Source: a virus
IMG/VR virus record: IMGVR_UViG_3300017818_000007
Location: 1 to 64,000 of that record
Direction: 5' to 3' (one strand)
Length of the DNA: 64,000 bases
Each line of letters opens with the position of its first letter. Position 1 is the first letter of the stretch. The notes under the pieces were generated by a model. The model was not told the DNA's origin, ran no database searches, and saw nothing but the letters and a program-made list of their open reading frames with translations. The translations under genes and the position numbers were made by a program. Shown here piece after piece: positions 1-64,000 of the stretch.

Positions 1-1
1 C

Positions 2-20
2 AAACGGTTCGCGAACGTTT
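2..20. repeat. Near-perfect palindrome
   Basis: The bases aaacggttcgcgaacgttt read almost identically on both strands, with one bulged G. The element lies just before the terminator hairpin, so it may be a second hairpin at the 3' end of a rightward transcript that starts outside the window. An operator role is equally possible. Confidence 0.4.
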
Positions 21-22
21 GG

Positions 23-55
23 AAATGAGCGGCAGAGATGTCGCTCATTTTTTTT
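23..55 (+). terminator. Intrinsic terminator
   Basis: A perfect 9-bp stem (aaatgagcg / cgctcattt) with a 10-base loop runs into eight T residues. It would end a rightward transcript entering from the left edge of the window. Confidence 0.8.
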
Positions 56-143
56 GGCTGAAGAATCTTTTTTGAAAATAAAAAAGGCGAGGGGCTTTAT
101 ATATAAAACCATGGTGATGCAGAATCACCAGGCAGGAGAAAAA

Positions 144-212
144 ATGAAATTTAAAAAAATTGTAGCAGAAAATTTTACATACTATATACCCCTCTCTAAA
201 CAAGGTATTTGA
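144..212 (+). CDS. Possible 22-residue leader peptide
   Basis: A tiny reading frame (MKFKKIVAENF...) starts at an ATG with a strong AGGAG five to nine bases upstream. The encoded peptide has basic N-terminal residues and no known domain. Only the ribosome binding site argues that it is translated, and the surrounding 430 bases otherwise look non-coding. It could be a leader peptide or a chance frame. Confidence 0.3.
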   Translation: MKFKKIVAENFTYYIPLSKQGI

Positions 213-238
213 ATCGTTTGTATAACTAGTATTTTGGA

Positions 239-370
239 ATGCGTAAACAGTGTACATACTATCCAAAACTTCCTCTAACACAGTATCTACTGCGTACAGG
301 CGCTATATTACCTCTTAAACAGTCTCGGGCAGTCAAACATACTCGTAAGGCTAGTAAGACCCGTGTATGA
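239..370 (+). CDS. Possible small basic protein (43 aa)
   Basis: An open frame encodes a Lys/Arg-rich peptide starting MRKQCTYYPKLPL. It has no strong Shine-Dalgarno and no recognisable family. It is listed because it fills most of the 213-484 gap, which otherwise holds only AT-rich DNA with two near-identical poly-T runs at about 450-470 before the next gene. Confidence 0.25.
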   Translation: MRKQCTYYPKLPLTQYLLRTGAILPLKQSRAVKHTRKASKTRV

Positions 371-484
371 CGCTTATATAGCGTTTAAGACACCACTACG
401 CACACACTGTAAAAGCAACCACCCCCCTGTAGAGTAGTGTATTCAAATTTTTTTTGTACAGATTTTTTTTGATTAACTATACGT

Positions 485-730
485 ATGGCTGAAGAATACT
501 GCATATACACAAGAGACTTTGATCAAGCACAAGGCTTTATAACAGCACTAAGCAACATGGGTATTAGCATAGAACCACACGCTAATCGTACACGTTTTTG
601 GCTAGACTCAAATCAAAAAGAACACTACTTGTTTTATCTGCGTTATAGTCACGTGCTACACCGTGTAAAGGAAGTCACTGCAAGTACTATAACTGCTATA
701 CACGAAAATACTGTTAAATTCAAAGGTTAG
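485..730 (+). CDS. Hypothetical protein (81 aa)
   Basis: No family recognised. It is a compact, soluble-looking protein rich in aromatic and charged residues (MAEEYCIYTRDFDQAQGF...), with no membrane segment or signal peptide. Its 3' end overlaps the end of the convergent gene to the right by 11 bases. No clear ribosome binding site precedes the ATG, which follows a poly-T run and the bases ctatacgt. Confidence 0.6.
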   Translation: MAEEYCIYTRDFDQAQGFITALSNMGISIEPHANRTRFWLDSNQKEHYLFYLRYSHVLHRVKEVTASTITAIHENTVKFKG

Positions 731-1121
731 GTGTGTGTACAGCGTATGTTATAAAGTCACGCACAGTGTATATATAACGTTCCAAATCAACAAACAGATC
801 CCTATTGTATAGTCGTTCAGTTGTTAAACGACTGTAGGCCATACGTCCAATCTCTGTCTTGTAGTTGCGTTGTGCTACACCTGGATATACACCTGTAAGC
901 CAAAGAGCACTGTCACCCAACAGTTTAGCACCTGTACTGCCTTCCATTTCCATTATGCTTTCTGCATAGGTTTTGCGTGGTTGGAGGCCGTCTGTCATGC
1001 GTTCTGCTAGGATCATTACAGTGTATGCTTTAAGGTGATATGGCAGTGTTAAACCTGTACGATTTTCCGTGTCTTGCACGAGATTGGTGAAAGCATCGAT
1101 GTAGTGTGCATCGGTTCCCAT
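720..1121 (-). CDS. Hypothetical protein (133 aa)
   Basis: No family recognised. The protein looks soluble and mostly helical (MGTDAHYIDAFTNLVQD...), with several aromatic residues near the C-terminus. It has no Shine-Dalgarno. Instead a late-promoter box (CATAAATA) ends exactly five bases before the ATG, predicting a leaderless late transcript. It converges on the 81-residue gene to the left. Confidence 0.6.
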   Translation of the reverse strand: MGTDAHYIDAFTNLVQDTENRTGLTLPYHLKAYTVMILAERMTDGLQPRKTYAESIMEMEGSTGAKLLGDSALWLTGVYPGVAQRNYKTEIGRMAYSRLTTERLYNRDLFVDLERYIYTVRDFITYAVHTPNL

Positions 1122-1126
1122 AATAG

Positions 1127-1134
1127 TATTTATG
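1127..1134 (-). promoter_or_regulatory. Late promoter, leaderless type
   Basis: CATAAATA with five bases to the ATG of the leftward 133-residue gene. T4 late boxes place the transcript start about six bases after the box, which here falls on the A of ATG. Confidence 0.6.
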
Positions 1135-1294
1135 GTGGGAGTAAAAGTTTTGACCGCTAACCGCTACGCGGATTGCGTTGCTCTACCGCTACTGCTTCGC
1201 AGTCTAGAAAAAATTTCCGCGGACGCTTCGCTTGTTTTTGGCTGTTTTGAGCCTATTTCACGGTGTATATGCTTCAGTGTTTTAAATACTTGTA

Positions 1295-1393
1295 CGAGTT
1301 GTTTATTTGAGAGATCAACACACACTCAGTATGTACGTTGCGGTGACACCGTTAAATAGAATTAGGTTGTATAAAACTTCAATAAACAACTCG
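1295..1393. repeat. 13-bp inverted repeat, 73 bp apart
   Basis: CGAGTTGTTTATT at 1295-1307 is the exact reverse complement of 1381-1393. A TTAAATA box lies between the arms. It could be a protein-binding site pair or the ends of a lost insertion. Confidence 0.5.
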
Positions 1394-1460
1394 ATCTACA
1401 TACACTAGGCTAAATACAGTCTATAAGTTAAACAGTCTGTTTACTATACACCCGCACTAG

Positions 1461-1468
1461 ATTAAATA
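1461..1468 (+). promoter_or_regulatory. Late promoter box
   Basis: ATTAAATA, 21 bases before the ATG of the next gene, with an AGGAGG ribosome binding site in between. A second box, CTAAATA, lies about 45 bases further upstream. Confidence 0.5.
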
Positions 1469-1489
1469 ATTATATAGGAGGGTGTTATT

Positions 1490-1750
1490 ATGAAAACCCT
1501 AATCATACTATTCATAAGCGTTTGTGTTAACACAGACTGCGTATGGTTTGAAATACAAGATCCAGTGTTTGAATCACCTGAACAGTGCATAGAAGCAGGT
1601 GGTAGAACAGCACAAGAGTTGCAAGAAGCAATGCCTTACTCTAGTGGTGAAATACACTGTGTACCTGAAGATAGTATAGATGATTTTAAAGAATATCTTG
1701 AACAACGAGGATATAGATTAAACCCCAAAGAGACCGGCATTAAAGTATAA
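1490..1750 (+). CDS. Small cysteine-containing protein with signal-like N-terminus (86 aa)
   Basis: The first ~14 residues (MKTLIILFISVCVN) are hydrophobic and resemble a short signal peptide. An acidic body follows with cysteines near residues 12, 17, 33 and 57. A strong AGGAGG precedes the ATG, and a late box lies just upstream. The layout (hydrophobic start, Cys, then an F...E.C..A stretch and a further Cys) resembles the 73-residue leftward protein a few hundred bases away, so the two may be distant paralogs acting in the periplasm. No function is known. Confidence 0.65.
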   Translation: MKTLIILFISVCVNTDCVWFEIQDPVFESPEQCIEAGGRTAQELQEAMPYSSGEIHCVPEDSIDDFKEYLEQRGYRLNPKETGIKV

Positions 1751-1776
1751 TAATAAAAACCGGTTTTATCAATTTA

Positions 1777-1932
1777 ATGAAGAATAAAAAACGTACCAAT
1801 CCGCGTGAACGCATACGTGTTCTACAAGAACAAATACGCAAAACACTCGACACATATGACCGAGAAAGACTAGAACAAGAACTGTTCCACTGGCAACAGG
1901 TTGTTAATCGTAAACCTCAATCGGACTCGTGA
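1777..1932 (+). CDS. Small charged protein (51 aa)
   Basis: An ATG-initiated frame encodes a strongly charged helical peptide (MKNKKRTNPRERIRVLQEQI...) with alternating Arg/Glu heptad-like spacing, suggesting a short coiled coil. It follows the secreted-type gene by 26 bases and overlaps the tail of the convergent gene by 29 bases. No good Shine-Dalgarno is visible. The composition is protein-like rather than random, but no family is recognised. Confidence 0.5.
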   Translation: MKNKKRTNPRERIRVLQEQIRKTLDTYDRERLEQELFHWQQVVNRKPQSDS

Positions 1933-2125
1933 CCCAAACATAATTGTGTTCAAAACCCTGTGGTAGCATCACATAGTCTTGGTGTAGGCAACTCATGCCA
2001 CCGTACTGTTCGCTTAATACAAGATCGTAATAGGTTTGTGCTTGTTCGCAGTTGCGGAATGTTCCTATATAGGTATCGCAACACTGCTCCCATGCCAGGC
2101 TCACTGTGAGTATAAACTCCAGCAT
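1904..2125 (-). CDS. Small cysteine-containing protein (73 aa)
   Basis: It starts with a weakly hydrophobic segment (MLEFILTVSLAWEQCC), followed by TFRNCEQAQTYYDLV and a later Cys. The ATG has a good TGGAG ribosome binding site, and an AATAAATA late box lies 32 bases upstream. It resembles the rightward 86-residue protein in size, hydrophobic start and cysteine layout. An overlapping leftward frame in another phase is a shadow. Function is unknown, and export to the periplasm is a guess. Confidence 0.6.
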   Translation of the reverse strand: MLEFILTVSLAWEQCCDTYIGTFRNCEQAQTYYDLVLSEQYGGMSCLHQDYVMLPQGFEHNYVWVTSPIEVYD

Positions 2126-2156
2126 GGCTGTTCTCCATAATGGTTATTGGTGTGTT

Positions 2157-2164
2157 TATTTATT
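2157..2164 (-). promoter_or_regulatory. Late promoter box
   Basis: AATAAATA on the minus strand. The predicted transcript start leaves a ~26-base leader holding the ribosome binding site of the 73-residue gene. Confidence 0.45.
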
Positions 2165-2181
2165 TTGTGCATACCACCTAT

Positions 2182-2189
2182 GCTAAATA
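2182..2189 (+). promoter_or_regulatory. Late promoter box
   Basis: GCTAAATA about 75 bases before the next rightward gene. The long leader contains GGGGAGGGTGAC immediately before the ATG. Confidence 0.45.
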
Positions 2190-2265
2190 CGTATACGTTC
2201 AGCCACAAGGCCGGAAGTAGCATAATGCGAAGGAACGCACCTAAACTTTAACCGGGGAGGGTGAC

Positions 2266-2460
2266 ATGAATAGATTCGATCATTTACATCGAATGTACCG
2301 CGAAGAAAAACAGCGTGAACGTAAACGTAAGATCCTAAATCATTCTAGATCTGAAGTTGATATAAACGCAAATGGTACATCAGGATATGTTGTAAAGCAC
2401 GGACCTAATGTGGGTAAGATACTCGCACATCGCAGTCCAAAGTCTACTAACAACTGGTAG
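2266..2460 (+). CDS. Small basic hypothetical protein (64 aa)
   Basis: A Lys/Arg/His-rich protein (MNRFDHLHRMYREEKQRERK...) with a strong GGGGAGGGTGAC ribosome binding site. The N-terminal half is a charged helix. The C-terminal half contains a Gly-rich YVVKHGPNVGKI segment. Nucleic-acid binding is plausible from charge alone. It is followed 43 bases later by the nitrilase gene, which has its own late box. Confidence 0.6.
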   Translation: MNRFDHLHRMYREEKQRERKRKILNHSRSEVDINANGTSGYVVKHGPNVGKILAHRSPKSTNNW

Positions 2461-2490
2461 TCAAAACACAGCGTCATGCAAGTCACAGAT

Positions 2491-2498
2491 TTTAAATA
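2491..2498 (+). promoter_or_regulatory. Late promoter, leaderless type
   Basis: TTTAAATA with exactly five bases to the ATG of the nitrilase gene. It supports that ATG over a longer upstream reading of the same frame. Confidence 0.6.
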
Positions 2499-2503
2499 CT
2501 TGT

Positions 2504-3274
2504 ATGACGCAGTTAACAGCCACACAGATTCCTATTACACAAGACCTTGACACCAATGTTGAAACATTAATTTCTCTTATTGACAACAGTCAGGGTTTTG
2601 TGTTAACGGGTGAAGGTAGTCTAAGTGGATACTTTGCTCCTCCTGTAATTAATCAATGCAACAACTTTACAGAACTAAGCAGTGCAGAAAGATATGTAGT
2701 AGGTCACGCAACCACACAAGGTGTACATCTATTACTAGGAACTGGTTGGATGGAACCAGATGGTATGCCCTACAATCAAGTAAGGATATATCACAATGGG
2801 TTTCAAGGTGCTTATTCAAAACGTCTACTCACAACTACTCTACAAGGTGGTGGAGAACGTAATGCTTACATACCTGGTTTTTCAAATAGTGTGTTTCCTC
2901 TAAACGACAGCACACTTGCAGGAGTATTGATCTGCAACGACATATGGGCAACACCTAGTGTGAGTCCAAATGGTAATCCCTATTATGTAAATGAATATGC
3001 ACAGCAAGGTGTTCGTGTATTGTTTTGTAGTGTTAACTGTAATGTAGGTGGGCGTGTTAGTTGGGATCCTGTAATCTATACGTGGCATGAAAATCATCTA
3101 CAGATGTATGCTAAAACATTTGGAATGTACATTGTGGTAAGTGGTAGCAGTTTATCAATGACTGGCGAGCCTATAGAAAAACTACAATGTCCATTAGGTA
3201 TCATTGGTCCTGACGGCGAGTGGATAGAAAAACTAGAACTTGGTCAAACGTCTTGTACCACTAAAATTCAATAA
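2504..3274 (+). CDS. Carbon-nitrogen hydrolase (nitrilase superfamily)
   Basis: The protein is about 256 residues, the usual size for a single nitrilase-fold domain. The family's catalytic triad is visible in order: Glu37 in LTGEGSLSGY, Lys106 in AYSKRLL and Cys144 in VLICNDIW. The N-terminus (TATQIPITQDLDTNVETL) matches the usual first strand and helix. Members cleave nitriles, amides or carbamoyl groups; the substrate here is unknown. The frame stays open upstream to 2408, but I chose the ATG at 2504 because it aligns with the family start and has a late box five bases before it. It is a likely accessory metabolic gene expressed late. Confidence 0.85.
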   Translation: MTQLTATQIPITQDLDTNVETLISLIDNSQGFVLTGEGSLSGYFAPPVINQCNNFTELSSAERYVVGHATTQGVHLLLGTGWMEPDGMPYNQVRIYHNGFQGAYSKRLLTTTLQGGGERNAYIPGFSNSVFPLNDSTLAGVLICNDIWATPSVSPNGNPYYVNEYAQQGVRVLFCSVNCNVGGRVSWDPVIYTWHENHLQMYAKTFGMYIVVSGSSLSMTGEPIEKLQCPLGIIGPDGEWIEKLELGQTSCTTKIQ

Positions 3275-3277
3275 ATA
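3270..3277 (+). promoter_or_regulatory. Late promoter, leaderless type
   Basis: AATAAATA with five bases to the next ATG. The box overlaps the stop codon of the nitrilase gene. Confidence 0.6.
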
Positions 3278-3282
3278 TTACT

Positions 3283-3828
3283 ATGGACATGACTGGAAGA
3301 CTACTAGTATCACAACCCACGAGTAAATCGGAATTCTTTAAAGAAAGCGTTATACTCTTAGTGCAACACGACGAACGTGGGGCATGGGGTATACAGATTA
3401 ATAAACCTTTAGATACGTTGTCAATTAAAGATGTAATTACAGATCCTGAGGTGGGTATTACAAACGATACCAAATGTTATCTTGGCGGACCTGTAGAGCA
3501 ACAGGCAATACATCTATTGCATTCAAGTGATTGCGTTATGAGTAATAGTTTGCCTATTACAGATACGCTTACAATTACAAGCAATGCTACAATGTTTAAA
3601 GAAATGGAAATGGGCAGAGGCCCTAGTAAATGGATTTGTACACTAGGTATGTGTACGTGGGCACCAGGACAACTAGATGGTGAAATGAGAGGTGAACATC
3701 CTTGGACACCTCAGCATCAATGGTTAGACACTGCTATACCAAAGGATTTACTTGATAGAAATCCTCGTATGCTATGGAAAGAGTGTGTTAAAACCTGTGT
3801 AGAAAATGCTACATCAACCTTCTTTTAA
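3283..3828 (+). CDS. YqgE/AlgH family protein (UPF0301)
   Basis: The sequence follows the DUF179 pattern. GRLLVSQP is near residue 5, then FKESVILLVQHDERGAWGIQ and INKPLDTLSI, LGGPVEQQAIHLLHSS near residue 68, and a C-terminal G.CTWAPGQLDGEM...WTPQ segment. The bacterial family is small, widespread and of uncertain function, and AlgH has been linked to alginate regulation. It is rarely expected in a phage. It has no Shine-Dalgarno, and a late box sits five bases before the ATG. Identification as the family is firm; the role is not. Confidence 0.85.
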   Translation: MDMTGRLLVSQPTSKSEFFKESVILLVQHDERGAWGIQINKPLDTLSIKDVITDPEVGITNDTKCYLGGPVEQQAIHLLHSSDCVMSNSLPITDTLTITSNATMFKEMEMGRGPSKWICTLGMCTWAPGQLDGEMRGEHPWTPQHQWLDTAIPKDLLDRNPRMLWKECVKTCVENATSTFF

Positions 3829-3829
3829 C

Positions 3830-3837
3830 AATAAATA
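3830..3837 (+). promoter_or_regulatory. Late promoter box
   Basis: AATAAATA 20 bases before the TTG start of the next gene, with AGGAG in the short leader. Confidence 0.5.
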
Positions 3838-3857
3838 ATAGCACAGGAGAAACCAAG

Positions 3858-4043
3858 TTGTATACACTAACAAGAGATAAATCACCGCAAGGCATAATCT
3901 ATTATTATGTCACCGGTCGTGCGAGTAATAAAGATCTAGAAGAATACTGGAAGACGCAGTATCCTAGTATTAAAACGTATGCGTATACGACTGAAATTTT
4001 AGAAAACGGAGATACTAGAATTAAAGTATTTCAAACAAGATAG
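3858..4043 (+). CDS. Hypothetical protein with TTG start (61 aa)
   Basis: A strong CAGGAGA lies seven bases before a TTG, making TTG the likely start; no ATG occurs near the start. The product (MYTLTRDKSPQGIIYYYVTG...) looks like a small alpha/beta protein with several Tyr. It is followed ten bases later by the next gene, so the two form a late operon with the structural protein downstream. No family recognised. Confidence 0.6.
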   Translation: MYTLTRDKSPQGIIYYYVTGRASNKDLEEYWKTQYPSIKTYAYTTEILENGDTRIKVFQTR

Positions 4044-4052
4044 GAATAGACA

Positions 4053-4292
4053 ATGGCGGCAAATGGTATATCAACACTAACAACTAAGAGAGCAAGACAA
4101 GATGCTAAACTTGCTCTAGCAGAAACAGACAGAACAAATCGTAATGCTGTTGAGCCAGGACGTTATGCTGATACAACAGCAGATGCAACACAACTTCCAA
4201 CTCGCTATGCTGTTGGTGATAACGACACAAACAATGTAGTTGACAATGCAAATACTGGCGGATTAAAAACTGGTAGGCCTTGGGCAACTTAA
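4053..4292 (+). CDS. Small virion-associated-type protein (79 aa)
   Basis: The N-terminus MAANGISTLTTKRARQDAKL followed by LAETDR and a low-complexity Asn/Thr/Asp tail ending GGLKTGRPW resembles small conserved proteins of marine T4-like phages that neighbour structural genes. It has an AGGAATAG ribosome binding site and lies three bases before a structural-type gene. A virion or assembly role is inferred from context only. Confidence 0.55.
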   Translation: MAANGISTLTTKRARQDAKLALAETDRTNRNAVEPGRYADTTADATQLPTRYAVGDNDTNNVVDNANTGGLKTGRPWAT

Positions 4293-4295
4293 TAG

Positions 4296-5054
4296 ATGGC
4301 TAATAGAAAGCACTACGATCTAAAACAAATGGTAGCATCAGGCTACTCATCAGATCACACATTCAATCACAAGTTTGGTGCTGTACCGCAGTTAAGCATC
4401 AACACCACAGGCACAATCTGGGACGTATCTAACACACTGTATCCTTGGACGGCATTGGACACACCAGCAGTAGTAAATGTAGAACGCAACGATGCCGCAG
4501 ATAACGGATTGGTTGTCACAGTACAAGGATTAGATGCCGACTGGAACTTCCAAAGCGAAGACATCACAATCACAGGTGCAGACCAAGTAGGCACCAAACT
4601 ATGGCGTAGGGTGAATAGAGCCTACGTCAGTTCAGGCACAGCCGTAGTGAACGTAGGCAACATTGACATCGAAGCAGGAGCCGCAGGCGGCACCACAGTT
4701 GCTCGTATCACAGCCGACCTTGGACAGACACTGATGGCTGTCTATACTATACCAGCAGGATACATTGGATACTTGTATCACGGAACTATGACTGTACAGG
4801 CCAACGCAGATGCCACAGGCTTTATGTTTATTCGCAGAAACACAGTAGGCACAACCTTCCGTGTTGCTCATACCTTTGAAGTTGCTGGCGGATCACAGTA
4901 TATGTACGATTTTGCTTTTCCGCCACCAATACCAGAGAAAAGCGATATTGATGTAAGAGCCACAGTTAGAAGTAATAATGCTAGGGTCACAGCCGCTTTT
5001 GATATCTTGCTTGTCGAGAACGATCCAGAAGCACCAATTACTGATTTAATCTGA
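4296..5054 (+). CDS. Putative virion structural protein (252 aa)
   Basis: A beta-rich protein with Gly/Thr/Ala/Val-rich strands and no membrane segment. The C-terminal half (IPAGYIGYLYHG..., then FEVAGGSQYMYDF and FPPPIPEKSDIDVRA) resembles structural or decoration proteins of marine phages. The middle of the gene (about 4480-4740) is noticeably richer in G+C than neighbours, which could mean recent transfer. It forms an operon with the two short genes before it and overlaps the end of gp41 by nine bases in a convergent arrangement. Confidence 0.55.
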   Translation: MANRKHYDLKQMVASGYSSDHTFNHKFGAVPQLSINTTGTIWDVSNTLYPWTALDTPAVVNVERNDAADNGLVVTVQGLDADWNFQSEDITITGADQVGTKLWRRVNRAYVSSGTAVVNVGNIDIEAGAAGGTTVARITADLGQTLMAVYTIPAGYIGYLYHGTMTVQANADATGFMFIRRNTVGTTFRVAHTFEVAGGSQYMYDFAFPPPIPEKSDIDVRATVRSNNARVTAAFDILLVENDPEAPITDLI

Positions 5055-6473
5055 TTCAGTATTAATTGATTTAATAAGATCTCTAAGTTTAGTTGATTGT
5101 GTTTTACCACTAACTTTACCTACTGTTGATCCTTCTGTTGGATCACTTCTAGTAGTTTCTTCACTGTTATCAACTGTACTTTGTTTTTTGATGTTATTGT
5201 ATATTGAAGAGCCTGTACTTGTATATGTTGATGATTGCGAATCTTCTTCTGCAAGATCACTAATACGTAAAGTATCAATATTAAAATCTAAATCTACTTT
5301 TTGTCCTACACCACTTGAACTACGTGTTTTCATAAACTGTATTTGATAACGTCCACGTTCTTTCATTGCTCGTGATGTAAAGATACCAATCACGTTATCA
5401 GCAGTTTGAATCTTACTCAAACCACCTGAGATATGCGAATGATCAAATTCAATTTCTTCAACAGCCGCTCTGTTTAACTGCGATGCTGTCACAAATACTG
5501 TTTGTGTTTCCATTGCTAAGTTTCTTAGTTCTTCAGATACATACTTGTCTTTAATAAACAAGTCACTTGGTGAAACTTTTCTACTCATAGGCATCAACAA
5601 GTCTAAGTAATCAATTAGTAATACATCTGCTTGTACACCGTTTTTAATTTGCCACTCTTTAACATAAGAACGTAAGTCATTTGCAGTCTTACCACTTGGC
5701 ATATATTTGATTTGAATCTTTCCTGCTTTCTTACCTTGCACTTTAACTTTCATTTCAACATCGTCAATATTTTTAAATATGTCACGTGTTGCCATTCCTG
5801 TTAACATTGCATCAACACGCATTGCTACAAGTTCTTCACTAAGTTCTAATGATATGTACAATACGTTCATGCCGTCAAGTGCAAAGTTAACAGCCATATT
5901 TTGTAGGAACAACGATTTACCTGCACCTGAACCACCTGCCCAAATGTTTAGTTCACCTCTGTTGAATCCACCAAACAACTTCTTATCTAAACTTGGCCAT
6001 CCTGTGCTTACTTGTCCGTTGTTGTCTTTTAGTTTCATTAGTCTTGCTCTTGGGTCTAAGAAATAATCAGTACCCATGTCTTTTGCAAGACCAATTTGGA
6101 TTGCGTCTTTAATTAAACCTTCTACTGGACCATACTCACCTTTTTCAAGTAAGTCAGCACTTTGTAAAATTGCACGTTCAAGTGCTTTCTTTCTACTAAA
6201 CTTTTCAAATGTATCTAATAGCCAATCGTGATGCTCTTCTCCAACATTACTTGCATCTTGTAAACCAACACCACAACTTTTGTTAACAATATCAAGTTCA
6301 GGCATAACTTTATATTCATCAACATATGTTTTAATAAATGTTGCTGTGTCTTTTAGTTTTTGGTCAAAGTTATCTGGATCAAATATTCCTTGACAACGCA
6401 CATAACTTTCTGCATTGCTTAGAAACATTTCTAAAAACAGTTTTTGTATATCTTCTTTAAATTCTTCAGCCAC
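5046..6473 (-). CDS. 41: Replicative DNA helicase (T4 gp41, DnaB family)
   Basis: This is a 475-residue hexameric helicase that unwinds the phage replication fork with primase gp61. Walker A GGSGAGKS is at residues 180-187, Walker B VLLIDYLD at 284-291, and an N-terminal helical domain fills residues 1-140. The ETTRSDPTEG...SINTESD tail is polar and likely disordered. Translation begins at GTG: AAGGTAAAGAATTA precedes it. A consensus sigma70 promoter lies 28 bases upstream, so it should be expressed early by host polymerase as a single-gene unit. Confidence 0.95.
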   Translation of the reverse strand: MAEEFKEDIQKLFLEMFLSNAESYVRCQGIFDPDNFDQKLKDTATFIKTYVDEYKVMPELDIVNKSCGVGLQDASNVGEEHHDWLLDTFEKFSRKKALERAILQSADLLEKGEYGPVEGLIKDAIQIGLAKDMGTDYFLDPRARLMKLKDNNGQVSTGWPSLDKKLFGGFNRGELNIWAGGSGAGKSLFLQNMAVNFALDGMNVLYISLELSEELVAMRVDAMLTGMATRDIFKNIDDVEMKVKVQGKKAGKIQIKYMPSGKTANDLRSYVKEWQIKNGVQADVLLIDYLDLLMPMSRKVSPSDLFIKDKYVSEELRNLAMETQTVFVTASQLNRAAVEEIEFDHSHISGGLSKIQTADNVIGIFTSRAMKERGRYQIQFMKTRSSSGVGQKVDLDFNIDTLRISDLAEEDSQSSTYTSTGSSIYNNIKKQSTVDNSEETTRSDPTEGSTVGKVSGKTQSTKLRDLIKSINTESD

Positions 6474-6485
6474 TAATTCTTTACC

Positions 6486-7469
6486 TTATTTGTTTGTATT
6501 ATTATACCATAAATCTTGCGGAATGTCAACCTGTGTTTTTGTTTTGGCGAAAACAGCACCTAAACAACTGCCGGGATCGCCTGGATGTTTTGGAACGTGT
6601 ATTTTCTCAAACATACCGGCTTCACGTACTTTGTCAATAGCAGGTTTGTTTAATGCACACCCGCCCATAAAACATACTTGATCATATAGGTGTTTTTCTT
6701 TTAACCAAACACTAATGCCCATAATTAATTCTTCAAATTTCTTTTGTACACTTGCCGCTAAATCTCTTACGTTAGCATCTGGAAGCCAAGCATTTAATCC
6801 TCTATGCATATTAACATTGAATTTAATGCTAGGATATTTTATATCAAACAGTTCGTTAATCTCTTTCATATAACGATCTGGATCTCCTTCTTTAGCCATT
6901 TCAGCAATAATGTATTCATCTCTATTTGCTTTTAATCCAATGCGTTGAGTCATTGCACTGTACCACAATCCAATTGAGTGAGGATAGCCTTGACTGTGAA
7001 TACGTTTGATGCGTCCACCTAGTCCGTCCCATATAGTATACGTTTCAAACTCGCCAATACTATCTAGTACAACTATACCCCAACGAGTATTTCCTTTTGG
7101 TGCAGAGTAATATCCATATGCCGCATGACTCTCGTGATGTTTTGTAAAAGATAGTTTACAATCCTTGCTTATTCCGTAGTTTTGTAAATAATAGTTTACA
7201 TTTGTATCACTGTAAGGAATACCTTGTCCTGCCCATAATTGACGCAACCATTTTAGTTTTGGATACTCGTACCATACTATCTCATCTGGCATACCGTAAG
7301 ATTCTTTTGCTACACTTACCATTGTGTAATTTAAATGAGGATCATTTTCAACGCCAGTGAAGTCTTTTGCTAAACAGGCCCATACAGGGTGTATACCTTT
7401 AAACACAGCCAAACTAGCATCGTGACTGTTTGCTACTATACCCCAACGTGTTTTATAATCGTTTATCAT
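6486..7469 (-). CDS. Carbamoyltransferase N-terminal (Kae1-like) domain protein
   Basis: The 327 residues match the N-terminal half of NodU/CmcH/TobZ carbamoyltransferases. HHESHAAYGYYSAP starts at residue 111 with the metal-binding histidines, DSIGE is at 136-140 and GGCALN at 269-274. The protein stops after GDPGSCLGAVFA, just where the family's YrdC-like C-terminal domain should begin. Full-length relatives are close to 600 residues, so this is a single-domain form. A separate C-terminal domain is encoded at the far end of the window. The likely chemistry is carbamoylation of a sugar or similar hydroxyl. It has an AAGGG ribosome binding site and is the last gene of the primase operon. Confidence 0.85.
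   Translation of the reverse strand: MINDYKTRWGIVANSHDASLAVFKGIHPVWACLAKDFTGVENDPHLNYTMVSVAKESYGMPDEIVWYEYPKLKWLRQLWAGQGIPYSDTNVNYYLQNYGISKDCKLSFTKHHESHAAYGYYSAPKGNTRWGIVVLDSIGEFETYTIWDGLGGRIKRIHSQGYPHSIGLWYSAMTQRIGLKANRDEYIIAEMAKEGDPDRYMKEINELFDIKYPSIKFNVNMHRGLNAWLPDANVRDLAASVQKKFEELIMGISVWLKEKHLYDQVCFMGGCALNKPAIDKVREAGMFEKIHVPKHPGDPGSCLGAVFAKTKTQVDIPQDLWYNNTNK
6501..6529 (-). promoter_or_regulatory. Sigma70-type promoter of gp41
   Basis: Minus strand TTGACA (6529-6524), 17-base spacer, TATAAT (6506-6501). Both hexamers are perfect matches to the consensus. This is the clearest early promoter in the window. Confidence 0.85.
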
Positions 7470-7711
7470 GATATACCCTTATACTTTTTCCAAAACGAGT
7501 GTAGTACATAAAACCACACGCCGTTAATGATAGGCTCAACAACAGCATCAACAGCCGCTAATTCAAAAGAAGCACCTGTAATTACATTATTGCTAATCAT
7601 TGCAATAACAATATGTCCAAGTGTATAGATAACAGCAAGTGTAAAACTACTACCACCTATAAGTCTTTTTAGTAAATTAAAAATACCTTCTTTAAATTCT
7701 GTCATAAACAT
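7466..7711 (-). CDS. Small DUF2061-like membrane protein (81 aa)
   Basis: It has two hydrophobic segments, roughly residues 22-40 and 50-70, and a basic C-terminus with the pattern YVLHSFWKKYKG, recalling the YY.HER.W ending of DUF2061 proteins. An internal Met two codons in could also be the start. It overlaps the carbamoyltransferase gene by four bases (ATGA coupling) and directly follows a 37-residue gene. A membrane role is clear from the sequence; function is unknown. Confidence 0.65.
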   Translation of the reverse strand: MFMTEFKEGIFNLLKRLIGGSSFTLAVIYTLGHIVIAMISNNVITGASFELAAVDAVVEPIINGVWFYVLHSFWKKYKGIS

Positions 7712-7825
7712 CTACTTGTATATAAAAGGATCCTTCTCCTGTAATTTTTTAAGTTTCTTTTTTAATGCTCTCTTTGATTGCCATGTCACGTACCAAAGTT
7801 TAATTTTTATCCAATAGTGTTTCAT
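7712..7825 (-). CDS. Small basic protein (37 aa)
   Basis: A 37-residue frame (MKHYWIKIKLWYVTWQSKRA...) starts at an ATG that overlaps the TGA of the upstream SGNH-like gene. GAGGAAAAC immediately before it is a good ribosome binding site. It ends directly against the start of the DUF2061-like gene. The product is Trp- and Lys-rich and amphipathic, so it may lie on a membrane surface. Coupling and tight packing suggest it is real. Confidence 0.65.
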   Translation of the reverse strand: MKHYWIKIKLWYVTWQSKRALKKKLKKLQEKDPFIYK

Positions 7826-8586
7826 AAGTTTTCCTCGATATATTTTACGAGCAAACGACTATAATCACCGTGTGCTTTTTCTACAGGATGATGTAAAGCC
7901 ATTCTATTATAATTGTTTGTTGTTGCCCATTCGTTAAAACTTTCGCCGGTTGGGTCGTAATAGTTAACAGTATCATACACATCACTACGTACTTCACAAG
8001 GATGTATATTATTATGAAACAAAAAGTTGCCTACATTGTTTTGTAAGTAGTTTCTTAACAATAAAATGTTTGTATACCACTTTTCGTATTCAAGTTCATA
8101 GTCCCACATATACTTACCAAAAAAGTTTCTTGCTTGCCAGTAAGTGTCAATAAAAATTTCACCATCACCTTTTGTCTTATTAGGAGTCACATTAGGGTTA
8201 ATAAACAGTGTATCAAAGTGATTCATTTCAGCACACACTATATCAGATGTAAATTCTAATTTAAGATCTTGATCGTGCTGTACACTGTCTTTGATAGATC
8301 TAATACTAATTTCTCCTCTATTAATACTACTCCAACCTACTATAACAAAATAGTTTTTTAAATCTTCTCCTGCACGTTTAAATTCTTCTAAATCTTGAAC
8401 ACAACGTCTAGCAATCCATTCATTGTTTGCACCCGGCAATGCTCTATTAATACATTCGTCGTAGTTTAATTTGTTAGCAACGTACATAGGATAAGCATGG
8501 CGTTTGTTTGCTTCTGACATATCGCTGTCAGCAATACATTCGGCACCTGCTGTTAAACTGTCTCCTATTGCATATATTTTTTTCAT
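7822..8586 (-). CDS. SGNH/GDSL-like hydrolase, copy 1
   Basis: Residues 1-15 carry the block I motif (AIGDSLTAGAE) with the candidate nucleophile Ser. ALPGANNEWIARR and IVGWSSINRGEI resemble blocks II and III. A histidine near the C-terminus (ALHHPVEKAHGDY) could be the block V residue. The enzyme class usually removes acyl groups from sugars or lipids. It is a tandem paralog of the next gene and overlaps it by four bases. Distance from typical esterases is large, so a non-enzymatic or sugar-modifying role remains open. Confidence 0.7.
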   Translation of the reverse strand: MKKIYAIGDSLTAGAECIADSDMSEANKRHAYPMYVANKLNYDECINRALPGANNEWIARRCVQDLEEFKRAGEDLKNYFVIVGWSSINRGEISIRSIKDSVQHDQDLKLEFTSDIVCAEMNHFDTLFINPNVTPNKTKGDGEIFIDTYWQARNFFGKYMWDYELEYEKWYTNILLLRNYLQNNVGNFLFHNNIHPCEVRSDVYDTVNYYDPTGESFNEWATTNNYNRMALHHPVEKAHGDYSRLLVKYIEENL

Positions 8587-9371
8587 AGACAGTGTTCCTT
8601 TATGTATGGCAATATTAGGTTTTTAAATTCTGTATGCACTTGCTTGTTAAAGTGTCCTTCGCGACGCATACCATAGTTGTGATGTTGTTTTGCCCATTGA
8701 CTAAAACTAAACGTATCGAACTTATAGTAATGTTCGTCAAATGCTTTATCTATTAAAATGTTAGGTCTAATTTTAAGTCCTCTGTTCCATTCATGAACGT
8801 TATTATGCATAAAGTATTTGATGTTATTTGATTCACAAAAGTTCTTTACAAGCATTATATAACCAAACCATTTTTCGTGTTCTAGGTCTTCGTCCCAAAG
8901 AAACTGAGCACAAAACATTTGTGCATCGTCACCAAAATTACAAACTAGTTCACCGTTGCCGTCTTTCATCCATTTAGTAGTATTCGGGTTAACAAAGTTG
9001 GTTCCAAACATTTCAATTTCAGTTGATAGCATACCAAGTGGAGGCCATGCTCCAATCTTTTTTAAATTTTTAATTTCTTCTTTTGCTGTAATTTCTAATC
9101 TGTTAATACCACTCCAACCTACTATAACAAATACTTTAGAAAGATCTTGTCCTTCCTGTTGAAGTTTCATTAAATCTAATACAGTTGTACGTGCAATCCA
9201 TTCATTAGGCGCACCAGGCAATGCACTGTTCATATTATTTGCAATACCTAGATCATCTGTAATTTGCATTGGATAAGCATGGTATTTGTTTTCTTCGCTA
9301 ACGTTAGCATCACCTAAAATTTCCATTCCGTGTGTAAAACTATCACCACAAGCATAAACTAAATCAAACAT
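8583..9371 (-). CDS. SGNH/GDSL-like hydrolase, copy 2
   Basis: The layout is the same as the downstream copy: GDSFTHGMEIL with the candidate Ser, the shared HAYPM segment, ALPGAPNEWIART and IVGWSGINRLEI. The C-terminal HEWNRGLK...REGHFNKQVH region may supply the catalytic His. The two copies are clearly homologous through most of their length but have diverged, indicating an old duplication. It belongs to the operon that begins with primase. Confidence 0.7.
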   Translation of the reverse strand: MFDLVYACGDSFTHGMEILGDANVSEENKYHAYPMQITDDLGIANNMNSALPGAPNEWIARTTVLDLMKLQQEGQDLSKVFVIVGWSGINRLEITAKEEIKNLKKIGAWPPLGMLSTEIEMFGTNFVNPNTTKWMKDGNGELVCNFGDDAQMFCAQFLWDEDLEHEKWFGYIMLVKNFCESNNIKYFMHNNVHEWNRGLKIRPNILIDKAFDEHYYKFDTFSFSQWAKQHHNYGMRREGHFNKQVHTEFKNLILPYIKEHCL

Positions 9372-9375
9372 TTTT

Positions 9376-9900
9376 TCACCTATAATTAAACGTTATTACA
9401 AACCTATATCCAGGCTGTCTTGGACTGCTACTGCTATGATATTGTAGTCCGTTAAATGTAATTAGCGTATTTTCTTGTGGCTTAACAGTGTTTTGAACTG
9501 TGTAGTTTTTAGCCGTTGTAGGGTAAAACTCGTTGTAAAACACAGTTGGAGCATCGCTATTGTTTACGTAAAATAAACTAGTTGTATGTTCAGTTTCAAA
9601 GTCAACGTGCGGAGAATGATATTCATTTTCTTTTTGTCCTGAATAAAATATAAATCCTACACGACAACGTATAAGTTGCTTATTATTTAAATGTTCTAAA
9701 ATAGGATTTAACAAATATGCTAGACTTGGATTTTCTAATTTATTATCGTCAAACACAGTTGTACTAAACCCATATTCCATATTTCCGCTTCCGTAAGCAA
9801 CGTTATGATTAAACGTCCACGGAATAAGATTGCTAGTTAAATTTTGTTGTAGCAATAACAGATCTGTTTTTTCTAGTACGTTTTCCTTAATATCAATCAT
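9376..9900 (-). CDS. 2OG-Fe(II) oxygenase-like protein
   Basis: In 174 residues the facial triad is visible as His98-x-Asp100 (SPHVDFETEH) and His155 (QYHSSSSP), with Arg166 (GYRFVITFN) in place to bind 2-oxoglutarate. The double-stranded beta-helix pattern surrounds these. Such oxygenases are frequent in marine T4-like phages; substrates are unknown. It overlaps the primase stop by eight bases. Confidence 0.8.
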   Translation of the reverse strand: MIDIKENVLEKTDLLLLQQNLTSNLIPWTFNHNVAYGSGNMEYGFSTTVFDDNKLENPSLAYLLNPILEHLNNKQLIRCRVGFIFYSGQKENEYHSPHVDFETEHTTSLFYVNNSDAPTVFYNEFYPTTAKNYTVQNTVKPQENTLITFNGLQYHSSSSPRQPGYRFVITFNYR

Positions 9901-10897
9901 TGAAATATGTCTTTGCTACTACTTCTATTTTAAGTTTATTTGTTTCAATACTGTTTATAATTTGTTTTAGTGTATATATTCTACCATACTTTCTAACAGC
10001 ATCATTAACATCTTTTATGTCTTTATCCCACGGCGGAAAACTAACACACCAACCATAGTGCAATGCACTTTCTACAAGATCCTGTCCTGCTTTATCTCTA
10101 TCAGGAACAACAACTACTTGCCGTTGTAAACTGTTAATTAACATTGCTTGTTGATCGCTGATGTCATTACGTAGTACAGCAACACCGTCAATTGAAATAG
10201 CATCAATTGGTCCTTCAACAACAAAACAATAACGTCTATAATAGTTTTGTCTATCTAAATTAAAAACATACCCTGGTTGGCTATCTGTAATATATTTGGG
10301 GGAGCCGTCTCCTATCTTTCGAGCAGTGTATCCGACTATGTCCCCTTGATAATAGAATGGTATAATCAGCCTTGACTTATATGAACCCTCTGGAGTCCAC
10401 ATAAAATCATAATCATCTACCATCAGGCCTCTGCCTAAAATATATTCAACGGCTCCTATGAATTCTGATTCTAAGTCTTCAGGTTTAACATCATCTCGTC
10501 TTAACCTGTCTGCTATTAGACTAGCCCCTGACGCAAGTTTCTTAGTTTCAAATGTTGGTGTAATAATTACGTGTTCATCATTTGAATTCTCTTTTAATTT
10601 TAAAGCCTCAAGACTGATTCTTGTAATCTCAGAATCTGGCATACCTAACCATCCTAATAGTTTACGCATCTTATAAGATATGTTTCTACCAGGAACATAA
10701 CTGGTTGTATACCCGCAGTTAAAGCAATGATAACTTATAGTACCATCACCATTAAACATCATACCACCACGCTTACGCTTGTCTGCACCTTCGCCATTGT
10801 GTATACAGCAAGGTGCATCAAAAGAAATCCACCCACTAGGAGTTTGTTTTCTTTTCGAAGGTAATGCGGCGGTGACACTAGATTGAATCGAATTCAT
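9893..10897 (-). CDS. 61: DNA primase (T4 gp61)
   Basis: This makes RNA primers for lagging-strand synthesis with gp41. The N-terminal zinc-binding motif uses Cys30/31, His33, Cys58 and Cys61. A TOPRIM domain follows, with Glu228 in FVVEGPIDAIS and the Asp266-x-Asp268 pair in VVPDRDKAGQ. Length (334) is normal for gp61. The sigma70 -10 box ends six bases before the ATG, so its mRNA may also be leaderless. It is the first gene of an operon that continues leftward through six accessory genes. Confidence 0.92.
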   Translation of the reverse strand: MNSIQSSVTAALPSKRKQTPSGWISFDAPCCIHNGEGADKRKRGGMMFNGDGTISYHCFNCGYTTSYVPGRNISYKMRKLLGWLGMPDSEITRISLEALKLKENSNDEHVIITPTFETKKLASGASLIADRLRRDDVKPEDLESEFIGAVEYILGRGLMVDDYDFMWTPEGSYKSRLIIPFYYQGDIVGYTARKIGDGSPKYITDSQPGYVFNLDRQNYYRRYCFVVEGPIDAISIDGVAVLRNDISDQQAMLINSLQRQVVVVPDRDKAGQDLVESALHYGWCVSFPPWDKDIKDVNDAVRKYGRIYTLKQIINSIETNKLKIEVVAKTYFND

Positions 10898-10903
10898 ACT
10901 AGT

Positions 10904-10932
10904 ATTTTACGATCTTACGAGGACTTTGTCAA
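10904..10932 (-). promoter_or_regulatory. Sigma70-type promoter of primase operon
   Basis: Minus strand TTGACA, 17-base spacer, TAAAAT, with the predicted transcript start on or next to the primase ATG. The box lies inside the 3' end of the upstream structural gene. Confidence 0.75.
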
Positions 10933-11713
10933 GTGTTCCGGTGTTCGAAATGGAAGGAATATGTTTAATTCTTAGCCAACTATATACTCCATTTACATTT
11001 ATATAATTGGTTTCTGTAGAATTAGATAGTGCTACACTTTTAACTTCAACCCAATCTGTTCCATTACTAGGTTGTACATCAAGTGTTGCTTCAACGTATA
11101 AAGTTCCGTCATATCCAGTAGTTTCATATTGGATAGTATGCAATGGGTTTGCTCTTTTAAATCTTGCATTTGCATCAATATGACTGCTTGTGTATGTTGT
11201 GATATTTGTATCATAATCTGTAATACCACTAAACGTTGTAATACTATCGCTTTCAGTGTGCGTAGTAAAGCAGTTGTCTACAATAGCAATTCTACCACAA
11301 GCATCATGATATGTGTTCGTATATGTAGGTTTCTGAACATTATTTACTGTACGTTTGATAGAAAATCTATAAGTTTGTGATACTAGATCAACAGTATCGC
11401 TTTCGCTTAAATCTATTGTAATAACACCTTTAGTAGAACGTGTACTTCCGTCATCGACAACAGTCATCGACTTATTTAAAAACGTTGATCCTGTTTCCTT
11501 GTCTAGCAACATAAATGTGAATGTGTTTCCTGAACTAATGTCAATAGGTTTTTGGTCTTGATTTTTGACCGTAAATTTAAGGGTATTTGACACCCCCTTA
11601 AACACTTTTAAATCGCTTTGATACATAGGTGCATATCCTTGTTCTACTCCGGAGTCCAAATCACTGTAAATGGTACTACCGGTTTCATAAATATATATTG
11701 GTACTTTGAGCAT
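10907..11713 (-). CDS. Putative virion structural protein (268 aa)
   Basis: A beta-sandwich-type protein. Residues ~35-140 (DLKVFKGVSNTLKFTVKNQD...) look like the domain found in baseplate upper or receptor-binding proteins, and residues ~190-268 form a second beta domain. A perfect T4-late TATAAATA box lies 21 bases upstream, separated by a GTAGGATG-type leader. Late expression plus composition support a virion role; which part is not clear. Confidence 0.55.
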   Translation of the reverse strand: MLKVPIYIYETGSTIYSDLDSGVEQGYAPMYQSDLKVFKGVSNTLKFTVKNQDQKPIDISSGNTFTFMLLDKETGSTFLNKSMTVVDDGSTRSTKGVITIDLSESDTVDLVSQTYRFSIKRTVNNVQKPTYTNTYHDACGRIAIVDNCFTTHTESDSITTFSGITDYDTNITTYTSSHIDANARFKRANPLHTIQYETTGYDGTLYVEATLDVQPSNGTDWVEVKSVALSNSTETNYINVNGVYSWLRIKHIPSISNTGTLDKVLVRS

Positions 11714-11734
11714 ATCATTGTGTCATCCTACTTG

Positions 11735-11742
11735 TATTTATA
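11735..11742 (-). promoter_or_regulatory. Late promoter box (perfect TATAAATA)
   Basis: It is identical to the T4 late consensus and drives the leftward structural gene. It lies between two divergent genes; no box was seen for the rightward one. Confidence 0.65.
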
Positions 11743-11751
11743 TGAAAGACT

Positions 11752-12123
11752 ATGGCAATTAGAAACGAAGAATTAGAACAATCAATACCGTTTATTAGCG
11801 GTATCAAACACGCAAACAACGAGTACGTTGGGATCATTATTAATCAAGATCACAGCGTCACAAGTATTTACGATCTTGCGAATTGCACTGACGAAGAAAA
11901 AACATTAATCTTACAGTGCGGTGAAGTATGGTGGTGGGAATCAAACAGAAAACTTCCTATTAACATTTTCCTTAAAAGAGAAATGCAGTTGTTCAAACAC
12001 ATGATTAAAAGTTTCAATACAAAAGATGTTGAGATACTTTTTGGTCCTGTTGTTAGATTACACGATATTGCACAAAAACGTGTTAAACGCAAAAGCATTC
12101 AACTAGTTCGTAAATTAAAGTAA
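11752..12123 (+). CDS. Conserved-type hypothetical protein (123 aa)
   Basis: A soluble alpha/beta protein (MAIRNEELEQSIPFISGI...) with a WWWESNRKLPINIFL centre and a basic C-terminal tail (RVKRKSIQLVRKLK) that could bind nucleic acid or the ribosome. No Shine-Dalgarno or promoter is obvious. Its stop codon directly abuts that of the leftward DksA-like gene. No family is named. Confidence 0.6.
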   Translation: MAIRNEELEQSIPFISGIKHANNEYVGIIINQDHSVTSIYDLANCTDEEKTLILQCGEVWWWESNRKLPINIFLKREMQLFKHMIKSFNTKDVEILFGPVVRLHDIAQKRVKRKSIQLVRKLK

Positions 12124-12381
12124 TTAGTTAAACTTTTCGTGTAGGTTAGCACAGTCTACACACAGTTCCACTCCCGGTACTACTTTTCTTCTTGCTTCAG
12201 GAATTTCATTTCCACACTCAATACATTCTTCTAAACTTGGTTTAGATTGCTTTTCACTCATCATATCTCTATGCTTTCGTAATGCGGCTTCGTTTTCAAA
12301 TAGTGCGGCAACTTGTGCTACTTCTGCCTCTTCTTCGTTATTGTATTCAAAAATAAAATGTTCTTCGTTGTTATTATTCAT
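12124..12381 (-). CDS. DksA/TraR-type zinc finger protein
   Basis: The C-terminal half holds Cys53-x2-Cys56 and Cys74-x2-Cys77 in the order typical of the DksA/TraR finger (CIECGNEIPEARRKV...ELCVDC). The N-terminal half is an acidic helix, shorter than the DksA coiled coil. TraR-like phage proteins bind the RNA polymerase secondary channel and alter promoter choice without ppGpp, so this could redirect host transcription. It is the last gene of the UvsW operon and overlaps the DnaE-like gene by eight bases. Confidence 0.85.
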   Translation of the reverse strand: MNNNNEEHFIFEYNNEEEAEVAQVAALFENEAALRKHRDMMSEKQSKPSLEECIECGNEIPEARRKVVPGVELCVDCANLHEKFN

Positions 12382-12943
12382 ATAGTTCTTCGCAAATTAA
12401 ATTCATATGTACCACAATCGCATGAGCATATGCTACTGCGTGTGCTTTTTTAAAATAATAGGATCCGTCTTCAGGTTTCGTCCAAACGTTCTTCATCACC
12501 GTATCCCACGGTTGTCCAAGCAAACTCCTCTTCGCGGGACGTATAATCGCTAGTACCGCCGCCAGTTGCTCTATGCTCGTTGGTTTCATTTCTTTTAGAA
12601 TGTCGCTGTGTTCTGCGACGTGAAATAAGTTGTTGCTGAAGTCTGGCTCGGTAAGTAATTCCCATAACGGTTCCTTTTGTAATAGTGTATTTAAATGATT
12701 TTCGTCTTTTACTTTCTCATAGATATGAACATTTAACATATCTATTTTAAAATATCCTCTTTCGTCTGCTTCTTTGTGATCGATAGTACAGATATCTGTA
12801 AAAGGATTGACAGGTGCATTATGAAAATAAATTCCTGTGTTGTGCTTTTTAAGAGTTCCTTTTTCTATTCGCGAGGCCTTAATGTGCTTGAAATTTTCTA
12901 GCACTTTTTCACGATCAAAAAAATCTAAATCAACATCAGGCAA
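12374..12943 (-). CDS. Miniature DNA polymerase III alpha (DnaE)-like protein
   Basis: In 189 residues, segments aligning with DnaE appear in the correct order. PDVDLDFFDREKVL at 2-15 holds the two catalytic Asp (5 and 7), and GYFKIDMLNV at 63-72 holds the third (68). LFHVAEHSDILKEMKPTSIE leads into LAAVLAIIRPAKR (to 139), and FKKAHAVAYAHAIV (164-177) corresponds to the HS.AYA segment. PHP, beta-binding and OB parts are absent. The start is TTG with AAGGAAG upstream, inside the stop region of the preceding gene. It lies beside a gp62-like gene. Whether it polymerises DNA is unknown. Confidence 0.7.
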   Translation of the reverse strand: MPDVDLDFFDREKVLENFKHIKASRIEKGTLKKHNTGIYFHNAPVNPFTDICTIDHKEADERGYFKIDMLNVHIYEKVKDENHLNTLLQKEPLWELLTEPDFSNNLFHVAEHSDILKEMKPTSIEQLAAVLAIIRPAKRSLLGQPWDTVMKNVWTKPEDGSYYFKKAHAVAYAHAIVVHMNLICEELYE

Positions 12944-13619
12944 TGTTTGCTTCCTTTATTATTTCTTTTACTAGTTTAACATCATCTTTGTTATTTGTAA
13001 AGTGTTTTTTCCAATATATAATATCTAAAACAGGTTCAATAATATTCAAGTGTTCGTCGTTAAAACTTTCTAAAAGTTGAACACCTTCTGCAGAATTTAA
13101 TAACATCCATGGACTAATACGACCATATCTAATATCATTAACTGCTCTATTATGATTTACATATTTGAAATAATCGTTATATGGTGCTTGGTTTTTATCT
13201 CCCCAATCCATCATAGTTTCTAACGAACGTTTAACTGCACCCTCTACAGGTTCTACTTTGATCATCTCAAATAGATATGTGTCATACAATTCATCACGAC
13301 ACCAATGATCTAATTTAACTCCGCTTTTAATTACAAAGTCAATAAATTTCTCTGGGTATATACAACTTACGTTTGTCACAAAACTACCAAATTTAACAAA
13401 CGCATTATAGTAAGAACTTTTACAAAATTCTTCGTATGTTTTAGGTTTACTCTTTTGTACAGTTTGATAGAACTTATTAAATGTTAAAAAGCCAACTTGT
13501 ACACGCTTTTCATCTTTTTGCAAATGTCGTCTCTTTGGTTCGCACAAGTGAGCAACAAGGGTCTTTTCTTTTTGAAACCCTTTGCCACAATGTACACACT
13601 CAAAGTCACGTTTATTCAT
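12936..13619 (-). CDS. Zinc-finger protein of unknown function (227 aa)
   Basis: The N-terminus has a C2H2-like finger: Cys8, Cys11, His24 and Cys26 or His32 (FECVHCGKGFQKEKTLVAHL). A helical body of about 190 residues follows. I place the start at 13619 because that ATG overlaps the upstream stop and precedes the finger directly; a longer frame to 13688 lies wholly within the previous gene. Position between gp62-like and DnaE-like genes suggests a replication or transcription role. Confidence 0.7.
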   Translation of the reverse strand: MNKRDFECVHCGKGFQKEKTLVAHLCEPKRRHLQKDEKRVQVGFLTFNKFYQTVQKSKPKTYEEFCKSSYYNAFVKFGSFVTNVSCIYPEKFIDFVIKSGVKLDHWCRDELYDTYLFEMIKVEPVEGAVKRSLETMMDWGDKNQAPYNDYFKYVNHNRAVNDIRYGRISPWMLLNSAEGVQLLESFNDEHLNIIEPVLDIIYWKKHFTNNKDDVKLVKEIIKEANIA

Positions 13620-14061
13620 TTGGATCACGTTCTTCCATATATTCTTTTTGTTCGCTTTTTGACATAATAGTTGATAAGGCTGTTGCATCGTCTACCTTCA
13701 TATTAGGATTTTTATCTAGTACGTATTGTTCAAATTTATTCTTTGCTTGTTTCTTTGGAGCCGCAACATACTGATGGAAAAAGTTTTCATAAGCACCACA
13801 CATTGCCATTAGTTTCCATAGCAGTCCTTTGTGATTTTTGCTTAATGTCCAATGATGCTTATTGACAAATTCGTTTGTCATTTCTAAATAATGTTCTTGG
13901 AAAAACTGATCGCCTTTTACATTGCTTACATAACGCATTGCAATAAACGGTGCAAATAACTTTTTATCGTCATCACTAAGTTTATTATACCAGTCTTTGT
14001 CTCTACGATCAACTGCTCGTAGCATTGCTTTTAAATCAAGAAACTTTTTCTTTTCAGCCAT
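13612..14061 (-). CDS. Clamp-loader small subunit-like protein (gp62-type)
   Basis: It is a 149-residue helical protein. The segment LSDDDKKLFAPFIAMRYVS near residues 28-46, then a helix and LLWKLMAMCGAYENFFHQYV with a Lys-rich stretch, resembles the phage clamp-loader subunit A family (D....YsPF...R.lS...K). In T4, gp62 partners gp44 to load the gp45 clamp; those genes are not in this window. The pattern match is suggestive rather than decisive. Confidence 0.6.
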   Translation of the reverse strand: MAEKKKFLDLKAMLRAVDRRDKDWYNKLSDDDKKLFAPFIAMRYVSNVKGDQFFQEHYLEMTNEFVNKHHWTLSKNHKGLLWKLMAMCGAYENFFHQYVAAPKKQAKNKFEQYVLDKNPNMKVDDATALSTIMSKSEQKEYMEERDPNE

Positions 14062-14650
14062 GCTTTACTCCTACAATATTCATACTCATTACAATTCTAT
14101 TTTCACTTACAGTGTTTTCCTGTACTCTATGTGATAACCAAGCAGGAAATAATAATATATCGTTAGTATTACATTTTACTTCCTGCCAGAAGTCTTGTCT
14201 ACTGAAATCTGCATGACTTCTTGGCATATATGTCCAACTTGAATGCAATGGATTTCTAAATTCAATATTTCCACTGTTTTGGGGTTTTTCTAAGTAGATA
14301 CTTGCCGCCATATGTGCAGGACTATGATCGTGTTCAATTACGTATCCACCTTTATTAGTTATATTTGTCCAACTGTTCATTACTTCTAACGGAATATCTT
14401 GCATATCCCATTCTTTCCAAACTGATTCTACAACTGGTTGAAGCCATACCATAAAGTCGTGTAGTTCTTCCCACATATGTGGATCTTGGTCGTTATGATT
14501 AGCGTTTGTTTTTCCACCACCACGCATACTACCTGCATCTGATGGCATAAGCATTGTTTGTTTAGTAGCACGAACAACCGCAGATGAGAAATCTCCTGGA
14601 TAAGTTGCTTTCCATACTAGCGTTGGTGTTGTGCTAATTGGTTGAATCAT
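14054..14650 (-). CDS. 2OG-Fe(II) oxygenase (PF13759-like)
   Basis: The pattern SWTNITNKGGYVIEHDHSP...MAASIYLEKP with His107 and His109, then ILLFPAWLSHRVQENT (His174) and ENRIVMSMN (Arg185), is typical of the short phage oxygenase family. The iron ligands and 2-oxoglutarate Arg are present. It overlaps the following gene by eight bases within the UvsW operon. Substrate is unknown. Confidence 0.82.
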   Translation of the reverse strand: MIQPISTTPTLVWKATYPGDFSSAVVRATKQTMLMPSDAGSMRGGGKTNANHNDQDPHMWEELHDFMVWLQPVVESVWKEWDMQDIPLEVMNSWTNITNKGGYVIEHDHSPAHMAASIYLEKPQNSGNIEFRNPLHSSWTYMPRSHADFSRQDFWQEVKCNTNDILLFPAWLSHRVQENTVSENRIVMSMNIVGVKHG

Positions 14651-14867
14651 TTTCTTTACTCAAATCATAAACTGTTTTAATTTGTTTGAACATTTTTTGC
14701 AATGTTCTATTACCTTCGTTTGCCATTTCTTGCATTTCAATAAATTCGTAATTATCAATATGCCATTCAGGACAATGTGGTTCGCAAACAAGTACACGAG
14801 TCCCGGTATCAGTGTCACGTTCATAAACAGTTTCACCACCATCCGGAGACTCGTATATCTTGACCAT
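14634..14867 (-). CDS. Conserved small phage protein (77 aa)
   Basis: An acidic protein with a beta-hairpin-like N-terminus (MVKIYESPDGGETVYERD) and a helical C-terminus (YEFIEMQEMANEGNRTLQKM). The latter resembles small proteins of marine T4-like phages, but no function is known. It sits between the transporter and oxygenase genes with tight overlaps. Confidence 0.6.
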   Translation of the reverse strand: MVKIYESPDGGETVYERDTDTGTRVLVCEPHCPEWHIDNYEFIEMQEMANEGNRTLQKMFKQIKTVYDLSKENDSTN

Positions 14868-14868
14868 A

Positions 14869-15489
14869 TTATCCTTGTTCTTTATCTGCTAACTTGCCCT
14901 TAAGGTAGTTAAGTAGAACACCGTATGCTGGTAAGAAAATAATCAAACCAACTACAATTTTAAGAACAACTTGTGAGCCTGCAATTTCAACCCAATGTGT
15001 TGCCATATATTCATCAGCACTGTTATTAAATGCAACAGCGAAGAATGTATACGTGTCAATTACGTTAGCAACAATAGTTGATAATGCCGGTGCCGCCCAC
15101 CATGCTTTTGTATATGCTTCTCTGATATATTGAAAAACATAAACGTCTAAAAATGTACCAATAGCATAAGCAGTTGCTGATGCAAAGCCAATACGTAGTG
15201 CTACACTTTCAGGTGCACCTTCAGCAAGTACTACTGCAATAGATCCAATAATGGCTAAAGGATATGCCGCCGCAATAGTTGCTCGTGCAATTGATTTACC
15301 TAACAATCTAACTGTTAAGTCAGTTGCTAAGATTACTAACGGGAACGTAAATGCCGCCCAAGTTAGTTTAACGCCTGCGATCTCAACTGGAATGTTGACT
15401 AGGGCGTTTGAGATTGTGATAACAACAACATGAAGAAATGCTAATTTCAACATCATTGCTTTATCAACGTCTTTAAAAAGTCCAAACAT
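14869..15489 (-). CDS. Queuosine-precursor transporter family (YhhQ/VUT)
   Basis: It is a 206-residue inner-membrane protein with about six hydrophobic helices. The family signature WAAFTFPLVILATDLTVRLL followed by GKSIAR near residue 65 matches YhhQ proteins, which import preQ0/preQ1. Phages use such 7-deazaguanines for tRNA queuosine or for DNA modification. No queuosine or deazapurine synthesis gene appears in this window. It is an early-operon gene with an AAGAAGTAAT leader. Confidence 0.85.
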   Translation of the reverse strand: MFGLFKDVDKAMMLKLAFLHVVVITISNALVNIPVEIAGVKLTWAAFTFPLVILATDLTVRLLGKSIARATIAAAYPLAIIGSIAVVLAEGAPESVALRIGFASATAYAIGTFLDVYVFQYIREAYTKAWWAAPALSTIVANVIDTYTFFAVAFNNSADEYMATHWVEIAGSQVVLKIVVGLIIFLPAYGVLLNYLKGKLADKEQG

Positions 15490-15490
15490 A

Positions 15491-15856
15491 TTACTTCTTT
15501 CCTTTTACTATGGAGCCGACTGTTCGACGAACAATATCGTCATGATTAAATTCTGCCCAGTATAGTTCAAAAGCGACTCCATCTTCCAAACCTTCAAACT
15601 GGTGAATTTTGCCGGGTTTCACTTGCGTGAACTCCCCTGGACCAAGTATAGTTTCATCAACTAATCCATCTTGGTCATCCTGCCAAACACGGACAATCAT
15701 CTTGCCCGATTCAACAAAGAATCCGTTCCATTTATATTTGTGTTCATGTTCTGAACATTTATACCCTGCCTTATATTCAATGCGATGAAACTCTAGTACA
15801 CCATTTGCATGAATAAGTTCTGTTTGTCCCCATATCTTACCTGCCTTCATAGTCAT
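15491..15856 (-). CDS. Cupin-domain protein
   Basis: A single cupin of 121 residues. Motif 1 is visible as AGYKCSEHEHKYKWNGFFVE with two His and the downstream Glu; motif 2 as GEFTQVKPGKIHQFEGL with a His. A metal site is likely. Cupins include isomerases, dioxygenases and sugar-binding proteins, so no reaction is assigned. It overlaps the upstream gene by one base and could act with the neighbouring transporter or on sugars. Confidence 0.75.
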   Translation of the reverse strand: MTMKAGKIWGQTELIHANGVLEFHRIEYKAGYKCSEHEHKYKWNGFFVESGKMIVRVWQDDQDGLVDETILGPGEFTQVKPGKIHQFEGLEDGVAFELYWAEFNHDDIVRRTVGSIVKGKK

Positions 15857-16563
15857 TACCCTTTCTCCTTCTGTAATCGTAGACGTTCTTTAAAGTTATT
15901 AATTCTCCATCCTTTGTAGTTGTCTAGGCGATGAAGTTCCTCTGTTGTAATTAAATGATGATTAATTTTAATAGGTCTATTGCTTAAAGGAATTAGTTGA
16001 GCAACAGGTTCTCCTGGTTTAATTGATAATCTACTTCCTTGCGGTAAAAAGAAATTAAACTCAGCAACGTGTGTATATTTAAAATCAATTGTTCCAGGAC
16101 TTGACCAATGACTTAAAGGATTTGATTGATGCCATGTTGGTTGTGTCCACAGCCATTCAATACTCTCGCTTGTTTTAATTCTCCAAGGTAGCGGAAACTT
16201 AATATGATGAAAACCTGGTTTGTGATCAGCATAGTCATCAGATGTATGACTGCTAGGTTGTTTGAATTTTTCAGGTAAGACATCAAAAGCAATTTTTCCG
16301 TCCATAAATCTTTGAACAACAAAACTTGCTGGACTAGGCATAATAATACCTTGTTTCATATAACCAATAATTGCTGGACAGGTTTTCATACCTGCAACAT
16401 CTAGGTCCTGTACATGAACGTGTGGGTGATTGTCTTCTCTACTAGTAGGAAGTTTTTTCCACCACTCAGGAATAAACTTTTTTGATAAGTCTGGTTTAAA
16501 CAAATCAAAAGAATGTTGATCGTCAGTATAAAAATCTACTGTTATTGGTTTTTTAAAAAACAT
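15856..16563 (-). CDS. Conserved hypothetical protein (235 aa)
   Basis: A soluble protein with an N-terminal FKPDLSKKFIPEWWKKLPTS segment, several Trp/His-rich stretches (WLWTQPTWHQSNPLSHW) and a basic C-terminus. It looks like a beta-rich fold of a kind seen in marine phages, but I cannot name the family. It lies in the UvsW operon between a cupin and another conserved protein. Confidence 0.55.
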   Translation of the reverse strand: MFFKKPITVDFYTDDQHSFDLFKPDLSKKFIPEWWKKLPTSREDNHPHVHVQDLDVAGMKTCPAIIGYMKQGIIMPSPASFVVQRFMDGKIAFDVLPEKFKQPSSHTSDDYADHKPGFHHIKFPLPWRIKTSESIEWLWTQPTWHQSNPLSHWSSPGTIDFKYTHVAEFNFFLPQGSRLSIKPGEPVAQLIPLSNRPIKINHHLITTEELHRLDNYKGWRINNFKERLRLQKEKG

Positions 16564-16564
16564 A

Positions 16565-17068
16565 TTAAAACAATAAACTGTAATCCAATGTTTCGCAAGA
16601 CCTTGAAACTTCTTTTACAAAGAAAACACATTCAGGATTTTCTCCGTCATGTAAAGGCGTAGTTAGTAGTTGTCCTGCTTTAAGTTTAGGAAAATACCAT
16701 TTTACATCTTGATAAACATTAACAACGTCTACTGGTGTAAAGTCTGGTCTAAAGCCTGTTAACGGATTAAAAGTATATGCTTCAAACCCTCTATCATTTA
16801 AACTTGTTAAAGGCAATACTTCTAAATCATTTCCTTCACTGCCACCAATTAGCATTGACCATTCTAACGGCATTTGTACTTGATGTTTACCTATTTGTAA
16901 AACAACTGCTGGCGATGAAAAACTTTCTAAATAGATCAACGGCATAAAGAAATAGTCTGGTTCTTTAGGATCACTGTTGTCTAAGACACTGTACCTAATA
17001 TCTTCATTTATTTCTTTAGGAAGATTATTTAGATTAAACATTTTATTTTCTAGTGTTAGTATATTCAT
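16565..17068 (-). CDS. Conserved hypothetical protein next to uvsW (167 aa)
   Basis: A soluble, beta-rich protein (FNLNNLPKEINEDIRYS..., QMPLEWSMLIGGSEGNDLEV, ...) with no known motif. It starts one base after the uvsW stop, so expression is coupled. Its position beside uvsW hints at a DNA-metabolism or regulatory role; this is context only. Confidence 0.6.
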   Translation of the reverse strand: MNILTLENKMFNLNNLPKEINEDIRYSVLDNSDPKEPDYFFMPLIYLESFSSPAVVLQIGKHQVQMPLEWSMLIGGSEGNDLEVLPLTSLNDRGFEAYTFNPLTGFRPDFTPVDVVNVYQDVKWYFPKLKAGQLLTTPLHDGENPECVFFVKEVSRSCETLDYSLLF

Positions 17069-18523
17069 TTAATCAATTTCAATCCTTTCTATTGTAAAGG
17101 GGTAATTAGCCTCTTTATAAAACTTTTTACGTTGTGTAAGATGTCGTTTGGCATACTTACATCTGCTTGTAATGTCCCAAATTTGGACATGGTCTTTGTC
17201 CTCAGCCTTTCTAATTCCGCGGCCAATTGACTGAATAACACGTACAAAAGACTTACCAGGCTCAATAAGAATAAGGTTAAAAATGCGAGGAATATTAATG
17301 CCAACTGCGGCAACACCGTAAGTTGCAATAATAACTTTTTTATCAGCAGTTTTAACTTCATCATAATGTTCTTTCCTTGTGTCTGCTTTTGTTTCTCCAC
17401 TAATGAAGACACTGTCATTAATATATGATTGTAGCATATTACCTGCAGAAAGTCTATCAACAAGTACCAAAGTATTGCCATTTTCGCTTATTTTGGCAAT
17501 TAATTTTGAAACCCATTCCATTCTTTTTTCGTTTGTTGTTAAATATTTTAATTCTTCTTGGTATGATCTAAACTCTTGTACATCTTCAGTTTGAATAATG
17601 TTTACATCACATTGTGCAAGTACACCCTTTGCTTGTAGATCACTTGCACTAATGTTATTAATAACATCACCTAAACTTGCTCTAATGCCTTGAAACTCAA
17701 ATTGCTCTTTAGGTATAGTACCTGTTAGTCCCCAGCGAATAGGAACGTGTGCAAAGTTTTGTGTAAGCAAGTTTTTAAGTACATCTGCTTTTGCTTGGTG
17801 TACTTCGTCAACAATAATACAACGAACATCTTCCATTGCTTCTTGGAAAGTCACTGCCGCTTCGTGATTCTTAGTTTTCTTGCTAAGAATGTTTAAACTT
17901 TGCCAAGTACAAATTGTATGAGTGTGACCCAACTCTTTTCTATCACCAAAGTACACACCTACGTCTAGGCCGCAATTGACATAGTCTTCTTCTGTCTGCG
18001 TCACCAACGATTTGTTAGGAACAATAACTAGGCTACGCCCATATGGTTCACATAAACGCGAAAGTGTAGCAGTGATAATAGTTTTACCTGCACCAGTTGC
18101 AACTTCTTGTAGTGCTTGTGGATTAGATAAAAAGTTATTAATAACTTCAAGTTGGTAGTCACGTAAACGAATAGGTTGTCCTTCTGCAGGATGTCCTTTA
18201 GGCCAACAAGTGTCACCCCAAAACTCTTCATCAATTGTTGCAAAGTTAAGTTGTGTTGGTTCACGCAAATCTTCTACTTCTACATATACTCCTTTGCTAT
18301 CTAGTTCAACAAGAACTTCTTCAAGCATACTAATATATGTTGTACCACCTAGTCCAAAGAAACTTACAGTACCGTCCCATCGTCCTAGTTTATATGCAGG
18401 CAAATATCTTGCATACGGAATCTCATATTTAAATTTGTTTACAAGATGTTTACGCATTTGAAGATCAAGACCTTCAAACTTTACGTTTACTTCATCTTTA
18501 ATAATAAGTTTACAAGATGCCAC
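17069..18523 (-). CDS. uvsW: UvsW helicase
   Basis: A superfamily 2 helicase that in T4 remodels R-loops, stalled forks and recombination intermediates. The N-terminal ~90 residues form the UvsW substrate-binding domain (KYEIPYARYLPAYKLGRWDG). Walker A ATGAGKT is at 142-148, DEVH at 239-242, and motif VI QSIGRGIRK near 434. Length (484) is typical. It overlaps the upstream 401-residue gene by 14 bases. In T4 it is a late gene; here it lies behind a sigma70-type promoter. Confidence 0.95.
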   Translation of the reverse strand: MASCKLIIKDEVNVKFEGLDLQMRKHLVNKFKYEIPYARYLPAYKLGRWDGTVSFFGLGGTTYISMLEEVLVELDSKGVYVEVEDLREPTQLNFATIDEEFWGDTCWPKGHPAEGQPIRLRDYQLEVINNFLSNPQALQEVATGAGKTIITATLSRLCEPYGRSLVIVPNKSLVTQTEEDYVNCGLDVGVYFGDRKELGHTHTICTWQSLNILSKKTKNHEAAVTFQEAMEDVRCIIVDEVHQAKADVLKNLLTQNFAHVPIRWGLTGTIPKEQFEFQGIRASLGDVINNISASDLQAKGVLAQCDVNIIQTEDVQEFRSYQEELKYLTTNEKRMEWVSKLIAKISENGNTLVLVDRLSAGNMLQSYINDSVFISGETKADTRKEHYDEVKTADKKVIIATYGVAAVGINIPRIFNLILIEPGKSFVRVIQSIGRGIRKAEDKDHVQIWDITSRCKYAKRHLTQRKKFYKEANYPFTIERIEID

Positions 18524-19715
18524 TATTGGTATCCCCTTTGTGTGTAAAATTTACAACTAACGGCTTGTTAGCAATATACGATTGTGTTTTATAATGACTT
18601 GGTTCCACAGGCAAATCAACTAAAACTAAATTTGGTTTTATATCATTTTTAACAAATGTTTTAGGAATCTTTTCATTTGTAATTAGTATTTTATTTGTAG
18701 GATCAAACAAATTAACACCCTTTTCTTTTATAAACGTGTTTGCTTCGTTGTCTTTTTTGTATCTAAAACACACAGATGTTTTGTTAGTTAAATTATGTAG
18801 TTCAAACATATTGATCCACTCATACAAACTATCAACATCAGTTGAACTAACAAGAATAACAGTTTGCTTACTTGCTTTGATAATGTTCATCAAGTCTGAA
18901 CGTTTATGAACTTTTTTGTTAACAATATATTTGTTTTTATGATCTAACAATATTTTGTTAAGTGGATGGTTTTTTAATTGTACTGCAACGGCATCATCAT
19001 AAACATAACAACCTAGCATTTTACTAAACATAATTGCTTGAGCAGGATCTGTAATACTTGCTAGTTCTGAAGCATACGGTTCAGGTATATTAACATTTTT
19101 AACAATAAATTTATTATCATGCGTAAGAACAGGATAATAGTCTAATCCGTCGTGCTTAATTTGTTTTGTTTTATCTTCAATTTTTTTAAGTTGAGGATCA
19201 ATGTCAAACCCCTTACCTTTTGTAGCATTTAATAAAAACTGCACGTTTGTTTCATTAAGTTGAAACGACCACGATTTGTTTTCACCGTCATATACTCCTG
19301 CGGTATAACTAGGCTTCTTTCTTTTCTTAAATTTGTTAACTAGGTCAGCAATGAATGGACTTTTACAAACAATATACTCTCCATCAATGTGTAGTGTTTT
19401 TGTTTTATCAATAACTCTAAATGGTTTTGAAAAAGGTTTCTTTGTAAGTAATTCGTCTGTATCAAACCCATATTTTTTAAGAATTGGTTGATAATTTTTT
19501 ACAAGTCTAACACCAATAGTTCCTTGTTTCTCAGTCAACGCAAGACCTCTTTCAAGTTGTTCAGAAAGACTTTTTACAATAGGCAAGTCGTATTGATTAA
19601 TTGCTATTGTTGTTATTTCCCAAGAGTTAGTGTATCCAATACCACGTCCTCCAAGAAACATGATTGCGTCGTCGATTGTGTTAGTTGCCCCTTCGGGTAA
19701 TGTGGAATTCACCAT
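18510..19715 (-). CDS. Protein of unknown function with a possible HARP-like module (401 aa)
   Basis: Residues ~120-175 (EYIVCKSPFIADLVNKFKKR..., SWSFQLNETNVQFLL) resemble the HARP-type strand-helix module found before the helicase core in SMARCAL1-type proteins. The C-terminal half (VILVSSTDVDSLYEW...NLVLVDLPVEPSHY) looks like a degenerate helicase-type Rossmann fold lacking a Walker A. It is the first gene of the operon containing uvsW and overlaps that gene. A role in DNA repair or helicase assistance is inferred. Confidence 0.5.
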   Translation of the reverse strand: MVNSTLPEGATNTIDDAIMFLGGRGIGYTNSWEITTIAINQYDLPIVKSLSEQLERGLALTEKQGTIGVRLVKNYQPILKKYGFDTDELLTKKPFSKPFRVIDKTKTLHIDGEYIVCKSPFIADLVNKFKKRKKPSYTAGVYDGENKSWSFQLNETNVQFLLNATKGKGFDIDPQLKKIEDKTKQIKHDGLDYYPVLTHDNKFIVKNVNIPEPYASELASITDPAQAIMFSKMLGCYVYDDAVAVQLKNHPLNKILLDHKNKYIVNKKVHKRSDLMNIIKASKQTVILVSSTDVDSLYEWINMFELHNLTNKTSVCFRYKKDNEANTFIKEKGVNLFDPTNKILITNEKIPKTFVKNDIKPNLVLVDLPVEPSHYKTQSYIANKPLVVNFTHKGDTNSGIL

Positions 19716-19752
19716 GACTATGTCACCAATGTTTATTAATTATATATCTTAT

Positions 19753-19780
19753 ATTATAACAGATTCCTATGAAAAGTCAA
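19753..19780 (-). promoter_or_regulatory. Sigma70-type promoter of the UvsW operon
   Basis: Minus strand TTGACT, 16-base spacer, TATAAT, about 38 bases before the first gene. Downstream genes are tightly packed to 12124, so this promoter probably serves all twelve. Confidence 0.75.
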
Positions 19781-20612
19781 CCAATTTTGGCATTAATCTT
19801 TCCAAAGGTTTTCCAGTTGCTATTTCTTCAACTGTCCATTCTGTATGTGCGTAATCGTTGAGCCATTGCTCTCTGTCGGGTTTGATTGGATTTACAATAG
19901 TATCAAATGTTTGATTAGCAACTGGCCATGCTAAACTACTAGGGCCAACAAAAGCAGGAACTCCACCTATAATACTTTGTATTCCTGGATTACTAGTCCA
20001 ACTTACAACTGCGTGAGCATCTTTAAATGAAAAATCAAAATCATCATATGTGCCTGTAATGTGTATTGGTATTTGCCTGTATACATTTTTAAACTCGTGT
20101 TCAATGCCAGGCAATGTACAACGTGGATGTGGTCTAAAGTAAACAGTCATGTCTGTGTGTTTTCTAATTTCGTCAATAACGTTAGAAACCCACGCACTCA
20201 TAGGAGGCATATCTCTCCATTGATGACTCTTATCATGTTGACCACATACAACAATATGTTTTCCAGTTGTCCAGGGTTTTAGTTCTAATCCGAGTCGTTG
20301 AGCCCGACTGCTATCATTACCGCTATTGCCAAAAAAAGCATCTCTATTGATTCCATTTATACCTACCTTCCATGTTGTGCCTCTTTTAATTCCGCCAACT
20401 TCTAAAACAATTACAGGTTTATTATTTTGCTGACAATAATCCCAAATTGGTTTATTCTTTGACATACGACCGTTCCACAGAACACTCCAAATAACAGCCA
20501 CATCAAAATCTTCGTGTTCTGTATGGCCTAATTGTGTTAATCCTGTGCTAAATGCATCAAACACAGGTTGACTGTTTAATGCACCATTCTCTCTGAATAA
20601 TTTGAACTTCAT
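19767..20612 (-). CDS. Capsule/polysaccharide synthesis-like glycosyltransferase (GT-B type), copy 1
   Basis: A 281-residue protein of the same kind as two others in this island. The C-terminal half has the pattern VYFRPHPRCTLPG, then AHAVVSWTSNPGIQSIIGGVPAFVG, typical of GT-B enzymes or capsule-type transferases that bind a nucleotide-sugar. It starts with a leader containing GTAGG and an AATAAATA box 28 bases upstream. It likely decorates a host or virion glycan. Confidence 0.6.
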   Translation of the reverse strand: MKFKLFRENGALNSQPVFDAFSTGLTQLGHTEHEDFDVAVIWSVLWNGRMSKNKPIWDYCQQNNKPVIVLEVGGIKRGTTWKVGINGINRDAFFGNSGNDSSRAQRLGLELKPWTTGKHIVVCGQHDKSHQWRDMPPMSAWVSNVIDEIRKHTDMTVYFRPHPRCTLPGIEHEFKNVYRQIPIHITGTYDDFDFSFKDAHAVVSWTSNPGIQSIIGGVPAFVGPSSLAWPVANQTFDTIVNPIKPDREQWLNDYAHTEWTVEEIATGKPLERLMPKLVDFS

Positions 20613-20621
20613 CTAATACCT

Positions 20622-20629
20622 ACTAAATA
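20622..20629 (+). promoter_or_regulatory. Late promoter box for rightward sugar genes
   Basis: ACTAAATA 29 bases before the ATG of the rightward glycosyltransferase, whose leader has AGAGGATAAA. Confidence 0.5.
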
Positions 20630-20640
20630 TACGTATATTA

Positions 20641-20648
20641 TATTTATT
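20641..20648 (-). promoter_or_regulatory. Late promoter box, divergent
   Basis: AATAAATA on the minus strand, 28 bases before the leftward glycosyltransferase gene. It lies only 11 bases from the opposing box, giving an overlapping divergent pair. Confidence 0.45.
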
Positions 20649-20658
20649 AGAGGATAAA

Positions 20659-21474
20659 ATGTCAAGAAAATTTGCGGTAGTCACAACGTTCAATGAAGAT
20701 GGTATGAACTTGTACGGGCAGAATATGATCGACAGTTTTGAAAAAAATTGGCCCGAAGAAATCGATTTATATGTGTACGCAGAAAACTGTGCACCACTAC
20801 ACACTAAAACTAATATTCATATTAGAAACTTGATGGAGAATCCGGGTATTGTAAAGTTTAAAGCAAAATGGAAAGATGTACCTAAAGCAAATGGTAAAGA
20901 AAATCCAAAAGGTAGAGTAGATTCACACAAAGGATTTAAATGGGACGCTATTCGTTTTTGTCATAAAGTTTTTGCAATATTTGATTGTGCAAAAAGTTTA
21001 GAAGGATCAGATGTGGATACATTAATTTGGATGGACGCTGATACACTGTGTCATAGTGCAATGCCAATTAATTTTTTAGAAAACTTTGTTCCAGCAAACA
21101 AACATATTTGTTATTTTAGTAGAGAACCAAAATGGCCAGAATGCGGGTTTTATTCTATGGCAATTAAAGAAGAAGTTGTTAAACGTTTCTTAAGTAGATT
21201 CCAATGGGTTTGGGATCATGCAGAGGAAGGAATTTTTACAATGAAAGAATGGCACGACAGTTTTGTGTTTTATGAAATTGTAAAAGAGTTTAGAAATGTA
21301 GAAGGCTTTATGGAACATAGTTTAAGTAATGTTTCAATCCAAGGAGAAGGACACCCTATTATCAACAGTAGTATTGGTGCATACATTGACCATATGAAAG
21401 GTAATAGAAAAGTAGATGGAAAATCCTATAATAAAGATCTTAAAGTAGAACGCACTGAGAGTTATTGGAAATGA
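20659..21474 (+). CDS. GT-A type glycosyltransferase
   Basis: A 271-residue protein with a Rossmann-like N-terminus (KFAVVTTFNEDGMNLYGQNM) and a DxD metal-nucleotide site at residues 126-128 (LIWMDADTLCH). It is homologous to the leftward 244-residue protein in the same island, sharing the SF.K.WP..I.LYVYAE layout. First of four rightward genes that probably build or modify a surface sugar. Confidence 0.75.
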   Translation: MSRKFAVVTTFNEDGMNLYGQNMIDSFEKNWPEEIDLYVYAENCAPLHTKTNIHIRNLMENPGIVKFKAKWKDVPKANGKENPKGRVDSHKGFKWDAIRFCHKVFAIFDCAKSLEGSDVDTLIWMDADTLCHSAMPINFLENFVPANKHICYFSREPKWPECGFYSMAIKEEVVKRFLSRFQWVWDHAEEGIFTMKEWHDSFVFYEIVKEFRNVEGFMEHSLSNVSIQGEGHPIINSSIGAYIDHMKGNRKVDGKSYNKDLKVERTESYWK

Positions 21475-22103
21475 AAAAACATCTGTTTGTGCCGTGGATG
21501 CAATTACTAGACAAGGTGTTTAGTGACAGCGAAGAACTAACAATTTGTGAAATAGGAACACATAGAGGTAAGACAGCAGAACAATTATGTAAGTATGTAC
21601 TTGATAATCATTCTAGCAAATTACACTATGTTGGCTATGATGCATTTGAACTTGCAGATCAAGATACAGATTTAAAAGAGATTAACGGTAAAGGTCCGGG
21701 CGACTATACTTACGCAAACCATTTATTAAAAAGAATATCTAATAAAAGATTTACATACGAACTTGTTAAAGGATGGACACAAGATACCCTAAAAGAAAGC
21801 AAGTATGATTTAGTTTACATTGATGGCGGACACAGTTATGAATCTGTAAAACACGATCACGAAAAACTTGAGATGAGTAAAGTTGTTGTGTTTGATGACT
21901 ATCAAATTCCTGATGTAAAAAGATATGTAGACGAATATATTCATAAACATAAACTTCCACAAGTTGCTTGGGACTTAAATGCAATTAAAGAATTAAAAGA
22001 CGACACAGTGTACACTTTTATGCCACACAAACAAAAAATGAAAAAAGAATTTAAGTTAGGTCAAAAAGTAGATCACATTCAGCCAATTATTTTTAGGACA
22101 TAA
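21471..22103 (+). CDS. SAM-dependent methyltransferase (class I)
   Basis: A 210-residue protein with motif I EIGTHRGKTAEQL near residue 25 and a YDLVYIDGGHSYESVK segment typical of the Methyltransf_24 type. The ATG at 21471 overlaps the previous gene's stop; an upstream in-frame TTG is less likely. It probably methylates a sugar made by its neighbours. Confidence 0.8.
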   Translation: MKKHLFVPWMQLLDKVFSDSEELTICEIGTHRGKTAEQLCKYVLDNHSSKLHYVGYDAFELADQDTDLKEINGKGPGDYTYANHLLKRISNKRFTYELVKGWTQDTLKESKYDLVYIDGGHSYESVKHDHEKLEMSKVVVFDDYQIPDVKRYVDEYIHKHKLPQVAWDLNAIKELKDDTVYTFMPHKQKMKKEFKLGQKVDHIQPIIFRT

Positions 22104-22104
22104 T

Positions 22105-22974
22105 ATGATCATTGATGCTTTTCCTTACTTTAACGAAAAAGAGTTGTGTACTATTAGACTTAATTACCTAAGTGATGTAGTAGATAAGTTTATTATTGTA
22201 GAAAGTAATCAAACATGGAGATGTCGTCCAAACAAACAAAAGTTTTTAGAAGTTTTAGAATCATTACCGCAAACAATTAAAGATAAAATTATATATAAAT
22301 GGGTTGAACATCCTGATGAATATTTAGATAGTGAAGAACACACAAATCTTAAAACAATACAAAATATTACACGTGATCATTTAGTATATGAAGCACGTAA
22401 AATAACTGATAAAGCAATTTTCTTTTACAGTGACCTAGATGAAATTTGGGATAAAAGAGGATTGGCAGAAATTAAACGTTTGTTAAAAGCAGGCGAAAAA
22501 CAAATTGTTTGTGATCAAGATTTAAGAGTTGTATATCTTGATTGGTATGCACGTATGCGTAATTGGCCAGGTACACGAATTACTAATTTAGAAAACCTAC
22601 CAGAAGAAAAGCCATTAAGCACAGGTGCGTTCAAGTACACAAAAGCAGGTGCTTTTAAAAGACACACTGTAATTAAAAACGGTTGGCATTTTAGTTATTT
22701 TGGAAATGATACACAACGTACAGAAAAAATTGCAAACATTAAAAATGCAATGGACTGGGAACGCAAAGCAGGAATGAGTTATGCACAAATCGCCACTAAG
22801 GTGCAAACAATACAAGACTGGAATAGAGTGGTTAGAAAAAAGAAAATTCAAGGACGTCAACTGGAAACAGATTTACAAGTAGATTCTTTATTATTAAAAG
22901 AATTTTTAAAATATAACTTGTTTAGTCCTTGGTATAAAGATAGATACGGAAAGCACTTACGAGGAGACAAATAA
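22105..22974 (+). CDS. Glycosyltransferase family 17-like
   Basis: Residues 1-40 (IDAFPYFNEKELCTIRLNYL...DKFIIVESNQTW) and the SDLDEIWDKR stretch at 109-118 match the GT17 family, which includes beta-1,4-GlcNAc transferases. The length (289) is typical. It starts two bases after the methyltransferase and overlaps the FkbM gene by one base. Confidence 0.8.
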   Translation: MIIDAFPYFNEKELCTIRLNYLSDVVDKFIIVESNQTWRCRPNKQKFLEVLESLPQTIKDKIIYKWVEHPDEYLDSEEHTNLKTIQNITRDHLVYEARKITDKAIFFYSDLDEIWDKRGLAEIKRLLKAGEKQIVCDQDLRVVYLDWYARMRNWPGTRITNLENLPEEKPLSTGAFKYTKAGAFKRHTVIKNGWHFSYFGNDTQRTEKIANIKNAMDWERKAGMSYAQIATKVQTIQDWNRVVRKKKIQGRQLETDLQVDSLLLKEFLKYNLFSPWYKDRYGKHLRGDK

Positions 22975-23675
22975 TGAAAAAATCAGGCGATTGGTGGATA
23001 TGTGACGAAGAACAAAATATGATGAAGTATACAGAGGTAGCCATGCGTGGTGATCCTAGTTGGCAAGGAAACTTTCCTTTATACTTAAACAAGTTTGTAC
23101 CTGAAGATAAACGAGGAGTATTTGTTGACATTGGTGCTAATTATGGATTTATGGCAACTGCTATGTCAAAGTTTTATGACACAGTAGAAGCATTTGAAGT
23201 TATTCCTAAAACATTTGATTGTTTAAAATTAAACTGTGAAGGCTATGATAATATTGTATTACATGACTGTGGCTTAGGTGAAACAAATGATAAGATGTAT
23301 GCTAAACGTAGAAAAAAGACAGCAGGACACAGTCAAATTATTAATGATCCTGAGCAGTTAGAGTTGTATCTAGCAGGTAAACATCCTAAACAACATATGG
23401 TAGAAATTGTTGAAATTCCTATTAGAACCCTTGACAGTTTTAATTATGATAGAATTGATTTAATAAAAATTGATGTAGAAGGTTTTGAAGAATTTGTACT
23501 TGCTGGTGCAGAAGAAACTATTAAAAGATGTAAACCTGTAGTTGCACTAGAAGTCACACGAAGCAAGAAAACAACTGTACGACGTAGCAGTATTGATACT
23601 GTAAAATTAGTTGAAAGTTGGGGGTATAAGTTTGCAGAACAACGTAAAGATGACTTTATGTTGATCCCTAATTAG
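22974..23675 (+). CDS. FkbM-family methyltransferase
   Basis: Motif I FVDIGANYGFMATA lies near residue 49 and the FkbM signature LIKIDVEGFEEFVLAGAEET near residue 163. These enzymes O-methylate sugars or polyketides. It is the last rightward gene of the cassette. Its TAG stop overlaps the TAA of the convergent gene by three bases, so the two transcripts must overlap. Confidence 0.88.
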   Translation: MKKSGDWWICDEEQNMMKYTEVAMRGDPSWQGNFPLYLNKFVPEDKRGVFVDIGANYGFMATAMSKFYDTVEAFEVIPKTFDCLKLNCEGYDNIVLHDCGLGETNDKMYAKRRKKTAGHSQIINDPEQLELYLAGKHPKQHMVEIVEIPIRTLDSFNYDRIDLIKIDVEGFEEFVLAGAEETIKRCKPVVALEVTRSKKTTVRRSSIDTVKLVESWGYKFAEQRKDDFMLIPN

Positions 23676-24598
23676 ACGTATTTTTTCATATGGCGCCAAC
23701 AGTTGCCATTTTTTAGATCGTCTAAGTTCCAATGACTAGCACAAAGTTTCCATAACCACTTTTCTCTATCAGGACGTGTTGGATTTTCAATTTGAGTAAG
23801 GTCTGTATTTGCTAACGGTCCTGCTTGACAATAGTTGCGATCAGTCACAAAGATTGGAACACCGTTCATTAGTGACGCAACTGTTGGACTACTATTCTTA
23901 ACAACCATTGCCCAACACTTATCTAAATCATCCAATAAAGAAACTTTTGTAGTATCGCTTACACGAACACCAAATTCTTTTTCAATTTGTTTTCCGTAAT
24001 GTAATGCAGTTTTATCTCCCGGATGACAACGAATTTTTATTGGCCTATCAGTATGCTTTCTTAATGTAGATAATGTTTCTCTAAGCCAATCAATTACGTG
24101 TTCGCCACGCATACTCCAACCACCATTTCTTTGCAAACAAATTAAAACGTGTTTTCCTTTATTAGTATATGGAAGTAATTCTAAACCGTATCTATTTCTT
24201 AATCTATCCCAATGTTCTGGTGTTTCAACATCGTAATTACAGTAGTCACCGGTTGCTGGAAATACACCGTCATAACTAAAACGTATTAGTTCACTATCGT
24301 TAAACTTTCCAGTAGCATAACTGAACATATTACTATCAATAATAACACAACGTTTAGGTTTTACAGTATTGCGTGTATGTACTAGTTGTCTAAAAGCCAA
24401 ATGCGGTGCATTTTTTCCGTGCTCGTGTACAAATCCTTGAAGTACTGCAACATCACACTCTTCGTATGTTGTTCCTTCGTGTGCAATGCCCACGTCACCT
24501 GCGGCATTTACACCCTGGACATATGCATGAAGCATTGCTGGTTTTGCTGGATTGTTATTTCGAGGCGGAATACCTCCTAAAAAACTTACTACTTTCAT
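23672..24598 (-). CDS. Capsule/polysaccharide synthesis-like glycosyltransferase (GT-B type), copy 2
   Basis: A 308-residue paralog of the 281-residue protein at the island's left end. It shares RCHPGDKTALHYG, KCWAMVVKNSSPTVASLM, NGVPIFVTD and a C-terminal P.RPDREKWL segment with it. The last gene of a leftward set that begins at the cytidylyltransferase-cupin fusion. It overlaps the pyruvyl transferase gene by one base. Confidence 0.6.
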   Translation of the reverse strand: MKVVSFLGGIPPRNNNPAKPAMLHAYVQGVNAAGDVGIAHEGTTYEECDVAVLQGFVHEHGKNAPHLAFRQLVHTRNTVKPKRCVIIDSNMFSYATGKFNDSELIRFSYDGVFPATGDYCNYDVETPEHWDRLRNRYGLELLPYTNKGKHVLICLQRNGGWSMRGEHVIDWLRETLSTLRKHTDRPIKIRCHPGDKTALHYGKQIEKEFGVRVSDTTKVSLLDDLDKCWAMVVKNSSPTVASLMNGVPIFVTDRNYCQAGPLANTDLTQIENPTRPDREKWLWKLCASHWNLDDLKNGNCWRHMKKYV

Positions 24599-25551
24599 TA
24601 TAACACTGCCTTGACTCTAGTCCAAAAGTCGTTTGTTGCTTGTCTGCATTCAGCAAGAGCATTAGGATGTGTAGACACTTCATCTAACATTTCTTCCCAA
24701 CCGGCTGGTTTGGCTTTTAAGTAAGGTTTGTGTTTTAATGTGTAGAATTTAGAACTCCACGGCGAAAGTACAATAACTTTTTTACCTAAAAGTGTACCCC
24801 AATATGCTCCGTGATAACTGTTTGTTAAAATAGTATTTGCTGACCCTAGTAATTCAATTGTTTGGTCCATGTTAGCACCAGAATTTACAAATCTTGGTAC
24901 TGCACCATTTCCAAAATCATTACCTTTTATTAGTTGTTTCTTGTGTTCGAACACAATTACATCATTCTTAATTTCATATTTTTTATTAAAAGCCGGATGC
25001 ATACAACTTGCACAAGGCACCCAATCAAAAAGTGGATTTCTTGCTTTCCAAGAATCGTCCCAATAATCTCTAATACCAATCATATCGTAATCTTTGAGTT
25101 TTTTAGGGTATCTTGCATCATCACTTGTGCTTGGATTATAATCTCGTTGATTATGTCCTGCACCCCAAACTATTCTTTTAGTTGAAACGTTTTGTTCAAT
25201 CTCTCTAATAGCATTTGTAAGATGATCTTTTAAATTTTTGTTAAATGCTTCGTATAACTTTTGATATTTTGTATTACATAATCTCCATCTATGATCCCAC
25301 ATTTCTTCTAACTGGTTAATATCTGGATGATTAAAAACTAAATCCATTGATTCACCAAAAAATTCATTGGCTAACAAACCACCACCACCAAATATTACTG
25401 GAAGGTCATCTGGATATTGTTGTCTGCCAATGTTAACAATATCAATTTTTTCATATTCGTCGTCATTTAAAAAATATTGCAACGGATCTGACATAATATC
25501 GCCAATATTATTTGGGTCTCTACGATGTATTACAACTGCTTTCTTTTTCAT
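24598..25551 (-). CDS. Polysaccharide pyruvyl transferase family protein
   Basis: A 317-residue protein with NNIGDIMSDPLQYFL near residue 15, IFGGGGLLANEFFG near residue 53, WGAGHN near residue 129, and a GSANTILTNSYHGAYWGTLLG segment near residue 235. These match the family that attaches pyruvate ketals to exopolysaccharide sugars, giving acidic glycans. It belongs to the leftward sugar operon. Confidence 0.85.
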   Translation of the reverse strand: MKKKAVVIHRRDPNNIGDIMSDPLQYFLNDDEYEKIDIVNIGRQQYPDDLPVIFGGGGLLANEFFGESMDLVFNHPDINQLEEMWDHRWRLCNTKYQKLYEAFNKNLKDHLTNAIREIEQNVSTKRIVWGAGHNQRDYNPSTSDDARYPKKLKDYDMIGIRDYWDDSWKARNPLFDWVPCASCMHPAFNKKYEIKNDVIVFEHKKQLIKGNDFGNGAVPRFVNSGANMDQTIELLGSANTILTNSYHGAYWGTLLGKKVIVLSPWSSKFYTLKHKPYLKAKPAGWEEMLDEVSTHPNALAECRQATNDFWTRVKAVL

Positions 25552-25559
25552 ACTAGTAA

Positions 25560-26294
25560 TTATTTCCTTATCTCAAAGTCTTCGCTTTTCTTGACTTTGC
25601 CTTTATAGTGGGTCATGTACTCTGCTAGGATTGTGTGCTTAAAAATGGTGTTATGATGACGATTTCCAAGGTCTCTAAAGATCTTCCCATGGCTTTCAAA
25701 CTCACTTACTACTGCACCAAACACATCTCCGTCATAAAAACGTCTTAAACTTTCACCATATCCTCTCATATAGTACTCACGGTAGCGATTTATGAAGTCT
25801 TCGTAATAGTAATGATGTCTATTGATAACATAAAAGCCTGTTTCACCACAAAGAACAGGTTTTATTTTCTTAAATCCTTCGCCTTTTACTTTTTTATGGT
25901 CATAAACAACAGCCATGTATGTTGCAAGTACATTATCTGGACATAATTTCCATAAAAATTCTTTAGGAATAGGTTTATAGGTAATTACATCACTATCAAT
26001 CCAAATTAAACGATCAGTACCTTCAAATTGACAGGCTCTTAACCAACTAAATGCTTTATAACTAAAAATTTTAACACGTTTTTTGTAATCTTTGGTTTGA
26101 AATTCTCTAAAATCTTCGTCTAGTTCGTCAAAACTGTGATACATTACATTATCGTGATTTTCTAACATAAAGTCTTCAGCAAAAACATGAAGAGTCACAT
26201 CTTTTGGCCAATATTTTACAAAAGAGTCAATACTATCCTTGCCTAGTTTATCATAGTATGCTTTATTTTGTGTAGTGACCGCTAAAATTTTCAT
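25560..26294 (-). CDS. GT-A type glycosyltransferase
   Basis: A 244-residue protein with a Rossmann start (MKILAVTTQNKAYYDKLGKD), DSD at residues 100-102 (LIWIDSDVITYK) and a GETGFYVINRHH segment. It is homologous to the rightward 271-residue protein. It overlaps the upstream gene by four bases. Confidence 0.75.
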   Translation of the reverse strand: MKILAVTTQNKAYYDKLGKDSIDSFVKYWPKDVTLHVFAEDFMLENHDNVMYHSFDELDEDFREFQTKDYKKRVKIFSYKAFSWLRACQFEGTDRLIWIDSDVITYKPIPKEFLWKLCPDNVLATYMAVVYDHKKVKGEGFKKIKPVLCGETGFYVINRHHYYYEDFINRYREYYMRGYGESLRRFYDGDVFGAVVSEFESHGKIFRDLGNRHHNTIFKHTILAEYMTHYKGKVKKSEDFEIRK

Positions 26295-27073
26295 AATTCT
26301 AGTATCTTTCTTGCTGTACCGTCTTTTAACTCACTATTATGAAACTGTCCATAGGCTAGATGACACGCCCACTTATAAACAAAGTCTGAGTCTGGGTATA
26401 ACGGGTGTTCAATACCTTCTAAACTAGACGACGATAATAATGATGCGGCGTTTGGTGCTAGTGTAAACGCAGGAACACCGTAAAGTATGGCTTCAGTAGC
26501 GGCTACACTTTGCAAAGTGACCACAGCAAATGCATTATCTAGTTCTTCGTAGATAGATTTACTAAGTCTGACTTTTCTCTTTTCTTTTTCTCGAACAATA
26601 ATTGGTCTATCAGTAAACTTTTTTAAATTAGTTAATACAGTGTTCTTCCATTCTTGAAGATTTATATCATAGAATATAGCAGGTTTTTCACTAGGCATAA
26701 CAACAAGAATATTACGCCCATCTTTCTTCCATTTTGGAATTTTATACTTTAATGCTTCCCATCTATCACTCGGGCGTTCAACAATGACGTTATGTTGTAA
26801 ATCATTTTTTACAATTCTGTGAAAAATTTTATAACCCATAGGATTAATAGGAGATTTATAATTACCCATATATCCACTATCAATGTAATAAAAGTCTCGT
26901 TTATCTTCCCAACACTTTTTCATAATGTCGTGACGAAGAATTCCTCTTAAAACAATAGGATCAGAAGAATTATTATAATCAAAGTTGTCTAAATTTATTG
27001 AACCGTGCTGATCAAAACTTGATGCAAACATATTGACATATTCGTCGGTTCCGCCTTTGCTTATAAACTTCAT
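26291..27073 (-). CDS. Capsule/polysaccharide synthesis-like glycosyltransferase (GT-B type), copy 3
   Basis: A 260-residue protein of the same family as the two other GT-B-type proteins, more diverged. It retains NAFAVVTLQSVAATEAILYG, VPAFTLAPNAASLL and a C-terminal LYPDSDFVYKW stretch. Its N-terminus (MKFISKGGTDEYVNMFASSF) is shortened. It abuts the next upstream gene by one base. Confidence 0.6.
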   Translation of the reverse strand: MKFISKGGTDEYVNMFASSFDQHGSINLDNFDYNNSSDPIVLRGILRHDIMKKCWEDKRDFYYIDSGYMGNYKSPINPMGYKIFHRIVKNDLQHNVIVERPSDRWEALKYKIPKWKKDGRNILVVMPSEKPAIFYDINLQEWKNTVLTNLKKFTDRPIIVREKEKRKVRLSKSIYEELDNAFAVVTLQSVAATEAILYGVPAFTLAPNAASLLSSSSLEGIEHPLYPDSDFVYKWACHLAYGQFHNSELKDGTARKILEL

Positions 27074-27765
27074 TAAATTGGTTTCCAGTTAGGATTTACT
27101 TTATTTGCTCTTTCAATCCACTGGTCACCATATTCAACATCTTTACAATTTTCAAACCAAGGACCGCCTTCGGTGTAATGTAATGCTTTAGGTTTGCCGT
27201 CTTTTGACTCGTTATACCAACCGACTAACCAATTCCACTCGTGACTTACTTCGCCTATTTCTTTATCTTTCAACCAACTAAAGCGATGTAAGAATTGTCC
27301 TGTTTCTTTGTTTACCATACTAGGAATAAGTCGTGCGTTGCTAGGATGTCCGCAATTCCAAAGAATCATCGAACTCCAGTTTTTACGTGGATATGGTAGT
27401 TGTGCTTTACCATCCATCTTTGTTCCCTCTTTTACATTATATTCGTGTTTAGCAACCATAACAGCATACTTGTCATCACGTTGTGCAAATAATTTATCAA
27501 TATCTTCTAACCATAAAAAATCACAATCACAAAAAACTGCCCAACCCTTATAGTTCATTAGGAACGGAATAAGAAAACGTGTAAATGTAAATTCAGTTGA
27601 ACTTAATTTGTCAACTGATCGTGTGTAAATTCCTTGATTTCTTAACTCGTGTTGTTTTAAATGCTTAACGTCGATTATTTCTTCAGTGCTATGACATAAA
27701 CTATATTCGCAAACATCACTAGCAATAGGTTCACGGCTATCGTAGCCTATAAACACAGTATTCAT
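27073..27765 (-). CDS. Glycosyltransferase-like protein with DxD site
   Basis: A 230-residue protein starting VFIGYDSREPIASDV, a start seen in phage and LPS-type transferases, with DCD at residues 80-82 (AVFCDCDFLWLEDI). The C-terminus has ALHYTEGGPWFENC, typical of an acceptor-binding loop. Assigned to GT-A from the DxD and fold pattern. Confidence 0.7.
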   Translation of the reverse strand: MNTVFIGYDSREPIASDVCEYSLCHSTEEIIDVKHLKQHELRNQGIYTRSVDKLSSTEFTFTRFLIPFLMNYKGWAVFCDCDFLWLEDIDKLFAQRDDKYAVMVAKHEYNVKEGTKMDGKAQLPYPRKNWSSMILWNCGHPSNARLIPSMVNKETGQFLHRFSWLKDKEIGEVSHEWNWLVGWYNESKDGKPKALHYTEGGPWFENCKDVEYGDQWIERANKVNPNWKPI

Positions 27766-27766
27766 G

Positions 27767-28567
27767 TTATTTTCCTTCTTTCCCGTAATCGTCGCTTACA
27801 CCTATACGACTTATATCATCTTCAATACAATTATCACCGTATTGTATTTCAATAATTCTTAACGGCTTTTTTGTTTTATTTTCTAATTGGTGCCATTCCC
27901 CAACGCCTATATTTAATTTATCAAATCTATTAAGCGTATCCATTTCTTCTAAGTCAGTTGAGCCGTCAATAGTATTAACTGTTGCAGTTCCTTCACTTAC
28001 AAACCATAGTTCGTTTCTGTGTTTATGTTTTTGCATACTCAACCGTTTACCCGGATCGACTGTAAGTTCTTTTAATTTAACTTCGTTGCCAACACCAAAT
28101 AAAACTCTGTAATATCCCCATGGGCGTTCAGTTTTAGGATACTTATAATCTTCTAGTATCCAACTGCTTGAATTCTTTTTATCACTGCCGCCTACACCAA
28201 ATTGAAATGATAGTCTACTATCGTCAATTAACATCTCAGGAATGTTTGTTTTAGTTCTATCTCCACCATTAGCAAAGATAACACTATCGCTTAAAAAGTT
28301 GTGTTCGTTAAGTACTTGCTGAATAGCATCGTTAGCAGTGTTATCGCTATCGTCAAAATCAATAACTTTGTCAACTACTGAAAGGTTTTCAATAATAGTT
28401 GCACGTTCCTCAAAAGGCATAAATGGCTTGCCTTTTTTACGTGTTAACCAATCATCTGAGTTAACACCAACAACTAGATAATCTCCTAGTTCTTTTGCGG
28501 CTTTAAAATAGGCAATGTGTCCTGAGTGTAAAGGATCAAAGCCTCCTGTGACTAATACTATCTTCAT
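27767..28567 (-). CDS. Cytidylyltransferase-cupin fusion
   Basis: Residues ~1-135 are a nucleotidyltransferase of the HldE C-terminal/TagD type, with LVTGGFDPLHSGHIAYF (HxGH site) and GVNSDDWLTRKKG. Residues ~145-260 are a cupin like the C-terminal part of ManC mannose-1-phosphate guanylyltransferases (ERPWGYYRVLF, KHKHRNELWFVSEG, GEWHQLENKTKKP). Fusing these two is unusual and suggests one enzyme that isomerises or binds a hexose/heptose phosphate and activates it. A late box lies five bases before the ATG. It heads the leftward sugar operon. Confidence 0.85.
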   Translation of the reverse strand: MKIVLVTGGFDPLHSGHIAYFKAAKELGDYLVVGVNSDDWLTRKKGKPFMPFEERATIIENLSVVDKVIDFDDSDNTANDAIQQVLNEHNFLSDSVIFANGGDRTKTNIPEMLIDDSRLSFQFGVGGSDKKNSSSWILEDYKYPKTERPWGYYRVLFGVGNEVKLKELTVDPGKRLSMQKHKHRNELWFVSEGTATVNTIDGSTDLEEMDTLNRFDKLNIGVGEWHQLENKTKKPLRIIEIQYGDNCIEDDISRIGVSDDYGKEGK

Positions 28568-28572
28568 GTTAA

Positions 28573-28580
28573 TATTTATT
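28573..28580 (-). promoter_or_regulatory. Late promoter, leaderless type
   Basis: AATAAATA with five bases to the ATG of the cytidylyltransferase-cupin gene, and no Shine-Dalgarno. Confidence 0.6.
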
Positions 28581-29298
28581 TGGTATTAGTTTTGCTAAGA
28601 GCAATGCTGATTATGTCTTCAAATATTTCATTTCCGGTCATATTTTTACGTAATTCTTTAGGAGTTTTGCTACCGTAATGCAAAAACCCTGTATCGTAAT
28701 AATGAAACCCTCTTTCACAATCTGTATTTCTTATTTTATATCTTGGATAATCATCAAATAAACTTTCAACAGCATCACCGTCATATGGACGATACAAGTC
28801 AAATATTTTACCACTGTTCCATAAGTTTTCGTATGTATTGATTAACACTTCTGTGTCTTTGCAGTTAGGATCTAACATAATGAATCCGCTGTCGTGCTTA
28901 TCTTGTTTAGATGTGCCACACCCCCATAATAATTTTGATTGCTTAAATTGTTCTATCTCATTATATAGTTTTTCTTCATCAAAATTTATAACTTCTATGT
29001 CAGTATCTAACAAAATTATGTAATCATACTCTTTTAGATTTCGAAATGCCCATACTTGGCTTTGCATTTTTTTCCAAAAGTTTGTAGACTTCCTTACTGT
29101 ACGCGGGTGTTTTAAAAAAGAGCAGTTTCTATCTAAAACAGATTCTAATTCAATTATTTTTGTTTGTTTAAGATTGATCTTATTACTATCATGAATAATA
29201 AATTTATCTCCAGGCAACTGTTCCCAACTTGGTAAACAATGCTGTGCAATTAGGTTCCAATATCCTTCGTCTGCTAATCCTGACCATGCTATTTTCAT
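28576..29298 (-). CDS. GT-A type glycosyltransferase-like protein
   Basis: A 240-residue protein with a DTD at residues 98-100 (DYIILLDTDIEVINF) and a KHDSGFIMLDPNCKDTEV segment. The late promoter of the downstream sugar operon lies inside its last codons. It is probably expressed from the upstream gp32-uvsX-uvsY transcript. Confidence 0.7.
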   Translation of the reverse strand: MKIAWSGLADEGYWNLIAQHCLPSWEQLPGDKFIIHDSNKINLKQTKIIELESVLDRNCSFLKHPRTVRKSTNFWKKMQSQVWAFRNLKEYDYIILLDTDIEVINFDEEKLYNEIEQFKQSKLLWGCGTSKQDKHDSGFIMLDPNCKDTEVLINTYENLWNSGKIFDLYRPYDGDAVESLFDDYPRYKIRNTDCERGFHYYDTGFLHYGSKTPKELRKNMTGNEIFEDIISIALSKTNTK

Positions 29299-29909
29299 TA
29301 TATAAACAATTTCCTTTTAAAATATTTTACGTCAAACAGTACACTATTAAACATAACACGCGGTATCATATAACCATACTTAACAACTATATCTAATGCT
29401 TTTTTACATCCTAACGGGGTTATTAGATATGCATCAAAGTTAGATAAACTTCTAGGAACAAACCCTGCATTATAGTCGTCATGCTGTCCAATATGCCAGT
29501 TATTATGATTTTCTAAACTAACAATACTATTTTCAAATTCCCATTCACCTGCACTTAGATTGAGAACTTCTGTATAATGTTCATTTATGTTTCCAGGAAT
29601 TGGCCACTGTTGCCAGCGGTAATCTTCTGTTATTAAAACAGATTTATCTAATTCAATACACTTCTTCCATGCACGAAAGTGATTATAAAACTTTTCAAAA
29701 TCAGAATCTGTCTTGTGTTTAGACATTCTGTAGTTTTTGTACTTTCCGTGTGTACTGCTTATTAGATTTTGTGATAAAGGGTTTAGTGTTATTATGCTTT
29801 GAATATTATCTCTATTATAACCTAATTCAACAAAGCGATCATAACAATCTTGATATGTTTTTTCAGTAGTTGTGGTATTGTTAAGTATTATAACATCAAA
29901 TTGATGCAT
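29298..29909 (-). CDS. GT25 (LPS glycosyltransferase)-like protein
   Basis: A 203-residue protein with FYNHFRAWKKCIELDKSVLI near residue 73 and TED just after, then FDAYLITPLGCKKALDIVVK near residue 158, as in GT25 LPS-core transferases. The usual acidic EDD site appears as TEDYRW. It overlaps uvsY by 14 bases, so a sugar gene is translationally tied to the recombination operon. Confidence 0.65.
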   Translation of the reverse strand: MHQFDVIILNNTTTTEKTYQDCYDRFVELGYNRDNIQSIITLNPLSQNLISSTHGKYKNYRMSKHKTDSDFEKFYNHFRAWKKCIELDKSVLITEDYRWQQWPIPGNINEHYTEVLNLSAGEWEFENSIVSLENHNNWHIGQHDDYNAGFVPRSLSNFDAYLITPLGCKKALDIVVKYGYMIPRVMFNSVLFDVKYFKRKLFI

Positions 29910-30354
29910 CTTCCATTCCTGCTACACGTAGTTTCGTAATATTAGTTATCTGCCATTGCTTTTGATCAAGGCCTTTTAAGATTCCTAACCACTTATTACG
30001 TAGCAGTGCAAACTCGTTGATAATTTTTTCCATATCAACAACGTCTGATTCACCGTCAACATATTTTTCAACGTCGCGGCTACTTAATGCTCTTTGATAA
30101 GATTCTAAATATGTTTTAAAGAATTTTGATCGTGTTCTTCGAAGTTCGATGTTTAGGTATTCAAGGATCGCTTCGATCTCTTGTAGTTGTCCAAAACGCT
30201 TTTCTACAACACCAGGAAGGTTTCCAGCATTCTTTTCAAGGTTTCCCTTTAAAGAACACTCAATTCTGGCTTCTTGCATTTGTTCCTCATACCATATAAT
30301 AGCATCAGGAATGTTAGAAATGTCTTGCGATATCCTTGAATACCAATTTATCAT
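29896..30354 (-). CDS. uvsY: UvsY recombination mediator
   Basis: It loads UvsX onto gp32-covered single strands. The 152 residues include RRTRSKFFKTYLESYQRALS near residue 93 and LKGLDQKQWQITNITKLRVA near residue 127, both typical of UvsY. It is the third conserved gene in the gp32-uvsX-uvsY operon and starts one base from the upstream 87-residue gene. Confidence 0.92.
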   Translation of the reverse strand: MINWYSRISQDISNIPDAIIWYEEQMQEARIECSLKGNLEKNAGNLPGVVEKRFGQLQEIEAILEYLNIELRRTRSKFFKTYLESYQRALSSRDVEKYVDGESDVVDMEKIINEFALLRNKWLGILKGLDQKQWQITNITKLRVAGMEDASI

Positions 30355-30618
30355 CTAATAATCTTCCGAATCGTATCTATCATCATAGTCTTCATCATCG
30401 TAGTCATTATCGTATACACCTTCTGAGCCGTATACTTCTTCTACGGCTTCTTTAAGGTATGGATCCTGGTCGCCCATAGCATACAAAACGGATTCTTCAG
30501 CACCGTTATCTACACACCAGTTTACAAACTTCATAGCACTGTCTTGTTTATTTTTTACGTCTATAAAGTCAGCAAACGAATCCCATAGGTCAATTAACTG
30601 TTCTTCACTTAGATTCAC
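30355..30618 (-). CDS. Small acidic protein between uvsX and uvsY (87 aa)
   Basis: It has a helical N-terminal region (MNLSEEQLIDLWDSFADFI) and an extremely acidic Asp/Tyr tail (DNDYDDEDYDDRYDSEDY). The tail resembles DNA-mimicking or ssDNA-binding-protein-interacting tails. It overlaps uvsX by 14 bases. It probably tunes recombination; the function is inferred only from place and charge. Confidence 0.65.
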   Translation of the reverse strand: MNLSEEQLIDLWDSFADFIDVKNKQDSAMKFVNWCVDNGAEESVLYAMGDQDPYLKEAVEEVYGSEGVYDNDYDDEDYDDRYDSEDY

Positions 30619-31723
30619 TTAGAGTCTCCTGTTCAACGGGTTCAACATCATCAACTTGCGATTCTTTTTCTGAATCGTTGTCGAGTTCGTTATACTTATC
30701 ACCGTTGGCAGAATAATCTTTCATAATGATTTCAAGTTGTTCACCGTCCCAATCTTTACGATAGTGTAAGTGTTCTTCACCTTGTGAATCTACAAATTTA
30801 AGTCTATTTCCTTGTTGTTTTAATAGTCCTTGTTTTTCAAACAATTCAACTAATCCACTGTAAGGATTCATACCTGTTTCGTATGGAATCTTTACTTGTA
30901 CACCTTCAAAAGGTTTTGCGTATCGTGTTTTCATTACCTTACAAGCGGCTCTGATACCACGTACATCTGTGACCTTTTTACCATCTTCATCTTCTTTTAG
31001 TTTTAGTTTTTTCATTGCTACAACAATTGAAGATGCATAGATAAAGCCTTGACCGCCTGAGATTTTGTCATCTGGGTCAAACATATCTTGCGATGCGTAA
31101 GTGTGGTTAGTTGCTACAAGTCCTACGTTATAACTACCAAACATATTAACACAGTTTCTTACAAGTGCAGTTAGTGCCTTAGGCTTACGGCCCATATCAC
31201 CTTTCAAATCACCTTTATCAAACTGATCAACATCTGTTGGTGTTAGTAGCATACCAAGTGAATCAACTACAAACAATACTTTAGGACGATCCGCTGGATC
31301 CATAGCATCGTAATCATCACGATACTCTTTCATAAAGTTTGAAATAGTTTTTGCTACATCATCGATCATACTCATCGATAACTTTAACAATTTTTCTTCA
31401 CTTGTGTCAACATTAAGTGCCTGCAACCATTTTTCATCAAGTGCATTTTCACTATCAATTAGCACAACAAAGATACCTTGTTCTTGTGCCGCTTTAACAA
31501 TGTTAGCACTTGCGAAGTATGATTTACCTGCACCGGATTCACCTGCAAACACTGTGACCTTACCTAGCGGAACACCCTTATGGAAGTCACCACTAATAAG
31601 ATAGTTTAGTGCAAAGTTGCCGGTTGATACCCAATCGGTTGGATCGTTAAAGCCTACACCAAGTCCTTGAATGGACTTGGTCAGACCCTTACGAAACTTT
31701 GATACATCAAATGGTTTCGCCAT
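30605..31723 (-). CDS. uvsX: UvsX RecA-like recombinase
   Basis: Strand-exchange protein for recombination-dependent replication. Walker A GESGAGKS lies at residues 61-68 and Walker B at LFVVDSLGMLL near 150. Length (372) is normal. AAGGAG precedes the ATG. The C-terminal tail is acidic, as in RecA. It lies ten bases after gp32. Confidence 0.95.
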   Translation of the reverse strand: MAKPFDVSKFRKGLTKSIQGLGVGFNDPTDWVSTGNFALNYLISGDFHKGVPLGKVTVFAGESGAGKSYFASANIVKAAQEQGIFVVLIDSENALDEKWLQALNVDTSEEKLLKLSMSMIDDVAKTISNFMKEYRDDYDAMDPADRPKVLFVVDSLGMLLTPTDVDQFDKGDLKGDMGRKPKALTALVRNCVNMFGSYNVGLVATNHTYASQDMFDPDDKISGGQGFIYASSIVVAMKKLKLKEDEDGKKVTDVRGIRAACKVMKTRYAKPFEGVQVKIPYETGMNPYSGLVELFEKQGLLKQQGNRLKFVDSQGEEHLHYRKDWDGEQLEIIMKDYSANGDKYNELDNDSEKESQVDDVEPVEQETLSESK

Positions 31724-31732
31724 GATTACTCC

Positions 31733-32740
31733 TTACGATTGACGTGAACGGATCATGTTCAAAATGTCTTGAGCACGTTCACTTGAAGGTTTATCATCAG
31801 TATCAGCAGTTGCAGTTGTTTCAACTGTTCCTGTTTCGTCTCTAGTCACTCCAGCATTAGCATCTTCTTCAGGTGCTGTCATCGGAGCAGGCTTAGACTC
31901 TGCTACTGGTTGAGTTGGTTTAGCACTATTTGGATCACCAGTTGGAGCACTCATGCCTGGAGCACGAAAGTACTGACCCCATTTATCTGGATCATATGCT
32001 TCGCCATCAACAGATGCTTCAAACATCTCTTGAATAACCTTAACTTCAACTTCAGTTGGTTTCTTAGGAAGGAAATCATTTAGATTGTACAATCCATGTG
32101 AGTCAACTGCCGCTTTCTCTTCATCAGTTAAAGCACGTTCTCTACGTGACCATTGTGATGTTGAGTAATCAGCATAACCACCTTTAGAAGTTTTCTTAAT
32201 GCGGAAGTCTACACCTCGTGCATAATCAGTTGGCAATTCTTCCATCTCAGGATCCATTAATGCACCCTTAATGATTTGGAAAATTTGTGGTCCAATGATA
32301 AAACGTCTAATTGGATTCTCTGGAGTAGTATCTTCAGAGATAGGATTGTCTGCTACAAAACCTTGGAAGATGTAAGAACGTTTCTTCCAATATTTACGAC
32401 CTTGGTCTTCTAGTGAAGGGTCTTTAAACCAACCACGTACTTCTGAAAGTACAGGGCAAGTTTCGCCATACATTTCCATACATGGAACGTTAACTGTCAC
32501 TGGGCGTGAGTCAGTTTGGCCTTTGATTCCCGCAAAAGGAAGTTTGATCATTAAACGTTCTTTCCAAAAGAATACGTTTTCAGGATCAGCGTCAGGTAAG
32601 AAACGAAGTACTGCTTCGCTACCTTCTGCCATATTCCAATGTGGGTAAATTGCGTTGTCGCCGCCGCTTGTTTGATTACCGCCGCCTTTACGATCTTCTT
32701 GTTCACGTAATTTTGCACGGATTTCTGCTAGTGTTGCCAT
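31733..32740 (-). CDS. 32: Single-stranded DNA-binding protein (T4 gp32)
   Basis: It covers single strands during replication, repair and recombination. The N-terminal basic LREQEDRK segment resembles the LAST cooperativity motif. The core carries Cys87 and Cys95 (VPCMEMYGETCPVL); the four-ligand zinc site of T4 is not obvious. The C-terminal tail is Pro/Thr/Asp-rich and ends ILNMIRSRQS. GGAGG precedes the ATG. Its leader holds a sigma70 promoter, a late box and a hairpin. Confidence 0.93.
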   Translation of the reverse strand: MATLAEIRAKLREQEDRKGGGNQTSGGDNAIYPHWNMAEGSEAVLRFLPDADPENVFFWKERLMIKLPFAGIKGQTDSRPVTVNVPCMEMYGETCPVLSEVRGWFKDPSLEDQGRKYWKKRSYIFQGFVADNPISEDTTPENPIRRFIIGPQIFQIIKGALMDPEMEELPTDYARGVDFRIKKTSKGGYADYSTSQWSRRERALTDEEKAAVDSHGLYNLNDFLPKKPTEVEVKVIQEMFEASVDGEAYDPDKWGQYFRAPGMSAPTGDPNSAKPTQPVAESKPAPMTAPEEDANAGVTRDETGTVETTATADTDDKPSSERAQDILNMIRSRQS

Positions 32741-32774
32741 AATTTAAGCCTCCTATATTTTGCCTTTATGTGCC

Positions 32775-32801
32775 TGTTGTAGATACGTCTTTCTAACAAC
32801 A
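32775..32801 (-). promoter_or_regulatory. Leader hairpin, possible gp32 translational operator
   Basis: In the mRNA sense, UGUUGUUAGA pairs with UCUACAACA in nine base pairs with one bulged U and an eight-base loop. It sits immediately after the predicted transcript start of the sigma70 promoter and ~34 bases before the ATG. T4 gp32 represses its own translation by binding a folded structure at the mRNA 5' end, and this is in the same place. Confidence 0.55.
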
Positions 32802-32808
32802 TATCTAT

Positions 32809-32837
32809 ATTATATTTAGTCTTTATCTAAAAGTCAA
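32809..32837 (-). promoter_or_regulatory. Sigma70-type promoter of gp32-uvsX-uvsY, with overlapping late box
   Basis: Minus strand TTGACT (32837-32832), 17-base spacer, TATAAT (32814-32809). ACTAAATA, a late-type box, overlaps the spacer and -10 at 32820-32813, which could allow early and late transcription from nearly the same start. Confidence 0.8.
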
Positions 32838-33485
32838 CTACTTTTTAAGATAAGTTTGCCAAAAATTCCATGCAGGCATCCAAACCATATTGATTACAAT
32901 ACGTCTTGGTACAACTGTTGGTGTTGCACTTGCATGAAATTGGTTTGATGGAAATAGTATTGCTGATCCTTTTTTTGGAACGTTTGCAATCAGTTCCTTC
33001 ATATCATCTTGAGGACCTAAATGGTCTGGCTTCCCATATGGATTTGCTCCAACATTTTTATCAAAAATTCTTGTTGGTCCATCTGCTTCATTAACATAGT
33101 AAACCATACTTAATGATTCTTCATATGGTTGATCAATATGTGGCGGATGAAACATTGTCTCATCTGAACCGTCTGGCGTTAATAAATTGGCCTTAATTCG
33201 AGTAAGTTCTTTTACAGGAATTCCCGTTTCTTTTTCAAAAAAGTAAAAGATAGGTTTGATCATTTCAAACGTTTGGCTAGCATGGCCAGTTTGAGGATTT
33301 AGTATGTCATGAACAAACTGTGGACTTTCTTTTATTTTTTCTTTATTTGCTAAGAATTGAAATTCCCAACTAGAAAAGCCACTTGTGTTATCCTGCCAAG
33401 TCCAAGGTAAAGAAGGATCCATAAAGATTGCTTCTAAATGGTCCTGCATACTTTTAGGTATTAAGTCTTCAAATATATGATACAT
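32838..33485 (-). CDS. 2OG-Fe(II) oxygenase
   Basis: A 215-residue dioxygenase with His116-x-Asp118 (MFHPPHIDQP), His184 (NQFHASATPT) and Arg194/195 (VPRRIVINM). These are the complete iron and 2-oxoglutarate binding residues. Substrate is unknown; phage homologues are common beside replication genes. The gp32 -35 box lies inside its stop region. Confidence 0.85.
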   Translation of the reverse strand: MYHIFEDLIPKSMQDHLEAIFMDPSLPWTWQDNTSGFSSWEFQFLANKEKIKESPQFVHDILNPQTGHASQTFEMIKPIFYFFEKETGIPVKELTRIKANLLTPDGSDETMFHPPHIDQPYEESLSMVYYVNEADGPTRIFDKNVGANPYGKPDHLGPQDDMKELIANVPKKGSAILFPSNQFHASATPTVVPRRIVINMVWMPAWNFWQTYLKK

Positions 33486-33517
33486 ACACTTACTTATTAA
33501 GTATGTTTATGAGTCAG

Positions 33518-35584
33518 TTATTTTCTGATTCCAGCAAGTGTTTTGATTCTATTTAGATCTTCGTTTGTCTTACGTAGTGCTTTTTTCACACCAGGGTGAT
33601 CTGATAAACCTTTTGCAATTTTTTCAATTGTATCAACAGCACCACTATAATTTCCGCCTTTGTAGCGTTTATCGTTTAGCACACCATAAGCCATTTTAAT
33701 TTGTTTATCGCTAAACCCGTGGTTGTCTTTTTCAGCACCCTTTTCTTCCTCTACTTCGTCGCCAAGTTGTACCTTATTCCCGGTCAGTTTGGATACAAAC
33801 TTTTCAACTAGATCCCCTACGGAATCACCAAAACGCTTACGAGCGGAAATAACCACACCTGTTTCGCCTTTTGGAAACGCTCCAGTTTCTTTGTCATAGA
33901 ATGAGCGAACAAACTCTAATACTTCTTCTGCAGAAGATTTAGTGTCTTTAGGTTCTTCTTCTTGTCCAGCAAGACTCATAGAACCGTCTTTACCAATTAC
34001 AACATCTGTTGTATCTGCTTCAGACATATCACCAAAGTCTAAGTCATCCATAGCCTCTGGCATATTGTTTTTAACATAAGAGTAAATCAAAGGTTTAGCA
34101 TCAGCATCAGCATCTTTTTCTGCTAGTGCTTTGATGTCATTTACAAATGTTATATCATCAATGATTCCTTCTAAACTGCTAATTGCGTTTGTTCCATCTG
34201 GACCAACTGGTAGGTCTCTTTGTAGAAGTTTGTTTAATACAGCAATACGTTGGTTGTCTAAGTTTTCGTCAACAACATCGTTTGCCCATGATTCAAATTC
34301 ATCAATGTCTTCACCGTGTGCGTATTTGTTATCACGGTTTGCCCATCGATCGTCTGCATCTTCTTGTGCCGCGGCCATAAGTTCGTCTGGATCTTGCATT
34401 TCAAGATCCGTATCAGCATCGTAGCCTAGTTTGCTATTACCGTCCATAGCACAACTTAAATGAAATGACTTTGGATGTACAACTGGTCTGCCGTCAACTA
34501 TTGTTGCTGTGTAATAAAGAGTACAGCCTGTAGTTTCACCGTCATCACCTACACCCTCGAAATCAACTTCACCATCAAAATGCTCTGGATCAAATCCTTC
34601 GTTAGCAAGTTTATCAAGATCTACTGTTGTTTCACTAATACGCTTTTGATGAATACTGTGTAGTAATGGGAACATATCAGTTAGGTCCTCATTAAATTGA
34701 GGAATAGTAAATGCATTGGTTAGATCGTTTACAACGTCATCACCCAATTGGTTGTCCATATCAGTTGCGACAAAGTTTTCTTTTTGTTGTGTATAGTATG
34801 ATTGGGTTTGTAATTTTTTAATGTGTGTTCTTAGGTTTTCAAGTTCAGCATTACTACCTTCAATAATATCATTTGAAGTTTGATTCATAAAGTCTTTGTT
34901 TTGTACATATCTTTTGAACGCTGTTAGTTTAGCAATGTTTGATGAAGTTTCAATAATGTGTTTACCAAACTCATCATGTGGAAGTCCGCCGTTTGCAACG
35001 TGACGTGACATTGCTCTAGCACCTGCTAAGTGATTGTATGGATACTTAAATCTTTCTCCTGCTTCGTTTTCAATAAAAAGTGTTTGAATATTTCTAGCAC
35101 GAGCACCCATTTGCTCTGCATTAATTTCCTTTTTATGTCTAATAATTAATCTTGTTCTATCTAAGTTTTCATAACTAGATTTTGTAGTACCATACATTGC
35201 TGACTCCTGAACTTTATTTCCTAAATATTTATAGTCACGTTTGTCTAAATTACTTTTAGCAATATCCTTAGCATCAAATCCCATCATATGTTTCTTAGAA
35301 AAGAATCTCATATCTTTTAAGAAATCATACCATGCATCTTCTGTTGCTTCGTTAGCGTTTTCGAGCATTCCCTGGCTAAAATACAGTTTTAATGTATCAG
35401 GATCCTTAATGCTTATGCTTACAGCACCTTGATTCTCTCCATCGACTACATAGTCAAAATCAAAGAATCGTGCCTTGCTCTCCTCGCTAGTAGGAGCACC
35501 GTTTTCGTCACCCATTTCAATGCGTGGAAAACGTGATCTAATTTTCTCAAATAGAGATGATGCTATTGAATCTAAACCCTTCAT
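33518..35584 (-). CDS. Large putative virion protein (688 aa)
   Basis: A large helical, acidic protein with Asp/Glu-rich stretches (e.g. DPDELMAAAQEDADDRWANR) and a Gly/Lys C-terminal region (YKGGNYSGAVDTIEKIAKGL). No membrane segment or catalytic motif is visible. I start it at 35584: TATAAATA lies five bases upstream of that ATG. A start ten codons earlier would overlap terL and place the promoter inside the gene. It follows terL and has a late promoter, so a structural or injected virion protein is likely. Confidence 0.6.
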   Translation of the reverse strand: MKGLDSIASSLFEKIRSRFPRIEMGDENGAPTSEESKARFFDFDYVVDGENQGAVSISIKDPDTLKLYFSQGMLENANEATEDAWYDFLKDMRFFSKKHMMGFDAKDIAKSNLDKRDYKYLGNKVQESAMYGTTKSSYENLDRTRLIIRHKKEINAEQMGARARNIQTLFIENEAGERFKYPYNHLAGARAMSRHVANGGLPHDEFGKHIIETSSNIAKLTAFKRYVQNKDFMNQTSNDIIEGSNAELENLRTHIKKLQTQSYYTQQKENFVATDMDNQLGDDVVNDLTNAFTIPQFNEDLTDMFPLLHSIHQKRISETTVDLDKLANEGFDPEHFDGEVDFEGVGDDGETTGCTLYYTATIVDGRPVVHPKSFHLSCAMDGNSKLGYDADTDLEMQDPDELMAAAQEDADDRWANRDNKYAHGEDIDEFESWANDVVDENLDNQRIAVLNKLLQRDLPVGPDGTNAISSLEGIIDDITFVNDIKALAEKDADADAKPLIYSYVKNNMPEAMDDLDFGDMSEADTTDVVIGKDGSMSLAGQEEEPKDTKSSAEEVLEFVRSFYDKETGAFPKGETGVVISARKRFGDSVGDLVEKFVSKLTGNKVQLGDEVEEEKGAEKDNHGFSDKQIKMAYGVLNDKRYKGGNYSGAVDTIEKIAKGLSDHPGVKKALRKTNEDLNRIKTLAGIRK

Positions 35585-35589
35585 ATATG

Positions 35590-35597
35590 TATTTATA
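35590..35597 (-). promoter_or_regulatory. Late promoter, leaderless type (perfect TATAAATA)
   Basis: A perfect T4-late consensus five bases before the chosen ATG of the 688-residue gene. Confidence 0.65.
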
Positions 35598-35600
35598 CTA

Positions 35601-37190
35601 TTAGAAAGAAACAAACACCGGCATTGGTGTTATCATTTCTGTGTCTAAGTCCTTCATTTTCTCGTAAATTGCTGGATCCCAATCCGCTAATATTTGTTGC
35701 ATTCGAACGTTAAGCAATGTAGCACTAACAAGGTCATCGTGTTCCCCTGTCTTAGCACCAAATGTAGTGCCGTGTGCTACATATGCTTTAAGTTCTGAAA
35801 TAAGCGGTTTACTTTTAATTTTTAGTTTGCTTGTTTCTAGCAAGTGCTTAAATTTAGCACAAGCACTCATTTTAGTTTTGTGTGTTGTATTAAATCCTTT
35901 TCTAAACTTTCGCACATGGCCTTTTCTAATAGGCTCACTCAAAAACATACCGTAAATGTTTTCTTCACCGTAGTCATTGATGGTCACTAGTGCGGCTTCG
36001 CCTATGGCGTTATTTTCGACTGAATAATACACCTGAGGCAAACTGCCAGACAGTTCTTCGCATTGTTCTTTTATATTTTTTGTTATATCTGCTAATATCC
36101 TGACTTGCCCTTGGATAGGTGTAGTGTTGTGTTGCCACTCTGCTACTTGTTCAAAAGTAGGTAATTCAAATACTTGAATTGCCGCATAGTCTCCTCCTGT
36201 ACCTAAACTTGGGTCCATACTTACAACATACGTCATCTTAGGATTACAATCTTTATACCACCTAGTCTGACCCATTCTTTTTGAAGGTTCTAAACCTTCA
36301 AGTTCTGCAAGTCGAACACTGTTGATTAATGTTTCGTCAAAGATTAAGAATTCACATTCGTGTTCTCGACGGAAACGTTCTTCACCAATACGTGATTTTT
36401 CTTCAGCCGCCCATTGATCATCTCGATCTGGATGTTCACTCCAATGAGCAGTAAACGCATAAAAGCCATTGATACCAACTTCAGTATCATTACCATGTTC
36501 GTCAAATCTTTTTGTTGCTTCAGTCCAAATAAGTGCAAATTGATCTTCGTCACTGTTTGGTGTTGAAGTAATAATTGCTTTACCACCTGTTGCTAGTGTA
36601 GGTGAAATAGCAGTCCAGAATTCTTTAGCAATAGTAGGATTAACGAATGCAAACTCATCACAGTATAGTAAAGATATTGACATACCTCGTCCCGTGTTGT
36701 CTGTGGTTGTTTGTGATACAATACGTGATCCGTTATCAAATTCCATTGATCCCTTGTTATACGATACAACACCGCAACGTATATGATCTGGACAGTCTTC
36801 ATATGCATATCTTATTCTATGCATGATTTCTTGAGCGCCTGCATACTTGTGTGCCGCAATAAGCACAGTCACATCAGGGTTAAACATTGCGTACCATAAT
36901 AGATATCCTGCCGCCGTTGTAGACTTACCTGTCTGTCTTGGTAGCATATTAATATTAAATCTATAACTGTGATATGAATCTACAAGTCTTTCTTGGAATT
37001 CAAAAGGTTGAAACAACAACTTACCTTTAGTAGGATGTTGAATGTAAAAGAAGTTATCCATAAAGTACTTGGGTCCAGTAGTTGGATCCATGCAGGCTTT
37101 AAGGTCTTCAATTTGTTCTTTTGTATATCTTGTCTTACTGTGTGCTTTTTTAACTAGTACACCGTCAAGACTTTTTCCTGTCTGTGCCAT
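35601..37190 (-). CDS. 17: Terminase large subunit (T4 gp17)
   Basis: The ATPase-nuclease motor that packages DNA into the prohead. Walker A PRQTGKST is at residues 84-91 and Walker B LLYCDEF at 174-180. The nuclease domain begins with Asp326 (SMDPSLGTGGD), with ENNAIGE and GEHDDLVSA near the C-terminus supplying further acidic ligands. Length 529 is typical. It lacks a Shine-Dalgarno and has ACTAAATA five bases before its ATG. Confidence 0.95.
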   Translation of the reverse strand: MAQTGKSLDGVLVKKAHSKTRYTKEQIEDLKACMDPTTGPKYFMDNFFYIQHPTKGKLLFQPFEFQERLVDSYHSYRFNINMLPRQTGKSTTAAGYLLWYAMFNPDVTVLIAAHKYAGAQEIMHRIRYAYEDCPDHIRCGVVSYNKGSMEFDNGSRIVSQTTTDNTGRGMSISLLYCDEFAFVNPTIAKEFWTAISPTLATGGKAIITSTPNSDEDQFALIWTEATKRFDEHGNDTEVGINGFYAFTAHWSEHPDRDDQWAAEEKSRIGEERFRREHECEFLIFDETLINSVRLAELEGLEPSKRMGQTRWYKDCNPKMTYVVSMDPSLGTGGDYAAIQVFELPTFEQVAEWQHNTTPIQGQVRILADITKNIKEQCEELSGSLPQVYYSVENNAIGEAALVTINDYGEENIYGMFLSEPIRKGHVRKFRKGFNTTHKTKMSACAKFKHLLETSKLKIKSKPLISELKAYVAHGTTFGAKTGEHDDLVSATLLNVRMQQILADWDPAIYEKMKDLDTEMITPMPVFVSF

Positions 37191-37195
37191 ACTAA

Positions 37196-37203
37196 TATTT
37201 AGT
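37196..37203 (-). promoter_or_regulatory. Late promoter, leaderless type
   Basis: ACTAAATA with five bases to the terL ATG. Confidence 0.65.
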
Positions 37204-37217
37204 GAGGTTTTGTGGGG

Positions 37218-37391
37218 TTAAGAGTTTTTCTTTGCCATCTTAGTTGCAGTAGCATACATTACTGCTTCTGCATCTTTGCCATAGCGGTCTTTAAAATCGC
37301 CTTTGGCTTTTTTCATACCTTTGACGTATTTTTCTTTGGTCTTTTCTTCTTTCTTAGAAAGTTTACGTTCTGTTAGTTCGTATATACGCAT
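37218..37391 (-). CDS. Small basic protein before terL (57 aa)
   Basis: A Lys-rich protein (MRIYELTERKLSKKEEKTKE...) ending RYGKDAEAVMYATATKMAKK, a segment similar to short proteins encoded near virion genes of marine phages. Its ATG overlaps the TAA of the upstream 701-residue gene (TAATG), implying translational coupling. The RYGK..EVMYATA-like motif recurs in phage capsid-associated peptides, but the function is unknown. Confidence 0.65.
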   Translation of the reverse strand: MRIYELTERKLSKKEEKTKEKYVKGMKKAKGDFKDRYGKDAEAVMYATATKMAKKNS

Positions 37392-39496
37392 TATGGAACA
37401 AGGGTAATGCCGCTTGGTGACACTCCTCTACTTGCTCCCGGACCTTTTGCCGCAGTTTGAAGAGCCTTCCAAACAGCAGAAACATCGTCAACTTCTTTTC
37501 CAACATTTTTAAGAAGATTAATAACTTCTCTATTTTTTGGATCTAAAAATAGTGATTCGCCAGTTTTTAAGTTTTTAACAACAACTTGTCCTACATTATT
37601 TAAATCTACCATTAACTCAGATCCTTTAACAGCCTTGTGTGCTTCTGCCGCTTTTGCAGTAAGTTTTTTAACTTCTGCAAGGATTTCAGCACTTGTTTTT
37701 TCTGTTGCTTGTGTTGCTTGAGCAAGTTTTTTTGAATTAACAAGTTCGTCAACAATACCTTTTCCTAAGTCTTGCATTTCTTTTGCTTTTTTTGCTTTAG
37801 CCGATAATGCAAGTTTAGAACCAATTTTTATGCCTCCGCCGCCAACAAAAGTTAACCCAACAAAGAAGTAGAAACTATTAAGTTCACTTTCCATTGCTGG
37901 ATCCGGACCGTCGCCATTATCTTGTGTAAATTGACACCAACCTGGTTTAAAGTATTTGTTTTGTTTATAGAATGCACCGCATTGTGCAGATGATTCTCTA
38001 GTGCCACTAAGTCCAAATGGAATAGCATCAACAAAAATGCTAAAGTCGTTTCCGGCTTGTTCGTACATATTAATTGCTTGATCAACTGTAAGATATACGC
38101 CGCCGACAAATAATAAAGCGCCAAGGACAAACCAGATCCACTCGGTTAAAATTTCTTCTTCAGTTAAGGTTTCTAGATATTGTTTGTCGTAGCCTGACTC
38201 AATTAAATTTTTTTTTTGGTCTGCTGTTGACAGTGTTAAACTTTCATTTATGAACGAAATGTAGTCGCTCCTGAGTGCTTCTTCAATATCTTCAAGTGGG
38301 TTATCTCCCTGCTTTGAAAACTTGCGAGGCAATTTCTTAAGTTCTGTCTTACCGTATTCATCTTCTAATTCTTCGTCTGAATACTTTTCGCCTTCTTTCT
38401 CATTGCCCATTGAGTTAGCATAACCTTCTTGTTGTGCAGGATCTTTAACACGTAAGTCTTGTGGATGCTTACTGCCGTTTAGTCCATTAAGTCCTGCTAG
38501 TCTAGTAATGTCTTCAACATCACTGTACTGTTCGTTAGGCTGATTTTCGTATTCTGCTTCTTCTGTGTCTCCACAACCGCAGTTGCCGTTAATGTTGTCA
38601 TCACCTTTCATAGTCATGTCAGGTGCATCATCTTGTGGCATCATGTCTTGGCTTACTGGTTTCATTCCAGCAAGTTGCATAATTCTTTGTAGTGCTGGTA
38701 AGTCTTCTGGACTATCAGCAGTAATAGTAATTGCTTCGTTTACTGATTCTTTCATTGCTTTGTTTTTAGCATAGCAATCGCAGTGTTCACAATCTGGACC
38801 GCATTTACATTCTGTGACTGGCTTACCGCAACAAGCCTTTGGACACATCTCAACGCCTTCTTTAACAGGTCCTTTTTTCTTTTTATCTTTAAGTGCCTTT
38901 TTCATAGGCTCTTTTTTGTCGCCATCTTTATCAAAGTCTAAGTAATCTGGTTTTGCTTTCTTACCTTCTTCAACCGACTCGTGTTCAATGCTTTCAAAGT
39001 TCCCTTGATTTAAGTTCCACTTCAAATACTCTTGTGCATTATTGAACTTAATCTTTTGTCCATTAATGTTCATCTCTTGAGGAAATGGAATTGTTTGATT
39101 TTTTCCTGTTGGAGTTTTAAATGTAATGCGTTTTAAATCATCAGCAATGTCTACAATCTCTCCACTGCCGAACACCTTTTTACCAATAAGTTTAGCAAAT
39201 CTGCTAGTAGGTGCTTGTGCCTTCTGTGCGTTAGGGTTAGGTTGTACTGGCTTACCTGGTGTTGTTTGTGTTTGTGGTGTTGTTTGTGTGCGTGTATTGA
39301 CAGTAGCCGCATCTAATTCATCAAATGCACCCGCCGCTCTTGCTCTCATTGCATCCGCTTGTTGTTTAGTTAGCGGTGCTTCATTAACACTACCGTTCAT
39401 GCGTGTTGTATTATCGATTGCATCCACTACGTTAGGATTCTTTGCATCTAGTTCACGTAATCTTTTTAATACATCATGCATTTCAAATGTTGCCAT
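37391..39496 (-). CDS. Large virion-type protein with Cys cluster, EF-hand-like loop and membrane segments (701 aa)
   Basis: The domain order is a disordered Thr/Gln/Pro linker (65-95), a small beta domain (100-165), an EF-hand-like loop YLDFDKDGDKKEP (185-197) before a Lys-rich stretch, and eight Cys within residues 218-241. Two strongly hydrophobic segments follow (WIWFVLGALLFVGGVYLTV near 455 and FYFFVGLTFVGGGG near 540), then a helical C-terminal region. CAGGGGAATAA precedes the ATG. The mix of metal-binding and membrane parts suits a protein ejected with DNA; this is inference. Confidence 0.6.
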   Translation of the reverse strand: MATFEMHDVLKRLRELDAKNPNVVDAIDNTTRMNGSVNEAPLTKQQADAMRARAAGAFDELDAATVNTRTQTTPQTQTTPGKPVQPNPNAQKAQAPTSRFAKLIGKKVFGSGEIVDIADDLKRITFKTPTGKNQTIPFPQEMNINGQKIKFNNAQEYLKWNLNQGNFESIEHESVEEGKKAKPDYLDFDKDGDKKEPMKKALKDKKKKGPVKEGVEMCPKACCGKPVTECKCGPDCEHCDCYAKNKAMKESVNEAITITADSPEDLPALQRIMQLAGMKPVSQDMMPQDDAPDMTMKGDDNINGNCGCGDTEEAEYENQPNEQYSDVEDITRLAGLNGLNGSKHPQDLRVKDPAQQEGYANSMGNEKEGEKYSDEELEDEYGKTELKKLPRKFSKQGDNPLEDIEEALRSDYISFINESLTLSTADQKKNLIESGYDKQYLETLTEEEILTEWIWFVLGALLFVGGVYLTVDQAINMYEQAGNDFSIFVDAIPFGLSGTRESSAQCGAFYKQNKYFKPGWCQFTQDNGDGPDPAMESELNSFYFFVGLTFVGGGGIKIGSKLALSAKAKKAKEMQDLGKGIVDELVNSKKLAQATQATEKTSAEILAEVKKLTAKAAEAHKAVKGSELMVDLNNVGQVVVKNLKTGESLFLDPKNREVINLLKNVGKEVDDVSAVWKALQTAAKGPGASRGVSPSGITLVP

Positions 39497-39498
39497 AA

Positions 39499-39993
39499 TT
39501 ATTCCCCTGATTGTCTTTCTTTTGCTTCTTTAGCAAGACTTTGTAAAAACGTTTCTTTACCTTTTTCTGTGACAACTAACTCATCTTTATTAACATCAGG
39601 TGCATCTTTGTATTCTGGATCACCAAGTTTTGCTTCGTATGGCTTATTGTCTGATTCTTTTTGCATTTCCTCATAGTCTTCACCTGGCTTACGAACTCTT
39701 AAGTTCTCAACACTTACATTACAGAAATTTGCAATGTAATGTCTTAGGTGATCCTGTGTTGTAGGATAGTTTAAAGTAGTTTCATAAACTGTGACTTCTG
39801 AGTTTGGATTTTGTGGAAAGTCTAAAGGTAAACTTTGAATAGGAGTTTTTTTACCTGAAGATAGATTAGCAATTTCAAACTTTTTAAGTGCAGTTTCTAA
39901 ACGGTCGTCAAACCCTTCAGGTAATTCGCCCGCCAGTTTAATAACAAAATCGTATTGTTTTGATGCTTCTGCAAGATACTTTTTAAAATCCAT
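39499..39993 (-). CDS. Conserved virion/assembly-type protein (164 aa)
   Basis: The N-terminal part (MDFKKYLAEASKQYDFVIKL...) followed by TPIQSLPLDFP and YETTLNYPTTQDHLRHYIAN resembles a conserved protein of marine T4-like phages near packaging genes. The C-terminal third is charged and probably unstructured. AGGAG precedes the ATG, and a GATAAATA box lies ~23 bases upstream. No function is known. Confidence 0.6.
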   Translation of the reverse strand: MDFKKYLAEASKQYDFVIKLAGELPEGFDDRLETALKKFEIANLSSGKKTPIQSLPLDFPQNPNSEVTVYETTLNYPTTQDHLRHYIANFCNVSVENLRVRKPGEDYEEMQKESDNKPYEAKLGDPEYKDAPDVNKDELVVTEKGKETFLQSLAKEAKERQSGE

Positions 39994-40014
39994 GTTAACT
40001 CCTAATATATACAG

Positions 40015-40506
40015 TTATTTATCTTCTTTCTTATTTAAAATCTCTTCTATGAGCGAGTTGCGATCTATGATAATGCCCTCACTATCAACAGTATTAGCGC
40101 CATCGCCCATTTTTTGGTCTAATGATTGCTTTTTAAGTTGTAATTCAATCATTTTTAACTTTTTATCCATTTTTTGGCTCTTAGCATCAATAGCATTTTT
40201 AAGCATAGTACCTGCTACTTCAAAAATACGTCCTGCATAGCGGCTTTCTACATTCATACCCAGATCCATTAGATCTTCATATGTAGTTTTGGCTTTATCT
40301 GCTAGTTCATCTAGTTCTTTATCTGCTAATTCACCAAGTCCTTTAACCATAGGAAGTGCCGCCGATATTTTATCAAACTCTGCAATGCTACGTTCCATTT
40401 GTTTGGTTTGTTTAATTGTATTAACGTCTGGAGCAGGTTCTTCAACTTGTTCCATTGTTTCTTTAACTTCTGGAAGTTCTAACAACTCTTCTAGTTTCTT
40501 TGTCAT
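40015..40506 (-). CDS. 16: Terminase small subunit (gp16-like)
   Basis: A 163-residue helical protein. The N-terminal LEELLELPEVKETM and the long central coiled coil (YEDLMDLGMNVESRYAGRIF..., KLKMIELQLKKQSLDQKM) match the layout of T4-type small terminases, which form a ring and regulate gp17. It is encoded upstream of gp17 but separated by three genes. Confidence 0.75.
   Translation of the reverse strand: MTKKLEELLELPEVKETMEQVEEPAPDVNTIKQTKQMERSIAEFDKISAALPMVKGLGELADKELDELADKAKTTYEDLMDLGMNVESRYAGRIFEVAGTMLKNAIDAKSQKMDKKLKMIELQLKKQSLDQKMGDGANTVDSEGIIIDRNSLIEEILNKKEDK
40016..40023 (-). promoter_or_regulatory. Late promoter box
   Basis: GATAAATA, about 22 bases before the 164-residue gene and overlapping the end of the small-terminase gene. 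Confidence 0.4.
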
Positions 40507-40514
40507 ACTATTAC

Positions 40515-40955
40515 TTACCTTCTTTTGCCTTGGTGGAATAAATCTTTTTCTGTCACAATCCTAAAAAACACGCCATTTTGTTTAGCATACTTTGCCGCGG
40601 CTTCCCATTTTGCTTTATTTTTAATAAACTGTGCTTGATTATATGTATTCTTACCAACACTTTCACGTACAGTTTGATTCTCTGGTTTTATTTCAATTAT
40701 TTCTGCTTTTGTTTTTCCTTTTTTATTAGCATACACAATAAAAAAGTCTGGAACATAAATTGTATACTTTCCTGTAAGAGGATCTCTATAAGGTATCTTT
40801 ATACTTTCACTTGCCCATTTTGCAATAGCAGGATGTTCGTCACACATTTTCATAAAGTGCCATTCCCAACTACTGCGGTACATTGGTGTTTTTATCCCAA
40901 CATACTTGTCGGGATTTTTCATTTCAAATCTGCCTTGAGCAAACTTTAAGGCCAT
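40515..40955 (-). CDS. Head completion protein, nuclease-like (gp4 type)
   Basis: A 146-residue protein with MYRSSWEWHFMKMCDEHP near residue 25, IPYRDPLTGKYTIYVPDFFI near residue 54 and AEIIEIKPENQTV near residue 83. The E...D...E.K arrangement is that of the TnsA/gp4-type endonuclease fold used in T4 head completion. It sits directly before gp16. Confidence 0.75.
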   Translation of the reverse strand: MALKFAQGRFEMKNPDKYVGIKTPMYRSSWEWHFMKMCDEHPAIAKWASESIKIPYRDPLTGKYTIYVPDFFIVYANKKGKTKAEIIEIKPENQTVRESVGKNTYNQAQFIKNKAKWEAAAKYAKQNGVFFRIVTEKDLFHQGKRR

Positions 40956-40957
40956 AA

Positions 40958-41338
40958 CTACTCACCACTATCAATGATGTTTCTTTTTGCACTGTTCCAA
41001 ACACTTACTCGTGCAGTACCTAATGTGCTAGACTTTGGCCTATTAATATTTAAAATTTCTCCTAAGAGATCAGTTAATTCCATATTAGGTGTTTGTCTAA
41101 TTTCTTCATAAACTACCATTGGATCAAGTTCATCAATATTACACTGTGTTAAGATAATGTTTGTTGTTTCTTTTGCAGTTTCTTCGCCCATACCTTTTGA
41201 TTTTAAAATATTAACAAACGCGGCAACATCTGATGTTTTTAAATTAATTTGCTGTCTATTAAAATTATTAAAAAAGTCAGTTGTTGTATCTGCACTATTG
41301 GCTGAAACATTATTAGTGTAAATATTTTCTGTTCCCAT
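40958..41338 (-). CDS. Hypothetical structural-region protein (126 aa)
   Basis: A small helical protein (NLKTSDVAAFVNILKSKGMG..., NIDELDPMVVYEEIRQTPNM) with an Asn/Thr-rich N-terminus. It lies between gp4-like and tail-tube-associated genes with three-base spacing to the former, so a baseplate or neck role is possible. No family named. Confidence 0.55.
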   Translation of the reverse strand: MGTENIYTNNVSANSADTTTDFFNNFNRQQINLKTSDVAAFVNILKSKGMGEETAKETTNIILTQCNIDELDPMVVYEEIRQTPNMELTDLLGEILNINRPKSSTLGTARVSVWNSAKRNIIDSGE

Positions 41339-41347
41339 AATTTATTC

Positions 41348-42484
41348 CTATTTTACAGATTCTGTACTTGCAGTAGACGAACTGTTATTTGTACCTGCGT
41401 TATTATTTAATTGTCCGGGTTGAGTTCCTGAAGGATTACCGGCTTCTGCTTTAGTACGTTTTGCTTGATCAAACTTGTCAGCACCTTTTTGATCTAAAGT
41501 TTGTCTTGCAGTATTAGTTAAACTTTGTTCAGTAATAGCAGTGACTTCTCTTTTGATGCCTTCTTTAGTTAAATTTTTAGCATTGTCAATAGTATTTTTT
41601 GCTTTAATAGCAGTACCAATAAAAGCAAAAGGATCAGCGAATGCAGAACCATCTGAGATACTACCAAAAACATCTAAGCCGCCAGCAAGTACTCCATTAG
41701 CACCAAACAGTCCTCCACTACCTCCGCCCATTACACTTAATGGACTTGGTGTTCTATCATAATGCAGTGTTGCAAATCCTGTAGGATTATCTGTTGTAAT
41801 TCTACCTGTTGCATATTTTACACCTTCATAGATCACAGTCATTTGATTTTCTGCAGGCTGTGAACTTCCAGCACTCATGCTTGGTGGATCCCAACTTTGT
41901 ATCATTGGATTAATTAATGTAAATTCAAAAAATCTATGTCTACTTAATTGATAAATGCTTACACCTTCGTTTTGGAAAAAGTTTACATTTCTATCACTGT
42001 TTAAACCAAACTTAACATATTGTTCTGAATTTTGATAAGGTGTTTGCTTATAAAGTTCCTGCCAATATAAACTGTCGTTGTAGTTTGCTTTAAAATACTG
42101 TTGCCAAAATGCACTTGTTAATCCGTCATTATCATCATGAAAGTTAATTGTGACTGGTGCATATGTGACTGCTGTTTGATAATTTGTTTTTTTACCGTAT
42201 TGATTTTTTGTATCTGTTTGTACCTGTATTCCCGGAAGTTTTACATCTTTAACTAGCATACCACATTCAATTTGTGGACTTGCTTTATTAAAAATACCGT
42301 CAGGTGATCTTAGTGCCGCATTTTGTATATTAAATGTGACATGATATAAAAATTGTACTTTTGGTGCAAGACGCATATAGTCGTCAGTGAACAAACGAGC
42401 CGCGTGTTGATAATCACGCATATCGCCTTCACTACCAAAAATACCTCCGAAAACATTTCCTAAAAATTTTGTTAACTTGGCCAT
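41348..42484 (-). CDS. Baseplate/tail-tube junction protein (gp48/gp54-like)
   Basis: A 378-residue protein. Residues ~45-260 (PKVQFLYHVTFNIQNAAL..., PLSVMGG) have the tube-like beta fold pattern of T4-type tail-tube initiator proteins. The C-terminal ~100 residues are helical, then a low-complexity Asn/Ser/Thr tail. It follows the tail tube gene after a terminator, with its own late box five bases before the ATG. The choice between gp48 and gp54 is not possible by eye. Confidence 0.55.
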   Translation of the reverse strand: MAKLTKFLGNVFGGIFGSEGDMRDYQHAARLFTDDYMRLAPKVQFLYHVTFNIQNAALRSPDGIFNKASPQIECGMLVKDVKLPGIQVQTDTKNQYGKKTNYQTAVTYAPVTINFHDDNDGLTSAFWQQYFKANYNDSLYWQELYKQTPYQNSEQYVKFGLNSDRNVNFFQNEGVSIYQLSRHRFFEFTLINPMIQSWDPPSMSAGSSQPAENQMTVIYEGVKYATGRITTDNPTGFATLHYDRTPSPLSVMGGGSGGLFGANGVLAGGLDVFGSISDGSAFADPFAFIGTAIKAKNTIDNAKNLTKEGIKREVTAITEQSLTNTARQTLDQKGADKFDQAKRTKAEAGNPSGTQPGQLNNNAGTNNSSSTASTESVK

Positions 42485-42489
42485 ACTAT

Positions 42490-42497
42490 TATTTAGT
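42490..42497 (-). promoter_or_regulatory. Late promoter, leaderless type
   Basis: ACTAAATA with five bases to the ATG, placed just after the terminator of the tail tube gene. Confidence 0.65.
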
Positions 42498-42500
42498 CGT

Positions 42501-42535
42501 AAAAAAAGGCCGGCGATTTTTACGTCACCGACCTT
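42501..42535 (-). terminator. Strong intrinsic terminator after gp19
   Basis: In the minus-strand sense, AAGGTCGGTGA pairs fully with TCGCCGGCCTT (11 bp, with G-U pairs) around an eight-base loop, followed by seven T. It ends the tail tube transcript 19 bases after its stop. Confidence 0.85.
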
Positions 42536-42553
42536 AAATTTTAATTATAGTTA

Positions 42554-43180
42554 TTAACCAGTTGCTAAAGTTCTAATTGTTCTGCCAATTGCGCCGCCTA
42601 AGCCGCTTGGTTGACCAGCACCATTAGTTTGGATAGCATTATCATACTGAATCTGTAGTTGAATATCAACTGGATTTGAATCACTGTATGCTAATTGGTT
42701 GTAGTTAATGTCTTGTACAAAGCAACCTACTAACTCGAAGGTTTCTAATACGCTAGGAGCATTCGCGCCATTACCACCATCAAGTATTTCGATTCTACCT
42801 TTAAATTTGTAATCAACACCACTTGCCGCACTTGACTGTTCGAAGAAGTCGAACTGCTTCTGTAGTTGCTCACCACACAGTTTGTTAACTGAGTTGTTCA
42901 CATCGTCACGTAGTGTAATTGTAATTGGTTGCCATGTATGTTTACCTGCGTAAAACACTTTTGAGTTGTATACGTCAATTGCAACAGACTCAAAGTTTAC
43001 GTTAGGTCTTGTGACATCAATTACCTGCTTTGTTAATTCTACTGTTGGACTTCCAGCACCAAAGTTTTCAAGTGATACTCTAAAGCGATACTTTAGTTTT
43101 GGCATCAACAAGCCTTGTGTACTTGCTGATTGGTCACTTGCTAATGGAACTGTAAATCTACTTAAACTTGAAATTGCCAT
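42554..43180 (-). CDS. 19: Tail tube protein (T4 gp19)
   Basis: A 208-residue protein with LMPKLKYRFRVSLENFGAG near residue 25, the tube-forming beta segments (VIDVTRPNVNFESVAIDVYN, HTWQPITITLRDDVNNSVN) and ETFELVGCFVQDINYNQLAY near residue 144. These fit the gp19 family. It is flanked by the sheath gene upstream and a terminator downstream, allowing very high expression. AAGGAGCAAGATA precedes the ATG, with a GATAAATA box ~23 bases upstream. Confidence 0.9.
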   Translation of the reverse strand: MAISSLSRFTVPLASDQSASTQGLLMPKLKYRFRVSLENFGAGSPTVELTKQVIDVTRPNVNFESVAIDVYNSKVFYAGKHTWQPITITLRDDVNNSVNKLCGEQLQKQFDFFEQSSAASGVDYKFKGRIEILDGGNGANAPSVLETFELVGCFVQDINYNQLAYSDSNPVDIQLQIQYDNAIQTNGAGQPSGLGGAIGRTIRTLATG

Positions 43181-43202
43181 TATCTTGCTCCTTTTACAGT
43201 TT

Positions 43203-43210
43203 TATTTATC
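43203..43210 (-). promoter_or_regulatory. Late promoter box of gp19
   Basis: GATAAATA with a 22-base gap to the tail tube ATG that includes AAGGAG. Together with the terminator it gives gp19 its own transcription unit. Confidence 0.55.
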
Positions 43211-43214
43211 TTCA

Positions 43215-46200
43215 TTATTGAGCCCCCAAAGTTGCAATTTCACCTGTGTTCTTAAGTCTTAGTGGAATGTAAATAAACTCCACAGCCTTAACTGGTTCAA
43301 TCGCTACATCTAAGTATAACTCGTTTCTATCAATTCTTGATGGAGTGTTGTTTGTTTCATCACAAACAACTAAGAAGTCATACAGTGCTCTTTGACCTAC
43401 TAGTTCAAGTAATAAACTTTCAGCCGCTTGTTTGATCTCATCACGTGTAATTTTATCGTTTGGTTCAAACAAGAACGGTTTAGCAAGTAGATTTAATTGA
43501 CGTCTTAAATATGCAGTTAAACGTGCTACGTTAATTCTATCTAACGCACTTGCATTTCTCGCTCTAGTCACCTGACCAAAGTTAACAATACCACTTCCTG
43601 TGATAAACGTAATTGGATTCATTTTAGCACTTTGCATTGTATCTCTAACACCGTCGTTTAGTGATACTGGAGTAAACTCGCTTTCGCTGTTAATGTATCC
43701 AACACTTGATGCATTGCTAATACCACCGCGTCTTGTTCCTGCTGGTGCAAACCATGGGAACGATACCTGATCGCTAAGTGCAATAGTACGTAGCATCATG
43801 TGACTTGGTGGAACAACAATGTTGTTTCCATTTAGGTCTGTTGTGAATCCTGATGGATAAAATGTTGCCATATATTCATCGAATGTTAAGAACCCGTCTT
43901 CACCGTCTGCTAGTGCGTTTGCTGAGTTATTACCCCATGCTTGTAATTCTGTTGCACTTGCTTTCAATCTAAACGGAGTATCTGCTACTACAAAGCCTGT
44001 GATACCTCTGTCAATGTTTAGTGATACTAGATTGCTTGTTAACTCTGGATAACCAGGAGCCGATAGCAATGTGTATGCTCTAGTTTCTTCATCTCTAATA
44101 TCGTCATTAGTATCAACAATAGACTTCATTGCCGCGACCACTGTCTTACGTTGTGCTTTTCTACCAAATAAGCCTGAACCATCTTCAGCAGTTGTGTTCC
44201 AGCCTACCCATCTATTAACTTTATAAGATGCCATTGACTCTTCAGATCCACCATTAAATGTTGAACCTGTACCTTCAAATCTCTTATTCTTACCAGAGTT
44301 TTCATTGATGTCAATGTGTGTAGTTCTAAAGATTTTAACGTTATTTCCAGAACGTCTTGTGTTCCATAGCAACATACCTCTTGGGTAAAGTGCTGGGTCT
44401 GGAGCATCAGGATCTAAGTAATCTGAAGTTAACATATCTGTAATGTCTGCTTTAGTATCACCTGTTGCACCTGTTTTACCAAAACGTGCATCTGCAAATA
44501 AAATACCATCTTCTGATGTTTGATCAGTTGTGTCAACTGCCACCCATTCTAGATTTAAGCCATCGTACTTGTAAATTTTCTGACCATATGTTTCAGTATC
44601 GCCTGTGTCAATCCAAAGATCACCGTTTACTAATGAAGTACCATCACTTTGTTGTGTTGGCTCAGTAGCACTAATGATTGGACCTTCAGGATCTGATTCA
44701 CTGTAAACATTAATGTAGCCTCTCCAAGTTGTTCCATTGTGTACCATAATGTCAACTTCATCTAAGTTTGTGTTGTACCATAATGTACCATCTTCTGGAT
44801 CACTTGTTGGAGCACCAGCACTTGCTTCATATGATAATGGTTTCCAGTTAGAAATTACAAAATCATCTGAACTTTCAGAGCCAGCGTCGTAAACATTATC
44901 TAGTGAAGAACTAACACCAATCTGTGCAAGTGGTGTACCGCTACCATCTTTTAGTCTAATTTCTCCGCCTAGTGTATGTGAAATTTTAGCCTTACCATCT
45001 GCTGTCACAGTAGCAGTCACGTTAGTTAAACCTGCTGAACTAATTGCTTCAACAAATGAATCAATATCTGTTCCTGTGAAACTTACACCTGAACTTGTAA
45101 ATGTGTCCGAGTTTGCAGTTGTTTCGCTAATTGTAAATGTTTTAGTACCTGCACCAATAGTTGGATTAGCAGTTCCTGTTGTTGCACTTGTAGGACTAGG
45201 AACTAGTCTTCTGTACAATTTAAAGTCTGCTAAAGGTTTAGTATCTTCTGTTGTGTTCGCTAAAACAAAAACTGTTCCTGTTGGAATATTTTGACCACCT
45301 TCTGAATCAAGTGCTTTAATTGCTTCTGCTCTTGTGTTATAGATTGGTGCTTCAACAGTTGAGAACAAACCAGTTCCTGAACTGTATAATTTAACTTTCC
45401 AACTTGCACCTACGTTAGGCTCAGTTGTTTTAATGTAAAGTGAACCTGTAGGTCTTAAACCACTGTATGAAGAACCTGCAATTTCAACTCTGTCAGTTGC
45501 TCTCCATAATGGAACTGAACTGTGTGCTGAAATTTGTACTTCAGGTGAGTGATAATAACCAGCATCAATACCTAAGTCAGTTAAAATTGTGCCTGACCCC
45601 TCTTCAATTAAAATTGCACCGTCAGTTGTTGTACCGTCTGTGCTTGAAGTTCCGTCTGAGTAGATTTTAACTCTATCATTAGAATCAAGTTTAGCACCAA
45701 CACCTGGAATACTAGCATCATTAATTGCTTGTACAAATGTTGCTGGTGTTGCACCTGCATTGTTAACTTGTGTATTGTTAATAATAACGTTTGTGCTACC
45801 TAATGCACTTGGTGTTAGTGTAGCAGTAATTGTTGGCCAACTTGTTTTCCAAGTTGTTGAAGTCCAAGTTGTTGCAGTATCAAAACCAACAGCATCAAAT
45901 GCTGATTCATCGTATGTTCCTGCTTGTACCCAAACATTGTCCTCATTTTTGTACCAAATTTTATTTTCTGTGTTCCATACAACAACAGCATAATCACCAA
46001 TAGCACCTACGCTACCTTTAATGCCTGTGTATGTTGCTCCGCTTACACCTGTTAGATCTGATGAAGAACTAATAACAGTTGGTGTTTTGTTAGCAAAAGT
46101 TTGTGTTGAACCATTCCACTGGAAAAGTCCGTATAATGTATCGTCTGTGTCAAACCAGTATGTACCGTCTGCTGGTGCACCTGCAGGAGCATCTGTATCT

Positions 46201-46562
46201 CCTTCTAGTTGACCTAGGTCTACATCCGCTCTTACTACATACGCTCTGTTAGCCACTCCAAGATATGAATAAGCCGCTTGTAAACCATACTCGTTTAATT
46301 CATTTCCGTGTAGTGGGTTATTAGATGAGTCTGTGTAGAAAGTCGGATTACCAAAAGTTTCTGTCAACTCTCTTTGACTTGTAATTAGGTATACTTTGTT
46401 CTTGTTGGCCGCAGTAGTGCCTGCCGCAGTTCCTGTTCCTGTGCCAGATGGTTTGCTTTCAGCAGTTGCGACAACAATTAAAGGTGTTGTTGCACCGGCG
46501 GCAGGGGTATAGAAACTTTCGTCAATTACACTTACTTCAACGCCTGGTGATGATAGTGCCAT
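43215..46562 (-). CDS. 18: Tail sheath protein (T4 gp18), greatly enlarged
   Basis: Contractile sheath subunit. The C-terminal region is typical (FITGSGIVNFGQVTRARN, NVARLTAYLRRQLNLLAKPF, LYDFLVVCDETNNTPSRIDR), as is the N-terminal SPGVEVSVIDES. At 1115 residues it is far longer than T4's 659. The extra length is surface modules: three DG.yW..T....... W-type repeats (about residues 125-160, 582-615, 637-677) and two homologous ~80-residue inserts (about 240-330 and 470-550). AAGGAGAATAGAAC precedes the ATG. Confidence 0.93.
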   Translation of the reverse strand: MALSSPGVEVSVIDESFYTPAAGATTPLIVVATAESKPSGTGTGTAAGTTAANKNKVYLITSQRELTETFGNPTFYTDSSNNPLHGNELNEYGLQAAYSYLGVANRAYVVRADVDLGQLEGDTDAPAGAPADGTYWFDTDDTLYGLFQWNGSTQTFANKTPTVISSSSDLTGVSGATYTGIKGSVGAIGDYAVVVWNTENKIWYKNEDNVWVQAGTYDESAFDAVGFDTATTWTSTTWKTSWPTITATLTPSALGSTNVIINNTQVNNAGATPATFVQAINDASIPGVGAKLDSNDRVKIYSDGTSSTDGTTTDGAILIEEGSGTILTDLGIDAGYYHSPEVQISAHSSVPLWRATDRVEIAGSSYSGLRPTGSLYIKTTEPNVGASWKVKLYSSGTGLFSTVEAPIYNTRAEAIKALDSEGGQNIPTGTVFVLANTTEDTKPLADFKLYRRLVPSPTSATTGTANPTIGAGTKTFTISETTANSDTFTSSGVSFTGTDIDSFVEAISSAGLTNVTATVTADGKAKISHTLGGEIRLKDGSGTPLAQIGVSSSLDNVYDAGSESSDDFVISNWKPLSYEASAGAPTSDPEDGTLWYNTNLDEVDIMVHNGTTWRGYINVYSESDPEGPIISATEPTQQSDGTSLVNGDLWIDTGDTETYGQKIYKYDGLNLEWVAVDTTDQTSEDGILFADARFGKTGATGDTKADITDMLTSDYLDPDAPDPALYPRGMLLWNTRRSGNNVKIFRTTHIDINENSGKNKRFEGTGSTFNGGSEESMASYKVNRWVGWNTTAEDGSGLFGRKAQRKTVVAAMKSIVDTNDDIRDEETRAYTLLSAPGYPELTSNLVSLNIDRGITGFVVADTPFRLKASATELQAWGNNSANALADGEDGFLTFDEYMATFYPSGFTTDLNGNNIVVPPSHMMLRTIALSDQVSFPWFAPAGTRRGGISNASSVGYINSESEFTPVSLNDGVRDTMQSAKMNPITFITGSGIVNFGQVTRARNASALDRINVARLTAYLRRQLNLLAKPFLFEPNDKITRDEIKQAAESLLLELVGQRALYDFLVVCDETNNTPSRIDRNELYLDVAIEPVKAVEFIYIPLRLKNTGEIATLGAQ

Positions 46563-46602
46563 GTTCTATTCTCCTTGTATGGTTTAATTCTATATCTAAA
46601 TG

Positions 46603-46610
46603 TATTTATG
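46603..46610 (-). promoter_or_regulatory. Late promoter box of gp18
   Basis: CATAAATA, leaving a ~35-base leader with AAGGAG before the sheath ATG. The opposing box for the rightward HNH-like gene lies 57 bases away. Confidence 0.5.
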
Positions 46611-46666
46611 TATTTGTAGGAAAAAGTACGCTAATAATCACTATCAAAAGGGGTAAAAAAGGGCGT

Positions 46667-46674
46667 GTTAAATA
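46667..46674 (+). promoter_or_regulatory. Late promoter, leaderless type
   Basis: GTTAAATA with five bases to the ATG of the HNH-like gene. It decides that start over one five codons earlier. Confidence 0.6.
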
Positions 46675-46679
46675 CAGTT

Positions 46680-47018
46680 ATGAGTAGACCTTTATGTAAA
46701 CAATGCCGGAAACGTCCTGTTGCTATTAACTACTACAAGGGCAAAAAAGCATACTATAGAAGCAAGTGTGACCACTGTGCTAGTGGTAGGGCATCAGGTA
46801 TACCACTTTGGAAACAAGCAGGGTATGAACAAAAAGAAAAATGTGATAAGTGCGGGTTTACTAGTAAGCACAAAGAACAGTTTAACGTGTATCATATAGA
46901 TGGAAACTTATCCAACTGTAGACACAGTAATTTAAAAACTATATGTGCTAATTGTCAAAGATTATTGCAAATGCAGGGTGCTATTTGGAAACAGGGAGAC
47001 CTAACACCTGATTTCTAA
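46680..47018 (+). CDS. HNH/zinc-ribbon nuclease-like protein (112 aa)
   Basis: It has several Cys pairs: CKQC near residue 6, CDHC near 30, CDKC near 57 and CANC near 91. The segment FNVYHIDGNLSNCRHSNLKTI followed by CANCQ is the HNH pattern. It may be a homing-type or structural-gene-associated nuclease lacking a DNA-target domain. The start at 46680 is supported by the late box and by the family-like beginning MSRPLCKQC. It overlaps the dNMP kinase gene by 38 bases, tail to tail. Confidence 0.75.
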   Translation: MSRPLCKQCRKRPVAINYYKGKKAYYRSKCDHCASGRASGIPLWKQAGYEQKEKCDKCGFTSKHKEQFNVYHIDGNLSNCRHSNLKTICANCQRLLQMQGAIWKQGDLTPDF

Positions 47019-47643
47019 CTTTGTTATGTAGGTCTTCAAGATCACCGTCGTTTTCAATAACATCGTCAACTTTTTCGCCTACCCAAGCATATTCGCTAAT
47101 ATGTACATCTGGGTGATGTTCTCGCATCTTGTCAACCCATACCATATTTTTAGTAGTTTCTGACATCTTGTTTGCTTCGTTTTGCTTTAATGCATCTTCA
47201 AACCATTCAGGATCAGACCCACGTTTAACACGGAATACTTTACCACGCAAACGTTTGATCATTTTAATTTCGTTGGGAAAACGTACATCGCTAATAACAG
47301 CATCTTGCTTCATTTGTAATAGTTTGCTTTCTAAACTAGCAATCCATATGTCGTCATGAAATCCTTTACGTAGAACATCTGTACCCCAGTATTGTAATAC
47401 CCAACGCGGAGTAAGTTTAGGCATATCTAGTTTTTCTGCCCACCATTCATCTACTTCTTCACGCCAAGCACGTGACTCTTCTGTATTACCTTCTAGTGCT
47501 TCGCGATCCCAGCCAAATACTGCTGAAACAGCATCTTTAAGAGTAGTAGCAAAACTAACACGTTTAAACCCCCCGTCGCTGACTAGTGTATCAGCACAGG
47601 TATCTTTTCCAGACCCAATCAGGCCTACGAAACCAATAATCAT
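46981..47643 (-). CDS. 1: Deoxynucleoside monophosphate kinase (T4 gp1)
   Basis: It phosphorylates dNMPs to supply DNA precursors. The P-loop GLIGSGKDT is at residues 7-15; LTPRWVLQYWGTDVLRKGFH near residue 77 and VISDVRFPNEIKMI near 118 are typical of gp1. Length 220 is near normal. It has its own sigma70 promoter, so it should be early although it is surrounded by late genes. Confidence 0.9.
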   Translation of the reverse strand: MIIGFVGLIGSGKDTCADTLVSDGGFKRVSFATTLKDAVSAVFGWDREALEGNTEESRAWREEVDEWWAEKLDMPKLTPRWVLQYWGTDVLRKGFHDDIWIASLESKLLQMKQDAVISDVRFPNEIKMIKRLRGKVFRVKRGSDPEWFEDALKQNEANKMSETTKNMVWVDKMREHHPDVHISEYAWVGEKVDDVIENDGDLEDLHNKVRNQVLGLPVSK

Positions 47644-47673
47644 AGTAAGTTTATGTATCCCATGTAAAAGTTT

Positions 47674-47702
47674 ATTATATGCTGTTAGAATGAAAAAGTC
47701 AA
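47674..47702 (-). promoter_or_regulatory. Sigma70-type promoter of the dNMP kinase gene
   Basis: Minus strand TTGACT, 17-base spacer, TATAAT, with the -10 box ending 30 bases before the ATG. Confidence 0.75.
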
Positions 47703-47708
47703 GTACTT

Positions 47709-48470
47709 TTAGCCAATTATGAACGATAATGGTGTAGAACCATCAACATAATTTGCCAAATCTTGCTCTAATTTTTCAATATCACCTTGTGCATCTGCTT
47801 TAAGGGCATCACCATTTAAACTAGTGCCGCCTTGAGGAGTTGCGATTGTTGCAAATTTACCACGTGCTTCACCAATCATATATTTGCAAGTTGCTAGAGT
47901 ATAATCTTTTAACCATTGTCCTGCATAGGGATCACCTAGTAGAACAAAATCTGGTCTTTTATTATACACTGCTAACATCACAGACTCAGCACCCCGTGGT
48001 CTTTGCATAATTGTTAGTTTGTGGTTTACAGGATCAAATTTAAAGTTAATGAATGAGCCAAACATTTTACCTACAAGTTCTTGATAACCAGCAAAAGCAA
48101 AGTATGTTGCTAGTCCTCCCATTTGTGTTGAACTTAATAGATAGGTATTTGTGTATGCAAGGTTAAATGGTTCAAATACAGTACCACCTTGTCCGCCACC
48201 GCTTCTTGATCCAATACTTCTGCGGAATACTTCTTTTACACTTTGAATCTCATCAGGTAAAATATAGTCATTTGTATCTTCCTGAAGTTCTAAAAATGCG
48301 TATGATTCTTCTACAGAATTCTCTGCTCTTTGTCTATATTTGCCTAATGCTTTTTCTAATGCAACTTCATAGTGATCAACGTCAAGTTCAACATCAATCA
48401 TGCCATCACCTAGCATTTTGCCAACATAGTTAAAAAGTTTTGCTTTTGCGGTATCTAATTGTGTGCTCAT
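47709..48470 (-). CDS. 13: Neck protein (gp13-like)
   Basis: A 253-residue protein. The N-terminal FNYVGKMLGDGMIDVELDVD followed by YEVALEKALGKYRQRAENSV and ILPDEIQSVKEVFRRSIG resembles T4-type gp13, which binds the portal and joins head to tail. It is divergent from the gp14-like gene. It has no Shine-Dalgarno; AATAAATA lies five bases before the ATG. Confidence 0.7.
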   Translation of the reverse strand: MSTQLDTAKAKLFNYVGKMLGDGMIDVELDVDHYEVALEKALGKYRQRAENSVEESYAFLELQEDTNDYILPDEIQSVKEVFRRSIGSRSGGGQGGTVFEPFNLAYTNTYLLSSTQMGGLATYFAFAGYQELVGKMFGSFINFKFDPVNHKLTIMQRPRGAESVMLAVYNKRPDFVLLGDPYAGQWLKDYTLATCKYMIGEARGKFATIATPQGGTSLNGDALKADAQGDIEKLEQDLANYVDGSTPLSFIIG

Positions 48471-48475
48471 GTAAT

Positions 48476-48483
48476 TATTTATT
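48476..48483 (-). promoter_or_regulatory. Late promoter, leaderless type
   Basis: AATAAATA with five bases to the gp13-like ATG. It is 13 bases from the opposing gp14 box. Confidence 0.65.
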
Positions 48484-48496
48484 CGATCGCACTTCC

Positions 48497-48504
48497 AATA
48501 AATA
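48497..48504 (+). promoter_or_regulatory. Late promoter box of the gp14-gp15 operon
   Basis: AATAAATA with eight bases to the gp14 ATG and no Shine-Dalgarno, so the predicted leader is only about three bases. Together with the gp13 box it forms a compact divergent late promoter. Confidence 0.6.
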
Positions 48505-48512
48505 CATTTGTT

Positions 48513-49628
48513 ATGCCAAGATTGAGTTTATACAAACCAGAGAAATCCGCTGACTATCGCTTTATAGATAAGAACATATATGAAGCATTTCAGATCGGCG
48601 GTACAGACATATTTGTACACAAATACGAAGGCCCTGTTGAGCCAGGCGTAGGTACACCTGCAGAACCAAAAGGTGTTAGTGATATACCTGAAACAAAAAT
48701 ACAAGATTTGCTATTTTTAGAAAATAGAGATAGAAAATATTCCGACGATGTATATACACTTCGTGGAATTTACAATGTGCAAGATTTAGACTTTGATTTA
48801 TCACAGTTTGGTTTATTTTTACAAAACGATACTGTGTTTATTACATTTCACTTAAACAAGAGTGTTGAAGCAATTGGTAGAAAACTAATGAGTGGCGATG
48901 TTTTAGAATTGCCTCACTTAGTAGATGATTACGCATTAAACGATTTTCAAGTATCACTAAAACGCTTTTATGTTATTGAAGATATAAGTCGTCCAAGTGA
49001 AGGATTTTCACAAACTTGGTATCCACATTTATTACGTGCAAAATGTAAACCTATTATGGATAGTCAAGAATTTAAAGATATTTTTGACAAAGAATCAGGT
49101 GAAGAAGGTAAGACATTACGTGATGTGCTTTCAACATACGAAAAAGAAATGCAAATCAACGAACAAGTTATTGCACAAGCAGAAGCAGACGCACCAAAAA
49201 CAGGATACGATACAGAAGAATTTTTTGTTGTTCCAACTGATGATGCAGGTGATGTAAATATTAAAGATGACGGAGTAAACACTCCTACACTACAAACACC
49301 GGGCGGAAATTATTATATTGCATATGGTGGCGGCGATGGTTTACCTGCTAATGGTTCACCATATACATTTGGTACTTCATATCCAAATAGTCCTGCTAAA
49401 GGTGCATACCATTTAAGAACAGATTACTATCCTAATAGACTGTTTAGATATGATGGCAATCATTGGATTAAAGTTGAAGATGGAGCAAGAATGAGCCTTA
49501 CAAATACAGTTCAAAACAGTTATGTCACTGACTTTGTTAATGAAGATGCAACTAGAACTGAAGATGGACAAACAAAAAATGTACGTACTGCATTAAGTGA
49601 AGCACTTAAACCGGAGGCAGATAATTAA
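48513..49628 (+). CDS. 14: Neck protein (gp14)
   Basis: A 371-residue protein beginning MPRLSLYKPEKSADYRFIDK, with KIQDLLFLENRDRKYSDDVY near residue 65, LSQFGLFLQNDTVFITFHLN near 90, and LMSGDVLELPHLVDDYAL then SEGFSQTWYPHLLRAKCKP. These match marine T4-like gp14. The start is placed here, 18 codons inside an upstream frame, because of the family start and promoter box. The C-terminal ~130 residues, ending in a YHLRTDYYPNRLFRYDG..W module, are extra to T4. Confidence 0.88.
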   Translation: MPRLSLYKPEKSADYRFIDKNIYEAFQIGGTDIFVHKYEGPVEPGVGTPAEPKGVSDIPETKIQDLLFLENRDRKYSDDVYTLRGIYNVQDLDFDLSQFGLFLQNDTVFITFHLNKSVEAIGRKLMSGDVLELPHLVDDYALNDFQVSLKRFYVIEDISRPSEGFSQTWYPHLLRAKCKPIMDSQEFKDIFDKESGEEGKTLRDVLSTYEKEMQINEQVIAQAEADAPKTGYDTEEFFVVPTDDAGDVNIKDDGVNTPTLQTPGGNYYIAYGGGDGLPANGSPYTFGTSYPNSPAKGAYHLRTDYYPNRLFRYDGNHWIKVEDGARMSLTNTVQNSYVTDFVNEDATRTEDGQTKNVRTALSEALKPEADN

Positions 49629-51049
49629 TGGATCATTTTTATGACGGACAAATAAGAAGATTTGTCACACAGTTTATTCGTGCTTTTTCAAATTTTTCTT
49701 ATAAAGACAATGCTGGTACATTGCGTAAAGTTCCTGCTACATACGGAAACTTAACACGTCAAGTAGCACACATTATTCGTGACAATAGTGAAAACAAAGT
49801 TATTAGTGCACCTCGTATTGCTTGTTATATCACAGGATTAGAGTATGCACGTGAGCGTGTACAAAGTCCGACACACGTTGATAAATTACATTTTAGAAAA
49901 CGTGATTATAACGAAGCAACACAGCAATACGAAGATGTTCAAGGGGTTGGTAATACTGTTGAACGTTTGATGCCTGTACCATTTACACTAAGAATGAAGG
50001 CAGATATTTGGTCAACTAATACAGATCAAAAATTACAAATTATGGAACAAATACTTGTTCTATATAACCCTGCACTAGAAATACAAACAACAAACAACTA
50101 TGTTGATTGGACTTCACTTAGTTTAATTGAACTAGCAAGTGTAAACTATTCAACTAGAAGTATTCCGCAAGGAACTGAAACAGAAATTGATATAGGTGAA
50201 ATGGAATTTACAATGCCTATATGGATTACACCTCCTGCTAAAGTTAAAAAACTTGGAGTCATTGAAAAAATTATTATGAATATTTTTGATGAGTCAGGAA
50301 GTATTAGTGACGGCTTTATTGATGCAACTATTCCAATGGCAACAGTTGTTAAATCTCCAGGCGATTTTAAATTACTTGTATTAAACAATACTGCTAAACT
50401 ACTGCATACCGGAGAAGGTGTTTCAGAATCAAATACAGGTATCTTTACTAGAACAGGCGATCCTATTAGTTGGTTTAAACTATTAGATCAATATCCAGGG
50501 AAATTCACTGCCGGTACTAGTAGTATTAGATTACTAAAGAGCGATGGTAATGAAGTTGTTGCTACAATTAGTTTAAACCCTACAGATGACAACGAAATGG
50601 TTCTTTCAATTGATAGTGATACTGTTCCAGAAAACACAGTATTAGCAGACAGTGTTAATAGTAGAGGAACAATAGATGCTATTATTGATCCTACAAAATA
50701 TGCCCCAGACTACTCTACAATAAGTGCTGGAACAAGATATCTAATACTAAATCCAATTAATCCAAATGTAAAAGGTGATAGTTCTGACGCAAATGCAAAT
50801 GCCTGGCAAAATGCTGATGGTTCTGTATTTAAAGCAGAAGAAAATGACATTATAGTTTGGACTGGAACACAATGGGAAATTGTGTTAGACGCAAGTGGCA
50901 CAAATAGCGGAGCCGATTCTGCTTCCTCACCAGACCCAGTGTATATAACTAATACATATACTGGTATTCAGTACAAGTTAGATAATGGTGCTTGGCTGAA
51001 GAGTTTTGAAGGTGAATATGAGGCAGATGAATGGAGACTAGTTCTGTAA
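49628..51049 (+). CDS. 15: Tail terminator/sheath stabiliser (gp15)
   Basis: The N-terminal ~230 residues (FYDGQIRRFVTQFIRAFSNF, then LRKVPATYGNL, PVPFTLRMKADIWSTNTDQK, LQIMEQILVLYNP) fit gp15, which caps the tail tube and sheath. At 473 residues it is much longer than T4's ~270. The extra C-terminal part includes TISAGTRYLILNP, NDIIVWTGTQWEIVLD and YKLDNGAWL, the same W-type surface module seen in the sheath and gp14. It overlaps gp14 by one base. Confidence 0.85.
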   Translation: MDHFYDGQIRRFVTQFIRAFSNFSYKDNAGTLRKVPATYGNLTRQVAHIIRDNSENKVISAPRIACYITGLEYARERVQSPTHVDKLHFRKRDYNEATQQYEDVQGVGNTVERLMPVPFTLRMKADIWSTNTDQKLQIMEQILVLYNPALEIQTTNNYVDWTSLSLIELASVNYSTRSIPQGTETEIDIGEMEFTMPIWITPPAKVKKLGVIEKIIMNIFDESGSISDGFIDATIPMATVVKSPGDFKLLVLNNTAKLLHTGEGVSESNTGIFTRTGDPISWFKLLDQYPGKFTAGTSSIRLLKSDGNEVVATISLNPTDDNEMVLSIDSDTVPENTVLADSVNSRGTIDAIIDPTKYAPDYSTISAGTRYLILNPINPNVKGDSSDANANAWQNADGSVFKAEENDIIVWTGTQWEIVLDASGTNSGADSASSPDPVYITNTYTGIQYKLDNGAWLKSFEGEYEADEWRLVL

Positions 51050-51477
51050 AAGATATAATTTGTAGTGGTGCATTGTTTTATGCAAAGGACACCAGTCGCT
51101 TTTTATTCCTACAAAGAACAAAACATAAAACAGCAGGCCAATGGGGTCTTGTTGGTGGCATGAGTGAAGAAGGCGAAACGCCTTGGAAAGCACTTGAAAG
51201 AGAAATCTTAGAGGAAGTTGGCAAAACTCCAAAATTTGAAAAAATTATTCCTTTAGAATTATATACTTCAAAAGACGAAAAGTTCTTTTTTCACACTTAT
51301 ATTGTTGTAGTAGAAAAAGAGTTTATTCCTACATTAAACAACGAGCATTCAGGATATGCATGGACATATGCTAAAGATTATCCAAAACCTTTACACGTTG
51401 GCTTACGTAATACACTTCAAAGCAAAGTAAATCAAACAAAAATTGAAACAATAGTTGAAGTAGTTAAAAGTTTATGA
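51031..51477 (+). CDS. NUDIX hydrolase
   Basis: The NUDIX box is complete: GGMSEEGETPWKALEREILE followed by EVG, starting near residue 42. It cleaves a nucleoside diphosphate linked to another group. The gene lies between gp15 and the heptose genes, overlapping both by a few bases, so a role in nucleotide-sugar or ADP-sugar turnover is plausible but not shown. Length (148) is typical for a single domain. Confidence 0.9.
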   Translation: METSSVKDIICSGALFYAKDTSRFLFLQRTKHKTAGQWGLVGGMSEEGETPWKALEREILEEVGKTPKFEKIIPLELYTSKDEKFFFHTYIVVVEKEFIPTLNNEHSGYAWTYAKDYPKPLHVGLRNTLQSKVNQTKIETIVEVVKSL

Positions 51478-52709
51478 TCAAAGTTATTGGCGACATAATG
51501 TTAGATCGATGGATCTATGGTAATGCTGATCGTGTCAGTCCCGAGGCTCCGGTACCTGTATTAAAAGAAGAAAGTCAAGAATACAGTGTAGGTGGTGCAG
51601 GAAATTTAGCACTTAATCTTGCAAATTTAAATGTAGAACTAGACTTGTACTCAGCACTTTCTCAAGATAAAGAAGGGTTTAAAGTCTTAGAATTATTAAA
51701 AAATTATACAACGTTAAGCAGTAATATTGTTCTTGATTCTAAAACAACTACAACAAAGACTCGTTTAGTTGGCCAAGGTGGACAACATATAATGAGATGG
51801 GATAGAGAAGAACATTACATTGGCGATTTAAAAAATAGAATAGATTACAATGAAGATTTTTATGTTATAAGCGATTATAATAAAGGTGTTATTGACTTAG
51901 AATTAATGAGCAAATTAAAGAATAAAAAAGTTTTTGTTGATCCTAAGCAAATGCCACAAATGTATAAAGATGCATTTTTAGTTAAACCAAATATGTTTGA
52001 GTTTAGATCATGGTTTGGAGATTTTTCAGTTTCAAAAGCAAGACAAAAATTAAATGATTTTTATTGGACTTGGTTAGTAGTGACTGACGGTGCTAACGGT
52101 GTTTACGTTATCAACGAAACAGATGATTGGCATTTTAAAGAAGAAGTAAGAGAAGTGGCTGACGTCACGGGGGCAGGAGATACATTCCTAGCAGTGTTAG
52201 TGTATGCTTATGCTACAAAAAACATGACTATACCTGATGCTTGTAAACTAGCCTGTTATGCTAGTGCTAGGAATGTTGAAAAAAGAGGTGTGCATTTAGT
52301 TTCTTTTGAAGATTTAAATAGAGGAATTGTTTGGACAAACGGTGTATTTGATATACTACACCCTGGACATTTAGAGTTATTAAAATACTCAAAAAGTCTA
52401 GGAAGAAAACTTATTGTTGGTATTAATGATGATGAAAGTGTAAAAAGATTAAAAGGTCCTACAAGACCTATTAATAACTTTTTAATTAGAAAACGACAAT
52501 TAGAAATGCTACCATGGGTCGATGAAGTTGTTGTTTTTACTGAAGATACTCCGCAACAAATATTAGAAGATATTAGGCCTGATATTATTGTTAAAGGTGG
52601 GGACTATACAACAGAAACAACAGTTGGACACGAACTTGCTGAAGTTAAAATTTTTCCAACTATTGAAGGTCACAGTACAACAGATATCATTGGAAGGATT
52701 AAAGAATGA
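51474..52709 (+). CDS. hldE: Bifunctional heptose-7-phosphate kinase / heptose-1-phosphate adenylyltransferase
   Basis: Residues ~1-275 are a PfkB-type kinase (GGAGNLALNLANL near residue 38, VADVTGAGDTFLAVL near 225 with the catalytic Asp). Residues ~280-411 are a nucleotidyltransferase (VWTNGVFDILHPGHLELL with the HPGH site, GINDDESVKRLKG). This is the full HldE architecture, slightly short of the usual ~475. With HldD downstream it would make ADP-heptose for LPS core. Four-base overlaps on both sides point to one operon. Confidence 0.92.
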   Translation: MIKVIGDIMLDRWIYGNADRVSPEAPVPVLKEESQEYSVGGAGNLALNLANLNVELDLYSALSQDKEGFKVLELLKNYTTLSSNIVLDSKTTTTKTRLVGQGGQHIMRWDREEHYIGDLKNRIDYNEDFYVISDYNKGVIDLELMSKLKNKKVFVDPKQMPQMYKDAFLVKPNMFEFRSWFGDFSVSKARQKLNDFYWTWLVVTDGANGVYVINETDDWHFKEEVREVADVTGAGDTFLAVLVYAYATKNMTIPDACKLACYASARNVEKRGVHLVSFEDLNRGIVWTNGVFDILHPGHLELLKYSKSLGRKLIVGINDDESVKRLKGPTRPINNFLIRKRQLEMLPWVDEVVVFTEDTPQQILEDIRPDIIVKGGDYTTETTVGHELAEVKIFPTIEGHSTTDIIGRIKE

Positions 52710-53197
52710 TTGTTGAAGCATATTTGCCTAACTGGAAAGACTACGAAGAGATTTATAATGAGTGGTCAAACAAATCTTCTGACAACTGGAAAACACAGTC
52801 AACAACAGTAGGGTTTGATATTGGCCAACCTGGTATTCCTAATTCTTTTGATGTAAAACTAAAAGAAGATTATAATAAAGCAATACAACAAATTATTCCT
52901 AATTGGTCATTTGGAAAAATATTAAACATTTGGGGTGTTTATTATAGAGATTATGGATATCAAACTGTACATAGGCACAACCAAGACAGTGTAGCAACTA
53001 TTCTTTATTTTGATACACAACCTGAAGAAGATAAGTTGACAACACTTAATGGTTTATTTTATACTATACACGACGATCAACACAAAACAATTAAACCAGA
53101 ACCAGGAAAATTATTATTAATTAATTGGGACGTTTGGCACGGAGTGTATCCTGCTAAAGAACCTAGAAGAAGTTTTATGGTGGATTTTGCTACATGA
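52706..53197 (+). CDS. 2OG-Fe(II) oxygenase-like protein
   Basis: A 163-residue protein with TVHRHNQDSVATILYF (His89, His91), LLLINWDVWHGVYPA (His145) and RRSFMVDF (Arg155). This fits a short phage oxygenase, with HxH replacing the usual HxD. The substitution leaves catalysis uncertain. It lies inside the heptose operon with four-base overlaps on both sides, so a sugar or nucleotide sugar may be its substrate. Confidence 0.6.
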   Translation: MIVEAYLPNWKDYEEIYNEWSNKSSDNWKTQSTTVGFDIGQPGIPNSFDVKLKEDYNKAIQQIIPNWSFGKILNIWGVYYRDYGYQTVHRHNQDSVATILYFDTQPEEDKLTTLNGLFYTIHDDQHKTIKPEPGKLLLINWDVWHGVYPAKEPRRSFMVDFAT

Positions 53198-54024
53198 ATA
53201 TTTTAATTACAGGAAACGAAGGATTTATAGGACAAAACTTATCAACGTATTTGGTAAGTAAAGGACACACAGTAGAAGGATTCGAATGGAAAGGAGATGG
53301 TATTATACCTGACCCAAGTACATATGATTGGGTTATACACCTTGGCGCAATTAGTTCAACAACTGAAACAGATGTTGAAAAGATCATGAAACAAAATTAC
53401 GAATTTACAATGAATCTTTTACAAATTTGTGATAGAATGGGTGTTAATATACAACTTGCAAGTTCAGCAAGTGTGTATGGTCCTGGTTTAGACGGATTTA
53501 AAGAAGAGTCTAACTGTTTACCAAAAAGTCCATATGCTTGGACAAAGTATCTAATTGATCGTTGGTTAAAAGAAGCAGGAGTAAATGACTTTAATATGCT
53601 TGTACAAAGTTTTAGATACTTTAATGTTTACGGACCGCACGAAGATCATAAAGGCGACCAAGCAAGTCCTGTGCATAAATTTACACAGCAAGCCAAAGAT
53701 AATAAAGTTATTAAATTATTTGAAAACAGTGACAAGTATGTAAGAGATTTTGTTTGTGTTAGCGATGTATGTCGAGTACATGAAGAAATGTTAACACAAG
53801 ACACTAGTGGTATTTTTAATGTAGGCACAGGAACAACTACAAGTTTTAAAGAAGTTGCTGATGTAATTGCAAATAAGTGGGGAGCAAAAGTAGAAACTAT
53901 TCCTATGCCAGAAAATTTAAAAGGACAATATCAAGAATATACTTGTGCAGACTTGACAAATTTAAATAAACATTGTAAAATAAACGATTATATGACAGTA
54001 AAGGAATATATTAATGCCTACTAA
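53194..54024 (+). CDS. hldD: ADP-heptose 6-epimerase (HldD-type SDR)
   Basis: An extended short-chain dehydrogenase of 276 residues. The NAD site GNEGFIGQNL lies at residues 7-16, SSASVYGPG near 89, and the Tyr/Lys pair in SPYAWTKYLI. The HldD-specific stretches are HLGAISSTTETDVEKIMKQN, SFRYFNVYGPHEDHKGDQAS, YVRDFVCVSDV and LKGQYQEYTCADLTNL. It converts ADP-D-glycero- to ADP-L-glycero-manno-heptose. It follows HldE in the same operon. Confidence 0.88.
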   Translation: MNILITGNEGFIGQNLSTYLVSKGHTVEGFEWKGDGIIPDPSTYDWVIHLGAISSTTETDVEKIMKQNYEFTMNLLQICDRMGVNIQLASSASVYGPGLDGFKEESNCLPKSPYAWTKYLIDRWLKEAGVNDFNMLVQSFRYFNVYGPHEDHKGDQASPVHKFTQQAKDNKVIKLFENSDKYVRDFVCVSDVCRVHEEMLTQDTSGIFNVGTGTTTSFKEVADVIANKWGAKVETIPMPENLKGQYQEYTCADLTNLNKHCKINDYMTVKEYINAY

Positions 54025-54406
54025 TGATGAAAATACACCAGAACGTTTAAACGGTAAAGTTGAAAAAGCGTGGGGGTATGAATTAATTTGGGCAACCAAC
54101 GACAAGTATTGTGGCAAAATACTTTTCTTTGAAAAGAAAGGCTCTAAGTTTTCAATGCACTTTCATAAGGAAAAAGACGAAAGTTGGTTTGTTAATAATG
54201 GAAAATTTCTTTTACGTTATATTGATCCACGCACTGCAACTATGCACACAAAAGAACTTAATCCCGGCGATGTTTGGAGAAACCCGCCATTATTGCCGCA
54301 TCAATTAGAAGCATTAGAGGATAACAGTTCAATTACTGAAGTGAGTACTGCTGATAGTGTTGCTGACAACTATAGAATTTTACCAGGCGATTCGCAAACT
54401 ACTTAG
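54014..54406 (+). CDS. Cupin-domain protein (phosphomannose isomerase-like)
   Basis: A 130-residue cupin: EKAWGYELIWATNDKYCGKI, SMHFHKEKDESWFVNNG (metal His/Glu), LNPGDVWRNPPLLPHQLEAL (second His). It resembles the ManC C-terminal cupin and the cupin half of the fusion in the sugar island. As the last gene of the heptose operon it may act on a sugar phosphate. It overlaps HldD by 11 bases. Confidence 0.78.
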   Translation: MPTNDENTPERLNGKVEKAWGYELIWATNDKYCGKILFFEKKGSKFSMHFHKEKDESWFVNNGKFLLRYIDPRTATMHTKELNPGDVWRNPPLLPHQLEALEDNSSITEVSTADSVADNYRILPGDSQTT

Positions 54407-54524
54407 TTTTCTTTTTAATCCAACGATAGGCCGTATAGCCTAACAATAGTACAATAATAGTACCAATTCCATCTATCCAAGATGTTTCGTTCATTGCTCT
54501 GATTAGATCTGCTGTAATTTCCAT
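54399..54524 (-). CDS. Small single-pass membrane protein (41 aa)
   Basis: A short N-terminal polar region (MEITADLIRAMNETSWIDG) is followed by a hydrophobic helix (IGTIIVLLLGYTAY) and a basic tail (RWIKKKTK). The ATG overlaps the TAA of the giant fibre gene (TAATG). It overlaps the convergent cupin gene by eight bases. The topology resembles small phage holin-like or envelope proteins, but there is no lysis gene nearby. Confidence 0.6.
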   Translation of the reverse strand: MEITADLIRAMNETSWIDGIGTIIVLLLGYTAYRWIKKKTK

Positions 54525-57500
54525 TATGCTTGTGCCTCTGACCAACGTAGAATAAGTTCGCCTGATACAGCACTACCTGATGTTTTATACACGTTAATTG
54601 CTAGTACGTCTGGACCGTTCGGGAATGTACCTCTACCACCTAGTGTGGTATTAGTTAATTCTTTAATGAACGACAAGTCTAGTGTTGAACGCTCTCCAGG
54701 TCTAGCAACAAAACCAAATATTGTTTCACCTGGTTGTGCATACGGTGGTGCTGTAAAGTCAAATGTCACTGTTGTAGTACCTTTATTAATAGTACTACTA
54801 TCTGTACTTTGTGAGAATGAAACTGCATAATATTCCACGTTGTTCCATTCTTTTAGTTCAACTGTAGAAACAGATGTGTTAGCAGGAAAACGTGTTTCAC
54901 TTGATGCTACTGATGTACCTTGTGTTGCGCCTGATGCTTCCCAAGTTGCTTTTGTAAAATACATTTCAGATGTTGGTGCATCTTTGAATGTATTTGTAAT
55001 TGTAGTAGTGACTGCTGTATTTTGGCCAACTGTACCGCTTGGTCTTTGACTAATATCCAACCTAACACCATTTACATACTGTCCAGCGACATGGTCATAT
55101 AAAAAGTCACCTGTATTAACTCTTGTAATCGTTGTACCTGCGGCAATATTTGTACCAGTAATTGGTTTACCAATTGAATCATTAATTGTCGCTTGATTTG
55201 CTAGATAGTCAGTTTCTTTAATATACAGTGTTTGTCTTCTATCTGAAACTGATCTCCAATACGATTGGTTAGTATTATATTTTTGCCATACTTGAACGTT
55301 AAATGTAATTGGTGCCTGTGTTGTTGCTGTTGTTGTGACTGTTGAAGCGCCGCCGTTCCAGTTAACAGAACCACCCGGTGCAATCTGTGCGAAACTTGGC
55401 TGTCCACCTTGTGCAACACCTGTTAGACCCTGCCAACCAATGTCATCTGGATTGACTGGATAGTTTTGCGGATTAAGCACACCTGCAACAACAATGTTTC
55501 CTGTTTGTCCACTAGCGTTTGGTTCTGTAGTAATTTCAAGACCTTCTAGTAGCAACTGTGCTCTGTTAATAAGTTCTCTTTCGCCCAAGTCACCTGTTAG
55601 TGCATTAGATACACTAGGTGCTAGTCTAATTAGGAAAGACGTAAATGGTGTTGTACTAAACTGTGTACCTGTGGAAGTATATGAGAATAAGAATCCTCTA
55701 TCTGAATCAAAACCACCGTCTGTAATAAACGAAGAACCCCAGTGTTGAATAATTGGCGTTGTAGTATTACTTGCTAGTACCATTCCTGTCTTAGCACTGT
55801 GCGAATCCGCTGGGCCTGCTGTGTATGTTCTGGTTGCACCTGAAGCAAATTGCTGTAATGGTGCTTCACGTGTACACCCGATTAACGTGTTTCCGTCAAT
55901 ACTTGAATATGTAATTAATTCGTTGTCAATGTATACTGTACCGCCATCTTCAGGAAAATCACTAGCATCTTCTAACTCAATACTTGTGTCACTAAAACTG
56001 ATATTTGATTTTAGTTTACCAATAGCACTTTCGTTAATGACTTCATAACGCACAGGTTGGTTTCCTGTTCTCATATATGCTTCTGTGTTAATATTTGAAT
56101 TACGCATTCTATGAGCCATGATAAAATTACCATCACTGCCTCTAAACATATAATCAATAAATCCAGCACCATACCATGAGTATTGAATTCCAATCATCTG
56201 CATATATGAAATATCTAAATCATAACCCGATTTGCCTGTTCCATCACACTTATCTCTATTCCAATGATCTTGTCTTGCTTTTTTATCAACAACTTTAGCC
56301 ATCTTAGCACCACTAATATTGCTAATACCTCTATAGTCAGGCGATACGTTAATACTTGATTGATTGTTAACTTTTGTCACAACGTGAGTCATACCACGAA
56401 TAACAATTCTATCACCAACACTTAATTGGTCTTGAAATCTAGTATTTGTTCCTGTAATTTCGTTTTGATCTTTATATGCTGTACAAGTACCCGATAACTG
56501 GAAAGTAGCACTTCGTTGTACACAATACAAGTGTTTACCAGTGTATTCAAAGAAGATACCATTTTGATCATCATATGTTCCTGCTCTAACAACAGCACCG
56601 TGCCATAATCTAGTTTGACACTGTGGATTATCTGTAAGTGTTGCAGTAGTATCACCTAAGATATATTTTGCTCTTACAGTAAAACTACGTTCGTCAATAA
56701 CACTATCTACAGCATACTGCCCGTTATATCCTGCTGTTTCAATACCTTTAATTCGAATAGTTGCTCCAACTTGTAGACCGTGATCTACATCATCTGTTGT
56801 GACTGTAATTGTACTATTAACCGCAGTTCCGTCTGCAGATGCATTTAAAATATCATAACTTGGTGCAAACAAAGCACCAGTTGTGTACATAATACCTTTA
56901 CCTGACTGGTATCTAATATATTTTTTACTTTGACGTATTGCCTGTGCGCCATGTACCGGTGAACCTGTTCCTAATTGTACACCACCGTCAAATGGTCTAT
57001 GTACAAAGAATGCATCCGGTCTAGGATAAACTGTTCCTCGAATTGGGTTGTCATTATTTGTTCCAGTATCGATAGCACCAACCGACAGTGCTTGATACGA
57101 AATTTGATCTAAAGCACTTACTGCCGTTGCAATAAATGATCCTGCCGCTAGGTAGTGATTGTTTCCTGTTCCATCAGTTAAATCATCTCCTGATTCAACA
57201 CTAACAATAAATGTTGAACCTGGTAGTAGACCATGAGGACTACCAAACGCAACACTAATTGTTGCTAGAGCATCAAAATCAACATCACTTCCTTGTGCTA
57301 GAGCACCTGTTGTTGATTCAGACATCGAAATTGTACTATAAACACTTATTGTATCACCTGCTTTTGCGGAACCTGTTCCACTTGCTGTTGTAAAACCACC
57401 AGTACCGTCAACTGTATCAGCAGACACTATTAAATCATTTGCAGGAGACTCTCCACCTAAATTATTGCCTGCAATAGTAATTCTATTTCCAATCTTATAA

Positions 57501-60382
57501 CCACTACCAGGTGTGTTAATAGCACTAATAGTATAAACACCGTTGTTTCTATTAATGTCAAAACTTGCACCATTTCCTGCCGGAGCATCGTTAAATCCTT
57601 CTACGCTTGTAAATGATCCATTACCACTTACAGCACTACCACTTGCACTTACGTTAATAACGCCACCAATACTGTCAACACTTCCAGTGACTGTTAATGT
57701 TGCATCGTTAACGCCGTTTGTACCTCCAAGATCACTACCTTGAATTACAATTTCGTCATTAACTGCGTAATCTTGGCCAGCGTCAACTACTGTTGCACTG
57801 TAATTTCCGCCGCTTGTTGAAATATTAAATAGAGCACCGCTACCAACTAACAGTTCGTAGTTATTATTATCAACACTTTCATATGTTTGACTGTTTAAAC
57901 CTGTACCACTTTGTGAAAATGTTTGAATTGTTCCATTAACATCAACACTGTCAACTGTTAATGTTAAATCATTTGTAGGACTTGTACCACCTAATTGGTC
58001 ACCTGAAATAACTAGTGTATCACTAACAGCAAAGTTTGAACCACCATCTTGTAAAGTGACAATGTATGTTGTTGCATCTTTTTGTACATCAATACCAGCA
58101 AGTGTTCCAGAACCTCCTGTTGTATAACTTAAACCTGTATAATTTACGTTTGCATCAGTTGCAGTACCACTAACACTAACTGTTAAAATATTACCAAAAC
58201 TGTCAACACTAGTCACAGTAATTAAACAGTCATGTGTTCCATCGAGGCCGCCAAGTACACTACCTCTTACATTGATTCTATCGTTTACAATAAAATCAGT
58301 AGAAGCATTTGGACTAAAAATTTCAACACTGTAAGATCCACTAGTTTTTGTAATATTAAACTGTGCGTTAGTACCATTACCACCTTGTGTTGTACCGCCT
58401 AAGTTATTATATGTAGCAACACCGTCAAAACCTGTTCCACTAGCAACAAAGTTAATAACAGCGCCTGGAGTATCTGAGTCAGTGACTCTAATTTCAATAT
58501 CATGTGTTCCTGACTGGCCGCCAACACTACTTCCGTCAATTATAATATAGTCACCAATTTCATAACCACTACCAGGTTGATTTCCTACGACATTATAAGT
58601 TCCATTAGTTAATGTGACATCAAATGTTGCTCCAAGACCTTGTGGACTAACATTAAAACCTTCAACTCCAGTATAATCAATATTATCACCAGCATAGGTT
58701 TTTCGTGTTCCGTTTGCAAGGTTAACTTGTGTTCCTGCAATACTATTAATAAAGTTTGCTTGGCTGTCATCGTCTATGGCCATATTTTGTAAAAGACCAG
58801 TAGCATCAGAAACCGTAATTGTTTGGCTTCCTTGCGGAGCATCTTCTGCAATCGTAAGTGTAAGTTCAGGATTACCACCATCACCAATAACACCTGTGAC
58901 TTGCGTTCCTGTTGGAATAAATGCTGAGCCAACATCATCTAGAGGAGCACCTAGTTCTGGAACACTACCATAAAATGGCAATCTACTAGAACTAGTTGGT
59001 GTTGCTAGTGCTAGAGTAAATGTTCCTTGGCTACCGTTTGATGTGACTGTAAACGAAGGTGAATCAGAAATATTTGATCCTGTATAAAATCCGCCTTGTC
59101 TTAGTTGAATGTACGGAGTATACAGTGTTTCTGGATCAGTGACACCAACTTTTGCTTTTGCATAATATTCAAATGTACTATCAGATGGTACGCCTGTAAT
59201 AATAAACGAACCTTCTGCTCTGTTAAAACCTTTTACACTTGGTTCTAAACCTTTAATAGTAATTGGTTGTCCAATACTAAATCCATGATTACCTAGTGTT
59301 GTGACTGTAATTTTTGATTGACCAATTCCGCCTGTACCTGACGATACGTCTGAAGTCACGTTTGCAACAGTAGCATCAGTTCCTGGAACTTCATAAATTG
59401 AAGGATAACCTCTTAGCATTCCAATCGCTTGCCATTTAGTAGGCTGTAGGCCATACTCAAAGTCAGCGTCAAGCATTGATAATGGATTAGCAACACGATT
59501 ACGTTCAATAGCATCAGTACCAAAATCAAATGGTCTTGTAATTGTTTCTTGTTTATCTACAAAAATTTGAATGTTATCAGTTGATGCATTTCCTGTTGTA
59601 TCTGCATATAGTTGGATTGTTGTTAAGTAATCTGAAGTTTGTGTATAGTCATAATAATCATCATCGTGTTCAAAGTCTAACTGAGAAAAATCTCTTTCTC
59701 CATTATCAAACTTTTTAAATTTTGTTTCGGCTAATAGGTTGGTATCAGTAAAGTTATATAATACTTTACCCCTTGTGACGTTTGAAATTAATAGAATATC
59801 TTCTAAATTAACTTTTCCAAGTATCTTAATTCTTGTATATCCGTTATACTCTGTGTCTGGCAGTTGCCCTAGGCCACTAGTAATAACATTGATGATAATA
59901 TCAGCAAGGACTCCAACAGCAGTTGAAGCATCTGCTTCGCCAGTTTCACCTGTTGTGACTTGTGGAACTGCTGATTGATACGGACTGCTTTGAACAGTTT
60001 TTGTAAGAATATTACTTTGAATTAATCCTTTTAAAAACGTATGTGTTTCAATTTCTGGAGTTCTAGAACCGTCTACTTGAGGAGTGTCGCCGTCCCAATA
60101 TCTATTAGCAACATATACAGTTTCTTCATTACCGCCATAACGTAAATCGTTTTGATATGCATTGATTACGTATCCAACGTCTCTATCACACTTGGCTGAA
60201 TCGTAAGTATATCCATTCCAATCACCCAATCCCTCTGCAACTTTTGCGGAAATAAAGGCTTTGACTTCTGCTTTCATAAAAGCAATGTTAGCATCAAATA
60301 ATGTCCAAGCATTTGGATATTTGTTCCCTGCAAAGGATATACCTGGTGTAAATTTATATTCTGTAATTCGGGTTCTTGCCAT
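54524..60382 (-). CDS. Giant tail-fibre-type virion protein (1952 aa)
   Basis: The N-terminal ~330 residues (MARTRITEYKFTPGISFAGN..., NEETVYVANRYWDGD) form an attachment domain seen in large marine phage structural proteins. Residues ~580-1010 contain five tandem beta repeats. A large region (about 1060-1560) contains FVHRPFDGGVQLGTGSPVHG, KKYIRYQSGKGIMYTTGALF, DLDISYMQMIGIQYSWYGAG and GFIDYMFRG, a set common to marine myovirus fibres. The C-terminal ~300 residues are a beta-rich distal domain. It probably contacts the host; the ribosome binding site is AGGAAAAACAC. Confidence 0.8.
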   Translation of the reverse strand: MARTRITEYKFTPGISFAGNKYPNAWTLFDANIAFMKAEVKAFISAKVAEGLGDWNGYTYDSAKCDRDVGYVINAYQNDLRYGGNEETVYVANRYWDGDTPQVDGSRTPEIETHTFLKGLIQSNILTKTVQSSPYQSAVPQVTTGETGEADASTAVGVLADIIINVITSGLGQLPDTEYNGYTRIKILGKVNLEDILLISNVTRGKVLYNFTDTNLLAETKFKKFDNGERDFSQLDFEHDDDYYDYTQTSDYLTTIQLYADTTGNASTDNIQIFVDKQETITRPFDFGTDAIERNRVANPLSMLDADFEYGLQPTKWQAIGMLRGYPSIYEVPGTDATVANVTSDVSSGTGGIGQSKITVTTLGNHGFSIGQPITIKGLEPSVKGFNRAEGSFIITGVPSDSTFEYYAKAKVGVTDPETLYTPYIQLRQGGFYTGSNISDSPSFTVTSNGSQGTFTLALATPTSSSRLPFYGSVPELGAPLDDVGSAFIPTGTQVTGVIGDGGNPELTLTIAEDAPQGSQTITVSDATGLLQNMAIDDDSQANFINSIAGTQVNLANGTRKTYAGDNIDYTGVEGFNVSPQGLGATFDVTLTNGTYNVVGNQPGSGYEIGDYIIIDGSSVGGQSGTHDIEIRVTDSDTPGAVINFVASGTGFDGVATYNNLGGTTQGGNGTNAQFNITKTSGSYSVEIFSPNASTDFIVNDRINVRGSVLGGLDGTHDCLITVTSVDSFGNILTVSVSGTATDANVNYTGLSYTTGGSGTLAGIDVQKDATTYIVTLQDGGSNFAVSDTLVISGDQLGGTSPTNDLTLTVDSVDVNGTIQTFSQSGTGLNSQTYESVDNNNYELLVGSGALFNISTSGGNYSATVVDAGQDYAVNDEIVIQGSDLGGTNGVNDATLTVTGSVDSIGGVINVSASGSAVSGNGSFTSVEGFNDAPAGNGASFDINRNNGVYTISAINTPGSGYKIGNRITIAGNNLGGESPANDLIVSADTVDGTGGFTTASGTGSAKAGDTISVYSTISMSESTTGALAQGSDVDFDALATISVAFGSPHGLLPGSTFIVSVESGDDLTDGTGNNHYLAAGSFIATAVSALDQISYQALSVGAIDTGTNNDNPIRGTVYPRPDAFFVHRPFDGGVQLGTGSPVHGAQAIRQSKKYIRYQSGKGIMYTTGALFAPSYDILNASADGTAVNSTITVTTDDVDHGLQVGATIRIKGIETAGYNGQYAVDSVIDERSFTVRAKYILGDTTATLTDNPQCQTRLWHGAVVRAGTYDDQNGIFFEYTGKHLYCVQRSATFQLSGTCTAYKDQNEITGTNTRFQDQLSVGDRIVIRGMTHVVTKVNNQSSINVSPDYRGISNISGAKMAKVVDKKARQDHWNRDKCDGTGKSGYDLDISYMQMIGIQYSWYGAGFIDYMFRGSDGNFIMAHRMRNSNINTEAYMRTGNQPVRYEVINESAIGKLKSNISFSDTSIELEDASDFPEDGGTVYIDNELITYSSIDGNTLIGCTREAPLQQFASGATRTYTAGPADSHSAKTGMVLASNTTTPIIQHWGSSFITDGGFDSDRGFLFSYTSTGTQFSTTPFTSFLIRLAPSVSNALTGDLGERELINRAQLLLEGLEITTEPNASGQTGNIVVAGVLNPQNYPVNPDDIGWQGLTGVAQGGQPSFAQIAPGGSVNWNGGASTVTTTATTQAPITFNVQVWQKYNTNQSYWRSVSDRRQTLYIKETDYLANQATINDSIGKPITGTNIAAGTTITRVNTGDFLYDHVAGQYVNGVRLDISQRPSGTVGQNTAVTTTITNTFKDAPTSEMYFTKATWEASGATQGTSVASSETRFPANTSVSTVELKEWNNVEYYAVSFSQSTDSSTINKGTTTVTFDFTAPPYAQPGETIFGFVARPGERSTLDLSFIKELTNTTLGGRGTFPNGPDVLAINVYKTSGSAVSGELILRWSEAQA
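57340..58640 (-). repeat. Five tandem repeats inside the giant fibre gene
   Basis: Each copy encodes ~75-85 residues around a core of D.i.I.G..lGG.....ND..l.V.sVD..G.i....sG.. The GG....ND cores are visible five times. The copies are diverged, so the repeat is old and protein-level. Confidence 0.75.
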
Positions 60383-60405
60383 GTGTTTTTCCTATTATCT
60401 TATAC

Positions 60406-60413
60406 TATTTACC
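60406..60413 (-). promoter_or_regulatory. Late promoter box of the giant fibre gene
   Basis: GGTAAATA 23 bases before the ATG, with AGGAAA in the leader. Confidence 0.5.
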
Positions 60414-60434
60414 TTTATTTTCCATCTTTAAGAA

Positions 60435-62288
60435 TTAATCGGATTTGCCCGACAGTGTTGTTCCATATCTTGAATTAAATTTATTAAACAAAAATCTGTT
60501 ATTGCCACCTAAAAGAGACCTGTTATTTGTATATGAAGCATCATCTCCTGGATTATATATAAGATTTGTTTTTGCATTTCCAGTAATCCAGGCCTTTACT
60601 TCTGCCGGTGTTGCTTCTGGATTAACTTGCAAATATAATGCACACATTCCAGCAACTTGTGGACTGGCCATGCTAGTTCCTGAAATATTTACTTGTTTAA
60701 ACTCGCTATTCAAATAATAATCTTGACCGTTGAATCTGTTTGTATTACTACAAGCACTCATAATGTCAGTTCCAGGTGCCCAAACATCTACGCCAGGGCC
60801 GCATTCTGAACTTACATTTTTCTGCTCTTCATCAGAGCCAGCAATTTGAGAGTCAATATTTCCTACAATAATTGCTTCGTCGTCGTATGGAGAAGCACCT
60901 CTATGATAATACCTAGCACCATAAAATGTTGAATTATAATAGTTGTCATAATCATCTCCTCCAGGAACATCAATTTTTTGGTATGAGTTTCCTGCCGCAA
61001 CACAAATATTAATTCCTTCATCAATCATTTCTTGTATTTCTATATCAACTGAACTTACTCTTGTACCATATCTATAACCTGCTAGGCCGTAATAGGCTCC
61101 AACCATGCCATATTGTGTTTCTCTACTTGTTCCTGACCATGGTGTACCTCTATAAGTACCACCATTGATATTTGAAAAATAAGTTCCATATCCCCAACTC
61201 ATATTAACAACTGTTGGTCTAAACTTTTTAGTTGTTGAATAAATTGCTCCAGGCAACGCACTTACAAATTTGTGAGTTGTTGTGTCTGAAGAAATTCCGA
61301 TATTAACAGTAATAGTTGTTGACGTAGTTCCGGTGATTGCAACTTCCTTATCATAGTACGGATCGGTTCCAGTACTATTAGGAACACCAACACCCCTTGG
61401 ATAATCATGTACTGACGCATCGTTGTCTTTTGCACACGTAAATCTTAAACTTCCTGCTACAATTCTTATTTTGTCACCTACAACAAACGGGTGTGTTCCT
61501 AAAGTTAAACTCATTACTCCGGTGCTTGGAGTATATGTTGCCGCTGTTGGTGTAAATTTACTTTGTTTTCTTCTGTGCCATTCTTTAATAACATCAAACG
61601 CATCTGCTGTTGGAATTCCTGTTCCGCTATCTCCACTTCCTTCTAAACCACCAAGTTTTACACTGTATATTCTAGCATTTTTTGCCCAACCATAATTTTT
61701 ACCTGCTACTGTGCCAGCAACGTGTGTTCCGTGGCCGTCATAATCTCTATAATGATTAGCACTCTGTGTTCCAGTTAGACCACTAGCATCATACCAATCA
61801 ATTTGTTGTAAACGAGTATTACCTTGTGCATCTTCCCATTCAGGGTGATCTACTTCTATTCCGCTATCTTGAATTACAACATCTACTCCTGTTCCGTCTA
61901 AATGATATGTGTATCCTCCAGATACATCTGAACCATCATAAGGATTAGTTGTAGCATTAACTCTTGGCAATCCCCAATTTTGAAAATCGCCTGCAGATTC
62001 GGTTGTTTTTGTAAAGTTTCCTGTTTGTTCTACTGATAAACCAATTTCAATATCATCTCGTTGATCTGCTGGAAGTTCAACACAGTAGACTCTATTATCA
62101 GAACGAAGTGTTTCTGCTTCGCTGTCTGTAAGCATATAATGAGTTAGTCTTTGTGAAGCAGGTCTAGGGTTTGCAACAGATACTGCTCTATTAGGAATGG
62201 CTCCTGAGCCTGTTATTCTAATCATTTCAGCGTTAAACTGTACAAAGTCTACGCCTCTATTAAGACCTACAATATATTCTCTTTCCAT
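60435..62288 (-). CDS. Subtilisin-like serine protease with a nested virion domain
   Basis: The S8 triad is complete: Asp141 (VVIQDSGIEVDHPEW), His186 (DGHGTHVAGT) and Ser539 (NISGTSMASPQVAG), with the oxyanion Asn434 (VAAGN). Residues ~244-345 (KFTPTAATYTPSTGVMSLTL..., RFTCAKDND, YPRGVGVP, TITVNIGISSD) form a separate beta domain of a type frequent in marine phage structural proteins, inserted inside the protease fold. There is no signal peptide. I start it at the ATG at 62288, after the previous stop; an in-frame ATG four codons earlier is possible. It may process fibres or host surface proteins. Confidence 0.85.
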   Translation of the reverse strand: MEREYIVGLNRGVDFVQFNAEMIRITGSGAIPNRAVSVANPRPASQRLTHYMLTDSEAETLRSDNRVYCVELPADQRDDIEIGLSVEQTGNFTKTTESAGDFQNWGLPRVNATTNPYDGSDVSGGYTYHLDGTGVDVVIQDSGIEVDHPEWEDAQGNTRLQQIDWYDASGLTGTQSANHYRDYDGHGTHVAGTVAGKNYGWAKNARIYSVKLGGLEGSGDSGTGIPTADAFDVIKEWHRRKQSKFTPTAATYTPSTGVMSLTLGTHPFVVGDKIRIVAGSLRFTCAKDNDASVHDYPRGVGVPNSTGTDPYYDKEVAITGTTSTTITVNIGISSDTTTHKFVSALPGAIYSTTKKFRPTVVNMSWGYGTYFSNINGGTYRGTPWSGTSRETQYGMVGAYYGLAGYRYGTRVSSVDIEIQEMIDEGINICVAAGNSYQKIDVPGGDDYDNYYNSTFYGARYYHRGASPYDDEAIIVGNIDSQIAGSDEEQKNVSSECGPGVDVWAPGTDIMSACSNTNRFNGQDYYLNSEFKQVNISGTSMASPQVAGMCALYLQVNPEATPAEVKAWITGNAKTNLIYNPGDDASYTNNRSLLGGNNRFLFNKFNSRYGTTLSGKSD

Positions 62289-62289
62289 A

Positions 62290-63294
62290 CTATGCCCCAA
62301 ACACTATCGAATAAACAATGTCAGCAGAGTCAACATATTCTCTAGTTGTCACTGATTGTGGATCACTTGATCTTGTAATATTCTCTGACATTAATAATTC
62401 TGTAAATTTTCCTGTAGAAGGTTTACCCGCTCCTATTCTAGTATTTTCAATTGATGTATTCACAACTGGTAAATTGCTACCAGAGGAAGTAATTCTTCCT
62501 TGTTCAATATCGTTAACAGTAAACACAACAGCATTACCTGCTTTAAATTCTAAATTAGACTGAGATTCTAATGTTGGCTCACCCGCTGAATCAATTTTAA
62601 AACTTTTTGCAATAACATTTCCGCCAACAAATAAGTCTTTTGCAATACCTACGCCGCCAGCAGTAATTAATGATCCAGTAGTAGGACTTGTTGACTGTGT
62701 AGTATTTGTTAGTGTTAATTGTCCACTTTGAGAAATATTTGCATTAACAGCAAGGTCATCTCTAAATTCACTAGTTCCAGTGACTAATAAACTAGTAAAA
62801 CTACCAATACCTGTAATTTCTGGATCTACAAAAACAAAATCGCCTCGAATAGCATTTGCTACATCAGCATAATAATATCCACTTGCAGTTGCAGGAACTA
62901 CCCATTCAACATATCCATCTTGTTTATTATGTGCTAAATTACCTGTAGAAACAGTACCGTCTTTAACGTGTTGAATATCTGCTGTGACTAAGTTATCGTT
63001 TTCGTCTCTAATATTAAAACTAATAGATGTTAGATCTAAATTAAAACGATAAGTTCGGCCTTTTGTTAATGTAATATCTGGATTTCCGTCTGTTCCATCA
63101 ACAGTAAAGTTTCCATTTGATTCACCTATTGCAATTTCAACTGTTGTGAGTGTATCAGAAACCTGTTGAATAATATCTTCAATTGGTGTTTCACTTGATA
63201 AACTTTTTACAGATACATTACCGTCAGCATCAACCGTAAATCCCGGTCCTTTGAAGCCATATTTACTGAAAAATGGATTTAGTGTGACTGCCAT
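62290..63294 (-). CDS. Tail-fibre or baseplate-type structural protein (334 aa)
   Basis: The N-terminus (MAVTLNPFFSKYGFKGPGFT...) carries an attachment region. A middle domain (TLTKGRTYRFNLDLTSISF..., ASGYYYADV) resembles the cupredoxin-like YHYH-type domain seen in marine phage fibres. The following part has Gly/Ser/Thr beta repeats (SLLVTGTSEFRDDLAVNANI, GGVGIAKDLFVGGNVIAKSF) like long fibre shafts. AGGAGATTTTAA precedes the ATG. It overlaps or abuts the protease gene. Confidence 0.65.
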   Translation of the reverse strand: MAVTLNPFFSKYGFKGPGFTVDADGNVSVKSLSSETPIEDIIQQVSDTLTTVEIAIGESNGNFTVDGTDGNPDITLTKGRTYRFNLDLTSISFNIRDENDNLVTADIQHVKDGTVSTGNLAHNKQDGYVEWVVPATASGYYYADVANAIRGDFVFVDPEITGIGSFTSLLVTGTSEFRDDLAVNANISQSGQLTLTNTTQSTSPTTGSLITAGGVGIAKDLFVGGNVIAKSFKIDSAGEPTLESQSNLEFKAGNAVVFTVNDIEQGRITSSGSNLPVVNTSIENTRIGAGKPSTGKFTELLMSENITRSSDPQSVTTREYVDSADIVYSIVFGA

Positions 63295-63313
63295 TTAAAA
63301 TCTCCTATACACA

Positions 63314-63321
63314 TATTTACC
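63314..63321 (-). promoter_or_regulatory. Late promoter box
   Basis: GGTAAATA, 19 bases before the fibre-type gene and its AGGAG. Confidence 0.45.
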
Positions 63322-63337
63322 AAATTGTAGTAAACTG

Positions 63338-63757
63338 TTATACAGGAGGATTAATGGTTTTAAAGTATGTTGCTTGAAATAGCACTTTTGCACCAGCCAT
63401 ATCTGTGCTATCTTCTTCTTGTGGAGTGACAATTAAGTCTACATAAGAGTTATTGACTGTTGCTTTTACTTCCAAAATATGCTGTCCTAGATTACTACGT
63501 CCGTATACGGTTAAATCTGCTGTATTTTTACCTGCTGTGACTATACATTTTATAATTTCTCTATTAAATGTGTCATAGTCAGCAACAATTGAATATTCAA
63601 CAGCACAAAACTCTCCTAAATGCCACCTATCTAATCGTGTTTCAATAGGCAGACCCGCAAGTTTTTGCCACGGGCCTACATATGAAAAATTAGTGCCGTT
63701 TTTGAGAGCAAGTGTGTTTTTTGCACCTTTACTGAAAAAATACTTTAACCATTCCAT
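63338..63757 (-). CDS. Virion structural-type protein (139 aa)
   Basis: A beta-rich protein (MEWLKYFFSKGAKNTLALKN..., LPIETRLDRWHLGEFCAVEY) that resembles small structural proteins beside fibre genes in marine T4-like phages. The C-terminus ends KVLFQATYFKTINPPV. AATAAATA lies five bases before its ATG, and no Shine-Dalgarno is present. Confidence 0.6.
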   Translation of the reverse strand: MEWLKYFFSKGAKNTLALKNGTNFSYVGPWQKLAGLPIETRLDRWHLGEFCAVEYSIVADYDTFNREIIKCIVTAGKNTADLTVYGRSNLGQHILEVKATVNNSYVDLIVTPQEEDSTDMAGAKVLFQATYFKTINPPV

Positions 63758-63762
63758 GTTAG

Positions 63763-63770
63763 TATTTATT
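63763..63770 (-). promoter_or_regulatory. Late promoter, leaderless type
   Basis: AATAAATA with five bases to the next ATG. It overlaps the stop codon of the carbamoyltransferase gene. Confidence 0.65.
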
Positions 63771-64000
63771 GATTCTTTAACGTAATCAACTTACCATGCT
63801 CTGGAAGATACAAGTATTCAATATCGCTTTGTTGTAGTGTCCAAAAAGCATCTTCTAGGGTTTCTACTAATGGTTCACCACCTAGATTAAAACTAGTATT
63901 AAAAATAATTGGAACTCCAGTTTTATCTTTAAATGTTTTAATTAAATCATAGTAGTGTTCGTTTTGATCTCTGTTAACACTTTGAATACGGCAAGTACCA
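63766..64000 (-). CDS. Carbamoyltransferase C-terminal domain (partial, runs off the window)
   Basis: The last 78 residues of a leftward gene whose 5' part lies beyond the window edge. RIQSVNRDQNEHYYDLIKTF, then KDKTGVPIIFNTSFNLGGEP and LVETLEDAFWTLQQSDIEYL, match the end of NodU/TobZ carbamoyltransferases (the YrdC-like C-terminal part). The N-terminal-domain protein at 6486-7469 lacks exactly this part. Whether this gene is full length or a C-terminal-only partner cannot be told from the window. Confidence 0.85.
   Translation of the reverse strand, partial: GTCRIQSVNRDQNEHYYDLIKTFKDKTGVPIIFNTSFNLGGEPLVETLEDAFWTLQQSDIEYLYLPEHGKLITLKNQ

Follow-up and report, generated by a model that had tools for sequence, protein, structure and literature searches.

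A T4-type late promoter, read by a gp55-type sigma factor, would very probably yield leaderless mRNAs in one class of late genes of this phage and mRNAs with a Shine-Dalgarno (SD) leader in the other, as judged from sequence. We analysed a window of 64,000 bases, the first part of a phage record of 181,867 bases. In the proposed mechanism, TAAATA would be the core (-11 to -6) of the promoter, host RNA polymerase carrying the phage sigma factor would read it, and transcription would start 6 bases past the box. In one class this +1 would be the A of the start codon, giving an mRNA that begins with pppAUG and needs leaderless translation, probably by 70S ribosomes that bind at its 5'-terminal AUG. 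For the second class, the promoter would lie about 14-42 bases upstream of the gene and provide a short leader with an SD. We infer the 5' ends, the mode of translation and the late timing, the label 'late' being given solely for the box and for the structural roles of some of these genes.

A sequence-only reading of the window had listed ten modules of TAAATA, five bases and ATG on both strands, and all ten were found at their positions (Table 1). The gene at 48513, named as a close case with eight bases, indeed has spacing 8; its product, 'gp14' in that reading, matched 'virion structural protein' in PHROGs. Several leaderless genes encode non-structural products, and the HNH endonuclease-like gene is flanked by minus-strand genes. 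In the modules of 3283, 28567 and 63757 the TAA of the box doubles as the stop codon of the preceding gene. The leadered late class with box, leader and SD was likewise recovered, at 43180, 46562, 63294, 60382 and 39993, with box-to-ATG distances of about 14-42 bases; PHROGs identified the proteins labelled 'gp18' and 'gp19' by the earlier reading as tail sheath (46562) and tail tube (43180).

Table 1. Predicted promoter modules and a terminator-like site in the window
Feature	Position	Strand	Gene or remark
Leaderless module TAAATA-CTATT-ATG	1119..1132	-	720-1121, 133 aa; no family found
Leaderless module TAAATA-CTTGT-ATG	2493..2506	+	2504-3274, carbon-nitrogen hydrolase-like
Leaderless module TAAATA-TTACT-ATG	3272..3285	+	3283-3828, AlgH-like DUF179
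Leaderless module TAAATA-TTAAC-ATG	28565..28578	-	27767-28567, nucleotidyltransferase + cupin
Leaderless module TAAATA-CATAT-ATG	35582..35595	-	33518-35584, virion structural protein family
Leaderless module TAAATA-TTAGT-ATG	37188..37201	-	35601-37190, large terminase (gp17)
Leaderless module TAAATA-ATAGT-ATG	42482..42495	-	41348-42484, tail-tube-related protein
Leaderless module TAAATA-CAGTT-ATG	46669..46682	+	46680-47018, HNH endonuclease-like
Leaderless module TAAATA-ATTAC-ATG	48468..48481	-	47709-48470, head-tail adaptor Ad2
Leaderless module TAAATA-CTAAC-ATG	63755..63768	-	63338-63757
Short-leader module TAAATA-CATTTGTT-ATG, spacing 8	48499..48515	+	48513-49628, divergent gene
Leadered module: box, 22 bases with TAGGAG, ATG	39991..40021	-	39499-39993, virion protein
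Leadered module: box, 22 bases with AAAAGGAG, ATG	43178..43208	-	42554-43180, tail tube
Leadered module: box, 40 bases with AAGGAG, ATG	46560..46608	-	43215-46562, tail sheath
Leadered module: box, 19 bases with AGGAG, ATG	63292..63319	-	62290-63294, structural protein
Terminator-like hairpin + T7	42501..42535	-	T run stops 5 bases short of the 42484 box

Exact matches to TAAATA-N5-ATG numbered 11 in the window, compared with a mean of 2.24 and a maximum of 6 in 100 dinucleotide shuffles, none of which reached 11; the pattern noted in the earlier reading is real, and stronger than that reading could tell. The whole record contained 22 matches, and the 300 other box-to-ATG spacings between 0 and 300 gave a mean of 2.38 and a maximum of 9. 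When only ATGs opening an ORF of at least 40 aa were counted, 21 lay at spacing 5 and none at spacings 0-4, 6 or 7; at spacing 5 such ORFs started with ATG in 21 cases and with GTG or TTG in one. The hexamer has 14 other permutations, and no comparable peak was seen for any of them (TTAAAA: 10 at spacing 5, among 470 sites; ATAAAT: 8 at spacing 6, overlapping the TAAATA box there). About 18 of the 22 sites are convincing, with a -10-type box about 10 bases ahead of the start codon. The other four look like chance matches. The eleventh match of the window, 11467(-), falls within a longer ORF, has seven starts upstream of it and is probably a chance hit; 92469 also falls within a longer ORF, that of the capsid gene, and the ORFs that begin at 152117 and 164860 have just 17 and 41 aa.

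These four sites and the A+T content of the genome (64%) are what speaks for chance, base composition or mis-called starts as the source of the pattern. The shuffles, the lack of any other spacing near this count and the retention of the pattern in diverged orthologues leave that explanation a negligible probability, and chance can be dismissed for the class in its entirety. As to mis-called starts, seven of the ten window genes (1121, 3283, 28567, 37190, 42484, 48470 and 63757) have no possible start (ATG, GTG or TTG) in frame ahead of this ATG; for each of 2504, 35584 and 46680 there is a single alternative upstream, which for 2504 is an ATG 96 nt away.

The class had also been described as devoid of SD sequences. 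Of 17 called genes, 5 with the box at spacing 5 had an SD-like match of 4-6 nt between -19 and -4; the set came from an ad-hoc gene finder that missed 1121 and 46680 and included 11467. The absence of an SD is largely a corollary of the box occupying -11 to -6. Among called genes without the module, 136 of 162 had an SD-like match of at least 4 nt, the start being chosen to favour a match.

The spacing was then compared between orthologues. The start of each orthologue was taken as its nearest ATG irrespective of any box, TAAATA or TAAGTA was scored afterwards, and alignments starting after residue 12 were excluded. Among distinct orthologues, a spacing of 4-5 was found in 46 of 50 for terminase, 38 of 44 for the 33518-35584 gene, 28 of 29 for the 41348-42484 gene and 13 of 16 for the 27767-28567 gene, and a spacing of 5 in all three for the 63338-63757 gene. 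The six Ad2 orthologues had spacing 5 (three), spacing 22 (two) or no box (one), and the 48513-49628 gene kept spacing 7-8 in 7/7. In the leadered genes, by contrast, the spacing drifts, over 18-25 bases for tail tube (25/25) and 27-41 for tail sheath (22/22), and lay at 16-32 for the 39499-39993 gene (29/32). Spacing is locked in leaderless and drifting in leadered orthologues, which bears out the idea of two late classes. Upstream of terminase the box columns carried 1.0-1.8 bits and 19 upstream columns 0.0-0.9 bits, with TAAGTA replacing TAAATA in some relatives; 77 of 80 terminase loci were examined, the remaining three starting within the gene.

The earlier reading had proposed counting spacings over the genome and its relatives against a shuffled control, and a peak at five bases was found in both. 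In 34 nearer fetched loci, 86 boxes lay at spacing 5, one at 4 and none at 6; in 42 more distant ones, 61 lay at spacing 5, 21 at 4, three at 6, 10 at 7 and four at 8. Of 13 IMG/VR relatives, two of them with a terminase 100% identical to that of the window phage, 12 exceeded the reversed control (97 vs 19 for all 13), and one had 1 vs 2.

From positions given in PMC2988020 the 8-bp T4 late box is placed at -13 to -6, so the sixth base past the box (box+6) would be +1; the same source records late-box variants in Aeh1. The two bases before TAAATA vary in the window phage, and the TAAATA core (-11 to -6) was used for searching. In leadered boxes, restricted to those with an SD-like tetramer ahead of the ATG, box+6 was a purine in 24/27 cases in the window phage, 74/92 in relatives and 25/33 in T4, compared with 29/53 of the phage's own boxes lacking an ORF start within 60 bases. 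Box+8 is likewise purine-rich (23/27 in the window phage, 66/92 in relatives), and box+6 is distinguished from other leader positions by the scarcity of purines at box+5. Leaderless genes have the A of ATG at box+6; spacing-8 genes had a purine there in 5/6 and spacing-7 genes an A at box+5 in 13/14. An ORF covering 106239-107081(-) encodes a gp55 homologue (E 3.8e-82 to phrog_12791, 1.6e-26 to phrog_234); a search for gp33 (phrog_254) gave no match in the window phage or in any control genome.

These observations bear on the possibility that TAAATA-N5 is no promoter but a signal for translation, working as an AT-rich ribosome-binding element free of structure on longer mRNAs. It does take the place of the SD. 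The same hexamer, however, stands about 14-42 bases before SD-led genes with the purine mark 6 bases on, it is depleted overall (126 copies vs 192-470 for its 14 other permutations), the phage encodes a T4-type sigma factor that would read it, and terminators before the box would strip readthrough mRNA of the signal in many relatives. We consider such a signal very unlikely.

The terminase box of many relatives is preceded by a terminator that ends 3 bases away, which leaves no room for a leader. In the more distant group a terminator-like hairpin with a T run precedes 32 of 113 boxes at spacing 4-5, the T run ending 2-7 bases from the box; such sites precede four of the 172 leadered boxes and seven of the 669 unplaced ones. 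The composite CTATTTTTTT-N3-TAAATA-N5-ATG occurs in at least 120 stretches of IMG/VR, and the same composite was found 21 times at spacing 6 and 24 times (11 distinct) at spacing 8. A rule of leaders of only 0 or 3 nt was dropped: spacing 6 is rare, but 5 of the 21 distinct spacing-6 matches start ORFs of 528-530 aa, the length of terminase, behind a hairpin.

Terminator-like sites are missing ahead of 22 of the 24 spacing-5 boxes of the window phage, so readthrough mRNA could carry these genes too. The box might then be a late promoter with minor transcripts only, the genes being translated mainly from readthrough mRNA by termination-reinitiation coupling, with the spacing reflecting the packing of promoter, stop and start codons. 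In four of the 17 called genes the previous gene ends with the TAA of the box (box start minus upstream end = -3), and in six more the box starts 2-16 bases past the end of the upstream gene. Packing by itself, however, cannot fix 5 over 3, 6 or 7 bases, and terminator-like sites separate the upstream gene from the box in many relatives and here at 42484. The HNH gene (46680) is preceded on its strand by no likely gene, just by a 79-aa ORF that lies antisense to where the sheath gene begins, and the 48470 gene faces a divergent gene. We consider coupling as the main route improbable. The proposal that a T4-type +1 falls on the A of ATG is favoured by the purine mark, the locked spacing, the terminators and the gp55 homologue.

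Leaderless genes had no less mRNA structure and no higher A content in their first codons than other genes. As candidate partners in translation, bS21 and RegB were sought: a search for bS21 found none in the window phage and matched in 6 of 14 control genomes, and a search for RegB matched neither in the window phage nor in control genomes. For the AlgH-like gene, considered as a clue to the host, no relative was confirmed.

Leaderless translation, which is resistant to kasugamycin, has mostly been treated as a host habit or a matter of individual phage genes. The window phage, a T4-type virus, seems to rely on it for a defined group of late genes, the packaging motor among them, while keeping SD leaders for other late genes. 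PMC5312081 remarks that leaders are often missing from the transcripts of phages; on that remark, phage mRNA without a leader is not new in itself. The new element would be T4-type late transcription that produces leaderless mRNA, and no earlier report of leaderless T4-type late genes was found in the open-licence literature searched.

A wider reading is possible, and we offer it tentatively, as somewhat less probable than its opposite. Many uncultured aquatic T4-like phages of at least two distant lineages, the group of the window phage and the SAR11 phage HTVC008M, might use a single type of promoter for two regimes of late translation, with abundant proteins (capsid, sheath, tube) SD-led and scarce ones (terminase, adaptor, baseplate, tape measure) leaderless, and some lineages would insulate the leaderless mRNAs by a terminator directly upstream. 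If so, leader design would help to set virion stoichiometry, and the late-infection ribosome would need to favour or tolerate a 5'-terminal AUG. Leaderless late transcription as such is open to direct testing, as HTVC008M and its host, SAR11 strain HTCC1062, are both cultured.

Among known leaderless systems, the Thermus phage phiYS40 and its host are both unrelated to the window phage and its host. Most middle and late mRNAs of phiYS40 are reported as leaderless, and the phage raises IF2 and lowers IF3, in the account given in the review PMC3594737, whose lines on this phage do not mention a T4-type box. Bacterial TA-led leaderless genes, as outlined in PMC3160421 (BMC Genomics 2011), have a -10-like box some 10-12 bases ahead of their start codons and so share the sequence logic of the spacing-5 class; that source describes a host sigma70 box, whereas for the window phage we infer a phage late sigma factor. 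Unlike in the TA-led case, most genes of the window phage are SD-led.

Among 25 isolate records, HTVC008M alone showed a clear excess of the pattern (14 vs 4 in the reversed control), which rules out a feature general to T4-like phages. The other 24 together had 101 vs 104, and the counts were 67 vs 57 in a subset of 13 records and 48 vs 51 in 12 records including HTVC008M. T4, Syn9, S-PM2 and RB49 had no spacing-5 peak. T4 had 10 vs 5 (four opening ORFs of at least 40 aa), Melnitz-2 5 vs 3 (three such ORFs), Vibrio phage D509 2 vs 0, and RB49 4 vs 0, none of the four RB49 matches opening an ORF of at least 40 aa.

HTVC008M, a cultured Pelagibacter phage of the Kyanoviridae, apparently shares the leaderless late-gene arrangement. 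Like the window phage it has a class of ORFs behind a box at spacing 5: 12 of at least 40 aa, none with an upstream in-frame ATG, where any other spacing from 0 to 39 has at most three. In the annotated stretches examined, 11 of the 12 sites coincide with annotated CDS starts, among them those of baseplate, tape-measure and head-closure genes. The raw count at spacing 5 is 14, the other spacings averaging 3.69 and reaching 11 at most; the purine at box+6 (15/21) was matched at two other positions and is not outstanding. Unlike the window phage, to which it is distant, HTVC008M has spacers that mostly begin with GT, and it encodes bS21. A survey of SAR11 myophages (PMC7029224) found no late promoters with the method that had served for cyanophages; a box lying in the final 11 bases ahead of the start codon may explain this.

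T4 itself, whose late transcription is coupled to replication and uses gp55, gp33, the gp45 sliding clamp and TATAAATA promoters, shares with the window phage a gp55 protein, the box core, its distance to a purine-preferring +1 and boxes on both strands ahead of structural genes. It lacks the spacing-5 class (4 of 225 boxes, the one looked up lying inside uvsW). In the window phage, unlike in T4, the dinucleotide ahead of TAAATA is not a constant TA, and among 65 gene-linked boxes (TAAATA or TAAGTA) 24 run straight into the ATG.

The sequence-only reading had listed ten TAAATA-N5-ATG sites in the window and considered their fixed spacing hard to explain by chance. All ten were found, and an eleventh brings the count to 11, against a mean of 2.24 and a largest value of 6 in 100 dinucleotide shuffles. 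The eleventh site, 11467(-) (module 11465-11478(-)), lies within a longer ORF (10907-11713) and is probably a chance match, possibly an internal start. The peak at five bases also held genome-wide: over the whole 181,867-base IMG/VR record (G000), whose first 64,000 bases form the window, TAAATA-N(d)-ATG was counted at every d between 0 and 300, with 22 matches at d=5 and elsewhere a mean of 2.38 and a maximum of 9. When the ATG was required to open an ORF of at least 40 aa, 21 were counted at d=5 and none at d=0-4, 6 and 7, with a second, broad group at about 18-33 bases. Permuted hexamers showed no peak in G000 comparable to that of TAAATA at d=5. Four of the 22 d=5 sites look like chance matches. 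Gene calls beyond the listed ORFs came from an ad-hoc script. TAAATA itself is depleted in G000 (126 copies vs 192-470 for 14 other permutations of its letters).

Genes with the box four or five bases before the ATG are termed leaderless here, and those with a box farther upstream and a Shine-Dalgarno (SD) sequence leadered. Two of the ten window leaderless genes (720-1121, 63338-63757) gave no family matches. The major capsid gene is SD-led and TAAATA is absent from the 60 bases upstream of its start. A possible division into leaderless scarce proteins and SD-led abundant ones, with copy numbers taken over from T4, fits the gene lists of the window phage and of SAR11 phage HTVC008M (NC_020484). 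Both phages have a leaderless gene immediately behind that for the major capsid protein (G000:92114(-), NC_020484 75559(+)), with a T-rich stretch ahead of each box. Two non-virion genes at window 2504-3828, carbon-nitrogen hydrolase-like and AlgH-like (DUF179), carry tandem leaderless late modules. The box TAA is the stop codon of the upstream gene in 4 of 17 called genes with spacing 5.

Features of the two gene classes and of their upstream regions
Feature	Position	Strand	Genes or remark
Leaderless, window			large terminase; head-tail adaptor; virion structural protein; tail-tube-related protein; HNH endonuclease-like; AlgH-like; carbon-nitrogen hydrolase-like; nucleotidyltransferase-cupin protein
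Leaderless, outside window			two baseplate wedge subunits; one protein matching virion and tail-fibre families
Leadered (box and SD-like sequence)			tail sheath; tail tube; a tail fibre
Box TAA doubling as stop	3272-3274, 28576-28578, 63766-63768 (window); G000:113461-113463
Terminator-like site	42501-42535 (window)	(-)	ahead of the 42484 gene
Short-spacing pattern	L045-L086, L137-L140, L142-L159 (IMG/VR loci); window 48499-48515

Relatives were taken from 80 IMG/VR loci with terminases 67-100% identical, supplied by a single terminase-seeded search, so that the clade sample leans toward the terminase region; orthologue starts were assigned without regard to the box. A spacing of 4-5 was found in 46 of 50 distinct terminase upstreams (8 in one, no box in three), in 38/44 for the gene at 33518-35584 (6-7 in six) and in 28/29 for the gene at 41348-42484 (21 in one). 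The leadered tail tube and tail sheath genes kept their box at spacings of 18-25 (25/25) and 27-41 (22/22), and the leadered virion protein gene 39993 (39499-39993) at 16-32 in 29 of 32 and at 7 in three. The divergent gene 48513 showed 7-8 in 7/7. The head-tail adaptor varies (spacing 5 in three relatives, 22 in two, no box in one). Of 42 box genes tabulated, 15 lacked an orthologue in this sample and four had just one (at least 98% identical), and these are uninformative on conservation. Among the genes that can be judged, the mode is mostly a property of the gene, and near-fixed spacing occurs only in the leaderless mode, while the boxes of leadered genes drift. A terminase box of TAAGTA instead of TAAATA, still at spacing 5, was seen in loci L020, L027-L030, L033-L035, L037-L039, L061 and L070; the window phage also has three TAAGTA-5-ATG sites.

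In T4, according to PMC2988020, the 8-bp late box sits about one turn of the helix before +1 and occupies -13 and -12 with its first two bases. A box starting at -13 places +1 on the sixth base past the box (box+6), which in the leaderless class is the A of the ATG. The window phage carries this mark too: among leadered genes, a purine stands at box+6 in 24/27 cases there, 74/92 in relatives, 25/33 in T4 and 9/10 in Syn9, compared with 29/53 for window phage boxes away from ORF starts. Box+8 is purine-rich as well (23/27 and 66/92 in window phage and relatives), box+5 is not (10/27 and 32/92). An A at box+5 in 13 of 14 spacing-7 genes and a purine at box+6 in five of six spacing-8 genes therefore predict a 3-nt leader. 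Spacing 6 was rare where these genes were scored (4 distinct), and the 144 short-spaced boxes of the distant group of relatives included 26, 87, 5, 16 and 8 at spacings 4, 5, 6, 7 and 8. The pattern looks like a preference for leaders of 0 or 3 nt over those of 1-2 nt; five terminase-length ORFs at spacing 6 in IMG/VR run counter to it.

Terminator-like sites (a hairpin below -6 kcal/mol and a T run) preceded the terminase box in 24 of 50 distinct upstreams, in relatives of 66-76% identity, and the T run ended 3 bases before the box in 24/24. In the distant group such sites preceded 23/87 spacing-5 and 9/26 spacing-4 boxes, whereas they preceded 4/172 leadered and 7/669 unplaced boxes; the nearer group had 26/112 at spacing 5 vs 0/111 leadered. 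Window phage counts were 2/24 (spacing 5) and 1/39 (leadered), and leadered boxes of T4 and Syn9 gave 2/55 and 3/42. The composite CTATTTTTTT-N3-TAAATA-N5-ATG matched at least 120 stretches in IMG/VR, with 21 for six bases before the ATG and 24 for eight. Among the matches listed, 102 distinct ones at spacing 5 included 100 that opened an ORF, 85 of these terminase homologues, and 101 with a hairpin; ORFs and hairpins numbered 15 and 12 for 21 distinct spacing-6 matches, and 10 and 9 for 11 at spacing 8. Where a terminator before the box is functional, the mRNA 5' end has to lie at most about 14 bases from the ATG.

The spacing-5 peak is absent from T4, Syn9, S-PM2 and RB49, and among 25 isolates searched for the pattern HTVC008M alone was clearly above its control. 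Its raw count was 14 at spacing 5 (other spacings: mean 3.69, maximum 11); with an ORF demanded, 12 at spacing 5 vs at most 3 at any other spacing (0-39), and none of the 12 ORFs had an upstream in-frame ATG. Of 12 sites in the annotated stretches examined, 11 are starts of annotated CDSs and the remaining one falls within the DNA polymerase gene; two further sites lay outside these stretches. HTVC008M is an exception in that its leadered boxes show no distinct box+6 mark (purine 15/21). The ATGs of its divergent leaderless genes 18916(-) and 18943(+) are separated by 26 bases, and both boxes fit into that gap. For SAR11 myophages, a published survey describes late-promoter prediction as unsuccessful (PMC7029224).

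The window phage encodes a gp55-type late sigma factor (106239-107081(-)), and one is annotated in HTVC008M. A search of the window phage for gp33 did not find it, with an uninformative control. These sequences are most simply read as a late promoter of T4 type joined directly to the start codon, which would yield a leaderless mRNA. Leaderless phage mRNA is not new as a kind: Thermus phage phiYS40 is described with leaderless middle and late mRNAs (PMC3594737), and according to PMC5312081 the transcripts of phages frequently lack a leader. For bacteria, a -10 box some 10 bases upstream of the start is given as a sequence sign of leaderless genes (PMC3160421). The window phage resembles phiYS40 in its predicted leaderless late mRNAs, and bacterial leaderless genes in having a box close before the start codon.

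Follow-up and report, generated by a model that had tools for sequence, protein, structure and literature searches.

Background

How would a virus complete an activated-heptose pathway when its heptose operon holds no recognizable GmhA, and what would the sugar be for? We analyzed a locus that raises this question in a marine virus of bacteria, within a window of 64,000 bases (bases 1-64000 of a 181,867-base T4-like virus record). A sequence-only reading of the window had listed a NUDIX hydrolase, HldE, an oxygenase, HldD and a cupin, had left the isomerase GmhA and the phosphatase GmhB to the host, and had placed the operon after gp15 under a late promoter.

Phage-encoded ADP-heptose pathways have already been reported from cyanophages and from viruses generally (PMC7378029, PMC11461863), and Tang et al. 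(2024), as described in PMC11461863 and PMC11573728, treated heptose biosynthetic enzymes across kingdoms, viruses included. Since a rearranged form of the cassette is already known in cyanophages, phage heptose genes as such are not new; they have been catalogued for years, and their use has never been demonstrated. Our analysis makes it reasonably likely that this phage carries a late-expressed heptose pathway in which the cupin serves as isomerase and the heptose is transferred and carbamoylated, most likely on a tail protein.

Results

Layout and probable timing of the cassette

The unit lies on the plus strand and opens with a gp14-like neck protein (48514..49628; phrog_11591) and a gp15-like tail sheath stabilizer (49628..51049; phrog_11196, phrog_227). 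These are followed by a NUDIX hydrolase with a canonical Nudix box (51031..51477), a fused HldE-like protein (51474..52709), a 2OG-Fe(II) oxygenase-like protein (52706..53197; phrog_81, below Pfam cut-offs), an HldD-like ADP-heptose 6-epimerase homologue (53194..54024) and a cupin that is the predicted sedoheptulose-7-phosphate isomerase (54014..54406; phrog_7851). Profile matches and the overlap of neighboring frames (end/start 51477/51474, 52709/52706, 53197/53194 and 54024/54014) bear out the gene content and coordinates first proposed. Because the gene order after gp15 is kept in about 80 uncultivated viral contigs (IMG/VR) and dN/dS is well under 1 for each cassette gene, the cassette is not due to chance, and the heptose operon is real. 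The NUDIX gene stands ahead of HldE across the whole clade of related cassettes, and the oxygenase-like gene goes unrecognized in some of them. The nearest terminase relative, at 56% identity, comes from Pseudomonas phages such as PA5oct.

The late-promoter motif AATAAATA (48497..48504, plus strand), with ATAAATA at 48498, lies 5' of the gp14 ATG at 48514 and is the nearest promoter-like element for the entire gp14-gp15-cassette unit. Genome-wide, 21 of the 29 copies of this motif lie no more than 60 nt ahead of a gene start, versus 3.2% of random positions; between gp15 and the cassette the motif was not found. The copy upstream of gp14 would drive gp14, gp15 and the cassette together, and late co-transcription with the neck and tail genes is probable on this sequence evidence. 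The operon does follow gp15, as had been proposed, and a late promoter motif does precede it, but at gp14 (48498) rather than at gp15.

HldE-like and HldD-like proteins

The fused protein consists of a kinase followed by a transferase (PfkB 107.8 bits, CTP_transf_like 65.9 bits), with D-glycero-D-manno-heptose-7-P kinase limits at residues 1-283 and heptose-1-P nucleotidyltransferase limits at 284-411. Among NCBIfam models, HldE matches it far better than any other; the whole protein scores 313.7 bits against an equivalog cut-off of 521, and its domains score 202.4 and 144.7 bits against cut-offs of 345 and 181.5, so that by profile score the protein is a homologue and not a certified equivalog. 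The motifs GAGD (233-236), HxGH (296-299) and STT (401-403) are kept in homologues and in E. coli HldE, and the kinase and HPGH residues, whose loss would have told against the original proposal, are thus retained. The epimerase likewise stays under its cut-off (TIGR02197, 244.3 versus 274.6 bits), and its best PDB match is E. coli HldD (1eq2, E 7e-47). It keeps TGNEGFIG (GxxGxxG), S90, Y114 and K118 (YxxxK), and K153 (equivalent to K178), residues whose equivalents have a role in E. coli HldD. With these motifs intact, including the Ser-Tyr-Lys set, the identification of HldE and HldD homologues stands.

Since every NCBIfam equivalog cut-off is missed, the substrate of the two enzymes could differ, as far as profile scores tell, and the variable tailoring genes of related cassettes (2OG oxygenase, halogenase) would fit such a difference. 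The wide margin of the HldE match, the intact catalytic residues, the epimerase's closest PDB relative and a linked protein with a heptosyltransferase fold (below) all argue for heptose instead.

A cupin as probable replacement for GmhA

No match to the SIS-fold GmhA (TIGR00441) was found in the whole 181,867-base record or in related viral loci. We considered whether a GmhA might be hidden among the cassette inserts, which comprise halogenase, 233-235-aa, 2OG-oxygenase-like and methyltransferase-like proteins (names given by eye), and rejected this, as the inserts contain no isomerase.

The cupin offers a candidate for the step. Eight of its residues (K35, H49, H51, K54, E56, H96, E109 and D118) are invariant in all 46 family members and are the counterparts, in the pattern K, HxH, KxE, H, E, D, of the residues that contact sugar and Mn in the Thermofilum D-lyxose isomerase TsLI (PMC8378251), with the D118-D163 pairing resting on spacing, as the alignment with 2y0o stops before D118. 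At an E-value of 0.01, Pfam profiles match D-lyxose isomerase (Lyx_isomer) in 40 of the 46 members and mannose-6-P isomerase (MannoseP_isomer) in 30; the window's own cupin matches Cupin_1 and Cupin_2 only. Cupin folds are common, and in a fold search many cupin functions score alike, with isomerase not singled out. The cupin fold and the HxH...KxE...H...E metal/sugar site are shared with the D-lyxose/D-mannose isomerases (Thermofilum TsLI 7nzo, B. subtilis 2y0o) and type II phosphomannose isomerase; the phage protein differs from these in its length of about 130 residues, its conserved YCGK and STxH motifs, its place in heptose operons and its predicted phosphorylated C7 substrate. The name cysteine dioxygenase, which PHROG gives to phrog_7851, we rejected on residues and context. 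Members of the family have so far been labeled, for example, "cysteine dioxygenase" or "nucleotidyltransferase".

The distribution of the family in cellular genomes points to the same function. Leaving aside members treated as phage, 19 of 62 have a heptose kinase and nucleotidyltransferase within 10 kb; the cupin is fused to the kinase in four cases and to HldD in one. The family occurs in heptose operons of archaea and CPR bacteria from which GmhA is missing, and some cellular operons read GT9-cupin-HldD-kinase-GmhB-NT with no GmhA match. In one phylum, the 47 genomes that encode a strong heptose nucleotidyltransferase divide into 26 with GmhA only, 15 with the cupin only, one with both and five with neither (Fisher p 2.8e-7, a value that ignores kinship within the phylum and incomplete MAGs, which are many, at score thresholds chosen after the score gaps were seen). 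In the same set, GmhA lies within 6 kb of the nucleotidyltransferase in 22 of 27 genomes, as does the cupin in 10 of 16. Of the 17 CPR/DPANN-type genomes whose heptose operons hold the cupin, 3 also encode a GmhA-like protein (92-124 bits), and so do two cupin-operon genomes of proteobacterial origin. In phage Bellamy, HddA-like and HddC-like genes flank the cupin, an operon of the GDP-heptose type, and a separate HAD gene is nearby; the isomerase and phosphatase steps are common to the ADP-heptose and GDP-heptose routes. For many members the neighborhood contains no heptose kinase, and the family may therefore act on several sugars.

From residues and genomic context, the cupin would most likely be a non-orthologous sedoheptulose-7-phosphate isomerase, not a GmhA but working like one; the literature searched yielded no cupin acting on this substrate.

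The phosphatase step

The 181,867-base record gave no match to GmhB (TIGR00213). One candidate phosphatase is a small HAD protein (genome 165176-165508; phrog_1238), which is remote from the cassette and was found in one of 20 related records, mostly partial ones; a GmhB homologue occurs in two relatives, in one of them directly 3' of the cupin. As the record lacks GmhB and the small HAD alone might serve, a host-supplied phosphatase remains plausible, and this half of the host-supply proposal survives, tempered by the phage HAD and by the two relatives. The cyanophage "phosphoheptose isomerase" was considered as a GmhA and rejected: it is a HAD protein with TIGR01689 matches and no SIS domain, by sequence probably a phosphatase.

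Transferase and carbamoyltransferase

The sequence-only reading had suggested searching the rest of the genome for heptosyltransferases, and a heptosyltransferase-like protein is indeed encoded at genome 65583-66779 (minus strand, outside the window; phrog_8954). It passes Pfam GT9 (23.7 bits versus a gathering threshold of 22, over 54 residues). Searching PDB by sequence with a profile of the GT9-like family gave no match; there, kinship is seen only through the structure model (pLDDT 73), a GT-B fold whose best Foldseek matches are to GT9, TibC, WaaC and WaaF structures, 3tov among them. TibC and Aah are protein heptosyltransferases that modify autotransporter adhesins; the predicted fold matches TibC, and sequence identity is low (11-12%). 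Directly downstream on the same strand is a NodU-type carbamoyltransferase (genome 63766-65583, its 3' part at 63766..64000 in the window; Carbam_trans_N 102 bits, Carbam_trans_C 200 bits). Of 20 related records, 17 yielded the transferase; at 12 of 13 loci it adjoins the carbamoyltransferase, and the remaining locus is cut off. Both genes lie inside the tail-gene region, about 10 kb from the cassette, and given this arrangement, transfer and carbamoylation of the sugar probably take place late. A precedent for a carbamoyltransferase acting on heptose is the putative WapO of Pseudomonas (PMC8005017).

Discussion

From the genes, motifs, gene order, co-occurrence, GmhA exclusion and predicted folds we infer the enzymatic activities, their order of use and the acceptor. 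The cupin would convert sedoheptulose 7-phosphate to D-glycero-D-manno-heptose 7-phosphate in place of GmhA, the HldE kinase domain would phosphorylate C1, the small phage HAD at 165 kb or host GmhB would remove the C7 phosphate, the nucleotidyltransferase domain would yield ADP-heptose, and HldD would epimerize C6. Transfer of the heptose by the heptosyltransferase-fold protein and its carbamoylation by the carbamoyltransferase would follow; the most likely acceptor is a tail protein of the virion, with the host surface as the less likely one.

The original proposal, in which the phage brings HldE and HldD only, GmhA and GmhB come from the host, and the cupin has another job such as sugar tailoring, seems unlikely to us. 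Many Gram-negative hosts do have GmhA and GmhB, cupins of the WbuC or epimerase kind have other roles, and the family also occurs without heptose kinases. Set against this are the mutual exclusion of cupin and GmhA, the cupin-kinase fusions, the GDP-heptose type operon and the complete set of isomerase active-site residues. Moreover, 88 of 121 Prochlorococcus-family genomes lack any GmhA match though phages of such hosts carry the cassette, and cyanobacterial LPS has been reported to lack heptose (PMC4390846). Filling the gap with a host GmhA is probably wrong, with the cupin the best candidate for the step. As for the acceptor, the heptose might instead go on host LPS or capsule, hiding receptors and blocking superinfection; this is the usual view of glycosyltransferases in T4-like marine phages (PMC7029224), and it fits the LPS-acting WaaC and WaaF among the fold matches, the carbamoylated heptose known from LPS and a separate glycosyltransferase-rich island at 19.7-29.9 kb. 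We regard it as a possibility but a rather doubtful one, since the cassette is probably transcribed late together with the neck and tail genes, the two transferase genes lie within the tail region and TibC, which acts on an adhesin, is among the nearest folds. A candidate acceptor on the virion is the 1952-aa structural protein (54524..60382, minus strand; phrog_5838), which is convergent with the cassette and whose closest relatives are found in isolates that carry the cassette; the evidence on the acceptor is circumstantial.

The closest known arrangement is the Kyanoviridae cyanophage cassette (P-SSM2 PSSM2_307-314, S-CAM1, S-SSM7, Sf-FS3), which likewise lies near neck or tail genes and has in common the GT9-like, carbamoyltransferase, nucleotidyltransferase, kinase, cupin, epimerase and 2OG oxygenase families. 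In those phages the kinase and the nucleotidyltransferase are encoded separately and the HAD is inside the cassette, whereas here the two are fused, the HAD candidate is remote, the GT9-like and carbamoyltransferase genes are about 10 kb off and a NUDIX gene leads. Compared with the E. coli ADP-heptose pathway (GmhA, HldE, GmhB, HldD, WaaC), the phage has homologues of the kinase, nucleotidyltransferase, epimerase and heptosyltransferase; its SIS-fold GmhA is apparently replaced by the cupin, no GmhB is in the record, and expression would be late. A commentary on Tang et al. takes the virus phosphatase as absent; here a HAD candidate is present and the isomerase is assigned to the cupin.

With isomerase, transferase and carbamoyltransferase assigned in this way, genes that were dispersed and in part wrongly named come together as a single testable pathway leading to an end product, which predicts the phages able to run heptose synthesis in hosts without GmhA. 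We think it likely that the cupin founds a metal-dependent sedoheptulose-7-phosphate isomerase family that marine phages, DPANN archaea and CPR bacteria use instead of GmhA, and that these phages can thereby make activated heptose in GmhA-less hosts, placing carbamoylated heptose on late structures of the phage or of the cell surface. If so, the cupin would also supply the missing first step of the heptose operons of archaea and CPR bacteria. Three probable naming errors also run through databases: phrog_1238, "phosphoheptose isomerase", is a HAD protein; phrog_7851, "cysteine dioxygenase", is an isomerase-like cupin; and phrog_8954, "unknown function", has a predicted heptosyltransferase fold.

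Cassette genes and their expression

The source record is a T4-like virus of 181,867 bases, of which the window covers bases 1-64000. On the + strand, 3' of gp14 and gp15, lies a run of five overlapping genes that opens with a NUDIX gene (51031-51477) and continues with a fused HldE-like kinase/nucleotidyltransferase (51474-52709; homology and motifs), a 2OG-Fe(II) oxygenase-like protein (52706-53197; homology), an HldD-like epimerase (53194-54024; homology and motifs) and a cupin (54014-54406). The sequence-only reading had proposed an ADP-heptose pathway, to be refuted by loss of catalytic residues. No such loss is seen: GAGD, HxGH and STT are retained in the HldE-like protein, and Ser, YxxxK and the second Lys in the HldD-like protein. 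Neither reaches an NCBIfam equivalog cut-off, so the safe wording is that they are predicted to work like HldE and HldD. By the rule that PMC11461863 reports for Tang et al., Arg before STT marks broad NTP use; the predicted phage nucleotidyltransferase has H, not R, there and is without the mark.

The genome has 29 copies of ATAAATA, 21 of them at most 60 nt 5' of a gene start, versus 3.2% for random positions; one further copy lies immediately 5' of the true gp14 start. As none was found from gp15 to the cupin, motifs and spacing suggest that the cassette is probably transcribed late, at the distal end of a gp14-gp15 message. The late promoter proposed earlier for the operon would accordingly be the one ahead of gp14.

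A cupin as candidate isomerase

Neither GmhA nor GmhB was found in the whole 181,867-base record. The cyanophage “phosphoheptose isomerase” was ruled out for the isomerase step, being a HAD protein with TIGR01689 family matches and no SIS match; its sole relative in the phage is at genome 165176-165508. The isomerase step is therefore without a gene unless the cupin performs it. A need for GmhA from the host, as proposed earlier, is not supported, and the cupin is the best candidate. Phage heptose genes are already known (PMC7378029, PMC7029224, PMC11461863); the predicted replacement of GmhA by a cupin is new relative to the literature searched, where we found no report of it. Two PHROG names look wrong: 1238 (HAD, not phosphoheptose isomerase) and 7851 (isomerase-like cupin, not cysteine dioxygenase).

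Pfam D-lyxose isomerase is matched by 40 of the 46 aligned members of the cupin family, and mannose-6-phosphate isomerase by 30. Around the carbons that are isomerised, the mannose/fructose pair has the same stereochemistry as the D-manno-heptose/sedoheptulose pair. In Thermofilum D-lyxose isomerase, the contacts with the sugar are made by K62, H75, H77, K86, E88, H143, E156, D163 and Mn (PMC8378251). In the phage cupin, K35, H49, H51, K54, E56, H96, E109 and D118 follow the same order and are invariant (46/46), with the first seven covered by the 2y0o alignment and the D118 counterpart assigned by spacing only. AlphaFold models the protein with high confidence (pLDDT 92), but the model is matched by cupins of many functions.

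With an alignment of the phage cupins as query, we scanned 84,980 genomes of bacteria and archaea. Most relatives belong to DPANN archaea, CPR bacteria or other MAGs; nine loci were treated as phage contigs, leaving 62 members, of which 19 lie no more than 10 kb from both a heptose kinase and a nucleotidyltransferase. In several cellular operons the order is GT9 - cupin - HldD - kinase - GmhB - nucleotidyltransferase, and these gave no GmhA match. The cupin is fused to the kinase in four loci and to HldD in one, resembling known isomerase/kinase/nucleotidyltransferase fusions of the heptose pathway (PMC11573728). Four Campylobacterales loci (L120, L129, L133, L146) pair a family member with a weakly matching nucleotidyltransferase and have no heptose kinase nearby, hinting that the family also has other substrates.

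In 237 genomes from the phylum of one cupin heptose locus, 47 have a heptose nucleotidyltransferase with a strong score (140 bits or more): 26 with GmhA only, 15 with the cupin only, one with both (cupin and nucleotidyltransferase on separate contigs) and five with neither. The Fisher p for exclusion (2.8e-7; 3.3e-6 without seed genomes; 2.2e-5 counting two weaker SIS matches as GmhA) is only indicative, because thresholds were picked after score gaps were seen and the genomes are related and many incomplete. The distance to the nucleotidyltransferase is at most 6 kb for GmhA in 22/27 cases and for the cupin in 10/16.

In Synechococcus phage Bellamy, the cupin is flanked by genes whose best NCBIfam matches, HddA at 279 bits and HddC at 62 bits, fall short of the cut-offs; judged from these matches, the operon is of GDP-heptose type. 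A HAD gene stands separately in the vicinity. The ADP and GDP heptose routes have the isomerase and phosphatase steps in common.

Conservation in viruses

An IMG/VR scan returned 411 related stretches. In the best 80, the order gp15 - NUDIX - HldE - (oxygenase) - HldD - cupin is kept nearly wherever the contig extends, convergent with the gene for a giant virion protein, and extra genes interrupt it in some. dN/dS is well below 1 for each cassette gene. Cyanophages have the same families in a different arrangement: GT9-like - carbamoyltransferase - nucleotidyltransferase - kinase - HAD - cupin - epimerase - oxygenase. By eye, a tryptophan-halogenase-like gene sits between NUDIX and HldE in several related loci (L048, L049, L051, L063-L066, L068 and others), and the cassette of cyanophage S-SSM7 (L096) also has an annotated tryptophan halogenase; it would be unusual for a sugar or a protein to be halogenated.

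Predicted sugar transfer and acceptor

The search for a heptosyltransferase in the remaining genome, suggested by the sequence-only reading, yielded a GT9-fold candidate among the tail genes (genome 65583-66779; phrog_8954, “unknown function”), which narrowly passes Pfam GT9 and whose model has GT9, TibC, WaaC and WaaF as best PDB matches. PHROG 8954 seems to lack a name for what its model suggests is a heptosyltransferase fold. A NodU-type carbamoyltransferase (genome 63766-65583; homology) adjoins it; the two are neighbours both in this phage group and in the cyanophages, and the transferase is present in 17/20 related records. The link of the cassette to both genes is new relative to the literature searched.

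For the acceptor, we favour the virion, at roughly an even chance, over the host surface, which we consider a somewhat less probable target. The substrate of TibC is an adhesin protein; a relative, Aah, is mentioned in PMC11461863. A 1952-aa virion protein adjoins the cassette, and its nearest isolate relatives are in the cyanophages S-CAM1 and S-CAM3, both with cassette and transferase; more distant relatives are in phages not among the transferase matches. On the side of the host surface, Pseudomonas WapO, a putative carbamoyltransferase, is credited with carbamoylation of LPS heptose (PMC8005017).

As for cyanophage hosts, cyanobacterial LPS is reported to be without heptose (PMC4390846). 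No GmhA match was found in 88 of 121 genomes of the family including Prochlorococcus, and thus cassette-bearing cyanophages would often need their own isomerase.

Other sugar genes and possible modification genes

A glycosyltransferase-rich island (19767-29909) contains a fusion of an RfaE-II-like nucleotidyltransferase with a type II phosphomannose-isomerase-like cupin (27767-28567, -), perhaps a second nucleotide-sugar route. At 15491-16563 (-), another phrog_7851-type cupin, scoring 52 bits, stands beside a 235-aa protein resembling, by eye, the 233-235-aa insert of 16 related heptose cassettes. An N-terminal-domain-only carbamoyltransferase (6486-7469, -) is present besides the full one at genome 63766-65583. 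A radical-SAM protein, QueE-like by eye (genome 151660-152553), a Vut_1/YhhQ-type transporter (window 14869-15489) and a protein that looks like tRNA-guanine transglycosylase solely by eye, with no Pfam or PHROG match (genome 159880-161337), are possible deazaguanine modification genes.
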